DNA of 64,000 nucleotides, from positions 1 to 64,000 of the forward strand of contig PSPG01000002.1 of the NCBI GenBank assembly GCA_003193925.1, in the 5' to 3' direction. This document shows positions 1-64,000 of this stretch, one piece after another (within the stretch, counting starts at the first letter, position 1; every line of letters begins with the position of its first letter). Position numbers and translations under genes: made by a program. The notes under the pieces are model-generated. The model saw nothing but the letters and a program-made list of their open reading frames with translations, searched no databases and was not told the origin of the DNA. The DNA comes from Candidatus Thalassarchaeum betae. Its GTDB lineage: Archaea > Thermoplasmatota > Poseidoniia > Poseidoniales > Thalassarchaeaceae.

Positions 1-566
1 ATGGTGTTCGAGGTGATCGTCATGGTGGGCTTGGTCGCGTCTTGCTCCACGGTGAGAGAGACTGTGGCTGTGGCGTCCGGGTTGGTGACGGACGCGGTCA
101 CGTCGATGCTCGTGCCGTCGGCCACACCACTGCCGCCGTTTCCGGCAGCCAGCTGAGCGGCGCTGAAAGTTACTGTGAATGAGTTGTCCGATGCCACTGT
201 AGAGGTCCGCTCGACACCGCCGTAGTCGACAGTCACGGTGCAGGCCGAACTGCCGGCGCACTCATCGTCAGCGTTGGAGGTCAGACCGGTGACGGTGAAG
301 CCGTTGGTCACGTACTCGTCATAGTCGACACCGTCGCCCCCGGCAACTGACGTAACGGCGATGGTGGGATCGGCAAAGCGCTTCTCGGCGCTGTCCTCGA
401 GATAGGTAGCGCTGGCGCTATCGCTGCCGCTATCGGAAATTTGGCCAGCAACCATGACCAGGGCAATCGCGACGGCGAAGCCGATGGCGACGTTTCTCAG
501 GTCGGTCGTTCGGAGCCCGAAGGCGGTCTTGTCGTTCTGTATTGTTAGCGGCATGCCTGCAACCAT
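1..566 (-). CDS. Surface protein with N-terminal membrane segment and Ig-like domain, partial
   Basis: The reading frame is open from an ATG at 566 to the window edge, giving 188 visible codons; the C-terminus is missing. After about 28 residues there is one hydrophobic segment (AIGFAVAIALVMVAG), then a Ser/Asp-rich linker and a beta-rich region with a Cys pair (DDECAGSSAC) and repeated T/V/S strands. This looks like the tandem Ig-like domains of archaeal and bacterial adhesins. The membrane segment would place the visible domain outside the cell, as a signal anchor or cleaved signal. A second ATG at 554 is possible. The function is not identifiable; a pilin-like or adhesin role is inference. 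It is preceded by a long hairpin-rich leader region. Confidence 0.75.
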   Translation of the reverse strand, partial: MVAGMPLTIQNDKTAFGLRTTDLRNVAIGFAVAIALVMVAGQISDSGSDSASATYLEDSAEKRFADPTIAVTSVAGGDGVDYDEYVTNGFTVTGLTSNADDECAGSSACTVTVDYGGVERTSTVASDNSFTVTFSAAQLAAGNGGSGVADGTSIDVTASVTNPDATATVSLTVEQDATKPTMTITSNT

Positions 567-1151
567 GTTGCTCCCCACGCCTTATCTGGATTTAGAACAT
601 TTCGGAGCCCACCCCTAAGGGTGGGGATTTCGCAGCACGGCCGATAAGCAACTCTGGCGACACTGGAAAATAGCGGTTTCGGCCCTACGGGGCCGCATTC
701 GGGCTGATAATGCTCTGTAAAATAACAGCCTGAAAGCGCCTCAAGCCGCCATATTCCCGCGTAGCGGGAGATTCCGCCGCCGACGAGGATCGGCAAGGGC
801 GGATCCAAAGCTCGGTCGGCACCTGGGCCAGACCAGATCGGGCCCGGGATCGGCCTCGTTCGAGGGGCAAGATTGATACCATTGGCATTCAGGATTCAGA
901 ATTTCTCTTTATAAGTAAAAGGGCCGAAATCTGGGCTGTTATTGGCCTCTAACCCTAGGCTTTTCGGGTCGTTTTCAATCCCGTTTCACGCCCGTTCTGA
1001 TGCCGATAATCCGGCTTCGGCCGTTATCGCCCGAGACGGTCCCGAGGTGGTTCTGCCCTCGCGCGCGAGCGCATTACATGAGTATTCAGAGTTTGGCCGG
1101 TTCCGCCAGGGCTCCCTGAGGAGCCCCGACGAGCCGGTTTCGTCTCGAGGA
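567..1151. other. Long intergenic region with several hairpins
   Basis: No convincing gene is seen in these 585 bases. They hold perfect inverted repeats at 608-625, 680-695 and 755-769, a short palindrome at 854-865, and an AT-rich TTTATAA element near 910-917. In the direction of the surface-protein gene ending at 1, all lie upstream of its ATG. A long reading frame on the plus strand that begins near 942 is only the antisense of the acidic repeat gene. Confidence 0.6.
608..625. promoter_or_regulatory. Perfect inverted repeat 42 bases upstream of the partial surface gene
   Basis: Seven-base arms CCCACCC and GGGTGGG surround a CTAA centre. A close relative (CACCCC-CTTTA-GGGGTG) lies at 6125-6141 upstream of the next surface gene. 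It could be a protein-binding operator or an mRNA leader hairpin; the sequence alone does not decide. Confidence 0.45.
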
Positions 1152-6062
<4,911 letters not shown>

Positions 6063-6095
6063 GGGTGTCACTAACGTTCATCAGGCTATATGAAT

Positions 6096-6141
6096 GATAT
6101 AATCATGTCGCCAGATGCTCGTCACACCCCCTTTAGGGGTG
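6096..6141 (-). promoter_or_regulatory. Promoter region with TATA-like box and inverted repeat
   Basis: On the minus strand an ATTATATC element (6103-6096) lies about 34 bases before the ATG at 6062, and a second AT-rich run (CATATAG) follows it. Further upstream is the inverted repeat CACCCC-CTTTA-GGGGTG (6125-6141), resembling the one at 608-625. The arrangement suggests a TATA-type promoter with an upstream binding site. Confidence 0.5.
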
Positions 6142-6253
6142 GTTCCCAAATAATGCCTCCTGTTGGGCGTTTTTCCGGGTTCGTGGCCGATGAACAGGGG
6201 AGGTGCAGTGGAAATTATCGTTACGCGGGGTGCTTGACTTGTACACGCGCTGC

Positions 6254-9200
6254 TCACTGCAACTCCCAGCTGTCGTCGGGCTGGCGCACCCAGGTCCCGC
6301 AGTCCTCGCCGACGTACTGCATCGGCTCGACCTGGACGTAATCGCCACCGTCGGGCAGGTCCTCCCAGCTGGCGACTGTCACCGGGCCCTCGGGCTCGGA
6401 CTGAGCGAGCTCCTCGTAGCCGGGCGGCGGCGGTGGCGGTGGCGGTGGCACGGTGGTCGCCTCGGGCTGCTCGGGCTCAACCTCCTCGACCTCAGGCTCC
6501 GGCTCGGGCTCTGCCTCAGGCTGCGGGATCTCCGGCTCCCGAGGCAATGGGGGCCGGGCTGGCGGCGGCGGAGGCACCTCACCCCACGAGGCCTTCTCCT
6601 CCCTGAGGGCAGGCTGCCGGTCGTAGCGCTGGTGGTCGTCATCCTTCCAGGTCTCGTCGGTCTGCCCTGCGCGACGTCCCATCGTGAAGGCGACCGCGCC
6701 GGCGATGAATGCGAGGATCAGCGCGATGACGACGACGGTGAGCACCGGGTTGAGCTCCATCTTGTCCACTAGGGTCAGCGGGTGGGCGTTGTCGCCCAGA
6801 CCGTCGCCATTGCGGTCCTCCCACTCGGTGCCGTCGAGCGGGAACACGTCGTTCGGATCGCCGACCCCGTCGTTGTCATCGTCGGCGTCGATGACGTCGC
6901 AAGTGCCGTCACCGTCCGTGTCGACGGGGACAGAGGTGACGGACAGCGCATCAGTCAGGCACATCGCCTCGATGTTGTCGGGCCAGCTGTCACCGTCGTC
7001 GTCGGTGTCGGCGTTGTCGCCGGTGCCGTCGTCGTCGGTGTCCTTGGACTCGCTCGGGTCGTAGGGGAAGGCGTCGTTGATGTCGAGCACCATGTCGTTG
7101 TCGTCGTCATTGTCTACGACATCGCAAATCCTGTCGCCGTCGAAGTCCAGGGGGAACGAGTTGGCGTCCATCGGGTCGGTGCCGCAGTTCGGCTCCTCGA
7201 GGTCGGACCAGGTGTCGCCGTCGTCGTCCTCGTCGGCGTTGTTGCCGATGCCGTCGAGGTCGAGGTCGGCCCACTCGGTGTCATCGAACGGGAACATGTC
7301 GTACACATCGTCGGTGCCGTCGCCGTCGTCGTCGGCGTCGACGCGGTCGCACACGTGGTCGTCGTCGAAGTCATCTGGGACCTCGAAGGCGGAGAAGGGG
7401 TCGGTCTGGCAGTCGCTCTCGTCGCTGTCCGACCAGCCGTCGTTGTCATCGTCGAGGTCGGCGTTGTTGCCCACGCCGTCGCCGTCGTTGTCCTCCCACT
7501 CGGTCGCGTCCAGCGGGAAGGCGTCGCTGTTGTCGGGGACCGAGTCGCCGTCGTCGTCGATGTCGGCGTTGTCGCCCGTGCCGTCGCCGTCGGTGTCGAT
7601 CCATTCGCCCGCATCGAGCGGGAAGGCGTCGGTCACGTCGGCGAAGCCGTCGTTGTCGTCATCGCCGTCGACGGCGTTGCAAGAGCCGTCCTGGTCGGTG
7701 TCCGGAGGCAGTGAGTTCGCATCCAGTGGGTCGGAACCACAGGTCGCCTCGATGGCGTCGCTGAAGCCGTCGCCGTCGTCGTCGATGTCGGCGTTGTCGC
7801 CGGTCCCGTCACCGTCGGTGTCCAGCCACTCCTCGGCATCGAGGGGGAACGCGTCGTTGACGTCGAGGTAGCCGTCGTTGTCGTCGTCATCGTCCATCAG
7901 GTCGCAGATCTGGTCGTTGTCGAAATCGGCGGGCTGGCTGTTGTAGTCCAGCGGGTCCGTGCTGCACTGGTACTCCTCGGCGTCGGTCCAGCCGTCGCCG
8001 TCGTCGTCATCGTCGGCGTTGTTGCCGATGCCGTCGTTGTCAGTGTCCTCCCACTCGGTGTCGTCGAGCGGGAACGAGTCGTTGGCATCGTCGTAGCCGT
8101 CGTCGTCGTCGTCGTTGTCCATGACGTCGCAGACACCGTCGCCGTCGGTGTCCTGCGGCACGCTGCTGGCATCATCGGGGTCCGAGCCGCAGGTGATCTC
8201 GTCCTCGTCCCAGAAACCGTCGCCATCGGTGTCCAGGGTGAAGATCCAGATGGTCATGTTGTAGTCGCCCTCGCCAGAGTAGGCGTAGATCTCGACCAGG
8301 ACGGTTCCCCCTCCGACGTAGGTGCCGTTGGAGGTGACCGTCTCAGGACTGCTGAACGTCGAGGAGGTATCGATGATGTTGCCCGCTGGATTCGGCATCT
8401 CGGCCAAGGCTATGTCGAAGTTGACCTCGCTGGTATCGAAGGAGACGCTGACAGCGATGCCGTGATCGGCGGGGACGTCCACCGAGTACTCGTCGACCAC
8501 GTCGCTGTCGGCAGAGGCCCAGCCGGTGAAGTCGTTCTGGCCTATGTTGGTGATGATCCCGGTGGGGTTGTCGTAGTCGTCCGAGGCGTCGTCGCCGGTT
8601 CCCGAGTCGTTCTGGTTGAAGACAGGGGAGGAGGAGATGTTGTCGAACCAGAGCGACAGCGTGTAGTCGTCACCGCTGATCCAGGCCCGGACCAGTAGGG
8701 TGACCGTCGTCCCGCCGATGGAGGCGTTGCCGCTGGAGACGTTCTCGGGGTTGTCGTTGAAGCTGTAGTCGATGTAGGCGCCGTTCTGGTCGAACAGGTG
8801 CAGGTCAAGGTCGACGGTGGAGGTGTTCCAAGAAAGGCTCGCGTTGATCGAGTGGTACATCGGCATGGCGATGCTGTACCAGTCGTACTCGTCGTTGCTG
8901 TTGTTGGCGTAGCCGTAGTAGGTGGCGTTTGTGGCATTGAGAGGGGTGGCTGTGGACTGCGTGTCAGACGCATCCCCTCCGGTGTTGGCGTCGTTCTGGC
9001 CCGAGCCGCCCCCTCCGCCGGAGGTCGAGAATATCCAGATCTGCAGGGTGTACTGGCCCGAGCCGGTCCATTGGTTGACCTGGACGTAGACCGTGGTGCC
9101 ACCAACGCTGGTCCCGTTGGAGGTGACGCTGTCGTAACTCGATATCGAGTAGCTGGAGTCTATCGTGCTCCCGGACGAGGTGTACAGCATCAGATCGAAA

Positions 9201-9457
9201 TCGGCGCCCGACGGGGATGTCAGACCGACCGCTATGCCGGTGTTGCTCGACATGTTGACCCCGTAGTAGTCGTCGGTGTCGTTGCTCGCGGTCAGGTTGC
9301 CGTAGTAGGTGGCGTTCGAGGCGGGCAGCCATGCAGCTGTGGAGATGGAGCCGCCGGCATCGCCGCCGGTCCCGGCGTCGTTCGCCAGCACCAGCCCGGA
9401 GAGGCAGGAGAGGACTAGGAGTGCGGCCAGTGTTCTCGCAGCCCCGACGTCCGTCAT
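6254..9457 (-). CDS. PPC/TSP3 surface protein with proline-rich cytoplasmic tail
   Basis: I chose the ATG at 9457 (1067 residues) because it begins directly with a signal peptide (TLAALLVLSCLSGLVLA); an upstream in-frame start would add 28 unlikely residues. Three PPC-like beta modules, each opened by NDAGTGGDA-type sequence, are followed from about residue 407 to 889 by TSP3-type DxDGDG repeats. A membrane helix (VLTVVVIALILAFIAGAVAF) precedes a cytoplasmic tail of about 140 residues. The tail has PPPPPARPP, an acidic EPEPEPE stretch, a nine-proline run followed by GYEE, and a C-terminal Trp-containing patch ending DDSWELQ. It is a calcium-stabilised surface protein; the tail suggests docking to a cytoplasmic partner (inference). 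It resembles the gene at 1152-6062. Confidence 0.9.
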   Translation of the reverse strand: MTDVGAARTLAALLVLSCLSGLVLANDAGTGGDAGGSISTAAWLPASNATYYGNLTASNDTDDYYGVNMSSNTGIAVGLTSPSGADFDLMLYTSSGSTIDSSYSISSYDSVTSNGTSVGGTTVYVQVNQWTGSGQYTLQIWIFSTSGGGGGSGQNDANTGGDASDTQSTATPLNATNATYYGYANNSNDEYDWYSIAMPMYHSINASLSWNTSTVDLDLHLFDQNGAYIDYSFNDNPENVSSGNASIGGTTVTLLVRAWISGDDYTLSLWFDNISSSPVFNQNDSGTGDDASDDYDNPTGIITNIGQNDFTGWASADSDVVDEYSVDVPADHGIAVSVSFDTSEVNFDIALAEMPNPAGNIIDTSSTFSSPETVTSNGTYVGGGTVLVEIYAYSGEGDYNMTIWIFTLDTDGDGFWDEDEITCGSDPDDASSVPQDTDGDGVCDVMDNDDDDDGYDDANDSFPLDDTEWEDTDNDGIGNNADDDDDGDGWTDAEEYQCSTDPLDYNSQPADFDNDQICDLMDDDDDNDGYLDVNDAFPLDAEEWLDTDGDGTGDNADIDDDGDGFSDAIEATCGSDPLDANSLPPDTDQDGSCNAVDGDDDNDGFADVTDAFPLDAGEWIDTDGDGTGDNADIDDDGDSVPDNSDAFPLDATEWEDNDGDGVGNNADLDDDNDGWSDSDESDCQTDPFSAFEVPDDFDDDHVCDRVDADDDGDGTDDVYDMFPFDDTEWADLDLDGIGNNADEDDDGDTWSDLEEPNCGTDPMDANSFPLDFDGDRICDVVDNDDDNDMVLDINDAFPYDPSESKDTDDDGTGDNADTDDDGDSWPDNIEAMCLTDALSVTSVPVDTDGDGTCDVIDADDDNDGVGDPNDVFPLDGTEWEDRNGDGLGDNAHPLTLVDKMELNPVLTVVVIALILAFIAGAVAFTMGRRAGQTDETWKDDDHQRYDRQPALREEKASWGEVPPPPPARPPLPREPEIPQPEAEPEPEPEVEEVEPEQPEATTVPPPPPPPPPGYEELAQSEPEGPVTVASWEDLPDGGDYVQVEPMQYVGEDCGTWVRQPDDSWELQ
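6790..8237 (-). repeat. Tandem TSP3-type coding repeats
   Basis: This is the second block of DxDGDG/FPLD repeat units, inside the 1067-residue surface protein. Unit structure and codon choice are very close to the block at 1500-2907, consistent with paralogous origin or gene conversion. Confidence 0.8.
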
Positions 9458-9476
9458 GGCCTTAGGGCCATGAATT

Positions 9477-9520
9477 CCGCTTTGAACTTTGGCACGGCAC
9501 GATGGTGCATAAAATGCACC
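9477..9520 (-). promoter_or_regulatory. Promoter box and 17-base perfect palindrome
   Basis: TTCAAAGCGG (minus strand, 9486-9477) ends 20 bases before the ATG at 9457 and matches the box seen at many starts in this window. Immediately upstream lies a perfect inverted repeat, GGTGCAT-AAA-ATGCACC (9504-9520), itself flanked by GCACGA direct repeats. This has the form of an operator controlling the TSP3 surface gene. Confidence 0.5.
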
Positions 9521-9537
9521 GCTACAGCACGACGGTT

Positions 9538-10389
9538 TCATTCGTAGAAGTAGAATCCCTGACCGCTCTTGCGCCCGAGTTTGCCCTCATAGACCATCTG
9601 AACCAGCAGAGGGGCGGGGGCGTACTTGTCGTCTGCCAGTCCCTCGTGCAGGACGTTCATGATGTGCAGCACCGTGTCCAGGCCGATAAAATCGGCCAGC
9701 GCGAGCGGCCCGATGGGGTGGTCCATCCCGAGTTTCATGATGCCGTCTATGACCTCTGCCTCTGCCACTCCCTCCTGCAACGTCAGGATGGCTTCGTTGA
9801 GCATCGGGCAGAGTATCCTGTTGCTGACGAAGCCCGGCGAGTCGTTGCACGACAGCGCCGTCTTGCCCATCCTCTCGACAGTCCCGACCACAGCGGCGTT
9901 GACCTCATCGGAGGTCTGGGCGCCGTTGATAATCTCGACCAGCCGCATTATCGGGACGGGATTCATGAAGTGCATCCCGATGACCCTGTCCGGCCTGCTC
10001 GTCGCACCGGCGATCGCATCGATGCTGATGCTCGATGTGTTACTGGCGAGGATGGCCTCGGGCTTGCAGATGCCGTCGAGCTCGGCGAAGGCCGAGAGCT
10101 TCAGCTCGGGGATCTCCGGGATCGCCTCGATGACGAGGTCGCAGTCTGACGCCGCCCCCTTGTCGGTGGATGTGCGCACGCGCGCGAGAGCCGAGTCGGC
10201 ATCCTCCCGGCTCATCCTCTCCTTGGCGACGAGCTTGCCCAGAGAGCGCTCTATGGCGTCCATCCCACGCTCTATGAATTCCTGCTCGATGTCGATCATC
10301 GTGACGTCGTACCCCGCGCATGCCGCGACCTGCGCTATGCCGTTGCCCATCTGACCCGCACCGAGCACGGCTATGCTGCGAATCTCCAC
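9538..10389 (-). CDS. hbd: 3-hydroxyacyl-CoA (3-hydroxybutyryl-CoA) dehydrogenase
   Basis: The 283-residue protein has the family's usual length. The N-terminal Rossmann fold shows GAGQMG (10-15) and an acidic residue after the second strand (MIDIE), favouring NAD. The family motifs [14 protein letters not shown] and PGFVSNR follow, and the C-terminal helical domain ends with GRKSGQGFY. It oxidises (S)-3-hydroxyacyl-CoA to 3-oxoacyl-CoA in beta-oxidation or butyrate-type pathways, in the cytoplasm. It lies 31 bases downstream of the subtilase on the same strand. The acyl-CoA dehydrogenase at 16670-18088 may supply an earlier step of the same kind of pathway. Confidence 0.93.
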
Positions 10390-10420
10390 GGCCTAGCGAG
10401 TCGCAGGCAGGGGATGAGCC

Positions 10421-13400
10421 TTACTCGTCCTCTCCGGCAGCTGAATCAGCGAGGGACAGGTCTGCTGCAGCCTCGATCTCGGACATTATCTCATCGAGGT
10501 CGGGGCCGTGCCCCTCCATCCTGAGCTTGCGCGCGCGCCTGCGCCGGAGCATGGTCGCCGGCAGCACGGTGGCGGCGAGCAGTGCTATTGCGGCCAGAGA
10601 GAACCACCAGAGCATCGGCCCCGAGTTGCGGGCGTCATCGATGGCCCAGTCGATCCACTCCTGTTCGAGCACTTCTATGGACATCGAGTTCTGGTTGTTC
10701 GCTGCATCGACGGAGAGCCCATTGATCGAATGGTTCCCCGGTGTGGGGGGGATCTCGATGGTGACTAGGAACTCCTCGGATGACGGACACACGAACTCCG
10801 CGTCGTCCGCCTCCGTCCACAGCATCACCGTGGAGCCGGGCTCGCACACGCCGCTGACCACCCGGCTGGTCTCGAGCGGGGTGGTCCGATTGGCTACCTC
10901 GTAGAAGTTCAGGACGGGTGCGATGGTGTCCTTGACTATGGACAGCGTGTAGTTGTCGATATGGTCGAGGGCGTGTATCTCGATGAGGAACTGGTTGTCG
11001 CCCTCCTCGAGGTCGAAGACCACAGTGACCACGCTGGCCCCCGGCTCGATCAGGTGCCTCCCGCCGGCATCCGTCCTGCTCCACCAGATCTCCTGGTCGG
11101 GACCGCGCTGCAGAACCGCCTCGACCTCCTCGATGGCCGCCAGCCCGCCGTTCCAGTTCGCAGTGACGTGGGTGCTGTATATCGAGGGGTCCAGCAGCAT
11201 GCTCCTGCACTCGAGGAACCTGTTGTCGTTCTCCTGGGGCTCGGTCATGTCCACTGCCTCGAAGCAGACCTCGTGCACCCCCGTGTGATTGAGCTCGAAC
11301 AGCGCGCCGCTGGTTACTCCGGTGCGCTCGCTGATGAGCGCCCCGTCGATGGTGAACCGGATGTGGACCTCCTCACTCGACAGCCAGGACAGGCCCTGCC
11401 TGTGGTCGAAGAGGGCATCGTGGGTGCCGGGGCTGACCTCCCATTCGACCAACGGTACCGAGCGGTCGAGCCTGAGGGGCCATTCCTCGACAGCGCTGTT
11501 GTTGGCCCAGTCGGTCAGCTCGAGGGAGATGAGGTAGTCGCCGTCGGGCAGCGTTGTGGTGTTGATCTCGTACTCCGAGAGGTAGGTGCCCTGCCCGGGG
11601 GCGTCCTCCATGGTGATCCGCGGTATCAGCGGGTCGGACTCGCACTGCACCGTCTCATGAAGGGAGTTCAGGGCCTGTACCCTCAGGCACCAGTCCCTGA
11701 TGTCCACGGGAATCGAGATGGTCAGCGTACCCTCGCTCATGTTGACCGGGGTCGTTATCTGCTCCGGAGTGTAGTGGTAGTCGGCTTGGTCGGCAACGTC
11801 GAGCAAGGCGGCGCTGGGCGTGTGAGGGTCGAAGACGACGACGAAGTCCCTGGTTAACGAGTTACCCGCAGCGTCCCTGACCTCTATGTCGAAGACGCTG
11901 CTGCCGTGCACGTAGAAGAACGACGAGTCGGCGTCGGCTCGCTCTTCGGCCTCGGTCAACTGGAAGGTGAACTCACCGAAGCCGCTCTCGTCGAGCTCGA
12001 TCTCGGTGTCGCCGTGCCTCACGCTCGCGTCTGGCTCGGTCTGTAGCGTGTACGTCAGCGTGGCTTGGTTGGTTATCCACGGGATGTTGGAGATGGACAC
12101 GATGGGGGCGGTGGCGTCGTAGGACACCGAGAGGTAGGTTTCGGCAGAGTTGTTGGAGATGTCAGTCAAATCAGCCCTGTAGTCGTGCCACTTCTCCACC
12201 TGCGGCAGCGTGGCGTTGACCCATATCTCCCTGAACGAGACGTTCTCGGGCATGGCGAAGTGATTGCCGCTGTTCCATATGGCAGTCAGGTTGTGGTGGT
12301 TGCCATCGGTGTCGATTGCCTCGACGAGGTCCGCATCGGGGATGCTGGTGCCCTCGTCGGCCGGCTCCCAGTTCAGGTCGTCGAGGCGGAACCCGATGCC
12401 CGTGTCGAGCGCGTGCAGCCTGACGGGCACGATGACGTTGGTCTGCGTCAGGTTGGCGGGGACCTCGAAGCCGACCTCCGGGTCAAGCTCGACGAGCTCG
12501 TAGGTGTAAGGCAGGCGCAGGCTGATGTCGCCCTCGATGATGACGTCGATGAACCCGGTCCAGATCCCGGCGGTCTCGGGCCTGTCATATGCCAGATTGA
12601 CCTGCAGGGCCGAGGCGGGGACCTGTCCTGCGAGGGTATCACTGCCGTTGGGCCAGATCGCGTCGATCTCCCCCTGCGTGAGCGATAACTGGTCTGTGAT
12701 TACCAGATCGTCGCCGCCCACGATCTCTATGTCGATCCAGAACTGGACGGTGCCACTCGGCACCGAGTAGCCGTGAACGGCTACCGAGTAGTTACCGTCA
12801 GCCGGGTCCACGATGCGAATCGTCTCGGCAGAGGAGCCGCTCCATGAACGGGCCACCTCCTCGCCGGAGGAGAACACGCCGTCCCCGTTAGAGTCGCGAA
12901 ACAGGAACAGGTCGAGGTCGGCATCATCATGCGCGTTCATCCGGATGTTCAACTCGCTGGCGTTCTTGACGGTCATGTTGTGCCACCAGGAGGCGGTCAT
13001 CTTGTTGTTGTAGACATCCTGGAAGGCCGTCTCGTTATCGAAGTGGGCCGGTTGGCTCCAACCGTAGGCGGTCACCGAGTCGACGGAGAGCGGTACAGTG
13101 GAGACTACGTGGACCGCGTCGACCCCGCTGCCCTCGGCCCAGTCGGTGACCACGCGCTCGAAGCCGGACTCCTCGGCTGCGATGTAGCCGACGGAGATGT
13201 TGAGCGCGTTGTCGTTAGTGGAAACCCCGTGCAGCGCGGTGTGCAGGACCATCTGGTGCATGCCCTGGGAGGTGGGCACGGCGAACATCTCACGTGAGGT
13301 GTCGGTGAAGGTGCCCCAGTTGTGCGAGCCGCCGCCCGCGTGGTTGTTGATCGAGCGTGACTCGATGAAGAAGGTCGACTCGCCGTAGGCGTCCGGGTCG

Positions 13401-16400
13401 TCCTCGGCGTAGCCGTGGGCCATCTCGGAGAGCCACAGGATGTCGATGTCGGTGTAGGGGTTGTCGTTCCAGTCGACGTCGAGGATGGCCGTGCCGCCGG
13501 TGTCCCACTCCTCTGGCCACTCGACGGAGAGGAAGCGCCAGTCACCGCTCTCGGCCCGCCAGTCCCAACGGGTGGCACCGCTGATCCACTCCTCGGTGTA
13601 CAGCGTCTGGTTCGATACGTTGCCATCGATCGGGCCGGCGTTCAGCGTGAAAGGCCCTGTCCAAGGGACGTTCGTCACCACTGGCAGAGTCCAGTTCCTG
13701 TGAGGCATGACGGAGGTGATGTTGCCTCCGCTGTCGAGCTCGAAGGCCTCGACCAGCACCCCGTGCTGGTGCAGTCCGGACCTTGCGTCCGTTGGCACTG
13801 ACACCGTCATCTGCGTGGAGCTCGAGCCGTTCGCCGGGACGACCATCGAGGTGGTCATGGAGATCCAGTCGTCGTCGGCGCTGCCGAAAGCGGTCCAGTC
13901 GATCTCAATCCTGACCGGCTCGTCCGACAGGTGCCCGTTGTAGTTCCACACGCCGAGGAACAGGCCATCCTTCGCGTCCTCGAAGGGCAGACCGATCCGG
14001 ACCTCGGCATTCGGCCCATTGTCCCACCAGTAGGTTACCTCCTCGAGCTCTCCGCCCTCGGTCCAGTCGTCGGAGTCGACCATGGAGTCGTTGTCGAAGT
14101 CCTCGACGTAAACGCCGTCCCCGTCATCGTCGCTCCATCGGTAGACCTCCAGGAACACGCGCTCCTCGGAACTGCGGTCCTGATTGGCGTCGAATGCGGA
14201 GTACTCTATGGTCGCGCGTGCACGCAACTGCCTGGTGTCCGAAGGCAGACTGGCGTTCGAGTGGTTGGTGATGTGGAGCGGGATCAGCAGGTCCGGTCGG
14301 TCTCCCTGATGGCCGTCCCAGGTGTCGTTGGCGCCGCCCTCGCTGCCGTTGCCGAGGCTGTGCCAGACCTGCACCGTGTGCTCGAGTGGCGTGAAGACCG
14401 TGGGAGTGTATCTGAGCAGCACGTCGGTCTGGCCATAGTTGGTGAACTCGAGGTCGACAGCTTGGGACTCGCCGGGCCGCATGACGTTGATGTTAGCAGC
14501 CCTATGCTGGCCTTGGAAGGTGCCGCTGTTCCACTGAGCGGGACTGACCCACCAAGTCCCGTTGAGGCCGTCCAGCGTGGCTGTGGCCCTCGATGCGTTG
14601 AACCAGCCGCCGCCCTGCACGAACGGCTCGTAGCCCCTGTCGTCGGAGGTCGAGAGCACGAAGTCCCTGAACTCCTGCGAGCCGGGGTAGTCGCCGAGGT
14701 TGGCCTGCCACGCCTGGGCGACCAAGGCCATCAGACCGGCTGCGATCGGCGTGGCGAGGCTGGTACCGCCCCAGCTGGTCCAAGCGGAGTTGGCGTCGCT
14801 GCGATAGTAGAGGGGTATGTCGCCTGTAGCAGACCAGCCGACTGCGACGATGTCAGGATCCATCCTGCCGACCACGTTGGGGCCCCGGTTGGACCAAGGC
14901 GCGTTCTGGCCCCAGGAGTCACTCGAGCGACTGGTGAACGCTCCCACGGAGAAGATGCCGTGAGCCGCGCCCGGCACCTTGGCGGTGCCGAAGCCGTGCC
15001 CGCCGTTCCCGATGGCGACGGAGTAGGACGTGTTCCGGTTGTACACCCTTGTCAGCCAGTCGAGGTAGAGCGAGTAGCCGTCGGCACCGGCCTCGTCGAC
15101 CGAGGAGTAGCCGAACGAGAAGGAGCCGATGTTGGGCTGGTCGCCCACGGTCTGGGTGACACCGTCGTAGCCTTCGGCGATGAATCGCCAGCCGTCGAGT
15201 GCGTGCCCGCCCGAGTAGTGGTTGCCGATTGCTGAGATGGTGGCGTTGGGCGCCATGCCGAGGACCTTGCCGCTGCTCACTACGCCCTGTGCGGCGACCG
15301 CACTGGCGCACAGCGTCCCATGGCTGCCGGATTCGAGCATGAACAGAGTCAGGTTGCCTGCACCGGGAATGCGGTTGGCATAGCCGTGGCGCGCCGAGTA
15401 GGTGTCGGTGTAGGGGGCGCCGTTGACCCCGTCTGCCACCCAGTAGACAAGGCCTCCAGAGATGTCCCATAACCCGTCATCGTTGGTATCCAGGCCCGCT
15501 GTCTCCTCACCGGGCCTCATAGGCGTGTCATTGTGGAACGCCCCGTCGAGGTTGATGTCTGGGTAGACAGTCTCGTACAGGCCCGAGACGCGGTCGTCGA
15601 CGACCAGTATCGGCACGTCGGCGCCGACCTTGCTGCGCAGGTAGTAATCAGGGTGCTCGCCAAGGTGGTACTCTCCCGAGAGGGATTCGTTGACCCCGGT
15701 TATGTTGTACCCCGAGGCGTCAAGCACGCCGTCGCTGTCGTTGTCGTAATCGATGAAGGAGGTGTCGGCGTACCAGGTGTTGCGAGCCGGGTAGGCATCG
15801 CCGTACACCAGCCAGTAGTACATGCTGTTGTGGTCGAACATCAGGGGCCAGCCCTGGTAGGGCGACTTCGCATCGGTTACCCTAGCCTGAGTGCCATTGA
15901 GGTCGGGGTGGGCGAAGTCGACTCCGGTGTCGGCGATCGCGACCACAATGCCCTCGCCGGTGTAGCCCCGTTCCCAGGCATCATTGGCGCCGTGGATCTC
16001 GCCGCTGCGCACTGACTCGGGCTGGTATCCGGGGGGGCTGTCGAACGTTATGGTGTCATACGGTTCGGGAGCCTTCTCAGCGTCCAGGATGGCGATCACC
16101 CCGGGCACCCCGGGGAGCTTGTGGAAGAGTTCGGCGCCCATCCAGAAGGTCCTGTGGTCGATCTGGCCATCGATGGGGTCTTCGGCCAGCAGTGTCTCGC
16201 CGCTCTTGGCCGGCTTCTGCTCCTCGAATGCCCCGTTAGCGTGCTGCCACTCATTGAGAGTCTGCAGCGAGCGGGTGATGACCGTGACTCTGATCTCCTC
16301 GACCCCCCGGTCTATACGCTCCCAGAGGCCCGAGTCGACCCACGGGGAGCCACTGGCGAATCCCTCGGTCAGCTCGGGTGACTGCTGTGAATCAGCATCT

Positions 16401-16507
16401 ACGATGCTGTTATCCCGATTCGTGGACAAGCCTGCTGATGCGAGTCCGGCGGACAGTGATGAGAGCAGCATCAGCAGAACCATGGCCGATGCAGTACGCT
16501 GACGCAT
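10421..16507 (-). CDS. Very large membrane-anchored subtilisin-like (S8) protease
   Basis: The 2028-residue protein starts with a signal peptide (residues 8-25). The subtilase domain carries the complete triad: Asp193 in VAIADTGVDFAHP, His396 in GSHGTLCAS and Ser583 in GGTSLATP, with the oxyanion Asn501 in AIGNGG. The Asp-His gap of about 200 residues is long, so there is an insertion in the catalytic domain. More than 1300 residues of beta-sandwich-rich sequence follow. A C-terminal helix (FSLAAIALLAATVLPATML) with an RRRRARK stop-transfer leads to an acidic tail of about 40 residues. It is expected to sit on the cell surface and degrade external protein, supplying peptides. It heads a transcript with the hydroxyacyl-CoA dehydrogenase. 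Confidence 0.93.
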   Translation of the reverse strand: MRQRTASAMVLLMLLSSLSAGLASAGLSTNRDNSIVDADSQQSPELTEGFASGSPWVDSGLWERIDRGVEEIRVTVITRSLQTLNEWQHANGAFEEQKPAKSGETLLAEDPIDGQIDHRTFWMGAELFHKLPGVPGVIAILDAEKAPEPYDTITFDSPPGYQPESVRSGEIHGANDAWERGYTGEGIVVAIADTGVDFAHPDLNGTQARVTDAKSPYQGWPLMFDHNSMYYWLVYGDAYPARNTWYADTSFIDYDNDSDGVLDASGYNITGVNESLSGEYHLGEHPDYYLRSKVGADVPILVVDDRVSGLYETVYPDINLDGAFHNDTPMRPGEETAGLDTNDDGLWDISGGLVYWVADGVNGAPYTDTYSARHGYANRIPGAGNLTLFMLESGSHGTLCASAVAAQGVVSSGKVLGMAPNATISAIGNHYSGGHALDGWRFIAEGYDGVTQTVGDQPNIGSFSFGYSSVDEAGADGYSLYLDWLTRVYNRNTSYSVAIGNGGHGFGTAKVPGAAHGIFSVGAFTSRSSDSWGQNAPWSNRGPNVVGRMDPDIVAVGWSATGDIPLYYRSDANSAWTSWGGTSLATPIAAGLMALVAQAWQANLGDYPGSQEFRDFVLSTSDDRGYEPFVQGGGWFNASRATATLDGLNGTWWVSPAQWNSGTFQGQHRAANINVMRPGESQAVDLEFTNYGQTDVLLRYTPTVFTPLEHTVQVWHSLGNGSEGGANDTWDGHQGDRPDLLIPLHITNHSNASLPSDTRQLRARATIEYSAFDANQDRSSEERVFLEVYRWSDDDGDGVYVEDFDNDSMVDSDDWTEGGELEEVTYWWDNGPNAEVRIGLPFEDAKDGLFLGVWNYNGHLSDEPVRIEIDWTAFGSADDDWISMTTSMVVPANGSSSTQMTVSVPTDARSGLHQHGVLVEAFELDSGGNITSVMPHRNWTLPVVTNVPWTGPFTLNAGPIDGNVSNQTLYTEEWISGATRWDWRAESGDWRFLSVEWPEEWDTGGTAILDVDWNDNPYTDIDILWLSEMAHGYAEDDPDAYGESTFFIESRSINNHAGGGSHNWGTFTDTSREMFAVPTSQGMHQMVLHTALHGVSTNDNALNISVGYIAAEESGFERVVTDWAEGSGVDAVHVVSTVPLSVDSVTAYGWSQPAHFDNETAFQDVYNNKMTASWWHNMTVKNASELNIRMNAHDDADLDLFLFRDSNGDGVFSSGEEVARSWSGSSAETIRIVDPADGNYSVAVHGYSVPSGTVQFWIDIEIVGGDDLVITDQLSLTQGEIDAIWPNGSDTLAGQVPASALQVNLAYDRPETAGIWTGFIDVIIEGDISLRLPYTYELVELDPEVGFEVPANLTQTNVIVPVRLHALDTGIGFRLDDLNWEPADEGTSIPDADLVEAIDTDGNHHNLTAIWNSGNHFAMPENVSFREIWVNATLPQVEKWHDYRADLTDISNNSAETYLSVSYDATAPIVSISNIPWITNQATLTYTLQTEPDASVRHGDTEIELDESGFGEFTFQLTEAEERADADSSFFYVHGSSVFDIEVRDAAGNSLTRDFVVVFDPHTPSAALLDVADQADYHYTPEQITTPVNMSEGTLTISIPVDIRDWCLRVQALNSLHETVQCESDPLIPRITMEDAPGQGTYLSEYEINTTTLPDGDYLISLELTDWANNSAVEEWPLRLDRSVPLVEWEVSPGTHDALFDHRQGLSWLSSEEVHIRFTIDGALISERTGVTSGALFELNHTGVHEVCFEAVDMTEPQENDNRFLECRSMLLDPSIYSTHVTANWNGGLAAIEEVEAVLQRGPDQEIWWSRTDAGGRHLIEPGASVVTVVFDLEEGDNQFLIEIHALDHIDNYTLSIVKDTIAPVLNFYEVANRTTPLETSRVVSGVCEPGSTVMLWTEADDAEFVCPSSEEFLVTIEIPPTPGNHSINGLSVDAANNQNSMSIEVLEQEWIDWAIDDARNSGPMLWWFSLAAIALLAATVLPATMLRRRRARKLRMEGHGPDLDEIMSEIEAAADLSLADSAAGEDE

Positions 16508-16512
16508 GTTCC

Positions 16513-16537
16513 AAGGTTACTCCGAGAACCTTTGATA
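16513..16537 (-). promoter_or_regulatory. Inverted repeat over the subtilase promoter box
   Basis: AAGGTT-N8-AACCTT (16513-16532) begins six bases upstream of the subtilase ATG. It overlaps a TATCAAAGG element on the minus strand (16537-16529), the local version of the promoter box. Overlap of an inverted repeat with the core element suggests repressor control. Confidence 0.4.
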
Positions 16538-16561
16538 CTGCCGGTTGGCTGTCCCGTCAAA

Positions 16562-16571
16562 TCAAAAGCGG
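16562..16571 (+). promoter_or_regulatory. tRNA-Gln promoter box
   Basis: TCAAAAGCGG ends 23 bases before the mature 5' end of tRNA-Gln, exactly the spacing of TCTTAAGCGG before tRNA-Glu. Confidence 0.55.
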
Positions 16572-16593
16572 GGACTCGTCAGGAATGCCTCGG

Positions 16594-16669
16594 AGTCCCG
16601 TGGTGTAGTGGTCCATCATACCGGGTTTTGGTCCCGGTGACGGAGGTTCGAATCCTCCCGGGACTACCA
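16594..16669 (+). tRNA. tRNA-Gln (anticodon TTG)
   Basis: The acceptor stem AGTCCCG/CGGGACT, anticodon stem CCGGG/CCCGG with loop TTTTGGT (anticodon TTG), and T arm GGAGG-TTCGAAT-CCTCC all pair fully. The CCA end is encoded (16667-16669) and directly abuts the stop codon of the convergent acyl-CoA dehydrogenase gene. No intron is seen. Confidence 0.95.
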
Positions 16670-18088
16670 CTAACGCTGGATGGCGTCGGAGTCATCAGCG
16701 AGATCACGGGTGATGTTCTTCTGATGGCCCTCAAGGGTGCCGCCGCCTATCTCCAGCAGCTTCGCGTCGCGCCACAGCCGCTCCACCACGTACTCACCGA
16801 CGTAGCCGTAGCCGCCCATCACCTGGATGGCTCTGTCTGCTATGTTCTTGGCCGCAGTCGTGCCGTACAGCTTGACGCCGTCCGAGTCTAGACGGTTTCC
16901 CGCCTCTGATAGGTCGATCTGTCGGGCTGTGTCGTAGACGTAGGCCCGCATGGCCCTGTACTCCGCCCATGACTCACCGATGTGCCGCTGGATCTGTCCG
17001 AACTCGCGTATCTGCCTGCCGAAGGCCTCGCGTTCACTGGCGTAGCGGTTCATCGCAGTGAGGCAGCGTCTCGATATGCCCAGGCCCATCGCGGCAAGGC
17101 CGAGCCTCTCGAGCTCGAGGTTCCTCATCATGTGGACCATCGACTCACCGGGCTGGCCGACCAGGTTCTGGGCCGGCACGATGCAGTCGTCGAACACCAG
17201 CTCGGCGGTGTTGCTCGCCCTCATGCCGAGCTTGTCGTAGATCTTCTGGCCGACAGAGTAGCCGACCATGCCGTTCTCGACGATGAAGGTGGTGAGCTCG
17301 GCACGGCCCTTATCGTCGGTACCGGTGCGGGCGTAGAGCCAGACTACGTCGGCAGGAGTGCCGTCCTCGTCTATCGAGCCGTTCGTTATCCACATCTTGC
17401 GCCCATTGATCACCCAGTTCCCATCATCGCGCTGCTCGGCACTGGTCTGCATGCCAAGCACGTCGGTGCCATAGCCTGGCTCACTCATCGCCATGCAGCC
17501 GATCCATTCGCCGCTGCACAGCCTGGGCAGGATTCTGAGCTTCTGCTCCTCATTGCCGTTCTGAGCGAGGTTGTTGGCCATCAGCTGGTCGTGAGCTAAG
17601 TAGGCGAGGCAGAAGCCGGGGTCCGAGTACGACATCTCCTCGTTGATGATAGCCACGGCGGTGGCGTCCATGCCGCCGCCGCCGTACTCGTCCGGAACCG
17701 AGATTCCTAGTAGCCCCTGATTGCCGAGGCTTCGGAACAGACCGGTGTTGAACCTCTCGTCGCGATCATGCTCCAAAGCCTGAGGCTCGACCTCAGCGGC
17801 GACGAAGTCGCGGATCATCTCGCGGAGCATCGCGTGCTCCTCGGTGGGGTTGGCGATGTCGAGGTCCCGCCAGCCCACGCTCGTGGACGTGCTGCCATCT
17901 GTCTCCGTATGAGCCAGATCGGACTTGATGGTGCAGCCGTTGGCGCATATCCAGCCCACGCTCCTGCGCGTGGCAGAAGCCATGGACTTGGCCTGCCCGC
18001 CAGGAACAGGCAGGCGTGACTCGATGCGGTACATGATGCGCTGGCAGAGATTGCAGCGAGGACGGGGGTTGAGTGGCTTCTTCGGCAC
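16670..18088 (-). CDS. Isovaleryl-CoA-dehydrogenase-like acyl-CoA dehydrogenase with Cys4 N-terminal extension
   Basis: The protein is 472 residues, about 80 longer than typical. Residues about 78-470 are a standard acyl-CoA dehydrogenase: MSEPGYGTDV for flavin/substrate binding and QVMGGYGYVGEYVVERLWRD near the C-terminus. The usual EGT catalytic position reads GGGT, while helix G has LELERLG with Glu327. Isovaleryl-CoA dehydrogenases use that position, so a branched- or medium-chain substrate is favoured. The N-terminus has C12-x2-C15 and C48-x3-C52, a possible zinc ribbon. No in-frame Met lies between the extension and the catalytic domain, so the extension seems genuine. It would feed electrons to ETF in the cytoplasm. 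Confidence 0.9.
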   Translation of the reverse strand: MPKKPLNPRPRCNLCQRIMYRIESRLPVPGGQAKSMASATRRSVGWICANGCTIKSDLAHTETDGSTSTSVGWRDLDIANPTEEHAMLREMIRDFVAAEVEPQALEHDRDERFNTGLFRSLGNQGLLGISVPDEYGGGGMDATAVAIINEEMSYSDPGFCLAYLAHDQLMANNLAQNGNEEQKLRILPRLCSGEWIGCMAMSEPGYGTDVLGMQTSAEQRDDGNWVINGRKMWITNGSIDEDGTPADVVWLYARTGTDDKGRAELTTFIVENGMVGYSVGQKIYDKLGMRASNTAELVFDDCIVPAQNLVGQPGESMVHMMRNLELERLGLAAMGLGISRRCLTAMNRYASEREAFGRQIREFGQIQRHIGESWAEYRAMRAYVYDTARQIDLSEAGNRLDSDGVKLYGTTAAKNIADRAIQVMGGYGYVGEYVVERLWRDAKLLEIGGGTLEGHQKNITRDLADDSDAIQR

Positions 18089-18151
18089 ACTGCCGGCTCA
18101 ATCCGGCTAATATTAGAGGTTTTGGATACAAAGATTCCATTTGGAGCACGC

Positions 18152-19480
18152 CTACGGCGTGACCCTTCTGCTGTCCCTTGGGAAGGGGATGACCTCGCGG
18201 ATGTGGTTGGCACCGGATAACCATGCGCAGACACGGTCGACGCCGAGCCCGAAGCCGCCGTGGGGAACTCCTCCGTAACGACGGATGTCGATGTAGAACT
18301 CGTAGGGCTCGCGAGGCGTTCCCTCCTCATCGATCCGCTCGAGTATCTCCTTCTCGGACCAGGTGCGCTCACCGCCTCCTAGAATCTCGCCATAGCCATC
18401 GGGAGCGAGCAGGTCGTGGCACAGCACGTACTTCGGCTCCTTCGGGTCGGGGCGGTGGTAGAACGGCTTGGTGATTCTGGGGTAGTGGGTGACGAAGTGA
18501 GGAACGTCGAAATCAGCGGTGAGCACCTTCTCCTTCGAGTAGTCGAGATCCTGCCCCCACTCAACGGTCACTCCCTTGCTCTGCAGGGTCTCGATGGCCT
18601 CATCATACCTCATCCTCGGGTAGGCATTGTCAGCATAGCGGGAAATCAGTTCGAGGTCGCGACCCAGTTCTGACAACTCGTCCGACCTCTCATCGAGAAG
18701 GGTCTTAGCGATGTGCCTAACGACTCCCTCGCCGTACTCCATGATTTCCGCGTTGGACGCCCATGCGACCTCCATCTCGGCGTGCCAGAACTCGGTCAGG
18801 TGCCTGCGAGTCCTGCTCTTCTCCGCCCTGAAAGAAGGCGCCATCGTGTACAGCCTCTCGAGGGCGGGCATCGCCGCTTCGGCGTAGAGCTGCCAGGACT
18901 GCGTCAGGTATGCCTTGCGGCCGAAGTACGGGACCTCGAACAGAGTGCTTCCGCCCTCGACAGCGCCGGCCACGAAGTTCGGCGCCTGATACTCGATGAA
19001 GTCGAGCTCGCGGAAGTAGGAGTGGATGGCGCCGAAGACCGTGGAGCGCAGTTTGAGCATCGTCGTCATCCGGCCGGTGCGCAGGTACAGGTGACGGTTG
19101 TCGAGAAGGAACTCCGTCTCGCCTCCGTCAGCCTCAGCCATAGACGACTCTGTGATCGGGAAGGGGCGGTCTGGGTTGACCGGGCCGACGACCTCGCCCG
19201 ATGAGACCTGCACCTCGTGGCCATGCTCCCGTTCAGTCGGCTCGACCGTCCCCCGGAGGATGATGCTGGACTCGATCAACGCCGTGCGGAGCGCTTCGAA
19301 GGCGTCATCGCCCACTGACTCGCGCTTGATCACGCACTGTACGACTCCTGTGGAGTCGCGTAGCACCATGAACCAGATCTTGTTCGAGCCGCGGGTCCTG
19401 TGGACCCATCCCTTCAACTCAACTTGGGCGCCGTCATGGGCGCCTGCTCGGACGTCCCCTATCCAATGCTGCTTGCCCAT
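18152..19480 (-). CDS. asnS: Asparaginyl-tRNA synthetase
   Basis: The 442-residue class IIb synthetase has an N-terminal OB-fold anticodon-binding domain (about 1-105) and a catalytic domain. Motif 2 is FRAEKSRTRRHLTEFWHAE and motif 3 is GGFGLGVDRV. The segment YVLCHDLLAPDGYGE and the TEFWHAE form of motif 2 fit the AsnRS/AsnRS-like group rather than AspRS. It charges tRNA-Asn with asparagine. An archaeal AsnRS-related paralogue such as asparagine synthetase A is less likely because the OB domain is intact. The start is the ATG at 19480, with a promoter box 27 bases upstream. Confidence 0.88.
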   Translation of the reverse strand: MGKQHWIGDVRAGAHDGAQVELKGWVHRTRGSNKIWFMVLRDSTGVVQCVIKRESVGDDAFEALRTALIESSIILRGTVEPTEREHGHEVQVSSGEVVGPVNPDRPFPITESSMAEADGGETEFLLDNRHLYLRTGRMTTMLKLRSTVFGAIHSYFRELDFIEYQAPNFVAGAVEGGSTLFEVPYFGRKAYLTQSWQLYAEAAMPALERLYTMAPSFRAEKSRTRRHLTEFWHAEMEVAWASNAEIMEYGEGVVRHIAKTLLDERSDELSELGRDLELISRYADNAYPRMRYDEAIETLQSKGVTVEWGQDLDYSKEKVLTADFDVPHFVTHYPRITKPFYHRPDPKEPKYVLCHDLLAPDGYGEILGGGERTWSEKEILERIDEEGTPREPYEFYIDIRRYGGVPHGGFGLGVDRVCAWLSGANHIREVIPFPRDSRRVTP

Positions 19481-19506
19481 GGACTCCCTTCCTGTGAGCG
19501 ACTCGC

Positions 19507-19516
19507 CCGCTTATGG
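19507..19516 (-). promoter_or_regulatory. asnS promoter box
   Basis: CCATAAGCGG on the minus strand ends 27 bases before the asnS ATG. The guaC gene has TCTTAAGCGG at the same 27-base distance, supporting a core promoter with a very short or absent leader. Confidence 0.5.
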
Positions 19517-19552
19517 GTTAAGAAACCTCGATTCTCAGAGGGCCGGATGAGG

Positions 19553-19626
19553 CGGGTCTGACGGGATTCGAACCCGCGGCCGACGGGTTAAGAGCCCGTC
19601 ACTCTACCTGACTAAGCTACAGACCC
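19553..19626 (-). tRNA. tRNA-Lys (anticodon CTT)
   Basis: On the minus strand the acceptor pairs GGGTCTG/CAGACCC, the anticodon stem ACGGG/CCCGT encloses loop CTCTTAA (anticodon CTT), and the T arm is GCGGG-TTCGAAT-CCCGT. The discriminator is G. The next bases are CCT rather than CCA, so here the CCA tail is probably added after transcription, unlike the other three tRNAs. A TTATAG element lies about 25 bases upstream. Confidence 0.95.
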
Positions 19627-19673
19627 AGTGTGCCGAATTGACGCCACTCTATAACCGCGACGGAGCCAGTGAA

Positions 19674-20402
19674 TCAGCTGAGTCTACCGTTATCCTTCAG
19701 CAGAGTCCGGACACTCGATGAGGAGGACATAACGACCGCATCGCAGATGCTCACAAACAACCCGACATCGACGACGCCGGCAACGGACCGTATCTGTGAC
19801 TGGAGCGATTCGGGGTCGGAAATAGTGGGGCCGAACTCGCAGTCGAGGATGTAGCCGCCGTCGTCGGTGAGGTAAGGGGCGCGGCCCCCTCTGAGGCGGA
19901 CCTCGCCCGGGCAGATTCTCGCCATGTGATCCCTGACATCCTCCCAGTCGGAAGCGACGACCTCCATCGGCAGGTCGAACGCCCCTAGGACACCAACCTG
20001 CTTCCGGTCATCGGCAACCACCACCATCGCCCTCGATGCCTCAGCGACCCTCTTCTCGCGGGTCAGCGCCCCGCCGCCGCCCTTGATGAGGTCGAAATTC
20101 GGGTCGAACTCGTCAGCCCCGTCGATGGTCAGGTCGAGCTCGCCGGCCTCGTTTAGCGTCAGAAGCGGGATTCCCAGGCTCTCCGACAACTCGCGCGTGG
20201 CCTCACTGGTCGGCACGCCAGTCACATCGAGCCCCTCCTCGGCCACGCGGCGTCCGATCTCAAGCACCGTGTAGCGAACTGTGGAGCCAGTGCCCAAGCC
20301 CAGTTTCATGCCACTGCGCACGAATGAGCAAGCAGCGATCCCGGCCTCGCGCTTGAGCGCCTCGATATCGTCCACGATGCGCGCTGGAGGCGCGCCGCGC
20401 AT
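19674..20402 (-). CDS. rpiA: Ribose-5-phosphate isomerase A
   Basis: From the ATG at 20402 the protein is 242 residues, normal for RpiA. A longer in-frame extension would run into the RNase P RNA gene and is rejected. Visible motifs are GLGTGST (35-41, phosphate loop), DGADE (94-98) and KGGGGALTREK (107-117) with the catalytic Glu. It interconverts ribose-5-phosphate and ribulose-5-phosphate in the cytoplasm, supplying ribose for nucleotides. It is divergent from the RNase P RNA. Confidence 0.95.
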   Translation of the reverse strand: MRGAPPARIVDDIEALKREAGIAACSFVRSGMKLGLGTGSTVRYTVLEIGRRVAEEGLDVTGVPTSEATRELSESLGIPLLTLNEAGELDLTIDGADEFDPNFDLIKGGGGALTREKRVAEASRAMVVVADDRKQVGVLGAFDLPMEVVASDWEDVRDHMARICPGEVRLRGGRAPYLTDDGGYILDCEFGPTISDPESLQSQIRSVAGVVDVGLFVSICDAVVMSSSSSVRTLLKDNGRLS

Positions 20403-20484
20403 GATGGTTTCCGCCTCGGATTCGCCCGGAGATGGGTGATTTCGGCGACCGAGGGGTTCATGCGAGGGTCGCGCGCCCGCAGAT

Positions 20485-20784
20485 GCGAGGGAGCAGGAGG
20501 GTCGCTGACAGTGTACGACACTGAGGAAAGTCCCCTCTCCGCGATGCAGGTGGTCCGACGTGAGTCGGAGGTCCGGGAGGGCCGGCTCTGCAACAGAAAC
20601 GAACCGCGCCAGGCGCACTGTGAACCCGAAAGGGGGAGGTTTCCTGACCGTGGCTGGAACGAGCACCCCCGCCGGAGCAAGTCCAAGCAGGTCCGCATGG
20701 CATCGACAGGACCGGGTAGGATGCATAGTTGAATGCGACCAGCCGCAAGGTGAACAGAAAGGGGCTTACTCCCTGCACCCTCGC
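20485..20784 (+). ncRNA. rnpB: RNase P RNA (archaeal)
   Basis: The conserved core is visible: GAGGAAAGTCC (20523-20533, CR-I), ACAGAAAC (20593-20600), and near the 3' end ACAGAAA followed by GGGCTTACTCCC (CR-V region). The ends pair as a long P1 helix, GCGAGGGAGCAGGAG at 20485 with CTCCCTGCACCCTCGC ending at 20784. The length of about 300 bases fits archaeal type A RNase P RNA. It is the catalytic RNA that removes tRNA 5' leaders. Exact ends are estimated from P1. Apparent reading frames on both strands here are artefacts. Confidence 0.93.
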
Positions 20785-20813
20785 CCTGTTTCGCTCAGCG
20801 AGAGCGTTCGCTG

Positions 20814-23800
20814 TCACTCGATCACTGCATCGAGCACGGCCTCTTCGGACAACGTCCCGCTCTCCTCGTAGTCGAGCCACGAGCCGGAGCCCGTGATGCG
20901 GGAGCTGAATTCGTGGAATGCGACGATCAGCGCAGGCAGCAGGATGGAGCTAGTCAGCAGGGCCAGAATCAGCAGCAGCATCATCAGGACGAAGAAGTTC
21001 TGCAGGCCTGGGATAGCGACGAACAGGCCTGCTGATAGCCCGGCGCAAGTCGTCACGGTCGTCTCGAAGATGGTCTGACCGGTCTTGGCCACCGACTTGA
21101 CGATGCCAGCTGGGGTCTCTCGTTCGTCCTTGATGCGATCGATGATGTGAATCGAGTCGTCGACCCCGATGCCGAAGACGATTGTCCCGATCATCGCCGT
21201 GAAGACGTTTACGTTGACTCCGCCGCCGCGCATCAGCAGAGGCTGCCAGATGACTACGACGCCCACTGCGACCATGGTGAAGAAGGCCAATCGGGGAGAG
21301 CGGAACAGGATTGCCATGGTCAGCAGCAGTATCAGCATGGTCGCTACGGTTGTCTTCGATTGGGCCTCGTGTATCCCGTCGTTGATGTCTATCGATACCG
21401 GCAGGCCACCGGTCAGCAGCGAGTTGAAGACCTGCGTTATCCCGAGGGCCTGGCAGGTCCAAGCGGTGCCGCAGCCTGCCGGGCCAGTCAGGTAGCCGTC
21501 GATGGCGTCGCGCAGGACCCCTGCGTCTGCGAGGTTGATGTAGGGCTGATTAACATAGACTAGGGTCTTGGTCTCGCCCGTGCCCTGGTCAACGTTCATC
21601 AGCATCGATCGAACTTCGGGGGAGAGGGTGTCGAAGGCGATGTTCACCATGTCCTCGCGACTCGAGACCGAGTACGCCCAGCAGTCGGGTCTGAGGGGAT
21701 TGGTGGACTCGTCCCAGCATTCGTCGTGCAGAATCTCCCACAGGCTCTGGTCGTAGATCTCCAGCCCGCCGACAACGACGTCCACGTGTATCGATCTCAG
21801 CACCGTGACCAGGCTGATCGTCGTGGTGTTGGCAACTAGGTCTATCTTCTGCACTTGCATGTAGTCTATCGCGTCTAGTATGGGTAAATCGCGAATGGGA
21901 GCTGTTCCGTTCTGCCCGCCCCTTCCGGTCGCGTCGACGATGAACATGTTCGTCTGCCCGGCCTCGAAGACCTCGCTGTACTCGCTCAGGGCCTCGTAGG
22001 ACTCGAGCCCGGGCGGGACCTCGTCCGAGGCGCCCGTGATGCCCTTGCCTAGTTCCTCGCTGAGGATGCTGGCTCCTGCTGCTGTGAAGAACGTGGCTAC
22101 TAGGATTACCACCAGAGTGGCCTTGATTGGCACTTCGCCGACCTTCTCCCAGAAGGCGTCGAATGCCTTGAACTGCACCTTCCTGTACCTGAGCAGCTGC
22201 ACGAGGGCCGGTACCATCAGCATGGAGAGGACGAATGTGGTCGAGATGCCGAGCAGCAGGGTCGTGCCCACGGTCCGCATGGGCTCGATGGGCACTAGGC
22301 TCGGCCAGCGGAGAACGCTGAACCCGATGATGGTGGTGAGCGCGGACAGGAAGATCGCGTGGCCGGTGGTGAGCACTGCTCGCACTGTCGCCATGAGGCT
22401 GATGTGGGGGTCCCACGGATCGACGTCCTCGGTCTGGAGGCCGTCCCTCTGGGCCGCCCATGTCATCTCTAGCCGCTCCTCTATCAGGTCGATTCTGTTC
22501 TCCTCGATCCGGTTCGTCAGATGGAGGGCGTAATCGACTCCCAAGCCGACTAGTATGGGGCCGACGGAGATGATCATCGGAGTGAGCATGATGTCCGCCC
22601 ACACCGTGATGCCGAAGGTTATGGCGAGGCTCATCAGGATCGGAGCGCCGCAGATGATGATGACCTTCGGGTTTCGGTGCAGGATCAGCATGGCCAGAGC
22701 GACCAGAATGAGGCTGATTGGGAGCATCCGGTCCACCAGTTCGAGGTAGATGGCGTCGGAGACGTCATGCAGCACGGGAGTCAGCCCGGTGATGGTGATG
22801 GCCTTGCGCTCCTCGATCGAGGTGAACTCGTCCATGGTGGACGTCGGGGTGCTGTAGACCCTGTGGCAGAGCTGGCAGTCTGAGGGATCAGACTCCTCGT
22901 AGATCAGCAGCTCGGCGTGGATGATGAACGCCTTGTGGTCCCTGAGGATGCCCTCTGGGTTTTCCTCCGTAGTTCCCTTGGGGTTCGGGCGCGCGGTGAT
23001 GGCGGTATCGGACATATCGAACTTGAGGCCCATGACGACGACTCCGGTGTCCCATATGCCGTCCCCATTTGTGTCCCTGACGAAGTTCGAGAGCAGTGGC
23101 TCGGCGTCCTCGACGAAGCGGTCCACCCTCTCTTGGGCGCCAGAGCCCTCGGGTATCGAGTAGCCCTCGTACGGATTCATGGAGGATAGGATGCATTCCT
23201 CGTTGGGGCCGGTCGGAAGTCCGTGCTTCTCGACTGCGCAGTTGAACCTGTAACTCGAGGAGTTCGCCTCCTTGATGATCTGGGCTGGCGACAGGACCCA
23301 GACGACACCGTCGATGTCCCCTCTGTCCCCCTTGTTGTAATCCAGTCCGGACTGGTACCCGCCTATGCCGCGATTCTGGTCATCGCCTTCTATCCAGGAG
23401 ATTTGCTTCAGTATGTCCACGTGGGTGATGTTCTCGACGCCGCGGAAGCTCGGATCTGCTATCGCGTTATCCGTCTGGACGTACAGGATGAATATATCAG
23501 TGGCCCACTGCTCACGCACCTGCTTCAGCAGAGCCGTCGAATCGGCGCCATCGGGGAGGTAAATCTCGACATCACCATTGATCTGGTGCTCGAACTCCAT
23601 CGCGTCCCTGCCGACCACCGCAGTCAGCAGCAGAAGCAGGATGACGATGCTGGCCGGGCTCCTGAGGATCGAGGAGTAAGTGAGCTCGACTGTCCTGCGC
23701 GTAGCTCCCCGGGCAGCGTCGCTGGCGTCGTCAACGAGTTGTGCAAGGGTATCGAGGCCCTCGCCGACGAAGCTGCTAGTGAAGCCCTCTCGAGCCCTGT

Positions 23801-23918
23801 CCGAGGCCTCCTTCAGTGGCTTGAGCCTCTCGAAGAATCCCTCCCAGAAAGCCGCCTCGTCATCACGGTCCTCTCCATCTGCGATGGAGTACTTGTCCAC
23901 CGGCTCCGCATCAGGCAC
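20814..23918 (-). CDS. MMPL/RND-superfamily exporter
   Basis: The start is placed at a GTG (23918), giving 1034 residues; a GTG at 23900 is an alternative, and longer frames would overlap the divergent epimerase. The layout is that of an RND protein duplicated in two halves: a short cytoplasmic N-terminus, TM1 (ASIVILLLLLTAVVG), a large external loop, a five-helix bundle, then a repeat of this plan. Each bundle contains the hallmark GxGVDxxxH segment (LGVDYALH and FGIGVDDSIH). It would use the proton gradient to move lipids or hydrophobic compounds. Substrate is unknown. A second member is at 29642-32242. Confidence 0.88.
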   Translation of the reverse strand: MPDAEPVDKYSIADGEDRDDEAAFWEGFFERLKPLKEASDRAREGFTSSFVGEGLDTLAQLVDDASDAARGATRRTVELTYSSILRSPASIVILLLLLTAVVGRDAMEFEHQINGDVEIYLPDGADSTALLKQVREQWATDIFILYVQTDNAIADPSFRGVENITHVDILKQISWIEGDDQNRGIGGYQSGLDYNKGDRGDIDGVVWVLSPAQIIKEANSSSYRFNCAVEKHGLPTGPNEECILSSMNPYEGYSIPEGSGAQERVDRFVEDAEPLLSNFVRDTNGDGIWDTGVVVMGLKFDMSDTAITARPNPKGTTEENPEGILRDHKAFIIHAELLIYEESDPSDCQLCHRVYSTPTSTMDEFTSIEERKAITITGLTPVLHDVSDAIYLELVDRMLPISLILVALAMLILHRNPKVIIICGAPILMSLAITFGITVWADIMLTPMIISVGPILVGLGVDYALHLTNRIEENRIDLIEERLEMTWAAQRDGLQTEDVDPWDPHISLMATVRAVLTTGHAIFLSALTTIIGFSVLRWPSLVPIEPMRTVGTTLLLGISTTFVLSMLMVPALVQLLRYRKVQFKAFDAFWEKVGEVPIKATLVVILVATFFTAAGASILSEELGKGITGASDEVPPGLESYEALSEYSEVFEAGQTNMFIVDATGRGGQNGTAPIRDLPILDAIDYMQVQKIDLVANTTTISLVTVLRSIHVDVVVGGLEIYDQSLWEILHDECWDESTNPLRPDCWAYSVSSREDMVNIAFDTLSPEVRSMLMNVDQGTGETKTLVYVNQPYINLADAGVLRDAIDGYLTGPAGCGTAWTCQALGITQVFNSLLTGGLPVSIDINDGIHEAQSKTTVATMLILLLTMAILFRSPRLAFFTMVAVGVVVIWQPLLMRGGGVNVNVFTAMIGTIVFGIGVDDSIHIIDRIKDERETPAGIVKSVAKTGQTIFETTVTTCAGLSAGLFVAIPGLQNFFVLMMLLLILALLTSSILLPALIVAFHEFSSRITGSGSWLDYEESGTLSEEAVLDAVIE

Positions 23919-24137
23919 GGGGTGGGGCCTCCACGGGAGCCAAATGAAGCGTTCGCATTGGCTCCTCGTGGGAGGCGTGTTTGGAGCAGTTTCAGGATTT
24001 CTGGAACTGGCTCGCAGTCGCGACCGCCTGCTCCCCGTCGATGACTCAGCGCACAGGGTACGGTGATTGGGTTTGCGCCAGCCCCGCGCGCGACGGCAAC
24101 CCGATGCACTCAAGGCTGACGCTAGGGTCGCGCGGCC

Positions 24138-25079
24138 ATGGAACTGGTCACAGGCGGTGCCGGGTTCATCGGCTCCCACCTGGTGGATTCACTGGTAACT
24201 CAAGGGGAGCGCGTGCGCGTCCTCGACAACTTCAGCAGTGGTCGCGAGGAGTTCCTCTCCCAACACTCGGGCTCGGGTATGGTCGAGGTCGTCAGGGCCG
24301 ACCTGCTTGACCTAGAATCGGTGAATTCGGCTATGGACGGGGTCGAAACCGTCCATCACATGGCTGCCAACCCCGACATCCGGCTAGGGACCGAAGTCAC
24401 CGACACCGACCTCAGGCAGGGCACTATCGCCACCTACAACGTGCTCGAGTCGATGCGTCTCACGGGAGTGGGTAAAATCTCATTCTCGTCATCGTCAGCC
24501 GTGTACGGCGAGGCTGATCGGATGCCCACGCCCGAGACCTACGGCCCAATCAAGCCAATTTCCCTCTACGGAGCGTCCAAACTGGCCTCCGAGGCCCTCA
24601 TCACCGCATGGTGCGGCACCTTTGGCGCCAAGGCCTGGATTCACAGATTCGCCAACATCGTGGGCCCGAGGGGCACGCACGGAGTCATCTACGACTTCGT
24701 CCACAAGCTCAAGGCGGATCCGACCCGGCTTGAAGTCCTCGGCGACGGCCTCCAGGAGAAGTCTTACATGTCCGTCGAGGACTGTGTAAGCGCCATGCTC
24801 CACCTCGTCGACGGTGTCGATGACGAGGTGAACCTGTACAACCTCGGGACCGGCGACACCTGCTCGGTCCGCCGCATCGCCGAGATCGTGGTCGAGGAGA
24901 GTGGCCTCAAGGGAGTCTCCATCGAGTACACCGGGGGTGAGCGTGGCTGGGCCGGCGATGTGCCCAAGACCTCGCTAGACGTGGGGTGCCTGTTCTCCAC
25001 AGGTTTCGTGCCCGGAATGCAGTCTGAGGCAGCAATCAGGCAAACTGCGTGCGCGCTCATCGGCGAGATAGGCCTGTGA
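24138..25079 (+). CDS. NAD-dependent nucleotide-sugar epimerase/dehydratase (GalE-like)
   Basis: The 313-residue extended short-chain dehydrogenase begins with GGAGFIG (6-12), followed by VLDNFSSG, which indicates an NAD-binding Asp. The catalytic Tyr144-x3-Lys148 (LYGASK) and a Ser-rich strand before it are present. The family includes UDP-glucose 4-epimerases and dTDP-glucose dehydratases; the substrate cannot be fixed from sequence. It probably makes activated sugars for glycosylating the abundant surface proteins (inference). It converges on the thioredoxin-like gene with a 23-base overlap. Confidence 0.88.
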   Translation: MELVTGGAGFIGSHLVDSLVTQGERVRVLDNFSSGREEFLSQHSGSGMVEVVRADLLDLESVNSAMDGVETVHHMAANPDIRLGTEVTDTDLRQGTIATYNVLESMRLTGVGKISFSSSSAVYGEADRMPTPETYGPIKPISLYGASKLASEALITAWCGTFGAKAWIHRFANIVGPRGTHGVIYDFVHKLKADPTRLEVLGDGLQEKSYMSVEDCVSAMLHLVDGVDDEVNLYNLGTGDTCSVRRIAEIVVEESGLKGVSIEYTGGERGWAGDVPKTSLDVGCLFSTGFVPGMQSEAAIRQTACALIGEIGL

Positions 25080-25974
25080 GCGCGACTAGCGCCGAAGCCA
25101 GCAGCACAACGCCTACAGGAAGCCACCACTGCAGTCCCTCCAGCGGCTGCTCGCCTATATCGAGGCGGAGCGCCCCGAGGGTGCTCGGGCCTTGGCCGGA
25201 CAATTCGGTCTCGTGCACTGCCACGATGCTCAGTGAGTCGGCCGAGATGCCGCCGGGCAGGGTCAGAGTTCGCTGGAGGATCACTGACTCGGCGCCGATC
25301 TGCAGCTCAAGGGCCCCCCAACCGTCGTCGGGGGCGTACGACCAGTTCCCAAGGCCGCTGAGGGAGATCTCGCTGTAGGCGAAGGCGACATCATGGTGCT
25401 CGCGAATCCCGTTGATGGCCTCGCTATCCGTGATCTCGACGCTGTCACGGTTCACGAATAGGCTGATCTGCGTCTGCTCGAGGGCCGACCACTCGCTGAG
25501 AATCACCGAGATGGAGATCGAATTCGCGCCGATCGGGGCTGCTGACAAGATCAGTTTGGTGTCGCTGCTCCGGTCGCCCTCCGCTCCCAGCAGCTCCCTG
25601 TGCAGGCTCGCGCGGTCGGGAGCGCCGCCCGCGAGCAGGGAGCCGTCAAACCAGAACGAGGGGGCCGACGGAGAGCCGTCGGTGTACCTCTGGATCCGGT
25701 AGTCTGTGACCGGAGTGCCCAGTGGGTCCTCGAAATTGTCGTGGAGGGCGACCCTGGCGACCCTGTTGCCGTTCGCCTCAGTGAACTCTGGCATCCACGG
25801 GTCCACAGTGGCGCAGATCTCGCACCAAGCCGCAGTGAACTGCTCCATCAGCACCGTGTGTCCGCCTGCGGCGGACCATCCGCCCTCGGAGTCGTCCTGA
25901 GCCGCGATGGGTGTGGGGAGCAGCACGAGGGCGGCTAGGACGAGCGCTGCGCGGCTCCGGCCCGATGTTAGCAT
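25057..25974 (-). CDS. Exported thioredoxin-fold protein with C-terminal membrane anchor
   Basis: From the ATG at 25974 the protein is 305 residues with a signal peptide (ALVLAALVLLPTPIAAQ). A thioredoxin-like active site lies at C51-x2-C54 (TAAWCEIC) within QFTAAWCEICATVDPWMPEF, close to the pattern of Omp28/thiol-disulfide proteins. A beta-rich domain follows, and a C-terminal helix (WLPVGVVLLASALVAL) ends in SRR. It probably catalyses thiol-disulfide exchange on the outer face of the membrane, for example on the Cys-containing TSP3 proteins (inference). Confidence 0.85.
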   Translation of the reverse strand: MLTSGRSRAALVLAALVLLPTPIAAQDDSEGGWSAAGGHTVLMEQFTAAWCEICATVDPWMPEFTEANGNRVARVALHDNFEDPLGTPVTDYRIQRYTDGSPSAPSFWFDGSLLAGGAPDRASLHRELLGAEGDRSSDTKLILSAAPIGANSISISVILSEWSALEQTQISLFVNRDSVEITDSEAINGIREHHDVAFAYSEISLSGLGNWSYAPDDGWGALELQIGAESVILQRTLTLPGGISADSLSIVAVHETELSGQGPSTLGALRLDIGEQPLEGLQWWLPVGVVLLASALVALTGLSRR

Positions 25975-25992
25975 CGTGCAAGGCACGGCGTT

Positions 25993-26004
25993 CCCCTTTG
26001 ATAA
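25993..26004. promoter_or_regulatory. Shared divergent promoter element
   Basis: Read on the minus strand it is TATCAAAGGGG, ending 19 bases before the thioredoxin-like gene. Read on the plus strand, TTTGATAA ends 24 bases before the rlmE ATG. One AT-rich element may serve both genes. Confidence 0.4.
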
Positions 26005-26027
26005 CCCAATGGCCTGAAGCCCATCAC

Positions 26028-26774
26028 ATGAGCAAGCGGCGGTATCAGGACAACAAGCGCGACGCCTGGCATCGGATAGCCCGTTCCAAGGGCTATCGAA
26101 CACGCTCCGCGTACAAGCTCAAGCAGATACAGGAGCGCTTCGGGATCCTGCGTGAGGGCGACGTGGTGCTGGACGTGGGCTGCCATCCCGGCGGCTGGAC
26201 CCAGGTAGCCGTCGAAGAGGTCCGGGAAGGCGGCTTGGTCGTCGGCGTCGACCTGCTCGCGACCTCTCCTGTCGAGGGGGCTCGGATCATCATCGGGGAC
26301 ATCACGGATGAGGTGACGATAGGGCAGATACGGGACTCCCTCGGTGAGCGGGAACTAAACGTGGTCATAAGCGACATCTCGCCCAATCTGACGGGTCGCT
26401 ATGATACCGACCAGACTATCTCGCTGGAACTCTCCACCATGGTGCTGGACGCTTCGATGCAGTTCCTTCCGCCCGGCGGCTGCTTCGTGACGAAAATCTT
26501 TCAGGGAACCGGGATAGAGGGGCTGATCGATGCTGCGAGGGACCGCTTCTCCAACGTCCAGAGGTTCGCCCCAACCGCAAGCAGGAGCGCTTCCTCGGAG
26601 ACTTACCTGATCTGCCAGAACAGGCTCCCTCGGCCACGCGACCGGACTCGGGGCAAGACGGCCTTGGAGCAGGTCCAGCTGCATCTCTCAGAATTAGGAG
26701 TGGTCGTTGAGGAAGAGGTGGATGAGCCCCCCACTAAGGTGGGTTTCAGACGATTGCAGAAACGCGAGGAGTAG
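26028..26774 (+). CDS. rlmE: FtsJ/RlmE-type rRNA 2'-O-methyltransferase
   Basis: The ATG at 26028 gives 248 residues starting MSKRRYQDNKRDAWHR, as in archaeal members; longer frames are rejected because they run through the divergent promoter. The SAM-binding motif is VLDVGCHPGGWTQ. The K-D-K-E catalytic tetrad is visible as Lys30 (SAYK), Asp116 (VISDISPN), Lys156 (VTKIFQ) and Glu191 (SSET). The bacterial homologue methylates U2552 of 23S rRNA; the archaeal protein should do the same to the ribosomal A-loop. The C-terminal 45 residues past the catalytic core are basic, then acidic. Confidence 0.93.
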   Translation: MSKRRYQDNKRDAWHRIARSKGYRTRSAYKLKQIQERFGILREGDVVLDVGCHPGGWTQVAVEEVREGGLVVGVDLLATSPVEGARIIIGDITDEVTIGQIRDSLGERELNVVISDISPNLTGRYDTDQTISLELSTMVLDASMQFLPPGGCFVTKIFQGTGIEGLIDAARDRFSNVQRFAPTASRSASSETYLICQNRLPRPRDRTRGKTALEQVQLHLSELGVVVEEEVDEPPTKVGFRRLQKREE

Positions 26775-26813
26775 TGAACACTTTCACCCCCCTTCGGAGA
26801 CTTACAGTTCACT
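26773..26813. terminator. Possible bidirectional terminator
   Basis: AGTGAAC (26773-26779) and GTTCACT (26807-26813) form 7-base arms around about 27 bases between the convergent rlmE and cupin genes, spanning the cupin stop codon. No strong T run is seen, so termination activity is uncertain. Confidence 0.3.
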
Positions 26814-27261
26814 CAGAGTCCCTGTCGTAGGGAACGATGTTCTGCCACTCTGAGGCGTCCGACCTGGCTACCAAGGCGTGGACCCAGTCGGTTTCTGAGC
26901 AGTTGAAGACCTCGTGAGGCAGTCCCGGCTCGATATAGAACATGTCACCCGCGTTGTGGACCACTGACTTCCTGCAGCCGGGCCCGTACTCGTGCCTCAC
27001 ACTGCCCTTGAGGAGGAATATCATCACGTCGAAGCCAACGTGGATGTGAGCCTTCGCTACCCCTCCCGGAGGGATGTAGGCCCTGTTCATCGACAGTCCC
27101 GTCGAAGTCGTGTTCTTACCGGACAGGCCCGCGCCGTACTCGATATTGTTCCAACCGCGGACCTTCTCGATCTGCCTGAGACTCCATATCCCGCCTTCGT
27201 CAGTCACGAACCTATCGAGGTCCACCTGCTCGCCTGTCAATGAGATCTCACCCTCGCTCAT
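26809..27261 (-). CDS. Small cupin-domain protein
   Basis: The ATG at 27261 (150 residues) follows a GGTGG ribosome-binding-like sequence and is preferred over one 42 bases upstream. Cupin motif 1 is seen around AHIHVGFDVMIFLLKG and motif 2 around GDMFYIEPGLPHEVFN. The metal ligands would include two His of HIH and His of LPHEV. Members bind metals and act as dioxygenases, isomerases or sugar-binding regulators; no substrate can be assigned. It is divergent from the zinc-ribbon/aEF-1beta pair. Confidence 0.85.
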   Translation of the reverse strand: MSEGEISLTGEQVDLDRFVTDEGGIWSLRQIEKVRGWNNIEYGAGLSGKNTTSTGLSMNRAYIPPGGVAKAHIHVGFDVMIFLLKGSVRHEYGPGCRKSVVHNAGDMFYIEPGLPHEVFNCSETDWVHALVARSDASEWQNIVPYDRDSE

Positions 27262-27290
27262 GCTTCCACCGCGCTTGGGTGGGGGTGCTG

Positions 27291-27300
27291 GCTTTGAATA
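27291..27300 (-). promoter_or_regulatory. Probable cupin promoter box
   Basis: TATTCAAAGC on the minus strand ends 30 bases before the cupin ATG and resembles the box at other starts in the window. Confidence 0.35.
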
Positions 27301-27403
27301 CATGCTCGGGTCGGAATCGCCCTACTGCTCCGATGTCGCCGGGCTTTGACTCGGTCAACGCTAAAAGGGGGGTGTGGTTCGGCCGCCTCACCGAGGAAGA
27401 GCG

Positions 27404-27571
27404 ATGTCAGGAAGAGCAGTTGACTGTACCTCATCGGGCCTCCCGCTGGTGAGCAGGAGGAGCACTGCCTTCCCCTGCCCCGAATGCGGCAATTCGATTG
27501 GTCGTAGCGAGAGGTGCAGGGTCCAGGGAGTCTTGTACATCTGCACCGACTGCGGCTTTCAAGGTCCTTGA
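27404..27571 (+). CDS. Small zinc-ribbon protein of the archaeal COG2888/HVO_2753 type
   Basis: The 55-residue protein has FPCPECGNSIGRSERCRVQGVLYICTDCGFQGP-type architecture in short: CPECG at the centre and CTDCG at the C-terminus. Archaeal relatives of this predicted RNA-binding zinc protein are commonly encoded just before aEF-1beta, as here (17-base gap). Relatives have four Cys-pair knuckles. In this copy the first reads CTSS and the third SERC, each missing one Cys, while knuckles two and four are intact. The role is thought to be linked to translation; direct function is not known to me. Confidence 0.85.
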   Translation: MSGRAVDCTSSGLPLVSRRSTAFPCPECGNSIGRSERCRVQGVLYICTDCGFQGP

Positions 27572-27587
27572 GAGAGGGTGATGAGAA

Positions 27588-27854
27588 ATGGGGCATGTTG
27601 TTGTAAAGTACAAGGTCACTATCAACCAGTCCGATGAGGGCAGTCCGGATTACGATGGCATAGCCGGTCGGATAGACGGCTTTGATGAGGTTCAGGCCGT
27701 GGAGGTCAAGCCCCTGGCCTTCGGGATGATGTTCATCGAGGTTCAGGCTGTTCTGGGCGAAGGCGACGGAATCGTAGATGCCTTCGAGGACAAAGTCCGT
27801 GAAATCGACCCTCTAGTGGAGCGGATAGAGGCCCTTGAGATGGGGCGACTCTGA
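27588..27854 (+). CDS. ef1b: Translation elongation factor aEF-1beta
   Basis: The 88-residue protein matches the small archaeal exchange-factor domain: a ferredoxin-like fold beginning MGHVVVKYKV, the conserved KPLAFGMMFI segment and an acidic C-terminal helix ending in RIEALEMGRL. It recycles GDP for GTP on elongation factor 1-alpha. It is co-transcribed with the zinc-ribbon gene before it and converges on truD with an 8-base gap. Confidence 0.92.
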   Translation: MGHVVVKYKVTINQSDEGSPDYDGIAGRIDGFDEVQAVEVKPLAFGMMFIEVQAVLGEGDGIVDAFEDKVREIDPLVERIEALEMGRL

Positions 27855-27861
27855 GTCCCGT

Positions 27862-29259
27862 CTAGTAGTGGTCCAGAGGAGACCGCATGAGCTCGCGCAT
27901 GAGCACGGTAGCGTAGGTGCCGGGCGGCAGGGTGAACCGGAGTCTGAGACTGGCCCCGTCGGGATGCCACAGGTCACCCTCCCGAGGACCCTGCTCCCAC
28001 TTCCCGGAGAGCGAGGAATCCGAGACCTCGGGGGCCTCTTCGACCGAGAATGACTGGAACGGGACCGACAGCGGCCTGCGGGTTCCCGAGGAAGTCAGCC
28101 TCGGGATCCTGGGCACCATCCAACTGACGTCGGACAGACCTGTGTCCTCTAGGGCCTGCTGCTCCAGCTCGCCTGGCAGGCCCTCGGCGAAGGATGCGCT
28201 TTTGCCGGGCAGCGGGCCGGTGACTGCGAGCCTGCCCAACTGGCAGTTCCTCCTGCACCTGTCGAGATTGGACTCGCTCACAAACGCCATCTTGGATACC
28301 TCGATCCTGCCGTTGGGCTGGACAGGAGCCACCAAGTCGCCGATGACCGGCTCAATAATGGAGAGATCCGCAGCCAGTCGGGCTGCGAGAGCGTGGTTGA
28401 AGGTGAGGGACTGCAGAGAGTGGATCGTCAGCAGCTGCAGCGAGTGAGGAAGGCTCCTGTAGGCCCTGAGCCAGTCTTCCGGGTCCTTCAGCAGGCTCTC
28501 GAGGATCCCCCTCTCGTATCCCAGATAGCGGGGTATGACCTCCAGGCAGCCTTTGGGGTCCTTGGTATCTCGCCACTTCGCCCTGAAGACGGCGACGTCC
28601 CCGCTCGAGTTCTGACCCTTCATCCCGAGATAGAGATCGCAGGCCTTCTCGTAGTCGTCCTCGAGTACGGCCCTTCCGACCTCCGGAGTCACTGGCCTCG
28701 TGGCCCCGAACCTCTGTGGCCCTATCCAGTTGGGGAATGCGTCGGCACCCATCTTCTCGGCCATTCGCGACCTGATGTCGTTCATCCTCCTCATCGCTTC
28801 CTTGCCGTCTATGGGATTGCCCTCGGAGTCACAGCAGCCGCGGACGGTGATCGTGAACCTGTTTCCATCGTGATCGCCCATACCGACCTTCTGGTGGGTC
28901 CGGCCGATCACCTCAATCACCGAGTCACTGATCTCGACCCCCTCGACCTTGCCCTGAGGAGCGTCGACCACCAGGATCTGGGTGGTGACGGCGCGCTTGT
29001 CCTTCATGCCCGATGAGAAGACCCTCCTCCGACTGATGCCGCATGCGTTGGCCAGGCGCTTGAGGAAGCGATTGGTCTCCCAGTTGGTCAGAGAGGCTCG
29101 AACGACGGTGAATCGGCCCTTTGGGTCGAGGGCGGGTATCTTCGCCATCTCCTCCACTCGGAAGTCCTCGATCCGCGACTTGAGGATGCCACCGGTGCCC
29201 TCGCCCGTGGAGGCCCAGCCGATCAGACCCAGATGCTCCTCGATAGAGCGCTCAGCCAC
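27862..29259 (-). CDS. truD: tRNA pseudouridine synthase TruD
   Basis: I place the start at a GTG (29259), 13 bases after the rpoL stop, giving 465 residues; upstream frame is low-complexity Ser/Thr/Arg and overlaps rpoL. The catalytic motif GMKDKRAVTTQ carries Asp87. KVGMGDHDGNRFTITVR and FPNWIGPQRFG are family signatures, and the TRUD insertion domain follows. It converts U13 of tRNAs to pseudouridine in bacteria, and archaeal/eukaryotic homologues (Pus7-like) modify U13 and U35. It lies in one minus-strand transcript with rpoL. Confidence 0.93.
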   Translation of the reverse strand: MAERSIEEHLGLIGWASTGEGTGGILKSRIEDFRVEEMAKIPALDPKGRFTVVRASLTNWETNRFLKRLANACGISRRRVFSSGMKDKRAVTTQILVVDAPQGKVEGVEISDSVIEVIGRTHQKVGMGDHDGNRFTITVRGCCDSEGNPIDGKEAMRRMNDIRSRMAEKMGADAFPNWIGPQRFGATRPVTPEVGRAVLEDDYEKACDLYLGMKGQNSSGDVAVFRAKWRDTKDPKGCLEVIPRYLGYERGILESLLKDPEDWLRAYRSLPHSLQLLTIHSLQSLTFNHALAARLAADLSIIEPVIGDLVAPVQPNGRIEVSKMAFVSESNLDRCRRNCQLGRLAVTGPLPGKSASFAEGLPGELEQQALEDTGLSDVSWMVPRIPRLTSSGTRRPLSVPFQSFSVEEAPEVSDSSLSGKWEQGPREGDLWHPDGASLRLRFTLPPGTYATVLMRELMRSPLDHY

Positions 29260-29272
29260 GCCCTCACCGCCT

Positions 29273-29530
29273 TCACAGTTTAAGTTTGGACAGTTCCTTG
29301 GAGATGTCCGAGCAGAGGCTCTTGAACACCTTCTCGGCACTCTTGCCCTCAACGGTCCTGACGTATAGTTCCGGCTCGTCGAGGTCGGGGTGCTTCTGGA
29401 AGTAGTTCGAGTACTCGACATCCTTGTTCTCGTTCAGTCTGAGACGGAACAGCTGGAGCGTCGTGTGACTCTCCCCGGCGATTCGCAGGCGCAGTTCGCG
29501 GCCTTCGTTCTTGAGTACCTTTACCGACAT
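29273..29530 (-). CDS. rpoL: DNA-directed RNA polymerase subunit L
   Basis: The ATG at 29530 gives 85 residues, the family length. The Rpb11-type signature is visible: IAGESHTTLQLFR (the GE-HT loop) and YFQKHPDLDEPELYVRT. RpoL dimerises with RpoD in the assembly platform of archaeal RNA polymerase. A TCAAAAGGG box ends 25 bases before the start. Confidence 0.93.
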   Translation of the reverse strand: MSVKVLKNEGRELRLRIAGESHTTLQLFRLRLNENKDVEYSNYFQKHPDLDEPELYVRTVEGKSAEKVFKSLCSDISKELSKLKL

Positions 29531-29554
29531 TTGACAGCCGCTCGACCGGCCCGT

Positions 29555-29563
29555 CCCTTTTGA
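29555..29563 (-). promoter_or_regulatory. rpoL promoter box
   Basis: TCAAAAGGG on the minus strand lies 25 bases before the rpoL ATG, in line with the promoter element seen elsewhere in the window. Confidence 0.4.
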
Positions 29564-29580
29564 GGGCTTTCCCATCTATG

Positions 29581-29618
29581 TTGGACCCGGCAGGGTCCAA
29601 GTGGAGCCTAAGTTATAC
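29581..29618 (+). promoter_or_regulatory. Operator-like palindrome and TATA box of the exporter gene
   Basis: TTGGACCC-GGCA-GGGTCCAA (29581-29600) is a perfect 8-base-arm inverted repeat. About 11 bases further on, GTTATACAG (29612-29620) is a TATA-like box 25-30 bases before the exporter ATG at 29642, implying a leaderless message. A palindrome at the edge of the core promoter is the usual place for a transcription-factor site. Confidence 0.5.
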
Positions 29619-29641
29619 AGGGAGTGGTTTTGGCCGCGGCA

Positions 29642-32242
29642 ATGGCGAATGGCGCCTCGTCGAGGGAGTCCCTTGCCCGGACCTTCGAGAGAATGGCTCT
29701 CCCGATAGTGGTTGTGAGCATCCTGATGACGGTTGCCATGGCTGATCAGCTCCTAAACGATTTCCCGGGATTCACGACCGATCTCGACTCGTTCGCCCCC
29801 GAGACTGAAACTGATGCAGCCGAGAAGAGGATGGGCGAGGTCATGGATGCCTCACCGCACATGATCTACATCCACGTCGAGCCTTACATCAAGTCTGCTG
29901 ACGGCGGCAATGAGTGCGACGAGATCGTATGTAACGTGTTGGAGTTCGGGGCCCTCCAGCAGCTCTCCGATGACTTGAGCAGGATCGAGAACTACTCCGC
30001 TGCAAATGGGAACTTCATCGTGGCGCACCTGAATGTCGCTGATATACTCGAGAGGGCGCTCGAGGAGAGGGATGAGCAAGGTCGCGCCCTAGCCGACTTC
30101 AACGACTGGGAGGAGTTTCTGGGTGCTGTCACGGACGGGGAGAAATGCACAGACGCGATCGGCAACGACCAGGCCATCGCCTCGGCCTCGTTCGCCGCAT
30201 CTGCGATGCTCCACACCGACCTCGACTACGAACCTGTGTGTGAGTGGTTGGACACCGGCGAGGGCGACCCCACCCCGAGCGCGTCCAGCACGATGTGGGC
30301 TATCGAGATCAGCGGTGAGATCAGCGACGATGAGCGTCAGGAGGAGTCATCCAGAATACGGGACCTGCTTACTGCGAAGCACCCTCTGGGCGACGACTCC
30401 GCCCTGAAGTACGGCGTCATCTCGGACGACCTGATCAGCCACGACATCAACGAGTCGACCTTGGACAACCTAGTCTGGCTGCTGCTCATCGCCGTCATGG
30501 TCGTGGTCTTGCTGCTGGCAGTGGCGTTCCGCTCCTTCATGATGGTCGCAGCCCCTCTGCTGGGGCTCTCGGCCGCTCTAGTCTGGACCTATGGTATCAT
30601 GACAGTCATCGGCGTGCGATTCTCGGTTCTCGAGGTCGCTGTGGCCCCGGTTGTATTGGGTCTGGGCATCGACTACTCGATTCACTTGCAACGTGGCTAT
30701 GAGGAGGCCAAGAGCCGGTACGCGAGTGCCGCGCGGGCTTGGGTCGAGTCAGTATCCGTTCTGCGTTTGGCTCTCTCGCTGGCTGTGGTCACCACGGTCT
30801 TCGCCTTCCTCGCTAACTCGTTCTCCGAACTCCCTCCGCTGCGTACCTTCGGATTCACTCTGGCCCTAGGCGTGATTTCGGCCTTCGTGGTAAGCACCGT
30901 CTCCGTCGGAGCGGTGCATGTATTGGTGGAGAAGACGGCTGGTGAGATGCAGCACCGCAGCCTGCAGATGGAGAGGATGGCCGACTTGGCCACTCGGTTC
31001 CAAAGGAGGAATACCGCGAGAGTCCTGCTGGTCGTCGCACTGATCACCATGGGCTCGGTGATAGTAGCGATCAGGGAGCTCGACACCAGTTTCGAGCTGA
31101 CTGACTTCCTCTCAGAGGATGGCGTAGAGATCATTGAAGTCAGGAACGACATGTACGATTCCTACGAAGCGGCGGCTTGGAAGTCGGTCATCATACTGAT
31201 CGAGCCGGCCCCGGGCAGGGATGCCCTGACAGGCGAGAAAGACCTGTTGAAGGGACTCGGGTTCTTCGATGACAGGATAGCCGGCATTCCAGAGGTGGTC
31301 AATCCGACGAACACCGATTCGCAGCGGCCGTCTTACGATGGGCTCCATCCGATCCTGCGAGACGCCGTCGAGAACGACCCATCGTTCGGCGAGTCCTACC
31401 ACTTCGGGATATTCGACGGCGAGTTTGGCGTCGCTGATGGGTTCGAGGAGGGTGACCTGATGGGAGCCGTCACGGCCTTGATGGCCAACGACTCGGCAGG
31501 AGACGGACTCAGAGGACTCACATGGGCTGAGAGAATCGGGATGCATGTCGCACTGACCGAGGACGGTCAGTCCCTACTGTATCTCAAGATGAGAGTGGAT
31601 GTGTTAGTCAGGACCAGTGTCGAGGCTCAAGAGGTAGCGGACGTGTTCCTGAAGCAGGCTCAATTGCTGGAGGAGGACGGTCTGGTAGGAGGAGAGGTTT
31701 ACGTCTCCGGCGATGTCATCGTTCTGAACAACGTGCTCTCGGGGCTGGTGGTATCCCAAGTTGAGTCGACGACGATCAGTCTGTTTGTATCCATGTTGGT
31801 GCTGATACTCCTAACCCGCAAACTGGGGCAGTCGCTGGTGGTCATCCTGCCGGTCGGCCTGGCAGGTGCTTGGGTGGTCGGGGCAATGGCCATGCTGGGA
31901 CTGAACTGGAACGTCCTGACAATCATGATCACCGCACTCACGATCGGCCTGGGCATCGACTACTCGATTCACGTATGGAGGCGTTTCGAGGCGAACCGCC
32001 TCTCTGGCATGGGGACCTGGCAGGCCATGCGCGACATGTACGCCACCACGGGGACCGCGCTGCTGCTGTCAGCTGGTACGACGATCTGCGGATTCCTTGT
32101 ACTGATGCTGTCCCCGATTCCGGTCATTCAGGACTTCGGCATCGTGAGCTCGATCTCGGTTCTGTTCTCGCTGATGATGGCGCTGCTAGTGCTCCCCGGC
32201 CTGCTGGCCGCCGAAGTCCGCTCAGTAAACGACTACAGCTGA
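29642..32242 (+). CDS. Second MMPL/RND-superfamily exporter
   Basis: From the ATG at 29642 (GTG at 29624 possible) the protein is 866 residues. TM1 (MALPIVVVSILMTVAMA) is followed by a Cys-containing external loop, a helix bundle with VLGLGIDYSIHLQRGYEEAK, a second loop, and a second bundle with TIGLGIDYSIHVWRRFEAN. The repeated GLGIDYSIH motif marks the two homologous halves. It is shorter than the exporter at 20814-23918 and shares its fold. Transport of lipids or envelope components is inferred; the substrate is unknown. Its promoter region carries a strong palindrome. Confidence 0.88.
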   Translation: MANGASSRESLARTFERMALPIVVVSILMTVAMADQLLNDFPGFTTDLDSFAPETETDAAEKRMGEVMDASPHMIYIHVEPYIKSADGGNECDEIVCNVLEFGALQQLSDDLSRIENYSAANGNFIVAHLNVADILERALEERDEQGRALADFNDWEEFLGAVTDGEKCTDAIGNDQAIASASFAASAMLHTDLDYEPVCEWLDTGEGDPTPSASSTMWAIEISGEISDDERQEESSRIRDLLTAKHPLGDDSALKYGVISDDLISHDINESTLDNLVWLLLIAVMVVVLLLAVAFRSFMMVAAPLLGLSAALVWTYGIMTVIGVRFSVLEVAVAPVVLGLGIDYSIHLQRGYEEAKSRYASAARAWVESVSVLRLALSLAVVTTVFAFLANSFSELPPLRTFGFTLALGVISAFVVSTVSVGAVHVLVEKTAGEMQHRSLQMERMADLATRFQRRNTARVLLVVALITMGSVIVAIRELDTSFELTDFLSEDGVEIIEVRNDMYDSYEAAAWKSVIILIEPAPGRDALTGEKDLLKGLGFFDDRIAGIPEVVNPTNTDSQRPSYDGLHPILRDAVENDPSFGESYHFGIFDGEFGVADGFEEGDLMGAVTALMANDSAGDGLRGLTWAERIGMHVALTEDGQSLLYLKMRVDVLVRTSVEAQEVADVFLKQAQLLEEDGLVGGEVYVSGDVIVLNNVLSGLVVSQVESTTISLFVSMLVLILLTRKLGQSLVVILPVGLAGAWVVGAMAMLGLNWNVLTIMITALTIGLGIDYSIHVWRRFEANRLSGMGTWQAMRDMYATTGTALLLSAGTTICGFLVLMLSPIPVIQDFGIVSSISVLFSLMMALLVLPGLLAAEVRSVNDYS

Positions 32243-32243
32243 G

Positions 32244-32855
32244 TCAGGCCTCTATGGCTAGGCTGACTTCGTGCATGTCCAGACCCTGCTCCCGGGCAAC
32301 CAACGCGAGCGCCATCCACAGGGTCACCGGGCCCAGCGCTCTTCGCTTTCGCTGGGCCCGACGCATGACCTCCTTGTTGTCCAGACCTGACTTCTCGCCT
32401 ATCATGGATATTAGGCTCGGTATGCTGCCTTCTGCCCCGTCGGGCGGCATGGAGGTCGGCTTGGGGTCGGATATCAGTGGCATGGGCTGCCGCTTGGGCA
32501 GTGGCGGCTCGACTGCCGCCTCACTGGGTCCCGGGGGCTTCTGGGGCGCTTCCATCCGGAGGGGTGGTCGCTCGAAGTGGGGCGGGTCGGCCATGCTCCT
32601 CGCTATGGGACGCCAGCCCAATGGCGGACGAGCGAGTTCGAGACCCGCAACTGGTGCCAATCTGCCTTCAACCTCAACGAGCCAGCCCCTCTCGCAGAGC
32701 ATGCCTGTTATCAGATCGGCCTCCTCGGGCGTGAACCACTGCAGTTCCAACGACCAGATGCGTGAAAGTTCCTCGCGCGCTGCAGAATCCCGTGGGAGTC
32801 CGGCCATGCTCATCTGCAGCAGGCGCCCGATCTCCTGCTCGTGGCCTTGTGACAT
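32244..32855 (-). CDS. DUF2240-family archaeal protein
   Basis: The ATG at 32855 is preceded at short distance by GGAGGGG, so it is chosen over longer frames without a good start; 203 residues. The segment WSLELQWFTPEEADLITGMLCERGWL matches the WF-P--A--L----GWL pattern of DUF2240, a family restricted to archaea. Then comes a Pro-rich linker and a C-terminal helical region (ALGPVTLWMALALVAREQGLDM). Function is unknown. It converges with the exporter (one base apart) and is divergent from the HEAT protein. Confidence 0.7.
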   Translation of the reverse strand: MSQGHEQEIGRLLQMSMAGLPRDSAAREELSRIWSLELQWFTPEEADLITGMLCERGWLVEVEGRLAPVAGLELARPPLGWRPIARSMADPPHFERPPLRMEAPQKPPGPSEAAVEPPLPKRQPMPLISDPKPTSMPPDGAEGSIPSLISMIGEKSGLDNKEVMRRAQRKRRALGPVTLWMALALVAREQGLDMHEVSLAIEA

Positions 32856-32858
32856 CAG

Positions 32859-32872
32859 CCCCTCCGGAGGGG
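32859..32872 (-). promoter_or_regulatory. Palindrome containing a ribosome-binding site
   Basis: CCCCTCCGGAGGGG is a perfect 14-base palindrome ending four bases before the DUF2240 start codon and includes the Shine-Dalgarno-like GGAGGGG. It decides the start. Pairing between mRNA copies or with a ribosome-competing factor could control translation (inference). Confidence 0.45.
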
Positions 32873-32971
32873 TGACTGAGTCGAGGCGCTGTTTGATGGT
32901 TGCCTCTGTAATTACGCACGATATTGCATTCCATTCAAGAGAGGCGGCGCATTGCGCGGGCCGAGGCGAAG

Positions 32972-34183
32972 ATGGCGAGGGAATACATCGCGCGTGACCC
33001 ACGCACGGACAGACCGATCAGGAGGCAGCGATTGGATGGCCATGTTGACATCCGCGGGCTCCTCCCCAGTACCGGCCCGTGGCAGAGGATTCCGGTTCAC
33101 GAGATTCTTCCATTGGCCCGAGGAGAGTCGGATGGCTTGGAGTTGTCTAGGAGCGCCGGAGGGGGATTCGTTCGCAGGAGTGATGCGATCAAAGCACTTC
33201 ACCGGGTCTTTGAAAGCCAGGTCGATCTGGCCCATCAGACTCTGCTGGATGCCCTCGATGACGATGATTCCGAGATCAGGATAGCCTCTCTGGAGATTCT
33301 GCCGATCTTCGCGCTGAAGAAGCACGAAAATCTTCTGCACTGTCTCTCCGACCGTCTGCTCGAGGATGATCCACAGGTCATAGCGGCGGCTCGAGAGTGC
33401 TTCATCAGGGTCGCCCCGGTGTTCCCCTCGGGCTGTGAGAACATCCTTCGCAGGGAGTTGCGTGACACGAGGACGGATCATCGCGCCAATGCCTTCGAGA
33501 CCCTTCGTCGGACTGCCGAGAACTGGCCAGAGGCAGGGTGCCTTCACCTCGACGAGCTGATTCGCGAGGAGGACGTCGACCTCCGAAGGCGCGGCTCGCT
33601 CATTCTGAGGGCCATCGCCGCCAATGCAGGTGCCACTGGGTGGGACCTGATCGGATGGTCACTGGAGGACGAGGACGCCCAAGTGAGAAGGAACGCCTCC
33701 TATACCCTCACGACCCTTACCAGAACCGAGCCCAGAATAGCGACTATCTTCATCGAGTCCGCCATCATGGACGACGACGCGGGAGTGAGGAAGTCGGTCA
33801 TAAGAGCGCTGAAGAGGCTCGACATGCAAAATCCCCGGGTTACCAAGATGATTATCGATGGTGCCAGAAGCAGGGATTACACACTGCGCAAGGCGTGCAT
33901 CGACCAACTGTCGATCATGCTGAGCGGTGACACGCTGAGGGAGACGGCTGCCGAACTCCTGCGCCATGAGACCCGCCCCGACCTGTGCAAGAGGCTGACC
34001 TCGCTGGCGAAGGACGTGGAGATGGAGGGCTCCGAAGAGGAGAAGAACCGGTTCCTAGCCCCCCTGGACAAGGTGGAGCCATTGGTAGAGGAGTTCGATG
34101 CACCGCGCAGCGGTGAGGCCACTCCAGAGGGCGAACATGATAAACAGCGGTCAGGTCGGCCGCACAGCGAGGACTCAGCATGA
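32972..34183 (+). CDS. HEAT-repeat protein
   Basis: The protein is 403 residues from ATG 32972; a TTG 48 bases upstream is possible. After a basic N-terminus (REYIARDPRTDRPIRRQ) come about six to seven HEAT-like units, seen as LLDALDDDDSEIRIASLEILP, LLEDDPQVIAAARECF, DEDAQVRRNASYTLTTL and DDDAGVRKSVIRALKRL-type helices. The C-terminus is charged and low-complexity. Such scaffolds bind proteins or nucleic acid. The gene overlaps the next by four bases (ATGA), so translation is probably coupled, and a DEAD-box helicase follows. Confidence 0.8.
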   Translation: MAREYIARDPRTDRPIRRQRLDGHVDIRGLLPSTGPWQRIPVHEILPLARGESDGLELSRSAGGGFVRRSDAIKALHRVFESQVDLAHQTLLDALDDDDSEIRIASLEILPIFALKKHENLLHCLSDRLLEDDPQVIAAARECFIRVAPVFPSGCENILRRELRDTRTDHRANAFETLRRTAENWPEAGCLHLDELIREEDVDLRRRGSLILRAIAANAGATGWDLIGWSLEDEDAQVRRNASYTLTTLTRTEPRIATIFIESAIMDDDAGVRKSVIRALKRLDMQNPRVTKMIIDGARSRDYTLRKACIDQLSIMLSGDTLRETAAELLRHETRPDLCKRLTSLAKDVEMEGSEEEKNRFLAPLDKVEPLVEEFDAPRSGEATPEGEHDKQRSGRPHSEDSA

Positions 34184-34464
34184 GCGACGAGTTTGATGAC
34201 AAGCTGGAGTGCTTCGAGCGTCTCTGGGAAGGCGTCACACCGAAGGGAGTGAACCGCAGCAAGGGGCTGAAGTTCAGGCAGTACATGCGCCAGCACGTCC
34301 TCCAGAAGTTTCACAAGAGGAGGAAGAACCAGTTCGCATCCGCCGACAAGGGCCACTACAATCATAGTTTTTCGAGCAAGGATCAGTATCTCACGAAGGA
34401 GAACTGCCGCAAGTACTGGATGGGCGAGCTGCAGAGGGAAATCCGCGATTCGGAAACCTTCTGA
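34180..34464 (+). CDS. Small basic protein of unknown function
   Basis: This 94-residue protein is not recognised. It has an acidic first third (DDKLECFERLWEG), a strongly basic middle (RQYMRQHVLQKFHKRRKNQ) and an aromatic, polar C-terminus. Predicted mostly helical, cytosolic, no membrane segment. It overlaps the HEAT gene by four bases and precedes the DEAD-box helicase by nine, so the three are likely made together. The basic patch suits RNA binding (inference). Confidence 0.75.
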   Translation: MSDEFDDKLECFERLWEGVTPKGVNRSKGLKFRQYMRQHVLQKFHKRRKNQFASADKGHYNHSFSSKDQYLTKENCRKYWMGELQREIRDSETF

Positions 34465-34473
34465 GGCGATACT

Positions 34474-35898
34474 ATGAACGCTGCCAAGGCCGGTTTCAGC
34501 AGTTGGGACCTAGAGGCTCCGATCGCGGCTGCCATCGAGGCGCTTGGCTGGACCGAGCCGACCGAGATACAGCGAGAGGCACTCCCTCTTGCTCGACAGG
34601 GATTGAATGTCATAGGACAGGCGATAACCGGCTCGGGCAAGACAGCCGCATTCGGGATTCCGATTCTCGAGAGCTGCTCGCCCTCGGGCTCCCCCCAGGC
34701 CATCGTCCTCTGTCCGACCAGGGAGCTCGCCGTCCAGGTCGCCGAGGAGATGGATAGCCTACAAGGAGACAAGGGGCTCTCGATCCAAACCGTCTACGGG
34801 GGCACTGACCTCGAGAAGCAGGCGAAGAAACTCGACAAGGGCGCCGACATCGTCGTCGGGACCCCCGGACGGGTGATTGACATGACCAAGAGGGGGCATC
34901 TCAAGCTCGGAGGCATCAGGCTCTTCTGCCTCGACGAGGCAGACCGTATGCTCGACATGGGATTCTTCCCGGATGTCCTGTGGATCTTCGAGAAGACCCC
35001 CAACCGGGAGCAGACCATGATGTTCAGCGCCACCTTCCCCCAGGAGGTGCTCGATGCTGCTGAAGAGTTCATGGTCGACCCTGTCCACGTGATGAGCGAT
35101 GAAATGGAGGTCGAGATACCGGAGATCGAGCAGTATGCGATTCGAGTCGGGCGTGCCAACAAACTCTGGGCCCTCGGACGCATCATAGCGCACATGGGCG
35201 AGGGCGATCAGATGCTCATCTTCGCCAACACCAAGCGAATGGTGGATATCCTCTCCGAGAGACTCGGCAAGTTCGGGATTCGAGCTATCGGGCTGCACGG
35301 CGACCTGCCTCAAGGCAAGAGAGAGAGGATCCTCAACTCCTTCAAGGGTGGAGGTGAGAGCATCGTGGTCGCCACCGACGTGGCAGCCCGGGGTCTGGAC
35401 GTGGACGGCATCACGCACGTCGTGAACTATGACCTGTCGATTGACACCGAGTCATACGTCCACAGGATCGGTAGGACCGGTAGGATGGGGAGAAAGGGCG
35501 AGGCCTGGAGCTTCGTCACCCGCGAGGACGGGCGGCTCATCGAGAAGATCGCATCGACGTGGAACCTCACCATCCCCTTCGTCGATGCTCCCAGCCTGCC
35601 AGAAGGCATGGACAGAGACCCCATCGGCAGGAGAGACGACTGGGAGGAGGTCTCGGACCCATTCGGAATGGTCACCGTCAAACTCACCCTGGGCAAGTCG
35701 GACTCCACCAAGAGGGCCCTGGCAGACTGGATCGCTCGGGAGGCGCGGGTGCCTGACATCGTAATCGGGGAGATCGCTCAAGGCGAGGACGAGACGCACG
35801 TCGAGATCCACGTCGACAAGGTCGCCTACGTGATCGATGTGATCAAGGCGCGTGAGTTCAACGGTCGCTCGCTAGCGCCTTCCATCATGGGATCATAG
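34474..35898 (+). CDS. DEAD-box RNA helicase with DbpA-like C-terminal domain
   Basis: The 474-residue protein shows the Q motif (GWTEPTEIQ, Gln33), Walker A GSGKT (53-57), PTRELA, DEAD (CLDEADRMLDMGFF), SAT (FSATFPQ), ARGLD and HRIGRTGR. The last 75 residues (MVTVKLTLGKSDSTKRALADW onward, in part) match the RRM-like RNA-binding domain of DbpA, which in bacteria targets 23S rRNA hairpin 92. A role in ribosome assembly or RNA unwinding is likely. It is third in the HEAT-small basic-helicase run and is followed by TusA and RibA at short spacing. Confidence 0.92.
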   Translation: MNAAKAGFSSWDLEAPIAAAIEALGWTEPTEIQREALPLARQGLNVIGQAITGSGKTAAFGIPILESCSPSGSPQAIVLCPTRELAVQVAEEMDSLQGDKGLSIQTVYGGTDLEKQAKKLDKGADIVVGTPGRVIDMTKRGHLKLGGIRLFCLDEADRMLDMGFFPDVLWIFEKTPNREQTMMFSATFPQEVLDAAEEFMVDPVHVMSDEMEVEIPEIEQYAIRVGRANKLWALGRIIAHMGEGDQMLIFANTKRMVDILSERLGKFGIRAIGLHGDLPQGKRERILNSFKGGGESIVVATDVAARGLDVDGITHVVNYDLSIDTESYVHRIGRTGRMGRKGEAWSFVTREDGRLIEKIASTWNLTIPFVDAPSLPEGMDRDPIGRRDDWEEVSDPFGMVTVKLTLGKSDSTKRALADWIAREARVPDIVIGEIAQGEDETHVEIHVDKVAYVIDVIKAREFNGRSLAPSIMGS

Positions 35899-35906
35899 GT
35901 GGAAAT

Positions 35907-36149
35907 ATGGTCGATGTGCCAGTTACCACACTGAACCTCCTTGGATTCTTCTGCCCTGTCCCGATCCACGAGACCAGGAAGGCGGTCGAGGCATCGGAGG
36001 AGGGCTCGCTGTTCGAGGTGGTCTGCGACGACCCAGAGACCCTGCATGACATGCCAGCGCTGTGCGACAGGATCGGGATCGAGCTGCTCGCTGTGAGCGA
36101 GGAGTCGGGCGAATACACCTTCCGCATCAGGAATTCAGCGCGGACGTGA
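35907..36149 (+). CDS. tusA: TusA-family sulfur carrier protein
   Basis: The 80-residue protein has the CPxP motif (Cys16 in FFCPVPIHETRKA) and a two-layer alpha/beta fold pattern. TusA passes persulfide sulfur to tRNA thiolation or cofactor synthesis. It follows the helicase by eight bases and precedes ribA by 29, apparently in the same transcript. Confidence 0.88.
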   Translation: MVDVPVTTLNLLGFFCPVPIHETRKAVEASEEGSLFEVVCDDPETLHDMPALCDRIGIELLAVSEESGEYTFRIRNSART

Positions 36150-36178
36150 GAGATTGTTCAAAGGGAGTGTGCTTCTCG

Positions 36179-36823
36179 ATGGGTTCCGTGGCTAGTGAGA
36201 CCGGCATCACCGAATTGGGGGGGGTTCCCGCCGATGCTCGCCTGCCGACCAACTACGGTGACTTCAGGATTCGCGTCTTCCACGAGGAGAGTACGGGATT
36301 CGACCATGTCGCGCTGACTCTGGGAGACCTGACTGGGCCCGACCCGGTTCTGGTCAGGGTCCATTCGGAATGCCTCACAGGAGATGCCTTCGGCAGCCTG
36401 AGGTGCGATTGCGGCGCCCAGCTCGATGCTGCGATGAGGCAGATACAGGATGTCGGCTGGGGCTGCCTCGTCTACTTGCGCCAAGAGGGGCGTGGAATCG
36501 GGCTGCACGCCAAGATCCAAGCTTACAACTTGCAGGACAGGGGAGCTGATACGATGGATGCGAACCTGTTGCTCGGCCATCCTGTGGATGCCAGGGACTA
36601 TCGAATCGCATCAGAGATCCTGCGTGCCTTCGAGATAGATGGGGTCTGCCTCCTGACGAACAACCCAGACAAGGTCAGACAACTCGGCCAGCATGGGATC
36701 GATGTAGTCGAGACAATGCCGTTGGTGGCAGGCGTGGGGGACGAGAACAGGGAGTACCTGGCCACCAAGATTGACAGGATGGGTCACGAGATAGGAGACG
36801 ATGACCTCGACGGCTCGCAGTGA
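36179..36823 (+). CDS. ribA: GTP cyclohydrolase II
   Basis: The ATG at 36179 gives 214 residues; a longer frame would overlap tusA. The zinc ligands Cys65, Cys76 and Cys78 (SECLTGDAFGSLRCDCG) and RQEGRGIGL are present. It opens GTP to 2,5-diamino-6-ribosylamino-pyrimidinone phosphate, the first step to riboflavin. Many euryarchaea use a different enzyme (ArfA), so a bacterial-type RibA here may reflect old transfer. Flavin is needed by the acyl-CoA dehydrogenase in this window. Confidence 0.92.
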   Translation: MGSVASETGITELGGVPADARLPTNYGDFRIRVFHEESTGFDHVALTLGDLTGPDPVLVRVHSECLTGDAFGSLRCDCGAQLDAAMRQIQDVGWGCLVYLRQEGRGIGLHAKIQAYNLQDRGADTMDANLLLGHPVDARDYRIASEILRAFEIDGVCLLTNNPDKVRQLGQHGIDVVETMPLVAGVGDENREYLATKIDRMGHEIGDDDLDGSQ

Positions 36824-36828
36824 GTCAA

Positions 36829-36904
36829 TGGGGCCGTGACCGGGACTCGAACCCGGGCCGGCGGGACCACAACCCACCGTGCTAACCGCTACACCATCAC
36901 AGCC
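36829..36904 (-). tRNA. tRNA-His (anticodon GTG)
   Basis: On the minus strand the acceptor GCTGTGA/TCACGGC pairs with one G-T wobble and an encoded G at position -1 (36904) faces the C discriminator (36832), the tRNA-His hallmark. The anticodon stem GTGGG/CCCGC encloses TTGTGGT (anticodon GTG). The CCA end is encoded (36831-36829). A TTGATAAAC element lies about 30 bases upstream. Confidence 0.95.
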
Positions 36905-37012
36905 GTATGTGAAACGGGGGGGGGAAGGCCTGTTTATCAACCGTTAGCGTGATTCACACGGACGCACCGAAGACCAACGGATTGAAGCCATGCACTCCGC
37001 CATTGCCGGGAC

Positions 37013-39391
37013 ATGAGGACTCGTTCAGGTGTGGCGATTATCCTCCTGTTCCTTGTCTCCATGGCACCGGTGGTGCCATTTGCCGCCGCTGACACCGTCA
37101 TCGGCGCCGAAGGGGTCGAACTCCTCGAAGCGGGAGATTTCTCGGACGCCGAGCAGTGGGAGGTGTCCGCCACCGCCGGATTCTCCAGCGAGCAGGCCGA
37201 GCATTCGGGGGGGATGGTCGCCGACGGTGAGCTGTCCTTCACCCACGACAGGCCGGACAACTTCGCGCAACTGACCTCCTGGGCCACATACAGCCCGACT
37301 TCGTCGAACGCCACCCTAGGCCAGCCGGACTCGTACTACACCTGGTCCAAAGGCCCGAACATCACTATGAACGGGTACGACTTCGCGGGACTGCACGGCA
37401 TGCAGATCGCGAACGTCTCCATGGTCCTGCACTTCTCCATCCCCGATGAGCTCTACCAGGACTCGGTGAGGGTCATCCTGCAGAATCACGGCTCCGACAA
37501 GCTGGTGGTGACCTTCGCGAGGACCTTCGGCCCGATTCACAGGATGTCCAATCCCCTCGTTCTGCCGCTGGAAGAAATTATTCAGATGGACTGGGGTTCT
37601 CTCGAGGGCACCCAGTTCACAGTCGACTACGTCTCTCAGGGGACGAGTGACGACTCCGAGATCAGAGTAGATGCGGTCGGGCTGCGGGTCAAGTACCACC
37701 AGCCCTGGTACTCCTTCGAGACCACCAAGGCCATTCACACCGTCACCGGGGTTGATTCGCCGGTGATTGACCACGATCCCTATGACGGGGAGATCGTGGG
37801 GCTGTCACAGGAGAACTGCGGGCTCACCCCCGACGGGCCCGGAATGGGGTACTGGACCTTCGACGTCGAGGTTCCCCCACTGCAGCAATTGGGGCGAATA
37901 CATGTCTATGGGACCGGGAATCACACAATCTGGGCTCTGCCTGACGGAGTCGACGGAGACTACAGCGAGAAGCAATCGGGGGAACTGCTAGATAACCCCG
38001 ATTCCACCCAGCAAATCCGCATCGACATCGAGGACGGATGCATCTCCCTAGCGAGAGTGGATGTCAACGACCCGCACCTCGTGGTCCATGGGGTCGTTTC
38101 AGGGGAGCTCGGAGGCCTAGCCGGCACGAGTTACATTCGATTCGCCATCGGCAGCGATTTAATCGCCAGCATACCGATGGAGGGCGGCGCCTTCGTTATT
38201 GATGTCCCTGTGGGTTACGCTCTGCCTGAACAGTGGGGGGAGATGGTCGCCGGGGTCGCTGCGAGGTTCCAATGGTCCTCGAACGGGACCGCCGAGACCA
38301 CCGTGGTGCACATCCACTCGATCTCCATCACTGGTGGCTACGATGTCGAGTGGGACCTCGACCCTGAGTGCATGCCGCTAGAGGACATGTCATTCGACGA
38401 GGATGACGCGGGTGTACACATCCCGATGGACGTCAGGTGCAGCGACGACATCACCGCACCTGAAGACCTAGCACTGAGCGCAGTCAGCGGAGACCCGACT
38501 GTCATCGAGGCGACCATCGTCGACCAGTATGTCAGGATCCAACCAGTCAGGGACGCTTGGGGCGAGACTACTGTCGAGGTCAAAGTCGAGGACGAACGCG
38601 GCAACATCTGGACGGGTGAGATGAGCATCACGGTGAACCCGATTGAGGACCCTCCGGTCCTCGAGGGGCTCCCCCTCACAGTTTACATCGAGTTGGGCGA
38701 GACGATGGTCGTCGACATCACCGTGAAAGATTCCGACACCCAGTCTCTAACCCTCTCGGCCAGCCGCTCCTGGGCTACTTTCGATGCCGCTGACGATCTG
38801 GTCCTGACTCCGGTTATGGACGGCACCCACATGGTCGAAATCAGTGTCAGCGACGGAACCAACCACATCTCCCAGGTGGTCGAGGTCATCGTGACGGCAA
38901 AACCCGACCTCTTGATCGATTCTATCGACGTGAGGCGGGACGGACTGACCGTTTCGGAGCTGGTACACGGGGATGTCATCGAGATCTACGCCTATGTCAG
39001 GAACGAGGGGCGAGGAGTAGCCGATGCCGTATACGTCAAGTGCACGGTCGGGGGAATCCTGGTCGGTGCTGTCATGGTCGATTCCATAGCACCTGGCGGA
39101 TTAGGCGTAGCAGTCTGCGATGCGCAGGTCTCAGGGCCCGACGATGCCTTGGCCATCGAGGTCATGGCTGACGGCACCGCATCGATAGACGAGACCTCCG
39201 AGAGCAACAACGTCCGCTCGATCACAATGATAGTGAACGAGAGGAAGACCGATTCAGGCAGTGGCCTGATGGACTCTATTGATCGGGGTCCCGCAATCGT
39301 CTTCCTCGCCATAGGGGTCAGCCTGATCGCCCTCACAGCGCTGTATTTCAGCCCCGGCAAGGTGCGCAAATCGTACGAACGCGAAAAGTAG
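37013..39391 (+). CDS. Surface protein with CARDB-like domain and C-terminal anchor
   Basis: The 792-residue protein has a signal peptide (VAIILLFLVSMAPVVPFAAA), several beta-sandwich regions, two cadherin/Ig-like stretches about residues 470-640 (NPIEDPPVLEGLPLTV and following), and a CARDB-type domain (PDLLIDSIDVRRDGLTVSE; EGRGVADAVYVKC). A C-terminal helix (AIVFLAIGVSLIALTALYF) is followed by a short basic tail, unlike the acidic tails of other surface proteins here. It should be a type I membrane protein of the envelope; ligand unknown. Confidence 0.88.
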   Translation: MRTRSGVAIILLFLVSMAPVVPFAAADTVIGAEGVELLEAGDFSDAEQWEVSATAGFSSEQAEHSGGMVADGELSFTHDRPDNFAQLTSWATYSPTSSNATLGQPDSYYTWSKGPNITMNGYDFAGLHGMQIANVSMVLHFSIPDELYQDSVRVILQNHGSDKLVVTFARTFGPIHRMSNPLVLPLEEIIQMDWGSLEGTQFTVDYVSQGTSDDSEIRVDAVGLRVKYHQPWYSFETTKAIHTVTGVDSPVIDHDPYDGEIVGLSQENCGLTPDGPGMGYWTFDVEVPPLQQLGRIHVYGTGNHTIWALPDGVDGDYSEKQSGELLDNPDSTQQIRIDIEDGCISLARVDVNDPHLVVHGVVSGELGGLAGTSYIRFAIGSDLIASIPMEGGAFVIDVPVGYALPEQWGEMVAGVAARFQWSSNGTAETTVVHIHSISITGGYDVEWDLDPECMPLEDMSFDEDDAGVHIPMDVRCSDDITAPEDLALSAVSGDPTVIEATIVDQYVRIQPVRDAWGETTVEVKVEDERGNIWTGEMSITVNPIEDPPVLEGLPLTVYIELGETMVVDITVKDSDTQSLTLSASRSWATFDAADDLVLTPVMDGTHMVEISVSDGTNHISQVVEVIVTAKPDLLIDSIDVRRDGLTVSELVHGDVIEIYAYVRNEGRGVADAVYVKCTVGGILVGAVMVDSIAPGGLGVAVCDAQVSGPDDALAIEVMADGTASIDETSESNNVRSITMIVNERKTDSGSGLMDSIDRGPAIVFLAIGVSLIALTALYFSPGKVRKSYEREK

Positions 39392-39608
39392 CCCAGTAGC
39401 CCGGTTTTCCCTGTTGTCGACCCCCTCTCAGGCTGATAATCAGTCATTTTCAGGGAATAGTTATACCTATCGCAAACCCGAAAAGTCACGCCGCGCGAGG
39501 GTGCCTCAGGGTGTTTGGGCCGGTGGTGTGTGATTGAAATGATGAAACTGAAGATTCGTCTGGAGACAGAAGAGTGGATCTACGAAGAGCATGAGATGGC
39601 CTGAGCCC
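39392..39608. other. Intergenic region between surface protein and cbf5
   Basis: It holds a TTATACC element near 39461-39467 (plus strand) and a 21-codon reading frame at 39539-39604. Nothing else is recognised. Confidence 0.5.
39539..39604 (+). CDS. Possible 21-residue microprotein
   Basis: ATG ATG opens a frame reading MMKLKIRLETEEWIYEEHEMA in two charged halves (basic start, acidic end with Trp-Ile-Tyr) and ends four bases before the convergent cbf5 stop. A TTATACC box about 75 bases upstream could drive it. Length makes chance likely; no homologue is known to me. Confidence 0.25.
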   Translation: MMKLKIRLETEEWIYEEHEMA

Positions 39609-40586
39609 TCATTCCCTGGACCAACTCTGAGGATACGTCCCCGTCTCCATCATCACTGCGCGAGCAACAGCTACTTCTCCGGACTTCATTTCAGGCAGGG
39701 AGTCGGTGTCCACGGTCATCCTCGCCACAGAGACCGCTTCTCCCTTGATGCTCTGTAGCAGCACCGTAGCACCTTCAGGAACGCCTCTCGGCGCACGGAC
39801 GACGCCTGGCCTTGCCAGAGGGGCCCCGTGGGAAAGAGCGGCGGCGGCGCCGTCCTTCACGGTAATGGCCGGAAGGCCGGAGAGTAGGGTCTCGACTGGG
39901 GCTATCAGCTTGATCAGGGCGCTGTCGTCACCGTGCTCCCTAGACAAGAACGAAGCATCGGCGAGTTGCTGCATGCTGCATGACATGCTCTGGTCGAAGT
40001 TGCCTGTCCGGTCCCTGTGGAGCTCGGTCAGTTCGCATCTCGTACCCAGCAGCAAGCCAATGTCCTTGGCGAGTGTCCTGACGTAGGTCCCGGCGCTGCA
40101 GGACAACTCGAAAGCCGCGATTCGCGAGTCGGGGTCGGTATCCAACAGCATCAGCGAGTGTATCGTCCTCGTTCGGACCTGTATCTTGACTGCAGACTCC
40201 AATGGCGGGACGTTGTATATCACCCCCGTCAGCTCCGAGAAGATGGCCTCGATCTCAGTCTCCTCCACAGCACGGCCGAAGCGCAGGACACCGACGTACC
40301 TCTTGTCGACCTTGAGGGCCATTTCTGTGAGCTTGGTCGCCTTCCCGCAAAGCAAGGTCAGCAGGCCTGTGGCGAAGGGATCCAGCGTCCCACCGTGTCC
40401 TAATCTGCTGATTCCGAGCAACTCACGGGCCCATGCAGCCAGTTGGTGGCTCGTCGGGCCCCGTGGCTTTTCGACGAGAACTATCCCAGCCGCCAGGAGC
40501 TGCTCCAGCGAGCGTTCGCTGGGATTCGAACCGAAGTTGGGATTAGTTGATGCGGTTGCCAGCTCCCAGTAACCCCCCTCGCCCAT
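39609..40586 (-). CDS. cbf5: Cbf5/TruB-family pseudouridine synthase
   Basis: The 325-residue protein shows GHGGTLDPFATGLL with catalytic Asp69, KRYVGVLRFG, and SAGTYVRTLAKDIG. The C-terminus has a PUA domain (ITVKDGAAAALSHGAPLARPGVV). In archaea this enzyme is the catalytic subunit of H/ACA guide RNPs and also modifies tRNA U55. Position after cmk and DUF106 is the typical archaeal arrangement. It is nine bases downstream of cmk. Confidence 0.92.
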   Translation of the reverse strand: MGEGGYWELATASTNPNFGSNPSERSLEQLLAAGIVLVEKPRGPTSHQLAAWARELLGISRLGHGGTLDPFATGLLTLLCGKATKLTEMALKVDKRYVGVLRFGRAVEETEIEAIFSELTGVIYNVPPLESAVKIQVRTRTIHSLMLLDTDPDSRIAAFELSCSAGTYVRTLAKDIGLLLGTRCELTELHRDRTGNFDQSMSCSMQQLADASFLSREHGDDSALIKLIAPVETLLSGLPAITVKDGAAAALSHGAPLARPGVVRAPRGVPEGATVLLQSIKGEAVSVARMTVDTDSLPEMKSGEVAVARAVMMETGTYPQSWSRE

Positions 40587-40595
40587 CGGATCACA

Positions 40596-41129
40596 TCAGT
40601 CAACCAGTTCGGAACTCACCATGCGGAACACCTCGTCGGCATCCAACTCGTCGGCGTCAACCACCAGTGAATAGGGGGCCATGTCATTGAGGTCGATGTC
40701 GTACAGCACGCAGTACCTAGCCATGTCATCCCTCTGCCTCTGCTGAGACAGGGCTAGACAGGTCCCGTAGTCGCCGCCCTCGCGGTTCTGGATCCGGCTC
40801 GCTCTCTCCTCGTCGGATACCGCGACCCAGACCCTGAGGCATTCCAAGCCGAGTTCATGAGCCCACCAGCCGCATAGCCTGCTCTCCACGACCTCAGGAC
40901 CGTCAAGGTCGGTCAGCACCTGTTTCAAGAGCGTGTCCAGAGAGCGGTCGACGTCAAGGTCCTGCTTGCACAGAGCGCTGAACCCCTCGACAGAGAGGCC
41001 TCGCCGTGAGGCCTCCTCCCTGAAGACGTCGCCACCGTTGATCGAGGACCACCCCCGCTCGTCGCACAACTTGCTGACTAGGGTCGAGGTGCCGCTGCCG
41101 GGTGGTCCGCTGACTGTCAGTCTGAGCAT
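40596..41129 (-). CDS. cmk: Archaeal cytidylate kinase
   Basis: The 177-residue P-loop kinase has GPPGSGTST (8-16) and the archaeal Cmk pattern INGGDVFREEASRRG, with RxxxR in the lid region. It phosphorylates CMP and dCMP. It sits between DUF106 and cbf5 at very short spacing (3 and 9 bases), so all three are co-transcribed. Confidence 0.9.
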   Translation of the reverse strand: MLRLTVSGPPGSGTSTLVSKLCDERGWSSINGGDVFREEASRRGLSVEGFSALCKQDLDVDRSLDTLLKQVLTDLDGPEVVESRLCGWWAHELGLECLRVWVAVSDEERASRIQNREGGDYGTCLALSQQRQRDDMARYCVLYDIDLNDMAPYSLVVDADELDADEVFRMVSSELVD

Positions 41130-41132
41130 AGG

Positions 41133-42062
41133 TCACCTCCATTCATCCCGGCACACTTCGCACCTCAGCCTGCCCTTTGAGGTCCTTGAGACCATGTTCG
41201 AGTCGCAGGACGGGCAAGTGGTTCCCGACTTGGGAGGCGCTGAATGCACGTTGCCGCCTCTCCTCCTCGCTGCTGCGGCGGCTTGGCCCCCCGTCTTGCG
41301 CGGTCCAGCCCTCCTGCGCTGGGCTCTGCGGACCCTCACGTCGTCGCTCGACTTGGCCTTCTCCTCCTCTAGCAGATACAGGAGAGGCTCGGGGATCGGG
41401 TCTCCGGCGACGACGAGCGGATGGCTCCGGTAGCGGAAGAGCTTGATGTGCCGGTCGATGATTCGTCCCAAAGGCGCGCTCATCGTGATGTAGGTGGCAA
41501 TCCAAGCGGGGAATATCCACATCACCCTGTCGTTGAACTCCCACATCGGCACCCAAGGCAGGCTGACGAAGGCCACTCTGAAGGTCTCCACCTCACTGGC
41601 CATCCAACTGAAGATTGCGATGATGAAGACCATCGTGAACATCATCGGCCTCATCATCGCTGACTGCATGGCCATCTGCTCGGGCATCAGTTCCATCTGC
41701 AGCTTCTGCATCTTGTCCGCCCGGGCTGTGTCACGGGCCATCTGGGCCTCTCTGAGTTGCTTACTGACCTGGCGTTGGCGGTGACTGAAATGAGCCTGTC
41801 TCAAGGGGTCCATGAAGAAGGACCGGATGATAGTGTTCACAACCATGATGCTGGAGCCGACGATGAACACCGTCGGAACGAAGTACAACGAGTGGAACGG
41901 GAGCAGGGGTATGAGGACGTAACCCGCCCCGTCGGCCAATGCTATCCGAAGGCTTGGGTTGAGCATCAGCACCACCATCATCACCAGGAGGAAGAGCATT
42001 GGAAGCATCATCGAGGACATGGCCTCGGCCTGCGAGTCGCTGCTGGTGCCCGCTGATGCCAT
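41133..42062 (-). CDS. DUF106 (EMC3/YidC-superfamily) membrane protein with zinc ribbon
   Basis: The ATG at 42062 gives 309 residues. Membrane segments are MLPMLFLLVMMVVLML, the FVPTVFIVGSSIMVV region, MFTMVFIIAIFSWMA and AWIATYITMSAPLG, with a Gln/Met-rich cytosolic hairpin (RQVSKQLREAQMARDTARADK) between. This is the archaeal Ylp1/DUF106 type, a relative of YidC, Get1 and EMC3 that inserts membrane proteins. An added C-terminal tail is Arg/Lys-rich and ends in a Cys4 zinc ribbon (CPSC and CEVC), possibly for ribosome contact. The neighbours cmk and cbf5 are typical. Confidence 0.88.
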   Translation of the reverse strand: MASAGTSSDSQAEAMSSMMLPMLFLLVMMVVLMLNPSLRIALADGAGYVLIPLLPFHSLYFVPTVFIVGSSIMVVNTIIRSFFMDPLRQAHFSHRQRQVSKQLREAQMARDTARADKMQKLQMELMPEQMAMQSAMMRPMMFTMVFIIAIFSWMASEVETFRVAFVSLPWVPMWEFNDRVMWIFPAWIATYITMSAPLGRIIDRHIKLFRYRSHPLVVAGDPIPEPLLYLLEEEKAKSSDDVRVRRAQRRRAGPRKTGGQAAAAARRRGGNVHSAPPKSGTTCPSCDSNMVSRTSKGRLRCEVCRDEWR

Positions 42063-42131
42063 GTACCCTCGCTCCGCCAGAACAGGATGAACGCTTCGGT
42101 GGACGCCAAAGGCGTCCAATCGGTTCCGCAA

Positions 42132-44723
42132 TCAGAGGGAATAACTGCAGACGACGCATACCGATGCGCCTATTTCCGCCTCGGAACCGCATATTGGGCA
42201 GACCTCGCCCCCAGGCGCACCAGCCGCTTCCTCCTCCTCTGGCTCTTCTTCCTGCGGCTCTGGCTCCCCTTCCTGAGACTCTTCTTCCTGAGGCTCTTCT
42301 CCCTCCGGCTCTGGCTCCTCGGGTTCTGACTCTGGCTCTGGCTGTCTGGGAAGTTCGGGGACCCTCTCCGGGTCCACCCACTCTGGAAGGTTAGGCTCCT
42401 CGTCGACCTCTGCGCCGAAGGTGGCGCCGTGGAAGTCCTGAGCGTCAGAGACCTTGTACTCCGACTCGGGGTCCCCTTGGATCTCGTATGTCACCTCTAT
42501 CCTCTCTCCCCGCTCAATCCTGCCAATCTTCCACTCGGTATGGGTCCCCTCGGGGGCTGCCTCCTTCTTCATGCGCACATCACGCTCGCCGTCAATCGAA
42601 GAGCGCACCGTGGAGTCCTCGATCGAGAAGGTCCCGGGAACCACGTCATGTAGAGCGAGGTCGTCGAGGGCGCTGTCGGAGTTGTTCTCGAACATCAGCA
42701 GGACCTCGTACCTGCCGGCGTTGCCAGCTGGAAAGACCTCCTTTCCAGTGCTCACGTTGCGCCGGCGGTGGACGACTCGCATCTGAGGGGGTCTCTCTAC
42801 GACCCTGGTCGCCACAGGACCAAACTTCTCGGAACCGAAGTCGGCCCTGATGGGGGCTGCTAGGAGCTCGTTCGCCGGAGAGGGGTCTGGTGCATGCAGC
42901 GGATACCTGATCACCATGGTCTTGCCGGGCTGGAGGCCGAGTGGGGCAGAAGTGCCTACGGTGATTCTCAGTCCGTGGCCTTCGCTGTCTGGGGAGATCA
43001 TCCTCTCTTCCAGCTGAATCCCGTTGATCACCTCTATCAGGTACTGCTCCTCATTGAGGTCGGTACCCCCGATCTCGATGCTCACGTCGTCCTGCGAAGG
43101 GGGGTCGAAGATCCCCGGGACGTCATCCAGCAGACGCATGACGTTAATCGGGGCCGAGCCGTTGTTCTCAATCGATATCGTAGCCTCGATATCAGAAGGC
43201 ACGAACGACTTGATCCTAGATTTATCATACTGCTTGAGCAGTACTGCGTCCAGCACGGTCAGTTTCTGCTCCTTCAAGTCGATCGATCCCCTTGACTCGA
43301 CGGCCACACGAGGCAGGATGGAGGACCTGAACTCGTGGGTGAAACTGGGGCTGTCGGCCTCCACCCTCTTCTCCATGGAACTCCAGCTCCCCTCGGGAGG
43401 GACGTCCTGACGGAGGTCAGAGATGTCCAGTATCGGATTTTCTCTGCCGGACTGCCAGACAGTCACCCCCGACAGTGTAACCACGAAGGAGGATCTGTTC
43501 TCGAACACGGACTTGCAGTGCCAGATCCCGGGTCTGTCATCCTCGACCTTGTCGACTCTCATCATGTGTAGGGTGGAGCCGGAGACGCGGTCGAAGTCGG
43601 CTCTCGAGACCGTCGCCTCAGCAGTGTAATTCGCGGAAGCGACGCCGGCGGAAATCTTGTCGACCCCCCCGGTGGTGACTCTGGGCGAGAGGGCGAGCAC
43701 CCTGCTCTCACCGACGTTGAGCCTGCCGATCTCCCAGGAGATATATGAATCCCCGACGCTGTACTCAGGGCCGTCGGGAATGTGGAAGTTGTCCGGGAAG
43801 GTCCTGCTGACCTCGACCTCCAAGAGAGGGCCGGGCGAGATGTTCTCGACCTCGAGCTGCAACTCAATCTCCTGTTGCTCCTCGGAGAAGACCAGTGACA
43901 GACTATCCTCCTGGTCCCTCTCCGGGTTGGTGTCGATGGATTCCTTCAGGACCAGCATCCGAGGACCGCTGGCGGAGTATGGGATTACCGTGTCCTCGGT
44001 GGCCTCGAGCTCCCTCACGGATATCGAGCGCCCTCCGATGTCTGTGGCGCTAGTTGATGAGAGTAGTACCTCTATGTCCCATGCCCTGTGCTTCTTGCTT
44101 GCGTTTCGCAGTATCAGTTCGCCTTCTATGGTCTGCCGCCTGATCGAGCCGTCGGGATTCAGGGTGGAGGTCTCCACTTCGCTCAGGGTGGCGTGTAGCT
44201 TGTCGCCCGGGATCGCGTCCACCTCCCTGGCGGACCTCAGGTGGGGAGAGGAAGCCGGAGCCACTACCGCCTTGGATAGGGCGTCGGCAATGGGGGAGTC
44301 CTCTTCAGAGTCCAAGGAGTCCACGGAGGACTCGGGTTCAGCCCAGTCTATCTCGTCGGCCTCCTGGCTATCTCCCGCACCGCTCAGCGCGGCTAGCGAG
44401 TCCTGTAGAGAAGCAGGCTCCTCAGACTCCTCATCCGGGACATCCAAGCCGGGGGGAGGAGGTGGCGGTGAGTCGGGTCCGGATGGAGTGGGGGAGGGGG
44501 CGTCGAAGCCGGGAGGAGGAGAAGGGGCCTCCCCAGGCTCCTCATCAGGCTCACCCGAAATCTCCCTGTCCTCGAGTTCCATCAAGCCCGGTGGCGGAGG
44601 AGGTGGCGAGGGCGCTTGTTCGCCCTCCGAATCGTCATCCTCCTCTTCCTCGAAACCGGGTGGGGGGGGCGGAGGAGGAGGGAGGGGGAACCCTGAAGGA
44701 GGGGGAGGGGGCTCTTCTGACAT
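42132..44723 (-). CDS. Cytosolic proline-rich, DUF11-like, zinc-ribbon protein
   Basis: From ATG 44723 the protein is 863 residues. I see no signal peptide and no membrane helix. Residues 1-100 hold repeated proline runs capped by glycine and an aromatic or Leu (PPPPPPPPGFEEEEDDD, PPPPPPGLMELED, PPPPPPGLDVPDE). The middle has three to four beta-sandwich domains of the DUF11/conserved-repeat type (NISPGPLLEVEVSRTFPDNF; NNGSAPINVMRLLDDVPGIF; NNSDSALDDLALHDVVPGTF), normally found outside cells. A Glu/Pro-rich linker precedes a terminal zinc ribbon, CPICG-x8-CVVC. It may be a cytoplasmic scaffold; function unknown. It is upstream of DUF106 on the same strand. Confidence 0.88.
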   Translation of the reverse strand: MSEEPPPPPSGFPLPPPPPPPPGFEEEEDDDSEGEQAPSPPPPPPGLMELEDREISGEPDEEPGEAPSPPPGFDAPSPTPSGPDSPPPPPPGLDVPDEESEEPASLQDSLAALSGAGDSQEADEIDWAEPESSVDSLDSEEDSPIADALSKAVVAPASSPHLRSAREVDAIPGDKLHATLSEVETSTLNPDGSIRRQTIEGELILRNASKKHRAWDIEVLLSSTSATDIGGRSISVRELEATEDTVIPYSASGPRMLVLKESIDTNPERDQEDSLSLVFSEEQQEIELQLEVENISPGPLLEVEVSRTFPDNFHIPDGPEYSVGDSYISWEIGRLNVGESRVLALSPRVTTGGVDKISAGVASANYTAEATVSRADFDRVSGSTLHMMRVDKVEDDRPGIWHCKSVFENRSSFVVTLSGVTVWQSGRENPILDISDLRQDVPPEGSWSSMEKRVEADSPSFTHEFRSSILPRVAVESRGSIDLKEQKLTVLDAVLLKQYDKSRIKSFVPSDIEATISIENNGSAPINVMRLLDDVPGIFDPPSQDDVSIEIGGTDLNEEQYLIEVINGIQLEERMISPDSEGHGLRITVGTSAPLGLQPGKTMVIRYPLHAPDPSPANELLAAPIRADFGSEKFGPVATRVVERPPQMRVVHRRRNVSTGKEVFPAGNAGRYEVLLMFENNSDSALDDLALHDVVPGTFSIEDSTVRSSIDGERDVRMKKEAAPEGTHTEWKIGRIERGERIEVTYEIQGDPESEYKVSDAQDFHGATFGAEVDEEPNLPEWVDPERVPELPRQPEPESEPEEPEPEGEEPQEEESQEGEPEPQEEEPEEEEAAGAPGGEVCPICGSEAEIGASVCVVCSYSL

Positions 44724-44827
44724 GGCGCTAACACCCCGATGGGTGGTCGCGGACGTGGCTTGGATTGGTATAACCATTACTTGTCGGACACTGAGCCGAT
44801 GGCAGGGCGTCACGAATGGTTGAAGTT

Positions 44828-44846
44828 CTCTCGCCCTTGGCGAGAG
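44828..44846 (+). promoter_or_regulatory. Perfect hairpin directly before the GPN GTPase start
   Basis: CTCTCGCC-CTT-GGCGAGAG has 8-base arms and ends one base before the GTG start codon at 44848. It could mask the start in mRNA or be an operator at the transcription start. A TGGTATAACCA element at 44764-44774 lies between the two divergent genes and may be the promoter. Confidence 0.5.
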
Positions 44847-44847
44847 C

Positions 44848-45690
44848 GTGAGCAATCAGGACGGGACAGCGCCTCCAGTGCTGTTCGTCGTCGGTACCGC
44901 AGGTGCTGGAAAGAGTTCCTTGGTGACTGCCTTCCAACGGTGGGCGCGATTCCTCGAGGTCGATGTACTCGCGATCAACCTCGACCCCGGGGCCGAGAGG
45001 GTGCACTACGACGCGGAGTACGACGTCAGGGACCTCGTTTCGCTGTCTGACGTCATGGTCGAGTACGACCTAGGCCCTAACGGCGCTCAAATCCTGGCCG
45101 CTGACCTGGTGGCGGCACAGGCGACCGAAGTCTTCGACGAGATCGAGGGGCTGTCGTGCGATCTGCTGATTGTCGACACGCCGGGCCAGGTGGAACTGTT
45201 CGCCTTCAGAGAGGCCTCCAACCACCTCGTCAGCGTGATAGGCCAAGGCAGGGCCTGCCTAATCTTCCTGTTCGACCCGATGCTCTCACGGACTCCGAGC
45301 GGCTTCGTGGCGCAGATGCTCCTTTCGGCAATCGTGCACTTCAGGCTGGGGCTCCCTACAGCGAACTTCCTCTCCAAGTCGGACTTATTGGAGCCGGAGA
45401 CCCTCGAGAAGGTGATGGAGTGGGGCGACAACCTGGAGGCGCTGGAGGCCGCGTTGTACGAGGAATCGGCCCAGCAAGCCCTCGACAGCCAGTCCGGCAG
45501 CCAAAGGGCCGAGTTCGCCATAGGCCAGCTCAGGATGATGCAGCACGCGTCGATACAGCCTGGCTTGGTGCCCCTTTCCAGTGAGGAGGAGGAGGGACTT
45601 GCCGACGTGCTGACCTTCGCACAGTCAGTATTCGGCGGAATGGCTGATGCCAGAGACGGATTTGCAGGGGACATAGAGCATGAGAGGTAG
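44848..45690 (+). CDS. GPN-loop GTPase
   Basis: The 280-residue protein starts at a GTG right before the P loop GTAGAGKSS (16-24). INLDPGAE, the GPN insertion (LGPNGA, 76-81), VDTPGQVE and the base-recognition SKSD are all present. Archaeal members form GPN-dependent homodimers; eukaryotic relatives (GPN1-3) import and assemble RNA polymerase II, so a role in polymerase assembly is plausible. It overlaps argF by 11 bases. Confidence 0.92.
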   Translation: MSNQDGTAPPVLFVVGTAGAGKSSLVTAFQRWARFLEVDVLAINLDPGAERVHYDAEYDVRDLVSLSDVMVEYDLGPNGAQILAADLVAAQATEVFDEIEGLSCDLLIVDTPGQVELFAFREASNHLVSVIGQGRACLIFLFDPMLSRTPSGFVAQMLLSAIVHFRLGLPTANFLSKSDLLEPETLEKVMEWGDNLEALEAALYEESAQQALDSQSGSQRAEFAIGQLRMMQHASIQPGLVPLSSEEEEGLADVLTFAQSVFGGMADARDGFAGDIEHER

Positions 45691-46639
45691 TGATTCGAAG
45701 CGGGACTTGATGGCGATAGACGATGTGAGCGAGGAGTTGTCCGAACTCATCGCCTGGGCCATCGCCTTCAAGCACGCGGGCGACATCAACTACGAATTCA
45801 AACCGCTTGACGGGATGTCGATAGGCTCGATCTACGAGAAGCCGTCGACGAGGACCAGAGTGTCCTTCGAAGTAGGTGTGAGCAGACTCGGCGGCCACCC
45901 TCTGACCCTGTTGTCTAATGACATCCAACTCGGCAAGAGCGAATCCATCGCCGACACCGCAGCCGTCCTCTCACGGTACCTCGACGGGATCACGTACAGG
46001 TGCTTCAAGCACGGTGACGCGGAGGAACTGGCCAGACACGCCACCGTCCCGGTGATCAATGCCCTCTCTGACCTACACCACCCCTGTCAGGCGGCTGCTG
46101 ACCTGATGACCATAGCCGAGCACGGCGAGAGCGTCAGCGGCCACATCGCTTGGGTCGGCGATGGCAATAATGTGTTCCACGACCTGCTGCTTGCCGGCGT
46201 CGCGCTCGGACACGACGTCTCTTACGCGACGCCTGCGGGCTTCGAGCCCGATGAATCCGTGATGGATAGGGCTCGCAGGATCAGCGCCACCACAGGTGCC
46301 ATCATCAGCGGCTCCAACGACCCCGTCAAGGCCGTAAGTGGGGCTGGGGTCGTCTACACCGACATCTTCGTGTCGATGGGAGAAGAGCACATGGAGGGCA
46401 AGTTCAACGCCTTCGATGGCTTCCAAGTCAACGAGGAACTGGTTTCGAACGCTAACCCCGACTACCTGTTCATGCACTGCTTACCGGCGCATCGTGGCGA
46501 GGAGGTGACCGATGCGGTCATCGACTCCCCTAACAGCGTTGTCTTCGAGCAGGCCGAGAACAGAATGTGGGCACAGATGTCACTGCTCACTTACCTCTGC
46601 AACGAAACTGCTTGGCACGCATTCAGGGAACTCGAGTGA
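45680..46639 (+). CDS. argF: Ornithine carbamoyltransferase
   Basis: The 319-residue enzyme shows STRTR (56-60, carbamoyl phosphate), HHPCQAAAD, WVGDGNNVFHD (ornithine side) and MHCLPAHRGEEV, the OTC form of the HCLP motif. The start at 45680 is kept because KRDLMAIDD aligns with the conserved N-terminus of the family. It makes citrulline for arginine synthesis. No other arginine gene is nearby. It ends one base before the convergent UbiA gene. Confidence 0.94.
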   Translation: MRGSDSKRDLMAIDDVSEELSELIAWAIAFKHAGDINYEFKPLDGMSIGSIYEKPSTRTRVSFEVGVSRLGGHPLTLLSNDIQLGKSESIADTAAVLSRYLDGITYRCFKHGDAEELARHATVPVINALSDLHHPCQAAADLMTIAEHGESVSGHIAWVGDGNNVFHDLLLAGVALGHDVSYATPAGFEPDESVMDRARRISATTGAIISGSNDPVKAVSGAGVVYTDIFVSMGEEHMEGKFNAFDGFQVNEELVSNANPDYLFMHCLPAHRGEEVTDAVIDSPNSVVFEQAENRMWAQMSLLTYLCNETAWHAFRELE

Positions 46640-47545
46640 TCAGGCCAACAGAGAGCTACCTAGGAGTGCCGCGAGGCACAAGTACATTGATTTCTTGATC
46701 AGCTGCTGAGCGGCATGATCCTCAGAGAGTACCAACTTCGGCTTGGCCAGCATCAGCACCACCACAGCCGGAATCACTCCAACAAGGTGCAGTTCGGGAA
46801 AGATTCCTATTGCGAAGGGCAGCAGCATCGAGGCGAGAGTGAGCAGGAGGAGCGCCCAAGCTAATGTGCGGGCTCGTTGTGGCCCGACTTGCATGGCGTA
46901 GGTGCTTCTCCCCTCGTCGCCCTCCATGTCCTCGACGTCCTTGACTATCTCCCGAGCGAGGGTGTACAGGACTCCGATGACGAACATGGCCCACGCACGG
47001 TGGTTAAACGGCTCGAACACGCCGGCAGCGCCGAACAGCACGACCATGCCGACGGAAAGGCTGATGGCGATGTTCCCAGACAGGCCCCTCTCCTTGAGGC
47101 GCAGGCTGAACGGGGCCGCGGACTCGTAGTTCGTCAGCAGGAAAAGCGCGCCCAGCCAAATCGCCAGTGAAGGGTACCATCCCTCAATTCCCCCCACCGT
47201 GCCGCTCGCAGTCGCAGCAGCGCCTGCAATCGAGACCACCGAGAGCGTCATCATCAGGGCTATCCCCCTCTTTGCCGAGGCCTCTGAGATGGCACCGGAG
47301 GGAAGCGGTCTGTTGGGTCGGTTGACGCGGTCAATCTCCAAGTCGAGGTAGTCGTTCAACGCGTTCCACGAGCACATGAAGCTCCAGACCGACAGCGCTT
47401 GCAATACGGTAATCAGGGCGAAATCGCCCTCTGGCAGCCCGCCCAGAGCCATCATGGCCCCCAGGAAGACCCCGAACACCCCTACGGTCGAGTTTCCCGC
47501 CCTGAACAGGACCCACCATGGCCCTAGTGCACCGCCTCCACCCAC
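46640..47545 (-). CDS. UbiA-family prenyltransferase (probable digeranylgeranylglyceryl phosphate synthase)
   Basis: The 301-residue membrane protein, with a GTG start, has about eight to nine helices and both Asp-rich motifs: NDYLDLEIDRVNRPNRPLPSG and DVEDMEGD. In archaea this form usually attaches the second geranylgeranyl chain to glycerol-1-phosphate in ether-lipid synthesis. A quinone or haem prenyltransferase is the alternative. It follows a small winged-helix gene on the same strand. Confidence 0.87.
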   Translation of the reverse strand: MGGGGALGPWWVLFRAGNSTVGVFGVFLGAMMALGGLPEGDFALITVLQALSVWSFMCSWNALNDYLDLEIDRVNRPNRPLPSGAISEASAKRGIALMMTLSVVSIAGAAATASGTVGGIEGWYPSLAIWLGALFLLTNYESAAPFSLRLKERGLSGNIAISLSVGMVVLFGAAGVFEPFNHRAWAMFVIGVLYTLAREIVKDVEDMEGDEGRSTYAMQVGPQRARTLAWALLLLTLASMLLPFAIGIFPELHLVGVIPAVVVLMLAKPKLVLSEDHAAQQLIKKSMYLCLAALLGSSLLA

Positions 47546-47586
47546 GCCCTGACTCAGGGCGGCTGGGCCTTCATTCCTTCCCCGGA

Positions 47587-47841
47587 CTAAGCTGTGGCCT
47601 GCAATGCCTGCTGGCTGAGGCTCCAGACGCAGACCGTGTAGGTACTGCCTCTGAACAGCCCGCGGACGTGTCCGACCTTGGAGAATCTCCTGTCCTTGGC
47701 AAGTATGTTACCGACCTGGTTCATCGTGGCTCCCCACCGGAACCTGCCGTTCAGGTGATCGAAGATCTCGACGGTGTTGGCGGTGTCGTTCTCCTCGAGG
47801 TAGACCCGGACCTCCTCACGGAGCCGTCCTGTCCTGGACAT
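47587..47841 (-). CDS. Small winged-helix-like protein
   Basis: The ATG at 47841 gives 84 residues. The pattern SRTGRLREEVRVYLEEND followed by TVEIFDHLNGRFRWG and NQVGNILAKDRRFSKVG fits a helix-turn-helix with a wing (FRGSTYTVCVWSL). It resembles small winged-helix proteins; DNA or RNA binding is inferred. It lies 41 bases before ubiA on the same strand and could regulate or merely accompany it. Confidence 0.75.
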   Translation of the reverse strand: MSRTGRLREEVRVYLEENDTANTVEIFDHLNGRFRWGATMNQVGNILAKDRRFSKVGHVRGLFRGSTYTVCVWSLSQQALQATA

Positions 47842-48249
47842 CAGGCCACCACCGTAGGGGCTGCGCAACTGGCGTGCAGCCTCTCGCGCAGCCCAGCCCA
47901 ACTCGATGGGCTGACGTTAATCTGCGCGGCCATGCGCGGCATTGGCCCCCATGAATCGGCCTCAGAGACCACTCCAGCGTAGCTGACCATTGTGGTAGGT
48001 GCGGGTTGCGGCACGGGTCCGTTCGTTCTTCGCAGGGTCGCGAGAGAGACCACCCTGCATGGTTCTGGACGCTTCCTGTAGAGGAGCGTCACTGTGTCGT
48101 TCGCTTGTCCGTTCATGGTGGTATGTCATGACTTCTTCATATCAAGCGAGGCAATAGTCCCGAGAGGTGAAGGTGAAAGTGAACGGAGACCCCCCATAGG
48201 CTCTCAAGGCATTGTTTTCTTAAGCGGGTGTCCGGTGGCCGGAAAACAC
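47842..48249. other. Intergenic region before tRNA-Glu
   Basis: About 400 bases without a convincing gene. A 91-codon minus-strand frame (47841-48116) is poor in acidic residues and unlike its neighbours. The last 32 bases carry the tRNA-Glu promoter box. Confidence 0.5.
48218..48227 (+). promoter_or_regulatory. tRNA-Glu promoter box
   Basis: TCTTAAGCGG ends 23 bases before the mature tRNA-Glu, the same distance as TCAAAAGCGG before tRNA-Gln, and is repeated exactly before guaC. Confidence 0.6.
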
Positions 48250-48327
48250 GCTCGTGTAGTGTAGTTCGGTCCATCATGACGGACTCTCGATCCGTCGACC
48301 CGGGTTCAAATCCCGGCACGAGCACCA
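48250..48327 (+). tRNA. tRNA-Glu (anticodon CTC)
   Basis: The acceptor GCTCGTG/CACGAGC, anticodon stem ACGGA/TCCGT with loop CTCTCGA (anticodon CTC), and T arm CCGGG-TTCAAAT-CCCGG pair fully. CCA is encoded (48325-48327). Confidence 0.95.
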
Positions 48328-48346
48328 CTATTGTCTCTCATAACGG

Positions 48347-48356
48347 TCTTAAGCGG
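48347..48356 (+). promoter_or_regulatory. guaC promoter box
   Basis: TCTTAAGCGG, identical to the tRNA-Glu box, ends 27 bases before the guaC ATG, predicting a leader of only a few bases. Confidence 0.55.
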
Positions 48357-48382
48357 TCCTTCGTTGGCGTAGTAAGGTCTCG

Positions 48383-49435
48383 ATGCGCGTTGAGCACGAT
48401 GTGAAGATGACCTTTGACGATGTTCTGATACGACCTAAGCGCAGTACGCTGGTTTCTAGATCGGATGTGACTCTGTCGAGGGACTTCAAGTTCCGCCATT
48501 CCGATGAGATCTGGAGCGGGGTGCCCATCGTGGCGGCCAACATGGACACCACCGGCCTGTTCTCGGTGGCCAAGGAGCTGCAGGAGCACGGCATGCTCAC
48601 CTGCCTACAGAAATTCTACTCGACTCGCGAGTGCGCACGAGCGTGGGAAGACGGGGTGGACCCGGGCTTCGTCGCAGTCACATGCGGCTCCACGGACGAG
48701 AGCTTCGAGCTGCTGCAGCGCAAGATGGCGACCGATGACGGGATCAAGATGATCTGCGTAGACGTCGCCAATGGCTACCGCGAGGTGTTCGTCGAGTTCG
48801 TCAAGCGGGTTCGCGACAAGTTCCAGAGCAAGATTATCATCGCCGGCAACGTTGCCACCAGGGAGATGACAGAGGCCCTCATCCTCGCCGGTGCGGACAT
48901 AGTCAAAGTCGGCATAGGACCGGGCTCGGTCTGCACGACCTGCAAAGTGGCAGGCGTGGGCTACCCTCAGCTCTCGGCCATCGCGGAGTGCGCTGACGCA
49001 GCGCATGGCCTGCTGGGTCACGTGATGGCTGACGGTGGATGCTCCTCACCGGGCGATGTCGCGAAGGCCTTCGGCGCGGGTGCGGACTTCGTCATGCTGG
49101 GCGGCATGTTCGCGGGACACGACGAGTCCGGTGGGGAGCTCATCAAGGGCGATAACGGCAGGATGTACAAGTCGTTCTACGGAATGTCATCGAGCAAGGC
49201 GATGGAGTCGCATTACGGTGAGGTCGCCGGGCACAGGGCCCCCGAGGGCAAGGAGGTCAGGGTGCCTTACAGAGGGGAGCTCGGCCTCACCGTGCAGTCC
49301 GTTCTTGGGGGAGTCAGGTCGGCCTGCTCGTATGTTGGTGCTCGCAGGATCAAGGACCTTCCCAAGTGCACCACCTTCATCCGGGTGTCGCAGACCAGCA
49401 ACGAGGTCTACGAGCGCTTCAACGTCGGGGAATGA
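48383..49435 (+). CDS. guaC: GMP reductase
   Basis: The 350-residue (beta/alpha)8 protein has [10 protein letters not shown] with catalytic Cys184 and no CBS domains. [27 protein letters not shown] and [14 protein letters not shown] match GuaC rather than IMP dehydrogenase. It reduces GMP to IMP with NADPH, balancing purines. The residue after CTT is Cys, where most relatives have Arg. GMP reductase is uncommon in archaea. Confidence 0.92.
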
Positions 49436-49439
49436 CCTC

Positions 49440-49919
49440 TCAGATGTCGAAGATGACCTGTGCCATCCACCCAGGACCCTCGAAGGCCGGTATGTCGGGC
49501 TCTATCCCGGGCACCATTTCCCCGGCGGCTACCTCGCGCAGTGCCAGCTGGTGCAGGGTCACCGCCTTGACCTCGACCTCGCGCTCGACGAGATCCGAGT
49601 CGACCCAGGAGGCCTGTGCTTCGATCCTACCTCCTCCGTCTATCCTGATTGCCGCCTCAACGAGCCACTGGCCTTCGGCGGAGCCGCGATAGAGGACCTC
49701 CTCAAGCCACAGTACCATCCCGCGCTCGAGGTCCCCCCCGGGCGCTTGGACGACCCATTCGCCGGTCGAGCGAGGCAATGTGGCGAGTGCGGCGGCGCCG
49801 TTCTCAGACAGCTGGATTGATTGGAGGCCCATGGTCGCCTCGAGGATCGCATCTTGAGCCGCCATCGAGAATGCACGCAGGCCTATGTCGGCCGTAGTAG
49901 GCAGAATCCACCAAGACAC
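49440..49919 (-). CDS. Archease (RtcB cofactor)
   Basis: The GTG at 49919 gives 159 residues; it follows GGTGA and starts just before the diagnostic segment ILPTTADIGLRAF. The C-terminal VEVKAVTLHQLALREV and VIFDI are typical of archease, with the terminal Asp as a metal ligand. The usual HTAD motif reads TTAD. Archease speeds guanylylation of RtcB, which is encoded at 58860-60332. It converges on guaC with a four-base gap. Confidence 0.85.
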   Translation of the reverse strand: MSWWILPTTADIGLRAFSMAAQDAILEATMGLQSIQLSENGAAALATLPRSTGEWVVQAPGGDLERGMVLWLEEVLYRGSAEGQWLVEAAIRIDGGGRIEAQASWVDSDLVEREVEVKAVTLHQLALREVAAGEMVPGIEPDIPAFEGPGWMAQVIFDI

Positions 49920-49966
49920 GGTCTCACCGACCCGTCCGAGCGGTCCATCGTGCAAGAATGCAGGGG

Positions 49967-52900
49967 TCAGTCGAAGTCGCTGCACAGCTCGCCCTGACTG
50001 GGAAAGCTGACTGCCGACTTGGGGTTGGTGTTCCACTTGTTCTCGCACTTGTTGAGATACCCGTCGCCGTCCGAGTCGATGTTGGCGTCGGCCGGGTCAA
50101 ACGGATCGAAGCCGAAGTAGTACTCCCATCCTGACCACATGCCGTCGTCGTCCTGGTCCTGGTGATACACCTCCGAGCCATCGAACCACTGATCGCCGTC
50201 TGTATCCGGGTCGACGGGATTCGTCCCGTTCTCGAACTCCTCGTAGTTGGTGAAGTTCTCGAGGTCGTCGTAGAACCTCCTGCCGTTGTCTGTGGTCGGG
50301 TCGATGTGGCACTCGGAGTTCTGCGGGTTGTCCCATCCGGGGCAGTAGCGATACAACAGGTGCGTCCGATTGAGCCCGTCGCCGTCGAAGTCCTCCTGGC
50401 CGTCGTCGATGCCATCGACGTCCGAGTCGAACATCTTCGGGTCCATCGGACCGCGGGCTCCGACGGCGCTCAGGGTGTTGTTGTCGACCAGCCCCAGGCT
50501 GAGTGCTATCTCCGAGTAGTAGACCTCCCAGCCGTCGGGAAGCTTGTCCCCGTCGGTGTCGTCGTCCACTGGGTTGGTGTCCCAGCGGTCAGGGGCCTCG
50601 AGAGAGTTCATGAGTGTGTCATTGTCGATGTCGAAGGCCGAGTCGGGAAGCGAGCCCCATGCCGGGTTGAGGGCCCATCGTCCGCTGGCGGGTACGGTGA
50701 AACCTGACAGGTTCATCTCGTGCAGGAAGTACTTCGGATCCATGTCGCCGTCGCCGTCTCGGTCCCCGGAGGTCGAGAAGCCCGCGAGGTAACTGCTCCA
50801 GACCCAGCCACCGGGCCCGAGTCCACACTCGAGCATCGAATCACAGCCCGGCGGTAGCCAGTCGGTGACGCTGATCCAGAGGCTGTGGCTCTTCGTGTTG
50901 TGCTGGACGGAGAAGACCTGCATCTCCCAGCCATCGGGCTGACCGTCGCCGTCAGTGTCGTTGTTCAGTGGGTTGGTGGCACCCTGCCAAGGCCGTGGGA
51001 TGTTGAGTACCTCGCTACCGTCGAACAGGCCGTCGTCGTCACTGTCGGGGTTGTTGGCGTGGGTGATGTACTGGTCGAGGCCGTCGATGACCTCCTCCCC
51101 GTCGGACAGGCCGTCGAGGTCGGTATCGTGCGAAGAGGCATTGGTGAAGTACACCGAACCGTTCCATACGAAGCCGTCAACGGCCTCGGTGAAGTCCTCG
51201 AGACCGTCACTGTCGGTGTCCCTGTCAGAGGCATTGGTGAAAGTTTCGTAGTACTCGACAGCGTCGGACAAGCCGTCCCTGTCGGTGTCGTAGGCACCCG
51301 GATCGCTCCTTACTAAGACATCCCTCACACCCTGATCGACGATGCGAATGGTCCAGCCGATCACCTCGATGCCGTCGATGAGTCCGTCTCCGTCGGTATC
51401 GGCGACCAGCGGGTCGGTCGAGCGGCCGTCGACGAAGCCATCGCCGTCCCGGTCCCTCGCATTGTACTCGTCGAGGTTGGTGAAGCGCTCGTGCTCCTCG
51501 ACGACTACGGCGAGGTCCTGTAGACGGCTCGTGACCTCCTGGCCGATCTCGACGTTGATGTGGTAGATCCAGCCGGCGATCAGGGTCTTGATCGGGATGT
51601 TGACGTACTGGCTCTCCTGGACAGTCCTGACCCAGAGGATGGTGCTGTTGACCTGCACGTAGTCGCCGATCTCGACCGAGATGGCATGGATGGTGGTCAC
51701 GCCAACGAGCCCTGTGTATCGCACGCCCCCGTCGCCGTCGGCGTCGTAACCGTCGAAGTCGGGGTCGTCGTCAGCGTTGCTGCCGTCGTTCGGATGGATT
51801 CCGCTGAGGTGCTCCCACCCGTCGGGCATGCCGTCACCGTCGGTGTCGAACTCCAGCGGATTGGTGAAGTTCTCCGGACCCCAGGTGTAGGCGACCTCGT
51901 ACTCCTCGACGTTGTTCAGCCCGTCCCCGTCGGGGTCGCCGTAGGCGTCGGTGGCGTTGGCGGGGTTAAGGAAGCGGTCGCCCGAGGAATCGAGGCTGTA
52001 GCAGTACTCGAAGCCGTCGGGCATGCCGTCGCCGTCGGTGTCCCAGTCGCCCGGACCGTTGAGGCGGCCGTCGTTGTCCATGTCCTGCTCGAACCAGGTC
52101 CGGTCGCCGTGGCCGCTCATGTACTCCGTGTACGGCGCTTGCAGGGTCAAGGTGCCGAAGACGGGGACGCCGCAGTGGACGCCCAGTTGGATCTGCCCGT
52201 AGGCGATCTCGTACCTGTCTGCAATGAGGTCGCCGTCGCTGTCCTCCTCGAGCGGGTTGGTGTCGTACCTCTCCTCGACGTAATTGCGCAGACTGTCGGG
52301 TTCGGGCTGCTCGAGGTCCAGCAGGGCATCGCACGAGTGGCCGAACTGGCTGCCCATCTCCTCCCACTCGCTCGAGCCGATGTCCTGCTCGATCTGCCCC
52401 TGGACCTCGGGAGTCAACAGGTAGCAGTCCCAGTTGCCGTCGAGTGGGTCGAGTAGGGTGATTGACCCCGAAGGGGTCTCGATAACGAAGGTGTACTCGG
52501 ACTCCCAGCGGTCATTCAGACCGTCGCCGTCGGTGTCCCTGAGATTGGGATTGGTGCCGAGGAGCATCTCCTCGGTGTTGGTCAGGCCGTCCCGGTCCGG
52601 GTCTCCGAAGGGCCCGTTGTCCGGATTGGGGAAGGTCTCGTTCTGCTCCCCAGTCTCCTCCTCGTTGTCGGGGGAGTTGTGGGATATCTCGCTGAGGTCG
52701 GGCTCGCCGTTGTCCAGGGGATCCAGCCCATTGGCTATCTCCCACCCGTCGTCGAGCCCGTCGCCATCGGTGTCGGCCTCCCTCCAGTCGGTTCCGTAGA
52801 GCGTCTGCTCCATCCTGTCCGGCAGTCCGTCGCCGTCGAAGTCCTCCCCGCCGACGTGGGTGTCGTCGCTGGATACGATGTCCCCCGCTGCTGGTTCGAA

Positions 52901-53011
52901 GCCGCCGGAAGTGGTGGTGGACAGGCCGGCGTCGATGATGGTGTAGAAGCCGGCCAGACACAGCGTCGCTGTGATTGCAAGCACCGCATACTGGTTGTGA
53001 TTCAGAGCCAT
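49967..53011 (-). CDS. Secreted or N-anchored protein with dispersed TSP3/EF-like calcium motifs
   Basis: From ATG 53011 the protein is 1014 residues. The N-terminal hydrophobic segment (YAVLAITATLCLAGFYTII) is a signal anchor or signal peptide; there is no C-terminal helix. About twenty DxDGDGxxDxxE motifs, each followed by a TNP/GTNP loop, run from residue 80 to the end, interrupted by folded segments near 190-270 and 460-530. These are calcium-binding TSP3-type repeats. Cys are few. The architecture differs from the two giant proteins by its N-terminal anchoring. Its promoter carries a box and a hairpin. Confidence 0.9.
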   Translation of the reverse strand: MALNHNQYAVLAITATLCLAGFYTIIDAGLSTTTSGGFEPAAGDIVSSDDTHVGGEDFDGDGLPDRMEQTLYGTDWREADTDGDGLDDGWEIANGLDPLDNGEPDLSEISHNSPDNEEETGEQNETFPNPDNGPFGDPDRDGLTNTEEMLLGTNPNLRDTDGDGLNDRWESEYTFVIETPSGSITLLDPLDGNWDCYLLTPEVQGQIEQDIGSSEWEEMGSQFGHSCDALLDLEQPEPDSLRNYVEERYDTNPLEEDSDGDLIADRYEIAYGQIQLGVHCGVPVFGTLTLQAPYTEYMSGHGDRTWFEQDMDNDGRLNGPGDWDTDGDGMPDGFEYCYSLDSSGDRFLNPANATDAYGDPDGDGLNNVEEYEVAYTWGPENFTNPLEFDTDGDGMPDGWEHLSGIHPNDGSNADDDPDFDGYDADGDGGVRYTGLVGVTTIHAISVEIGDYVQVNSTILWVRTVQESQYVNIPIKTLIAGWIYHINVEIGQEVTSRLQDLAVVVEEHERFTNLDEYNARDRDGDGFVDGRSTDPLVADTDGDGLIDGIEVIGWTIRIVDQGVRDVLVRSDPGAYDTDRDGLSDAVEYYETFTNASDRDTDSDGLEDFTEAVDGFVWNGSVYFTNASSHDTDLDGLSDGEEVIDGLDQYITHANNPDSDDDGLFDGSEVLNIPRPWQGATNPLNNDTDGDGQPDGWEMQVFSVQHNTKSHSLWISVTDWLPPGCDSMLECGLGPGGWVWSSYLAGFSTSGDRDGDGDMDPKYFLHEMNLSGFTVPASGRWALNPAWGSLPDSAFDIDNDTLMNSLEAPDRWDTNPVDDDTDGDKLPDGWEVYYSEIALSLGLVDNNTLSAVGARGPMDPKMFDSDVDGIDDGQEDFDGDGLNRTHLLYRYCPGWDNPQNSECHIDPTTDNGRRFYDDLENFTNYEEFENGTNPVDPDTDGDQWFDGSEVYHQDQDDDGMWSGWEYYFGFDPFDPADANIDSDGDGYLNKCENKWNTNPKSAVSFPSQGELCSDFD

Positions 53012-53022
53012 GGAGGCACATC

Positions 53023-53067
53023 CGGCCCCAATGGGGCCGTCCGCTTGAATTTGGGTCCGGATATAAT
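53023..53067 (-). promoter_or_regulatory. Promoter with hairpin, box and TATA element
   Basis: On the minus strand ATTATAT (53067-53061) is followed by ATTCAAGCGG (53050-53041), ending 30 bases before the ATG. A perfect inverted repeat CGGCCCC-AAT-GGGGCCG (53039-53023) fills the space before the start. It would lie at the transcription start or in the mRNA leader. A related repeat (CGGCCC-TACG-GGGCCG) is at 680-695. Confidence 0.5.
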
Positions 53068-53093
53068 GTTTCACGGCAACCGAGCACGGGCAA

Positions 53094-54227
53094 TCATCCC
53101 GCTATCTCCCTCGAAGAGCGTATCTCGAGCGTCAGTCTGCCGTCCTCGAACGAGGTCGAGACGTGTCCATTTCTTCCGTATGCTCGTTCCCAGCAGCCTA
53201 GCAGTACCCCACTTGCGATCGCCGGGTGAAAGACGGACGCGAAGACCAGCCTGACTCCGCCGTGCTCATCCGCCTGCGAGGTACTTTCGATCCCACCGAG
53301 TCCGTGCGAGCTGAGGTGCCGACGAGTGATGCTCACCCAGTCTGAGTGAGCCCGGACGAGGACGTGATGGCCCTCAGAGACGAACCTCTCCCTCGCCGAG
53401 TCGGCGGCTGCCGTCCACCACGTGGAGCGCTTGTCGTCGAGTCCTTCCCATCGATAGTCCTCGTCCCTGCCCTCGTGGACCACATCCAGATAGGGGAGGC
53501 AGTAGTCCTCGAATCGCAGGATGAGGTCGCGGTGCAGGAACATCCTGCGCTCGTTCATTATCGACCAACACCCAGAGGATTCAACTCGCAGATCAGCCCA
53601 CAACTCATCAGTCGACTCTTTGCCGAGATCACAGCCAATCTCCTGATCCCCCCAACTGGGCCTGCGGGGCTTCGGTACGGGGACTTGGGTGTCATCTGGA
53701 GTGAGTGTGATGACCAGTCCCTCACCCGCACTCTCCGACCACAGGAAGCGGTGTCGCTTGCCCGTAGCCCTCTCCCACGCTGCGGCGACCAGCCCCGAGC
53801 AGATCGGGCCCGAGGCAGGGCGGTCGATGAGGATCCGCGTCTCCTCGCCGTCATCTAGGAGCTCGAATCGGCCAAGGCCCCTGGACTCCCAGTCTTGGAT
53901 GGTACTCGACCAAGAAGCGGGGTCGCGTCCAGAAGGAGCGTCCCAGCCCTCGAAACCCATCATGTGCTCCTCGTACTCCATGGCAGCATGTGCTAGGCGA
54001 CGGCCGAGACTCTGCCCGGTCCTCTGTTCGAGCCTCTGGAACCACGACTCGAACCAGCCCACGCCGACTCGCCAAGCGAGCTTGTATGGGTCGTAGTCAC
54101 GAGCCATGTCGCTGTAGGTGCCGTCATCAATCGGCATCCATCTGAGTTTCATTTGGTTTTCGGGGGACAACGGATCTCCGTAGAAGTGCTTGAGGAAGAA
54201 GTTCCCGAGGGCATCGAACAGGCCCAT
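53094..54227 (-). CDS. Duplicated-domain protein, V4R-like (tentative)
   Basis: From ATG 54227 the protein is 377 residues, cytosolic. An amphipathic start (GLFDALGNFFLKHFYGD) precedes two related halves. Each ends in a motif of the form SG-x6-WERAxG followed by a short linker and a strand with G-L-x-I/L (around 143-173 and 338-370). The helix-strand-helix pattern resembles the V4R/Bet3 ligand-binding fold, but the Cys typical of V4R is absent. It starts two bases after the aminotransferase stop, so the two are co-transcribed. Function unknown. Confidence 0.72.
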   Translation of the reverse strand: MGLFDALGNFFLKHFYGDPLSPENQMKLRWMPIDDGTYSDMARDYDPYKLAWRVGVGWFESWFQRLEQRTGQSLGRRLAHAAMEYEEHMMGFEGWDAPSGRDPASWSSTIQDWESRGLGRFELLDDGEETRILIDRPASGPICSGLVAAAWERATGKRHRFLWSESAGEGLVITLTPDDTQVPVPKPRRPSWGDQEIGCDLGKESTDELWADLRVESSGCWSIMNERRMFLHRDLILRFEDYCLPYLDVVHEGRDEDYRWEGLDDKRSTWWTAAADSARERFVSEGHHVLVRAHSDWVSITRRHLSSHGLGGIESTSQADEHGGVRLVFASVFHPAIASGVLLGCWERAYGRNGHVSTSFEDGRLTLEIRSSREIAG

Positions 54228-54229
54228 GC

Positions 54230-55432
54230 TCAGCCCCGCAGAAACGCTTCGATGCGATCGAAGGCCTCGGCGAGGACCTCGACGGGCGGCAGGCACACCA
54301 TCCTGAAGTGGCCCTGTCCGAACTCAGGCGAGAAGCCCGAGCCATGGACGAGCAGGACGTGGTACTGGTGCAGCAGGTCGAGCACGAAGCGCTTGTCGTC
54401 CGCGGCCATCTTGGGGTTGGTGATGCTGACGAACAGGTAGAACGCGCCGCCCGGTGCCTCGCAGTCCAGCCCTTCGATGGTCTCGATCCTGTCCAGGCAG
54501 TAGTCCATCCTCTTCCTGATTGTGGCACGATGCCCCTCCAGCCAGCCGGTGTCGTCGGTCAAGCCCGCGAGGAAGCCGTGCTGTGCTGGCGTGGAAGCGC
54601 AGAGTCGGCTGCGGAGCAGCCGCTCGACACCATCGCGAACAAGTTCCAGCCTTCCCTGAGGGTCATGCCAAGCCATGTAGCCGACCCTCCAGCCGGGTGC
54701 GAAGTAGACCTTGGAGGCCCCGTTGAGTACGATGACCGGTACTTCTTCCGAGCGTGAGGCCACCGAGCACTGCTGGCCAGTGAAGTCCAGTCCGTCGTAA
54801 ATCTCGTCGGCGATGATGGTGCACTTGGGCCATAGGCTCGCAATCTCGATGAGCGCGTCGACCTCCTCGGGGGTGGCGACGTTGCCTGTCGGGTTGTTGG
54901 GGTTGATCAGGACCAGCAGGCGGACGCTGTCGTCCATCTTCGCGCTGATGTCGTCGAGGTCGATGCGCCAGCCGTCGTCCGGGTCCAGCCGGTACTCCAC
55001 GGTCGTTCCCCCGTACATCTGCGGGTAGGCCATGTAGGGAGGGTAGTGCGGCCCAGGTGCGAGGACGGTGTCGCCCTCTTCGAGGAAGGCTGCGAAGATG
55101 ATCTGCAGGGCCTCGGTGACGCCGTGTGTGACATAGACGTCATCAGTCGAGCAGTCCCATCCTTTCGAGCGCTCTCTGGAGGTTATGGCGTGGCGCAGTT
55201 CTGGTATTCCATAAGACGGGCCGTAGCCGTTGTCCTGCCGGTCAAGAGCCGCCTTGAAGGCGGTGACCATGTGGTCTGGAGTGGGCAATCCGTCGTAGGC
55301 CAGCGGGTCACCGATGTTGAGTCGGATTATCTCGTGGCCCTGTGCCTCGAGCTCGACGGCGGGAACCACGACGTCTCGGATGGCGTACTCTATCGCGGCG
55401 GCGCGAGCCGAGACATCAACCTGTTCGACCAC
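54230..55432 (-). CDS. Class I/II aminotransferase (alanine/aspartate type)
   Basis: The GTG at 55432 gives 400 residues; a TTG 51 bases upstream is possible. Fold type I PLP motifs: INPNNPTGN, DEIYDGLDF, SKVYFAPGWRVGY with the PLP Lys in SK, and the final Arg in HFRMVCLPP for the substrate carboxylate. It is most like archaeal alanine/aspartate aminotransferases. It probably makes alanine, aspartate or related amino acids from oxo acids using glutamate. Confidence 0.9.
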   Translation of the reverse strand: MVEQVDVSARAAAIEYAIRDVVVPAVELEAQGHEIIRLNIGDPLAYDGLPTPDHMVTAFKAALDRQDNGYGPSYGIPELRHAITSRERSKGWDCSTDDVYVTHGVTEALQIIFAAFLEEGDTVLAPGPHYPPYMAYPQMYGGTTVEYRLDPDDGWRIDLDDISAKMDDSVRLLVLINPNNPTGNVATPEEVDALIEIASLWPKCTIIADEIYDGLDFTGQQCSVASRSEEVPVIVLNGASKVYFAPGWRVGYMAWHDPQGRLELVRDGVERLLRSRLCASTPAQHGFLAGLTDDTGWLEGHRATIRKRMDYCLDRIETIEGLDCEAPGGAFYLFVSITNPKMAADDKRFVLDLLHQYHVLLVHGSGFSPEFGQGHFRMVCLPPVEVLAEAFDRIEAFLRG

Positions 55433-55507
55433 GCTCGTGCGTGATGCGGTTCGGCCATCAAATCGACGGATGAACAAAGTCAAGCCCGGGCCCTCTCAGG
55501 GGCCGGA

Positions 55508-55885
55508 GTGGGCGAGGACCCGGGAACTTTGTCGAAACTGACCGCACTCGGCTTGGTGCCGATGGGCATAGTGCTCTCTGCGGTGCTCTTCGAGATGCCA
55601 GCTGACGGGCAGCAGAGGTTCACGATGGCCATCTTCTCTCTCGTAGTGATCATGCCGCTGTGCGCGGCATTCAGTCTGGTGCTGAAACTGAGGCACTGGG
55701 GCTTGGAACACGGCACACGACCGAAGTGGATGCCTAGGTCAAGGGTCTGGCATTTACTGGCAATGCTGGTGTTGTTCGCGCTCCTCGCCCTGATGATTAC
55801 CTCCCAGGGGGACGTGCTGGGTTTCCACGGGATGCTGGGCGCATGGCTCGTGATCTGGATTACCGCATACCGGCTGATTAACTGA
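55508..55885 (+). CDS. Small four-helix membrane protein
   Basis: The 125-residue protein starts at a GTG and has four hydrophobic segments: LTALGLVPMGIVLSAVLF, FTMAIFSLVVIMPLCAAFSLVL, HLLAMLVLFALLALMI and GMLGAWLVIWITAYRLI. The cytosolic loop is basic. It is not recognised. It is divergent from the aminotransferase, and its end overlaps the end of alaS by eight bases. Confidence 0.7.
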   Translation: MGEDPGTLSKLTALGLVPMGIVLSAVLFEMPADGQQRFTMAIFSLVVIMPLCAAFSLVLKLRHWGLEHGTRPKWMPRSRVWHLLAMLVLFALLALMITSQGDVLGFHGMLGAWLVIWITAYRLIN

Positions 55886-58754
55886 TACCTAGCAACGAGC
55901 GCGCTGCATCGAGCGCGGCCGGGATGCCATCGGGCTTCGAGCCGCCGCCTTGGGCGATGGTGGGCCTGCCGCCGCCCGCTCCCCCGATGTGACCTGCTAT
56001 CGCATTGAGGATCTCGACGGCGTTGTGGCGCTCTGCTGCGACACTGCCCTCGGTGGAGGCGACTATGAGGGTCCCTCCGCCCTCTCTGCTGCCTAGCACT
56101 GCGAGGGTCGGCGTGGATGCGTCGCGAGTCAGCTCTCCGAGCATCGCCATCATCTGCTTGGCATCCCCTCCGGATTCCATCACCACGTACCTGACGCCCT
56201 CCTTCTCGACCGCAGCATCACCGCCGCCATCGGTCCGCAATCTCACGATCTCGGCCTCCAGAGATTCGATGCGCTTCTGCTGCGACTTCCACTCGCCGAA
56301 GAAGCGCGAGACGGTGCGCGGCAGGTCGTCCGGCTGCACCCCGAGGATCTCTGAGGCGTCACCGAGAAGGCGCTCCTGGCGCCGGGTGTGCTCGCGTGCC
56401 GTCCCCCCTGCCACGATCTGCAGACGCTCCACTCCGTCTTGGACTTGACTCGACCTGATGATGAGTAACTCCCCGATTTCGCCGGCTTCGTCATGGTGCG
56501 TGCCCCCGCATGCCTGGGTGTCGTAGTCGCCGATCTTGATGATGCGAATCTGGCTGTGCTTGGGCGGTCCGCCCTGATAGATGTCGAAGCCGAAGGTGGC
56601 GTCGGCGTCCGCTCTATCCATCACCAGCTTCTCGATCCCAGGATTCGCCTCGACGATCTCGTTCGCCCTGTCCTCGATGGTGTCGAGGACCTCCCTGGTG
56701 AGTCTAGAGTGGTGGGTGATGTCCAGCCTCGCGTAGCGTGCGCCCTTGTTCGAGCCGGCCTGCCAAACATGGGGGCCGAGGACCTCTCTGGCGGAGCCGC
56801 CGACGATATGGACCGCCGTGTGGTGGTCCATCAGCTGCTTGCGGCGCTCCCAGTCGACAACCCCCCTGGCTGAGCCCCCCTCAAGTGGGGCGTCGGTGAG
56901 ATGCAGGATTACACCGTTCTCGACCCGGGTGTCGACCACGTTGGCGGCGGCGCCGTTCTGAGCCAGCATGCCTTGGTCACCGAGTTGCCCGCCCCCCTCG
57001 GGATAGAACAGGGTCCGATCTAGAACCACGGCGTGCGTAGGTACTCCGAAGACCTCGCTAGAGAGGTTCAGAGATTCTACCTCCTCGCTTGACAGAGGGG
57101 CGCAGTGCAGCACTTCGGCAGTGAACTCGGTGGCGCTGGTGTCGGCGTAGTAGTCAGGTGAGGTAGCGGGCAGCGCTGCCACCTCGAAGACGCTGTCCAT
57201 GGCCTTCGCCTTGGCCGCCACCTTGGTCATCTGCGCGTTGCGGGCAGCCATGTCGGCTGCGAACCCGACGCGCACGGACAGGCCCTCCCAGCCGAGCTCG
57301 TGCGCTATCGAGACGACCATGTCGGGATTGAGGCCTCTCTCCTCAGCGAGGCGAAACAGGGTCTCGTCAGGAGCCATGGCGACGTCCTTGGGAAGCGACT
57401 TGAGGGCGGTACGCACCGCTGCCTCACCTTTCCTCAGCATCTCGTGGTAGCGCACCTCCTCGAGCTCGAGTATCCTCAGTACGCCCTCGCGCGACTGCAC
57501 GAACGAGCCCATGTCGAGATGGGTGTCCATGTGGTGCGCGCCCAAGTCAGCGAGACTGATGGACGCGCCGAGGTCGTCCTTCATGCGGCAGACGCGGCGG
57601 GCCAGCATGCGAGCCAGGTAGCCGGCCTTGGAATTGCTCGGCACTAGGCCGTCGCCCAGCATGTTGCACAGAGCGTGCATGTGATCTGGTATGGCGTAGA
57701 TCGAGGACAGCGGCTCAGTCACTTGTTTCAACTCGTCAACGGAGAGATTGATACCGGTCTCGTAGAGTCGTTCGACCAACTTGTCGTACAGTGCTTCGAC
57801 ATCGGTTCCGACATCGATGTTGAGTATCCCGGCGAGCCTCGAGAGCTCGCCCAGCAGCGAGTCGATGCCGACCGCCATCCCGAGGGAGGATGCCATCGAG
57901 TCGAAGCCGCTCAGCTCCTTGAGCCAAGCCACCGACTCGGGGTAGATTGCCTCGTAGATGGTAGGGGTACCGGCGGCGGCCCAGCAGAATCTCTCGAGGC
58001 CGTAGCCGGTGTCGATGATCTGCAGGTCCATCTCCCTGTATCGCAGGCCCTTGATCTCGATGTCGCCGTCATCGGCCTCCTCGAGGTTCATGAAGACGAG
58101 CGTGGCGAGCTCCAGCCCGCCCACTATGACCTCCAATGCTGGTCCGGCGTTGCCGCCTCCAGACCAGGGGCTCTCGACGTAGGTGAGTTCCTTGGGATCG
58201 ATGCCCAATGAATCGACGAGCATCTCGTCGCAATAGCGAACGCACTGGTCGATCCAGTAGACGACATCGTTGTCCCCAGGCCTGTTGAAAGCGTGGTGCG
58301 CCATCATCTCGAATGCCGAGAGATGCCTTCCAGAACGGCCTACTGCGGCCAGGTCTGTCAGCCTGATGCACGGCTGACTGATACCTAGGGGGTTGGCCGG
58401 CGGCGGAACTTGGCCGCTGGTGACATGAGGCTGGAAGTCAGCTATGCTGGCGATGGTCAGGTGGATGTCGTCGCGCCATCTGGCGATGATCGGGTACGGC
58501 TCCACTCTCGTGTGACCGTGCTTGTCGAAGAAATCGAGGAAAGCTTCCCTCATGGCGTCCTTCAGGGCTTTCCCAAGCATCGGAAAGCCCTCGATGACCG
58601 GGTTGCCGATGAAAGTGTACGGGTCCTCGGTCGAATCACCGCACGTAGTGCGGCTCTCGTCCCTTGTCCAGAAGCGGACTCCGGTCACCCGGCAAGTCTT
58701 GCAGATGTGTCCCGACTCCTCCCAGAAGGGGATGTGAATCTCGCCGAACGCCAT
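55878..58754 (-). CDS. alaS: Alanyl-tRNA synthetase (archaeal type)
   Basis: From ATG 58754 the protein is 958 residues. The archaeal N-terminal extension with CKTC precedes the class II catalytic domain (RPGDNDVVYWIDQC; GGGNAGPALEVIVGG; GYGLERFCWA). The editing domain has HTAVH and CGGTHHDEAGEIG, the His/Cys zinc site that clears Ser- and Gly-tRNA-Ala. The C-terminal DHHA1 domain ends GGGRPTIAQGGG. It charges tRNA-Ala. Confidence 0.95.
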   Translation of the reverse strand: MAFGEIHIPFWEESGHICKTCRVTGVRFWTRDESRTTCGDSTEDPYTFIGNPVIEGFPMLGKALKDAMREAFLDFFDKHGHTRVEPYPIIARWRDDIHLTIASIADFQPHVTSGQVPPPANPLGISQPCIRLTDLAAVGRSGRHLSAFEMMAHHAFNRPGDNDVVYWIDQCVRYCDEMLVDSLGIDPKELTYVESPWSGGGNAGPALEVIVGGLELATLVFMNLEEADDGDIEIKGLRYREMDLQIIDTGYGLERFCWAAAGTPTIYEAIYPESVAWLKELSGFDSMASSLGMAVGIDSLLGELSRLAGILNIDVGTDVEALYDKLVERLYETGINLSVDELKQVTEPLSSIYAIPDHMHALCNMLGDGLVPSNSKAGYLARMLARRVCRMKDDLGASISLADLGAHHMDTHLDMGSFVQSREGVLRILELEEVRYHEMLRKGEAAVRTALKSLPKDVAMAPDETLFRLAEERGLNPDMVVSIAHELGWEGLSVRVGFAADMAARNAQMTKVAAKAKAMDSVFEVAALPATSPDYYADTSATEFTAEVLHCAPLSSEEVESLNLSSEVFGVPTHAVVLDRTLFYPEGGGQLGDQGMLAQNGAAANVVDTRVENGVILHLTDAPLEGGSARGVVDWERRKQLMDHHTAVHIVGGSAREVLGPHVWQAGSNKGARYARLDITHHSRLTREVLDTIEDRANEIVEANPGIEKLVMDRADADATFGFDIYQGGPPKHSQIRIIKIGDYDTQACGGTHHDEAGEIGELLIIRSSQVQDGVERLQIVAGGTAREHTRRQERLLGDASEILGVQPDDLPRTVSRFFGEWKSQQKRIESLEAEIVRLRTDGGGDAAVEKEGVRYVVMESGGDAKQMMAMLGELTRDASTPTLAVLGSREGGGTLIVASTEGSVAAERHNAVEILNAIAGHIGGAGGGRPTIAQGGGSKPDGIPAALDAARSLLGIS

Positions 58755-58824
58755 GCTACCGCGCCTTACCTGCGCTCGAGCCATCGGACAGGCGGTCTTG
58801 AAGGCAATTGTACGAGAGACGCCC

Positions 58825-58849
58825 GTTGCGTTGAAAGCGAGAGCGCAAC
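58825..58849 (+). promoter_or_regulatory. rtcB promoter box framed by an inverted repeat
   Basis: TTGAAAGCGA (58831-58840) ends 20 bases before the rtcB ATG. It is bracketed by GTTGCG (58825-58830) and CGCAAC (58844-58849). A dimeric regulator on these arms would cover the promoter box. Confidence 0.45.
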
Positions 58850-58859
58850 AGGGTTGCCC

Positions 58860-60332
58860 ATGACGGCTGAGTGGAGGGATTTCCTAGAGTCTGATGGCCC
58901 AGGAAGGATGCGTATCTCGAGGCATGGGGACATGCTGACTGACGCCATACTGATCGCTGATGAGCGGCACATGTCCGAGCACTCGGACGACCGCTCGCCC
59001 GGGCAACTGGTCAACACCGCTGCCCTGCCCGGAATCGTCGGCGAGGCCTGGGGAATGGCGGACTGGCACTTCGGGTACGGTTTTCCTATTGGCGGAGTCG
59101 TCGCCACGGACATCGAGGCAGGCGAGCAGGGGGGCGCCATCTCTCCGGGAGGTGTCGGCTTCGACATCAACTGCGGAGTCAGGCTCTGCGCCACCGAGAT
59201 GAGCATCTCCGACCTCGATCCCAAGCGACTCGCAGCGAGGCTATCGCGCTCGATCCCAGCGGGAGCCACCTCCAAGGGCGGCGTCAGCCTCGGCGATGGC
59301 GAGATGGAGGCCGTCCTGTCCGAAGGCGCCGGCGCTGCCGTCGAACTGGGTTGGGGCGAGGCCCGGGACCTCGATGCCATCGAATCGAACGGCCGCCTCG
59401 ACAGCGAGGAGAGGGCTGTGAGCGAGCGAGCCATGAAACGCGGCTCCACCGCACTGGGAACGCTCGGCTCTGGCAACCACTTCCTAGAGCTCCAGGTCGT
59501 AGAACGCGTCGTCGACGATGCTGCTGCGGCCGCCTACGGTCTGAGGGAGGGACAGGTCACAGCGATGATCCACACCGGCTCGAGGGGGCTAGGACATCAG
59601 GTCTGCTCCGAGCACGTCGCTGCCATCGAGTCGAAGTATCGCAAGGCAGGGAGCGCTTGGCATTCACCCGAGTGGGGAATCACGCTAGCAGACCGGCAAC
59701 TCGCAGCCGCGCCGATCCACAGCCCCGCAGGGGCTGCTTACCTCGATGCGATGAGCGCGGCTGGCAACTACGCATTCGCCAACCGCTCGGCACTGACCCA
59801 GCGTCTGCGCAACGTGCTGCGCGAGCAATACGGCCAAGACGGCGATCTCGAGGTGGTCTACGACGTCTGTCACAACATCGCCAAGATCGAAGATCACATG
59901 GTGCACGGGGTGAGTTGCAGGTGCTGCGTCCACCGCAAGGGAGCCACTCGGGCACTGGGTGGGGACCATCCCGAGCTCGCCTCTAGGTTCTCCGGGATCG
60001 GCCAGCCGGTCCTCGTGCCGGGGGACATGGGAACCGCTTCGTGGGTCCTAGCGGGTCCTGCGAGGGGGGCCAACGACGCCTTCGCCTCGTCGTGCCACGG
60101 CGCGGGACGCCGCTTGTCTCGCACGGCTGCTCGCAAGAGAATCGACTCGGTCTCGCTCAGGGAGACGCTGGAGTCAAAGGGCATCCACGTCCATGCCAAG
60201 ACCCCCAACGTGCTCTCTGAGGAGGCTCCGGACGCCTACAAGGACGTGGACGAGGTGGTCCGCCTCACTGCGGAGGCCGGGCTGGCGAGACCGGTCGCAC
60301 GTCTGAGGCCGATAGCCGTGATCAAGGGCTAG
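58860..60332 (+). CDS. rtcB: RNA-splicing ligase RtcB
   Basis: The ATG at 58860 gives 490 residues; a longer frame would overlap alaS and is rejected. Metal ligands are seen in GGVGFDINCGVR (Asp102, Cys105), GSGNHF and HTGSRGLGHQ. The guanylylated His is in SCHGAGRRLSR. It joins 2',3'-cyclic phosphate and 5'-hydroxyl RNA ends with GTP, as in tRNA splicing and RNA repair. Its cofactor archease is 9 kb away. Confidence 0.95.
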   Translation: MTAEWRDFLESDGPGRMRISRHGDMLTDAILIADERHMSEHSDDRSPGQLVNTAALPGIVGEAWGMADWHFGYGFPIGGVVATDIEAGEQGGAISPGGVGFDINCGVRLCATEMSISDLDPKRLAARLSRSIPAGATSKGGVSLGDGEMEAVLSEGAGAAVELGWGEARDLDAIESNGRLDSEERAVSERAMKRGSTALGTLGSGNHFLELQVVERVVDDAAAAAYGLREGQVTAMIHTGSRGLGHQVCSEHVAAIESKYRKAGSAWHSPEWGITLADRQLAAAPIHSPAGAAYLDAMSAAGNYAFANRSALTQRLRNVLREQYGQDGDLEVVYDVCHNIAKIEDHMVHGVSCRCCVHRKGATRALGGDHPELASRFSGIGQPVLVPGDMGTASWVLAGPARGANDAFASSCHGAGRRLSRTAARKRIDSVSLRETLESKGIHVHAKTPNVLSEEAPDAYKDVDEVVRLTAEAGLARPVARLRPIAVIKG

Positions 60333-60865
60333 TCTGACTTGTCGCGATAGTGTATCTCGATGACGTCGTTGTTCTTCATCGCGTGGCTGCCGTACTCATC
60401 GTTGAGCTCCCCATTGACGTACATGACGACCTCGCTGTCCTCGTCGGCGACGCTGTTGAGGATCTGGTTCTCGTTGAACGTCTCGCCCCAGATATCGAAG
60501 AAAGCTCCTACTGGGGCCTCCATCGTCCGAGGAGTCTCTATGTGCAGTTTGCCAGTGCCGTCGTGAGTGTGAATGCCCCTCAAGCCGTCACAGGAAGCGT
60601 CGTCGATGCCGATTTCCGCAGCTATTGCGACCTCGGAGCCGTCGAGAAATATCCTGAGAGTAGAGTGTTCGTGGGAGACCAACTCGTTGTGACCGGCGAG
60701 GCAGACATCGACGATCTCCCAGTCTTCATCGACCAGCGCATTGGGGGAGAACACCACCACTGCGAAGAATGCCGCGGTCATCACAGCGGCCCCGACCATC
60801 AGCCATGACTCTGATTTCACGCTAGGCGCACAGAGGCAGTCGTCTTGAACCATGAGGCTCCGCAT
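60329..60865 (-). CDS. Membrane-anchored protein with HTHD and HIE motifs
   Basis: The ATG at 60865 (or 60853) gives 178 (174) residues. One N-terminal helix (LMVGAAVMTAAFFAVVVF) anchors an external domain. That domain has HEHSTLRIFLDG, a Cys pair (VCLAG; SCDGL), IHTHDGTGKLHIETP and a FFDIWGETF segment. The HxH-rich, beta-rich pattern suggests metal binding. I recall a similar THD-G-HIE motif in prokaryotic proteins of unknown function but cannot name the family. It converges on rtcB with a four-base overlap. Confidence 0.75.
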   Translation of the reverse strand: MRSLMVQDDCLCAPSVKSESWLMVGAAVMTAAFFAVVVFSPNALVDEDWEIVDVCLAGHNELVSHEHSTLRIFLDGSEVAIAAEIGIDDASCDGLRGIHTHDGTGKLHIETPRTMEAPVGAFFDIWGETFNENQILNSVADEDSEVVMYVNGELNDEYGSHAMKNNDVIEIHYRDKSD

Positions 60866-60871
60866 TCGCCC

Positions 60872-61501
60872 ATGCCAGAGCCCGGAGCGGTTCCCGAGTA
60901 CTGGGAGGAGGCGAAGGCGAGGTTGTCCCGGACAGACCCCGTCCTAGCCGGGGTGATCACATCGCGCGAGGAGTCGGTGCTGACCTCGCGGGGGGACATG
61001 TTCCTCACGTTGACGGGCTCGATCATCAGCCAGCAGATCTCCACGAAGGCCGCCAAGTCGGTCTGGTCGAGATTCGAGGGGCTGGTGGGAGAGGTCACCC
61101 CCCGGTCCATCCTGTCGCACTCGCACGAGGAATTGCGGGGCTGCGGGATGTCCGGGCGCAAGGCGGAGTACATCGGCGGCATCGCCGAGGCGTGGACCAG
61201 CGGCTACGAAGACATCCTCTGGGAGGCGCTGAGCGACGAGGAGGCTTCGGAGAGGTTGATTGCTCTGAGGGGTGTGGGAGTCTGGACTTGCGAGATGATC
61301 CTGATCTTCACACTGCTCCGCCCCGACGTCTTCCCTGTTGGTGACGTCGGAGTCGTACGGGCCATGGAGATGATGTACAACGACGGCGAGGAGATGAGTA
61401 CGGAGGATCTGCTCGGCAAGGCCGAGGGGTGGAGGCCCTGGAGGACCGTTGCGACGTGGTACCTGTGGCGTAGCATAGACCCGGAGCCGGTGCAGTACTG
61501 A
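60872..61501 (+). CDS. DNA-3-methyladenine glycosylase (AlkA/HhH-GPD family)
   Basis: From ATG 60872 the protein is 209 residues, a minimal HhH-GPD glycosylase. The helix-hairpin-helix is LRGVGVWTCEMIL and the catalytic Asp158 is in FPVGDVGV. GSIISQQIS near residue 50 is the conserved first helix. It removes alkylated bases from DNA. It lacks the N-terminal domain of E. coli AlkA. Confidence 0.9.
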   Translation: MPEPGAVPEYWEEAKARLSRTDPVLAGVITSREESVLTSRGDMFLTLTGSIISQQISTKAAKSVWSRFEGLVGEVTPRSILSHSHEELRGCGMSGRKAEYIGGIAEAWTSGYEDILWEALSDEEASERLIALRGVGVWTCEMILIFTLLRPDVFPVGDVGVVRAMEMMYNDGEEMSTEDLLGKAEGWRPWRTVATWYLWRSIDPEPVQY

Positions 61502-61672
61502 TCACATGCAGTATCCGCGCTTTGGCTGGTCGGGGATGGACGGGGCCGCTCCCGACTGAACGCCGTCGGCCTCCTCCATGATGATCGTCAGCAGTGTGTT
61601 GACGAGCGCTTTGAGGTCCTCGACCTCGTCCCTGAGCTCTTCCACCCCACTGGCTTCGCTGTCCTCGGGCAT
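61502..61672 (-). CDS. Small coiled-coil protein
   Basis: The start at 61672 (56 residues) is chosen because TTTATAGGCC, a TATA-like element at about 61725-61735, would fall inside the longer frame. The heptad pattern VEELRDEVEDLKALVNTLLTI suggests one dimeric coiled coil, followed by a polar tail ending GYCM. Acidic and cytosolic; unknown function. It abuts the glycosylase end to end. Confidence 0.6.
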   Translation of the reverse strand: MPEDSEASGVEELRDEVEDLKALVNTLLTIIMEEADGVQSGAAPSIPDQPKRGYCM

Positions 61673-61795
61673 CCGCGCATCCCATCCGAGGAATCGCTTC
61701 CTCAAGGCGGCGAGCGCCGTCCTGTGGCCTATAAACACGGGAGGTTTGGCGTAAGCGGAAGTGGCGGTTCCGCGGGGCCGCGCGAAGGGCCGGAC

Positions 61796-64000
61796 TCACT
61801 CGCCGCCGTCTTCCTCGCCTGCCTCGTCGTCGCCGTCCCACGAGTCGTCTTCGTAGTAGCCCCCTTCGTCATCGTCGTAGTAGAAGTCCTCGCTGTCGCG
61901 GCCTCGCATCATGAACATCGCGATGCCTAGGACAGCGAGTAACAAGACCCCTCCGATCAGCAACATCTGCGAGCTCTCGCCTCCCTCGTCCTCGGTTGGC
62001 GGAGGCTGCACGTTGATCCCGGTGATAGGCTGGTAGGGGTTGTCGAAGTCACCGTTGACGATCAGGTACAGGTTGGGCTGTCCCGGCTGCCACGACTCCC
62101 ACCGGAACTCGGCGTGGACGCTCGAGCTCTCGGCAGGCAGTAACAGCATGATATCGCCATTAGTCGCCGTCGAGAGTGACATCCTCCACTGGCCGTCGAC
62201 CAGCTCGTAGAGGCCGACTTGGAGTTCTCCTTCCCTCTTCCCTTGGTTCTCCCAGAATGTCTCGATGGTCAGGATTTCTCCCTGCAGCGGCGTCTGGGTC
62301 GGGTTGATGACAGCGCGCGTGTACTGGCCGAGGAACTCCATGATCCTCATGGTGACCTGCCTAGGGGCGACTTCGCTGGCGGCTCCGACGATCTCGTTGC
62401 CGGACTTGTCGGTGGAAGTCACCCAGAACCAGATGTAGTCCCCAGACTCCACCCTCATGCCATTCAGCGGATTGAGGTCGAGGACGGATTGGTAGACGTC
62501 GTTGGTGTCACCGTCGGAGATCATCACGAGCTCCCCTGTTACCTCCGTGCCGGGCACCGGCGCGTTGTCCCTGACATAAACCCAAGCGACCTGCAGCGGG
62601 CCGTCGACCATGCCGATCTCGTCGACCATGGTCACGGTCACGGTCACGTCGTCCAGCATATCGGAGTCGAGGATCGTCAGTGACGAGTCCGGGTACTCAG
62701 CCATGTTGAACAGAACCTGCGGTGACTTGCTGTCCACGACCACCGAGGCGTCGCTGTTCACACCCGAAGAGCCCGCCCCAGGCACGTTCAGCACGGTGGT
62801 CGTCACTACCATCTCCGGGTTCAGCGGCACTCTGGCAGGCAGAACCATCGATCCCATGAAGGTGCCATCTGGTTCTACATCGACCACGATGTCGATCTCC
62901 TGGGTTCCGTAGATCACCTCGATCTCGACTTGCAGATCGTCAGGGATCTCGCTCGCGACGACTTGGGAGCCTGAGTAGTAGATAGTGCCCTCCATCAGGA
63001 ATTCGTCACCCTGCCTAAGGTACAGTGTGTGCCCCACAGCTTCGATTTGAGGCGGAGTGAGGTCCTGCATCGAGTCCGGGACCGCCATGAAATTGTTGTC
63101 AAGATCCCAAGTCAGCTCGCCTATGTTGTTCTGGTAAGCCACGGTGCTCAGGTCATCCTCGATGCTGATGCTGGGCTTGCACCCCAACTGTCCTTCTGCC
63201 CACGGGTAATCCCATGAGAGCTTGAATCCGAGACTGAGCTGGGTTATCGCCGACGTCACCTCGGCGGTCTGGGCGCTCAACGGGGAGACCATGCTGTCAT
63301 CGGCGGTCCACAGGGTCCCCCTCGATGGGTCGTAGGTGAACTTGCCGAGGTTGGACGGACCGTCACCGCAGAGCATGATGGTGACGTTGTCCAGTGTGTG
63401 TATCCCGTTGAGCTCGTCGATCTGCATGGTGAAGGTGTGTGGGACCCCAGCGAGCAGGTAGCCGAGCTCGCGGTCGAGATCGAAACCAGTCGGGACGATG
63501 TTGGTGGGCTCGTCGGTGGCGATCACTACGGTGGACCAGGCGTTCTCGGCACCCGGACCCCCCCCGGTACCTCCGTCCTGGTAGGAGTAACCTGCCCAGT
63601 CTGTGCCCTCGATGTACATGTGGACCATGCTGTTGAAGGGCAGTGCCGCGACGTCGATGCCGACGAATTGCACCTGCTGCTGGCCCGTCATGCCAGAAGT
63701 CAGAGGCTGCTGCTGGGACAGGTACTCGTCCTCGTCAGCGATACCGTCCATGTTCACGTCGTCGACGGTCTCGCGCCAGTAGCGCAGGGCGATGATCTCG
63801 CCTCGGGCCTCTGCCTCATCTATGGTGACGAACACCGTGAGGGGGTTCTGGGGCTCCCACACCTTGCCGTGCGCTGGCTGCAGGCCGATTGCGGTATTGA
63901 CCTCTATCGGTCCGGCGGTCGGCGGGTTGGAATCGACCCTGATGATGACCTGCTGCGCGAGGCCGGTCACGTCCTCGGCCCCGGTGGACGAGCCGGAGGG
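61796..64000 (-). CDS. Type I surface protein with acidic tyrosine-rich tail, partial
   Basis: The frame is open to the right edge, so the N-terminus is missing; 734 codons are visible. Repeated beta-sandwich domains with short acidic loops (DVNMDGIADEDEY) precede a Pro/Glu linker. The C-terminal helix (MLLIGGVLLLAVLGIAMFMM) and RGR stop-transfer lead to a cytosolic tail rich in Asp, Glu and Tyr (DFYYDDDEGGYYEDD). It should be an envelope protein with a large ectodomain; function unknown. The tail resembles those of the proteins at 1152-6062 and 10421-16507. Confidence 0.88.
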   Translation of the reverse strand, partial: PSGSSTGAEDVTGLAQQVIIRVDSNPPTAGPIEVNTAIGLQPAHGKVWEPQNPLTVFVTIDEAEARGEIIALRYWRETVDDVNMDGIADEDEYLSQQQPLTSGMTGQQQVQFVGIDVAALPFNSMVHMYIEGTDWAGYSYQDGGTGGGPGAENAWSTVVIATDEPTNIVPTGFDLDRELGYLLAGVPHTFTMQIDELNGIHTLDNVTIMLCGDGPSNLGKFTYDPSRGTLWTADDSMVSPLSAQTAEVTSAITQLSLGFKLSWDYPWAEGQLGCKPSISIEDDLSTVAYQNNIGELTWDLDNNFMAVPDSMQDLTPPQIEAVGHTLYLRQGDEFLMEGTIYYSGSQVVASEIPDDLQVEIEVIYGTQEIDIVVDVEPDGTFMGSMVLPARVPLNPEMVVTTTVLNVPGAGSSGVNSDASVVVDSKSPQVLFNMAEYPDSSLTILDSDMLDDVTVTVTMVDEIGMVDGPLQVAWVYVRDNAPVPGTEVTGELVMISDGDTNDVYQSVLDLNPLNGMRVESGDYIWFWVTSTDKSGNEIVGAASEVAPRQVTMRIMEFLGQYTRAVINPTQTPLQGEILTIETFWENQGKREGELQVGLYELVDGQWRMSLSTATNGDIMLLLPAESSSVHAEFRWESWQPGQPNLYLIVNGDFDNPYQPITGINVQPPPTEDEGGESSQMLLIGGVLLLAVLGIAMFMMRGRDSEDFYYDDDEGGYYEDDSWDGDDEAGEEDGGE

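Follow-up and report, generated by a model that had tools for sequence, protein, structure and literature searches.

A probable TATA element with C or G at its third base upstream of tRNA and first-in-operon genes in Poseidoniales archaea

INTRODUCTION

What kind of promoter element is the short box that recurs upstream of tRNA and protein-coding genes in Candidatus Thalassarchaeum betae, a marine archaeon of the order Poseidoniales (Marine Group II)? The question arises from a 64,000-nucleotide stretch of its genome (contig PSPG01000002.1, positions 1 to 64,000; hereafter ‘the window’), in which eleven such boxes had been read as a core promoter element of consensus TCAAAGCGG, replacing or complementing TATA and giving rise to mostly leaderless mRNAs. 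Few protein–DNA pairs common to archaea and eukaryotes are as conserved as TBP and the TATA box, in the middle of which an A/T base is usually regarded as required. A search of the open-access literature found no account of promoters or of TBP in Marine Group II.

RESULTS

The box lies at a fixed distance from tRNAs and first-in-operon genes

All eleven strings are found exactly where the original prediction had placed them, and with the spacings it had given: both tRNA boxes end 23 bases before the tRNA, those of guaC and asnS 27 bases before the ATG. The window carries four tRNA genes (Gln, Lys, His and Glu), in a genome of 1.48 Mb distributed over 23 contigs. Its boxes, with the forms seen in relatives, are as follows.

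16562–16571, forward strand: tRNA-Gln box, core (A)TCAAAA from −32; relatives have ATCAAA, ATACAAA or TCCAAA without the GCGG tail
48218–48227, forward strand: tRNA-Glu box, core CTTAAG
19649–19654, reverse strand: tRNA-Lys box, TTATAG, canonical-like and without the GCGG tail; TTAWA in most relatives; overlooked originally
36935–36940, reverse strand: tRNA-His box, TTGATA, without the tail; also overlooked
9477–9486, reverse strand: box of the TSP3-type gene (start 9457), TTCAAA at exactly −29; relatives have TTCAAG or TTGAAA after CCAAA, the tail being lost
16529–16537, reverse strand: box of the subtilase gene (start 16507), ATCAAA at −29; ATGAAG in one relative
25993–26003, reverse strand: box of the thioredoxin-like gene (start 25974), TTATCAAAGG; relatives have TTATGAAAGG, a third-base change from C to G
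27291–27300, reverse strand: box of the cupin gene (start 27261), TTCAAA; relatives have TTTCAAA or TTGAAA
29555–29563, reverse strand: rpoL box (start 29530), CTCAAAAGG, unchanged in nine relatives
58831–58840, forward strand: rtcB box (start 58860), TTGAAA at exactly −29
48347–48356, forward strand: guaC box, core CTTAAG at about −35; a short leader would be expected
53041–53050, reverse strand: box of the gene starting at 53011, core TTCAAG at about −38
19507–19516, reverse strand: asnS box as originally quoted, CCATAAGCGG; not conserved
19516–19525, reverse strand: TTTCTTAACC upstream of asnS, conserved; the better candidate TATA region, with a short leader containing GGAAGGGAG
29613–29618, forward strand: box at −29 of the gene starting at 29642, TTATAC, canonical A/T; relatives have TTATA or TTTTA

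Taking the genome as a whole, we see that the A/T content of the 41 tRNA upstream regions is maximal at −32 to −27, and that a de novo search of these regions returns the motif TT[C/G]A[A/T][G/A][A/T]S, starting most frequently at −32 (likelihood score ll 60.6, against 26–33 in shuffled sets). A weight matrix built from the 41 tRNA upstream regions alone was then scored on protein genes unseen in training, namely 448 genes called from 552 kb of the same genome by a simple codon-usage script, their start codons being approximate; 232 of these were classed as first-in-operon and 99 as inner genes. Matches fall at exactly −29 of the first-in-operon genes in 22 cases, against 2.75 expected per position, and at −31 to −27 in 42 cases, against 13.7 expected (P = 7e-10); no peak is seen for this matrix before the 99 inner genes. 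The core alone, TT[C/G]A[A/T], occurs 40 times at −31 to −27 of the 232 first genes, against 3.5 in dinucleotide shuffles (s.d. 1.8, maximum 9), and 13 times at −34 to −30 of the 41 tRNAs, against 0.6 in shuffles. When mRNA upstream regions are searched de novo and independently, the same genome yields TT[CG]AA at −29, and one of the Poseidoniaceae yields T[CG]A[AT] at −28.

Directly 5′ of the box lies a purine-rich, BRE-like pattern, with a G six and an A four bases before the first T (chi2 9.8 and 15.0 for tRNAs; 27.5 for the A at −4 in mRNA upstream regions), such that the conserved part of the element is T-T-[C/G]-A-[A/T] together with this upstream G/A pattern. Its presence before both stable RNA and protein genes, its absence before inner operon genes and the adjoining purine-rich BRE are those of an archaeal core promoter. 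The fixed distances, −29 from start codons and −32 from tRNAs, would be as expected of TATA if transcription started about 25–30 bp downstream of the box. The claim of a core promoter element common to tRNA and protein genes is supported.

The third base differs from that in four other Thermoplasmatota genomes

We compared seven Poseidoniales genomes, from two families and spanning 37–61% G+C, with four genomes of other Thermoplasmatota (36–65%). At −31 to −27, TT[CG]A[AT] occurs 100 times in Poseidoniales against 28.5 expected, and six times in the outgroups against 8.0; the corresponding counts for TT[AT]A[AT] are 33 against 19.0, and 96 against 24.8. Expressed as the log2 ratio of C/G (S) over A/T (W) enrichment, this gives +1.00 (CI 0.42 to 1.70) for Poseidoniales and −2.27 (−3.91 to −1.23) for the outgroups. 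The A/T consensus TT[A/T]A[A/T] is therefore found in the four outgroup genomes, and not in Poseidoniales, where the third base is mostly C/G; de novo searches of outgroup mRNA upstream regions concur, returning TTTTAAT for MGIII and ATTAAA for another outgroup.

An ordinary, degenerate TATA box, whose third base has been eroded by high G+C whilst the specificity of the machinery stayed unchanged, could produce much the same picture in the genome of the window itself. At 61% G+C all four third bases are there similarly enriched (A 3/0.8, C 21/4.6, G 19/4.2, T 3/0.8), and the S fraction at the box, 0.87, does not differ from the local baseline of 0.84, as would fit ‘any base’ at this position. 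G+C-matched genomes nevertheless differ (Fisher tests): at the low end, 37% G125 (20 S, 17 W) against 36–38% G178 and G188 together (1, 69; P = 1e-10); in the middle, 51% G002 (16 S, 1 W) against 50% G192 (3, 11; P = 9e-5); and at the high end, the 61% genome of the window (40 S, 6 W) against 65% MGIII (2, 16; P = 2e-8). G+C content therefore fails to account for the shift, and erosion as a full explanation fails at both ends of the range: boxes with C/G persist before tRNAs and genes in the 37% G+C relative, and the 65% MGIII genome retains boxes of the TTTAA type. In the tRNA upstream regions of a 36.6% G+C relative, TTSAW is found 11 times against 1.8 expected and TTWAW twice against 2.4. 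The mRNA upstream regions of G125 gave no positional motif in a de novo search, and in a targeted test gave 20 matches against 9.0 expected. In two small samples taken alone (G034, G022), the C/G preference is not significant.

Orthologous promoters speak to the same point. Upstream regions of tRNA-Lys, tRNA-Gln and the TSP3, subtilase, thioredoxin-like, cupin and rpoL genes were collected from up to 80 genomes; the core and BRE-like stretch are retained across them while the GCGG tail varies, and C and G interchange at the third base (TTATCAAAGG to TTATGAAAGG; TTCAAA to TTGAAA). In genomes below 46% G+C the third base is G in 14 cases, C in 4, T in 2 and A in 1, i.e. C/G in 18 of 21, a count made with hand-made patterns and across genomes related by descent. 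Canonical boxes also occur among those conserved: TTATA precedes tRNA-Lys and the gene at 29642. Weighing the matched pairs and the 18 of 21 low-G+C orthologs against the pattern in the genome of the window, we regard simple degeneration as unlikely. C or G is securely tolerated at the third base in Poseidoniales; that it tends also to be preferred is indicated by the pooled ratio (log2 +1.00) and by the orthologs, the claim being carried by these and by the genomes of low and middle G+C since the S fraction in the genome of the window equals its baseline.

The Poseidoniales TBP carries an insertion in its second repeat

The core-promoter machinery is present, in the form of one TBP and two TFBs, the second of which is divergent. 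This second TFB, and the observation that only part of the genes have a box at the exact position, would be in keeping with a site for a regulator, or for the divergent TFB, at a subset of genes. Given that the box precedes most tRNAs and unrelated housekeeping genes, at TATA spacing and in both families, we consider such a dedicated site very improbable, and favour recognition of a general TATA element by TBP.

By sequence, the nearest TBP structures are 2z8u (E = 7e-43) and 1ais/1d3u (E = 3e-34). Like these, the Poseidoniales protein has two repeats and keeps the residues of the DNA-binding face, which we take to be an Asn, a Thr, a Val, a Leu and four Phe; unlike them, it has an insertion of 20–60 residues in repeat 2, which separates the end of the first strand from the first helix and is absent from the other Thermoplasmatota sampled. 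The interval from the strand end to the motif EYEPEQFPG is 41–79 residues in all 30 of the Poseidoniales TBPs measured, against 19–21 residues in other Thermoplasmatota (measurable in 13 of 17). Repeat spacing in searches of 145 Poseidoniales, 8 MGIII and approximately 58 further Thermoplasmatota genomes agrees, among the matches listed, with an insertion found in Poseidoniales only.

We see no altered DNA-contact residues in the Poseidoniales TBP. Fixed differences such as a V preceding the first central Asn and an I preceding the second Thr are found in the TBP of PDB entry 2z8u as well. With its contact residues unchanged, the TBP sequence does not explain a change in specificity. In TBP–TATA complexes, it is the second TBP repeat that touches the 5′ half of the site, the half in which the changed third base falls. 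We hypothesise that the order-specific insertion might underlie the third-base shift.

The GCGG tail is not a general part of the element

The consensus originally proposed, TCAAAGCGG, extends the core by a GCGG tail, and enrichment over shuffled sequence had been expected of the whole. The core is enriched, as described above; AAGCGG is found near starts 5 times against 1.3, a value that shuffles reach. In the window it is somewhat over-represented (3 against 0), as a separate element standing in for, or alongside, TATA would have it. Outside the window it is rare (2 against 0.4), genome-wide it is not over-represented (700 occurrences, against 1200 for the reversed pattern), and at orthologous promoters it is lost; we therefore reject it as a conserved part. 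Two of the four tRNAs of the window (Lys, His) have the core box without the tail; the original prediction had used only the other two, Gln and Glu. Since the box itself occupies the TATA position, and a second box was not found, a separate element is very improbable; the box is best read as TATA whose third base is altered.

Among the eleven examples, some fail comparison with relatives. For asnS these relatives are MAGs of Candidatus Thalassarchaeum and of other Marine Group II archaea; in them the quoted box decays to CGATGAGCGA, and TTTCTTAACC, immediately 5′ of it, is retained. The quoted box is probably not the promoter. Such failures are what chance pattern picking in an A/T-poor upstream region would give; this largely accounts for the tail, and is scarcely credible for the core, being excluded there by the genes unused in training and by the shuffles.

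Many first-in-operon mRNAs may be leaderless

A box at −29 of first genes and −32 of tRNAs points to an archaeal TATA box, to many leaderless mRNAs and to tRNA leaders of about 3 nucleotides, as we infer from these distances. A second indication comes from ribosome-binding sites: inner genes have a clear Shine-Dalgarno G-rich stretch at −12 to −6, and strict Shine-Dalgarno sites precede 33% of inner against 10% of first genes, which, with the −29 peak, is the pattern of leaderless promoters. The best matrix match lies within −31 to −27 for 74 of the 232 first genes, against approximately 28 expected from adjacent positions; with start calls approximate, this sets a lower bound of about a fifth on the leaderless share. 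The prediction of mostly leaderless mRNAs is accordingly supported for many first-in-operon genes, as a reading of box position, and falls short as regards ‘mostly’. The boxes of guaC, the gene at 53011, rpoL and cupin lie 5–9 bases upstream of the leaderless position. An RNase P RNA is encoded in the window at 20489–20780, and would fit short tRNA leaders.

DISCUSSION

The box is probably a TBP-binding TATA element. Its Poseidoniales form, TT[C/G]A[A/T](R), departs from TT[A/T]A[A/T], and BRE-like bases precede it at −6 (G) and −4 (A). TBP and TFB would bind the BRE plus TT[C/G]A[A/T] and position RNA polymerase, such that transcription would begin about 29 bases past the first T. This start would coincide, in many first-in-operon genes, with the A of the start codon and yield a leaderless mRNA; in tRNAs it would precede the mature end by about 3 bases, leaving a short leader for RNase P; inner operon genes use Shine-Dalgarno sites instead. 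A further step, that Poseidoniales evolved a new TATA specificity, with C/G required or preferred, which co-evolved with the order-specific insertion in the TBP repeat that contacts the 5′ half, we offer as tentative, and on balance doubtful.

The element resembles archaeal BRE/TATA in its position relative to the presumed start, its BRE-like purines, its use by tRNAs and mRNAs alike and the presence of TBP and TFB. In Thermococcus onnurineus the TATA motif is TTWTAW at −30 to −20, with an A-rich BRE (PMC5316973); Poseidoniales differ in a third base that is mainly C/G, and in a BRE of G-n-A rather than poly-A form. Haloferax volcanii has the TATA motif TTWT, the BRE CGAAA and 72% leaderless transcripts (PMC4983044). 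Haloarchaea share with the archaeon studied here a G+C-rich genome, a short TATA motif and first genes that, in our case, would be leaderless; unlike Poseidoniales, they have W where the latter have C/G, and inner genes of Poseidoniales clearly use Shine-Dalgarno sites. The division between first and inner genes is as in Sulfolobus solfataricus, for which single and first genes are described as leaderless and distal genes as Shine-Dalgarno-led (as cited in PMC3160421); the box sequence differs.

Across an entire order of ocean archaea, abundant and uncultured, C/G seems to be used in the middle of the box, at low and high G+C alike. That its TBP keeps the known contacts and yet has gained an insertion raises a question of co-evolution that is testable with small purified proteins. 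In practical terms, tools that predict promoters and start codons will, where their training was on A/T boxes, overlook Marine Group II promoters of this kind.

Promoter-binding proteins

The second repeat of the 247-residue TBP of the source genome (G000) carries a ~60-residue insertion; in the genomes sampled, this insertion spans ~55–60 residues in Thalassarchaeaceae and ~20–28 in most Poseidoniaceae, with none seen in TBPs of MGIII or other Thermoplasmatota sampled. A genome search also returned longer TBP open frames in three further genomes; in two of them, G121 and G067, some 0.9–1.2 kb separates one repeat from the other, a spacing that could reflect a far bigger insertion, or an intein. 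A divergent second TFB of G000 has a basic N-terminal extension, its gene adjoining a tRNA gene.

TBP gene, 247 aa: sequence stretch L139:1465-2208; G000 contig 18, around 24900-25610
TBP open frame, 470 aa: G121 contig 11
TBP open frame, 581 aa: G067 contig 152
TBP open frame, 593 aa: G031 contig 53
Second TFB gene, ~370 aa: L143:931-2046; G000 contig 5

Probable promoter sequences and RNase P RNA

19516-19525 of the window, minus strand: TTTCTTAACC, upstream of asnS
20489-20780 of the window, plus strand: archaeal RNase P RNA

Conserved among close relatives, TTTCTTAACC is probably the real TATA region of asnS, and transcription from it would probably give an mRNA with a short leader and GGAAGGGAG ahead of the start.

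The open frame at 19674-20726 (minus strand) runs antisense to the RNase P RNA in its 5' part; the true start of its gene is probably further in, at about 20402.

Upstream of tRNA-Lys and tRNA-Gln, many Poseidoniales (stretches L039-L118) conserve a CCGT[C/T] stretch at about -41 to -36, 6–10 bases 5' of the TATA-like box, which, together with the general G at -6, may form part of the Poseidoniales BRE.
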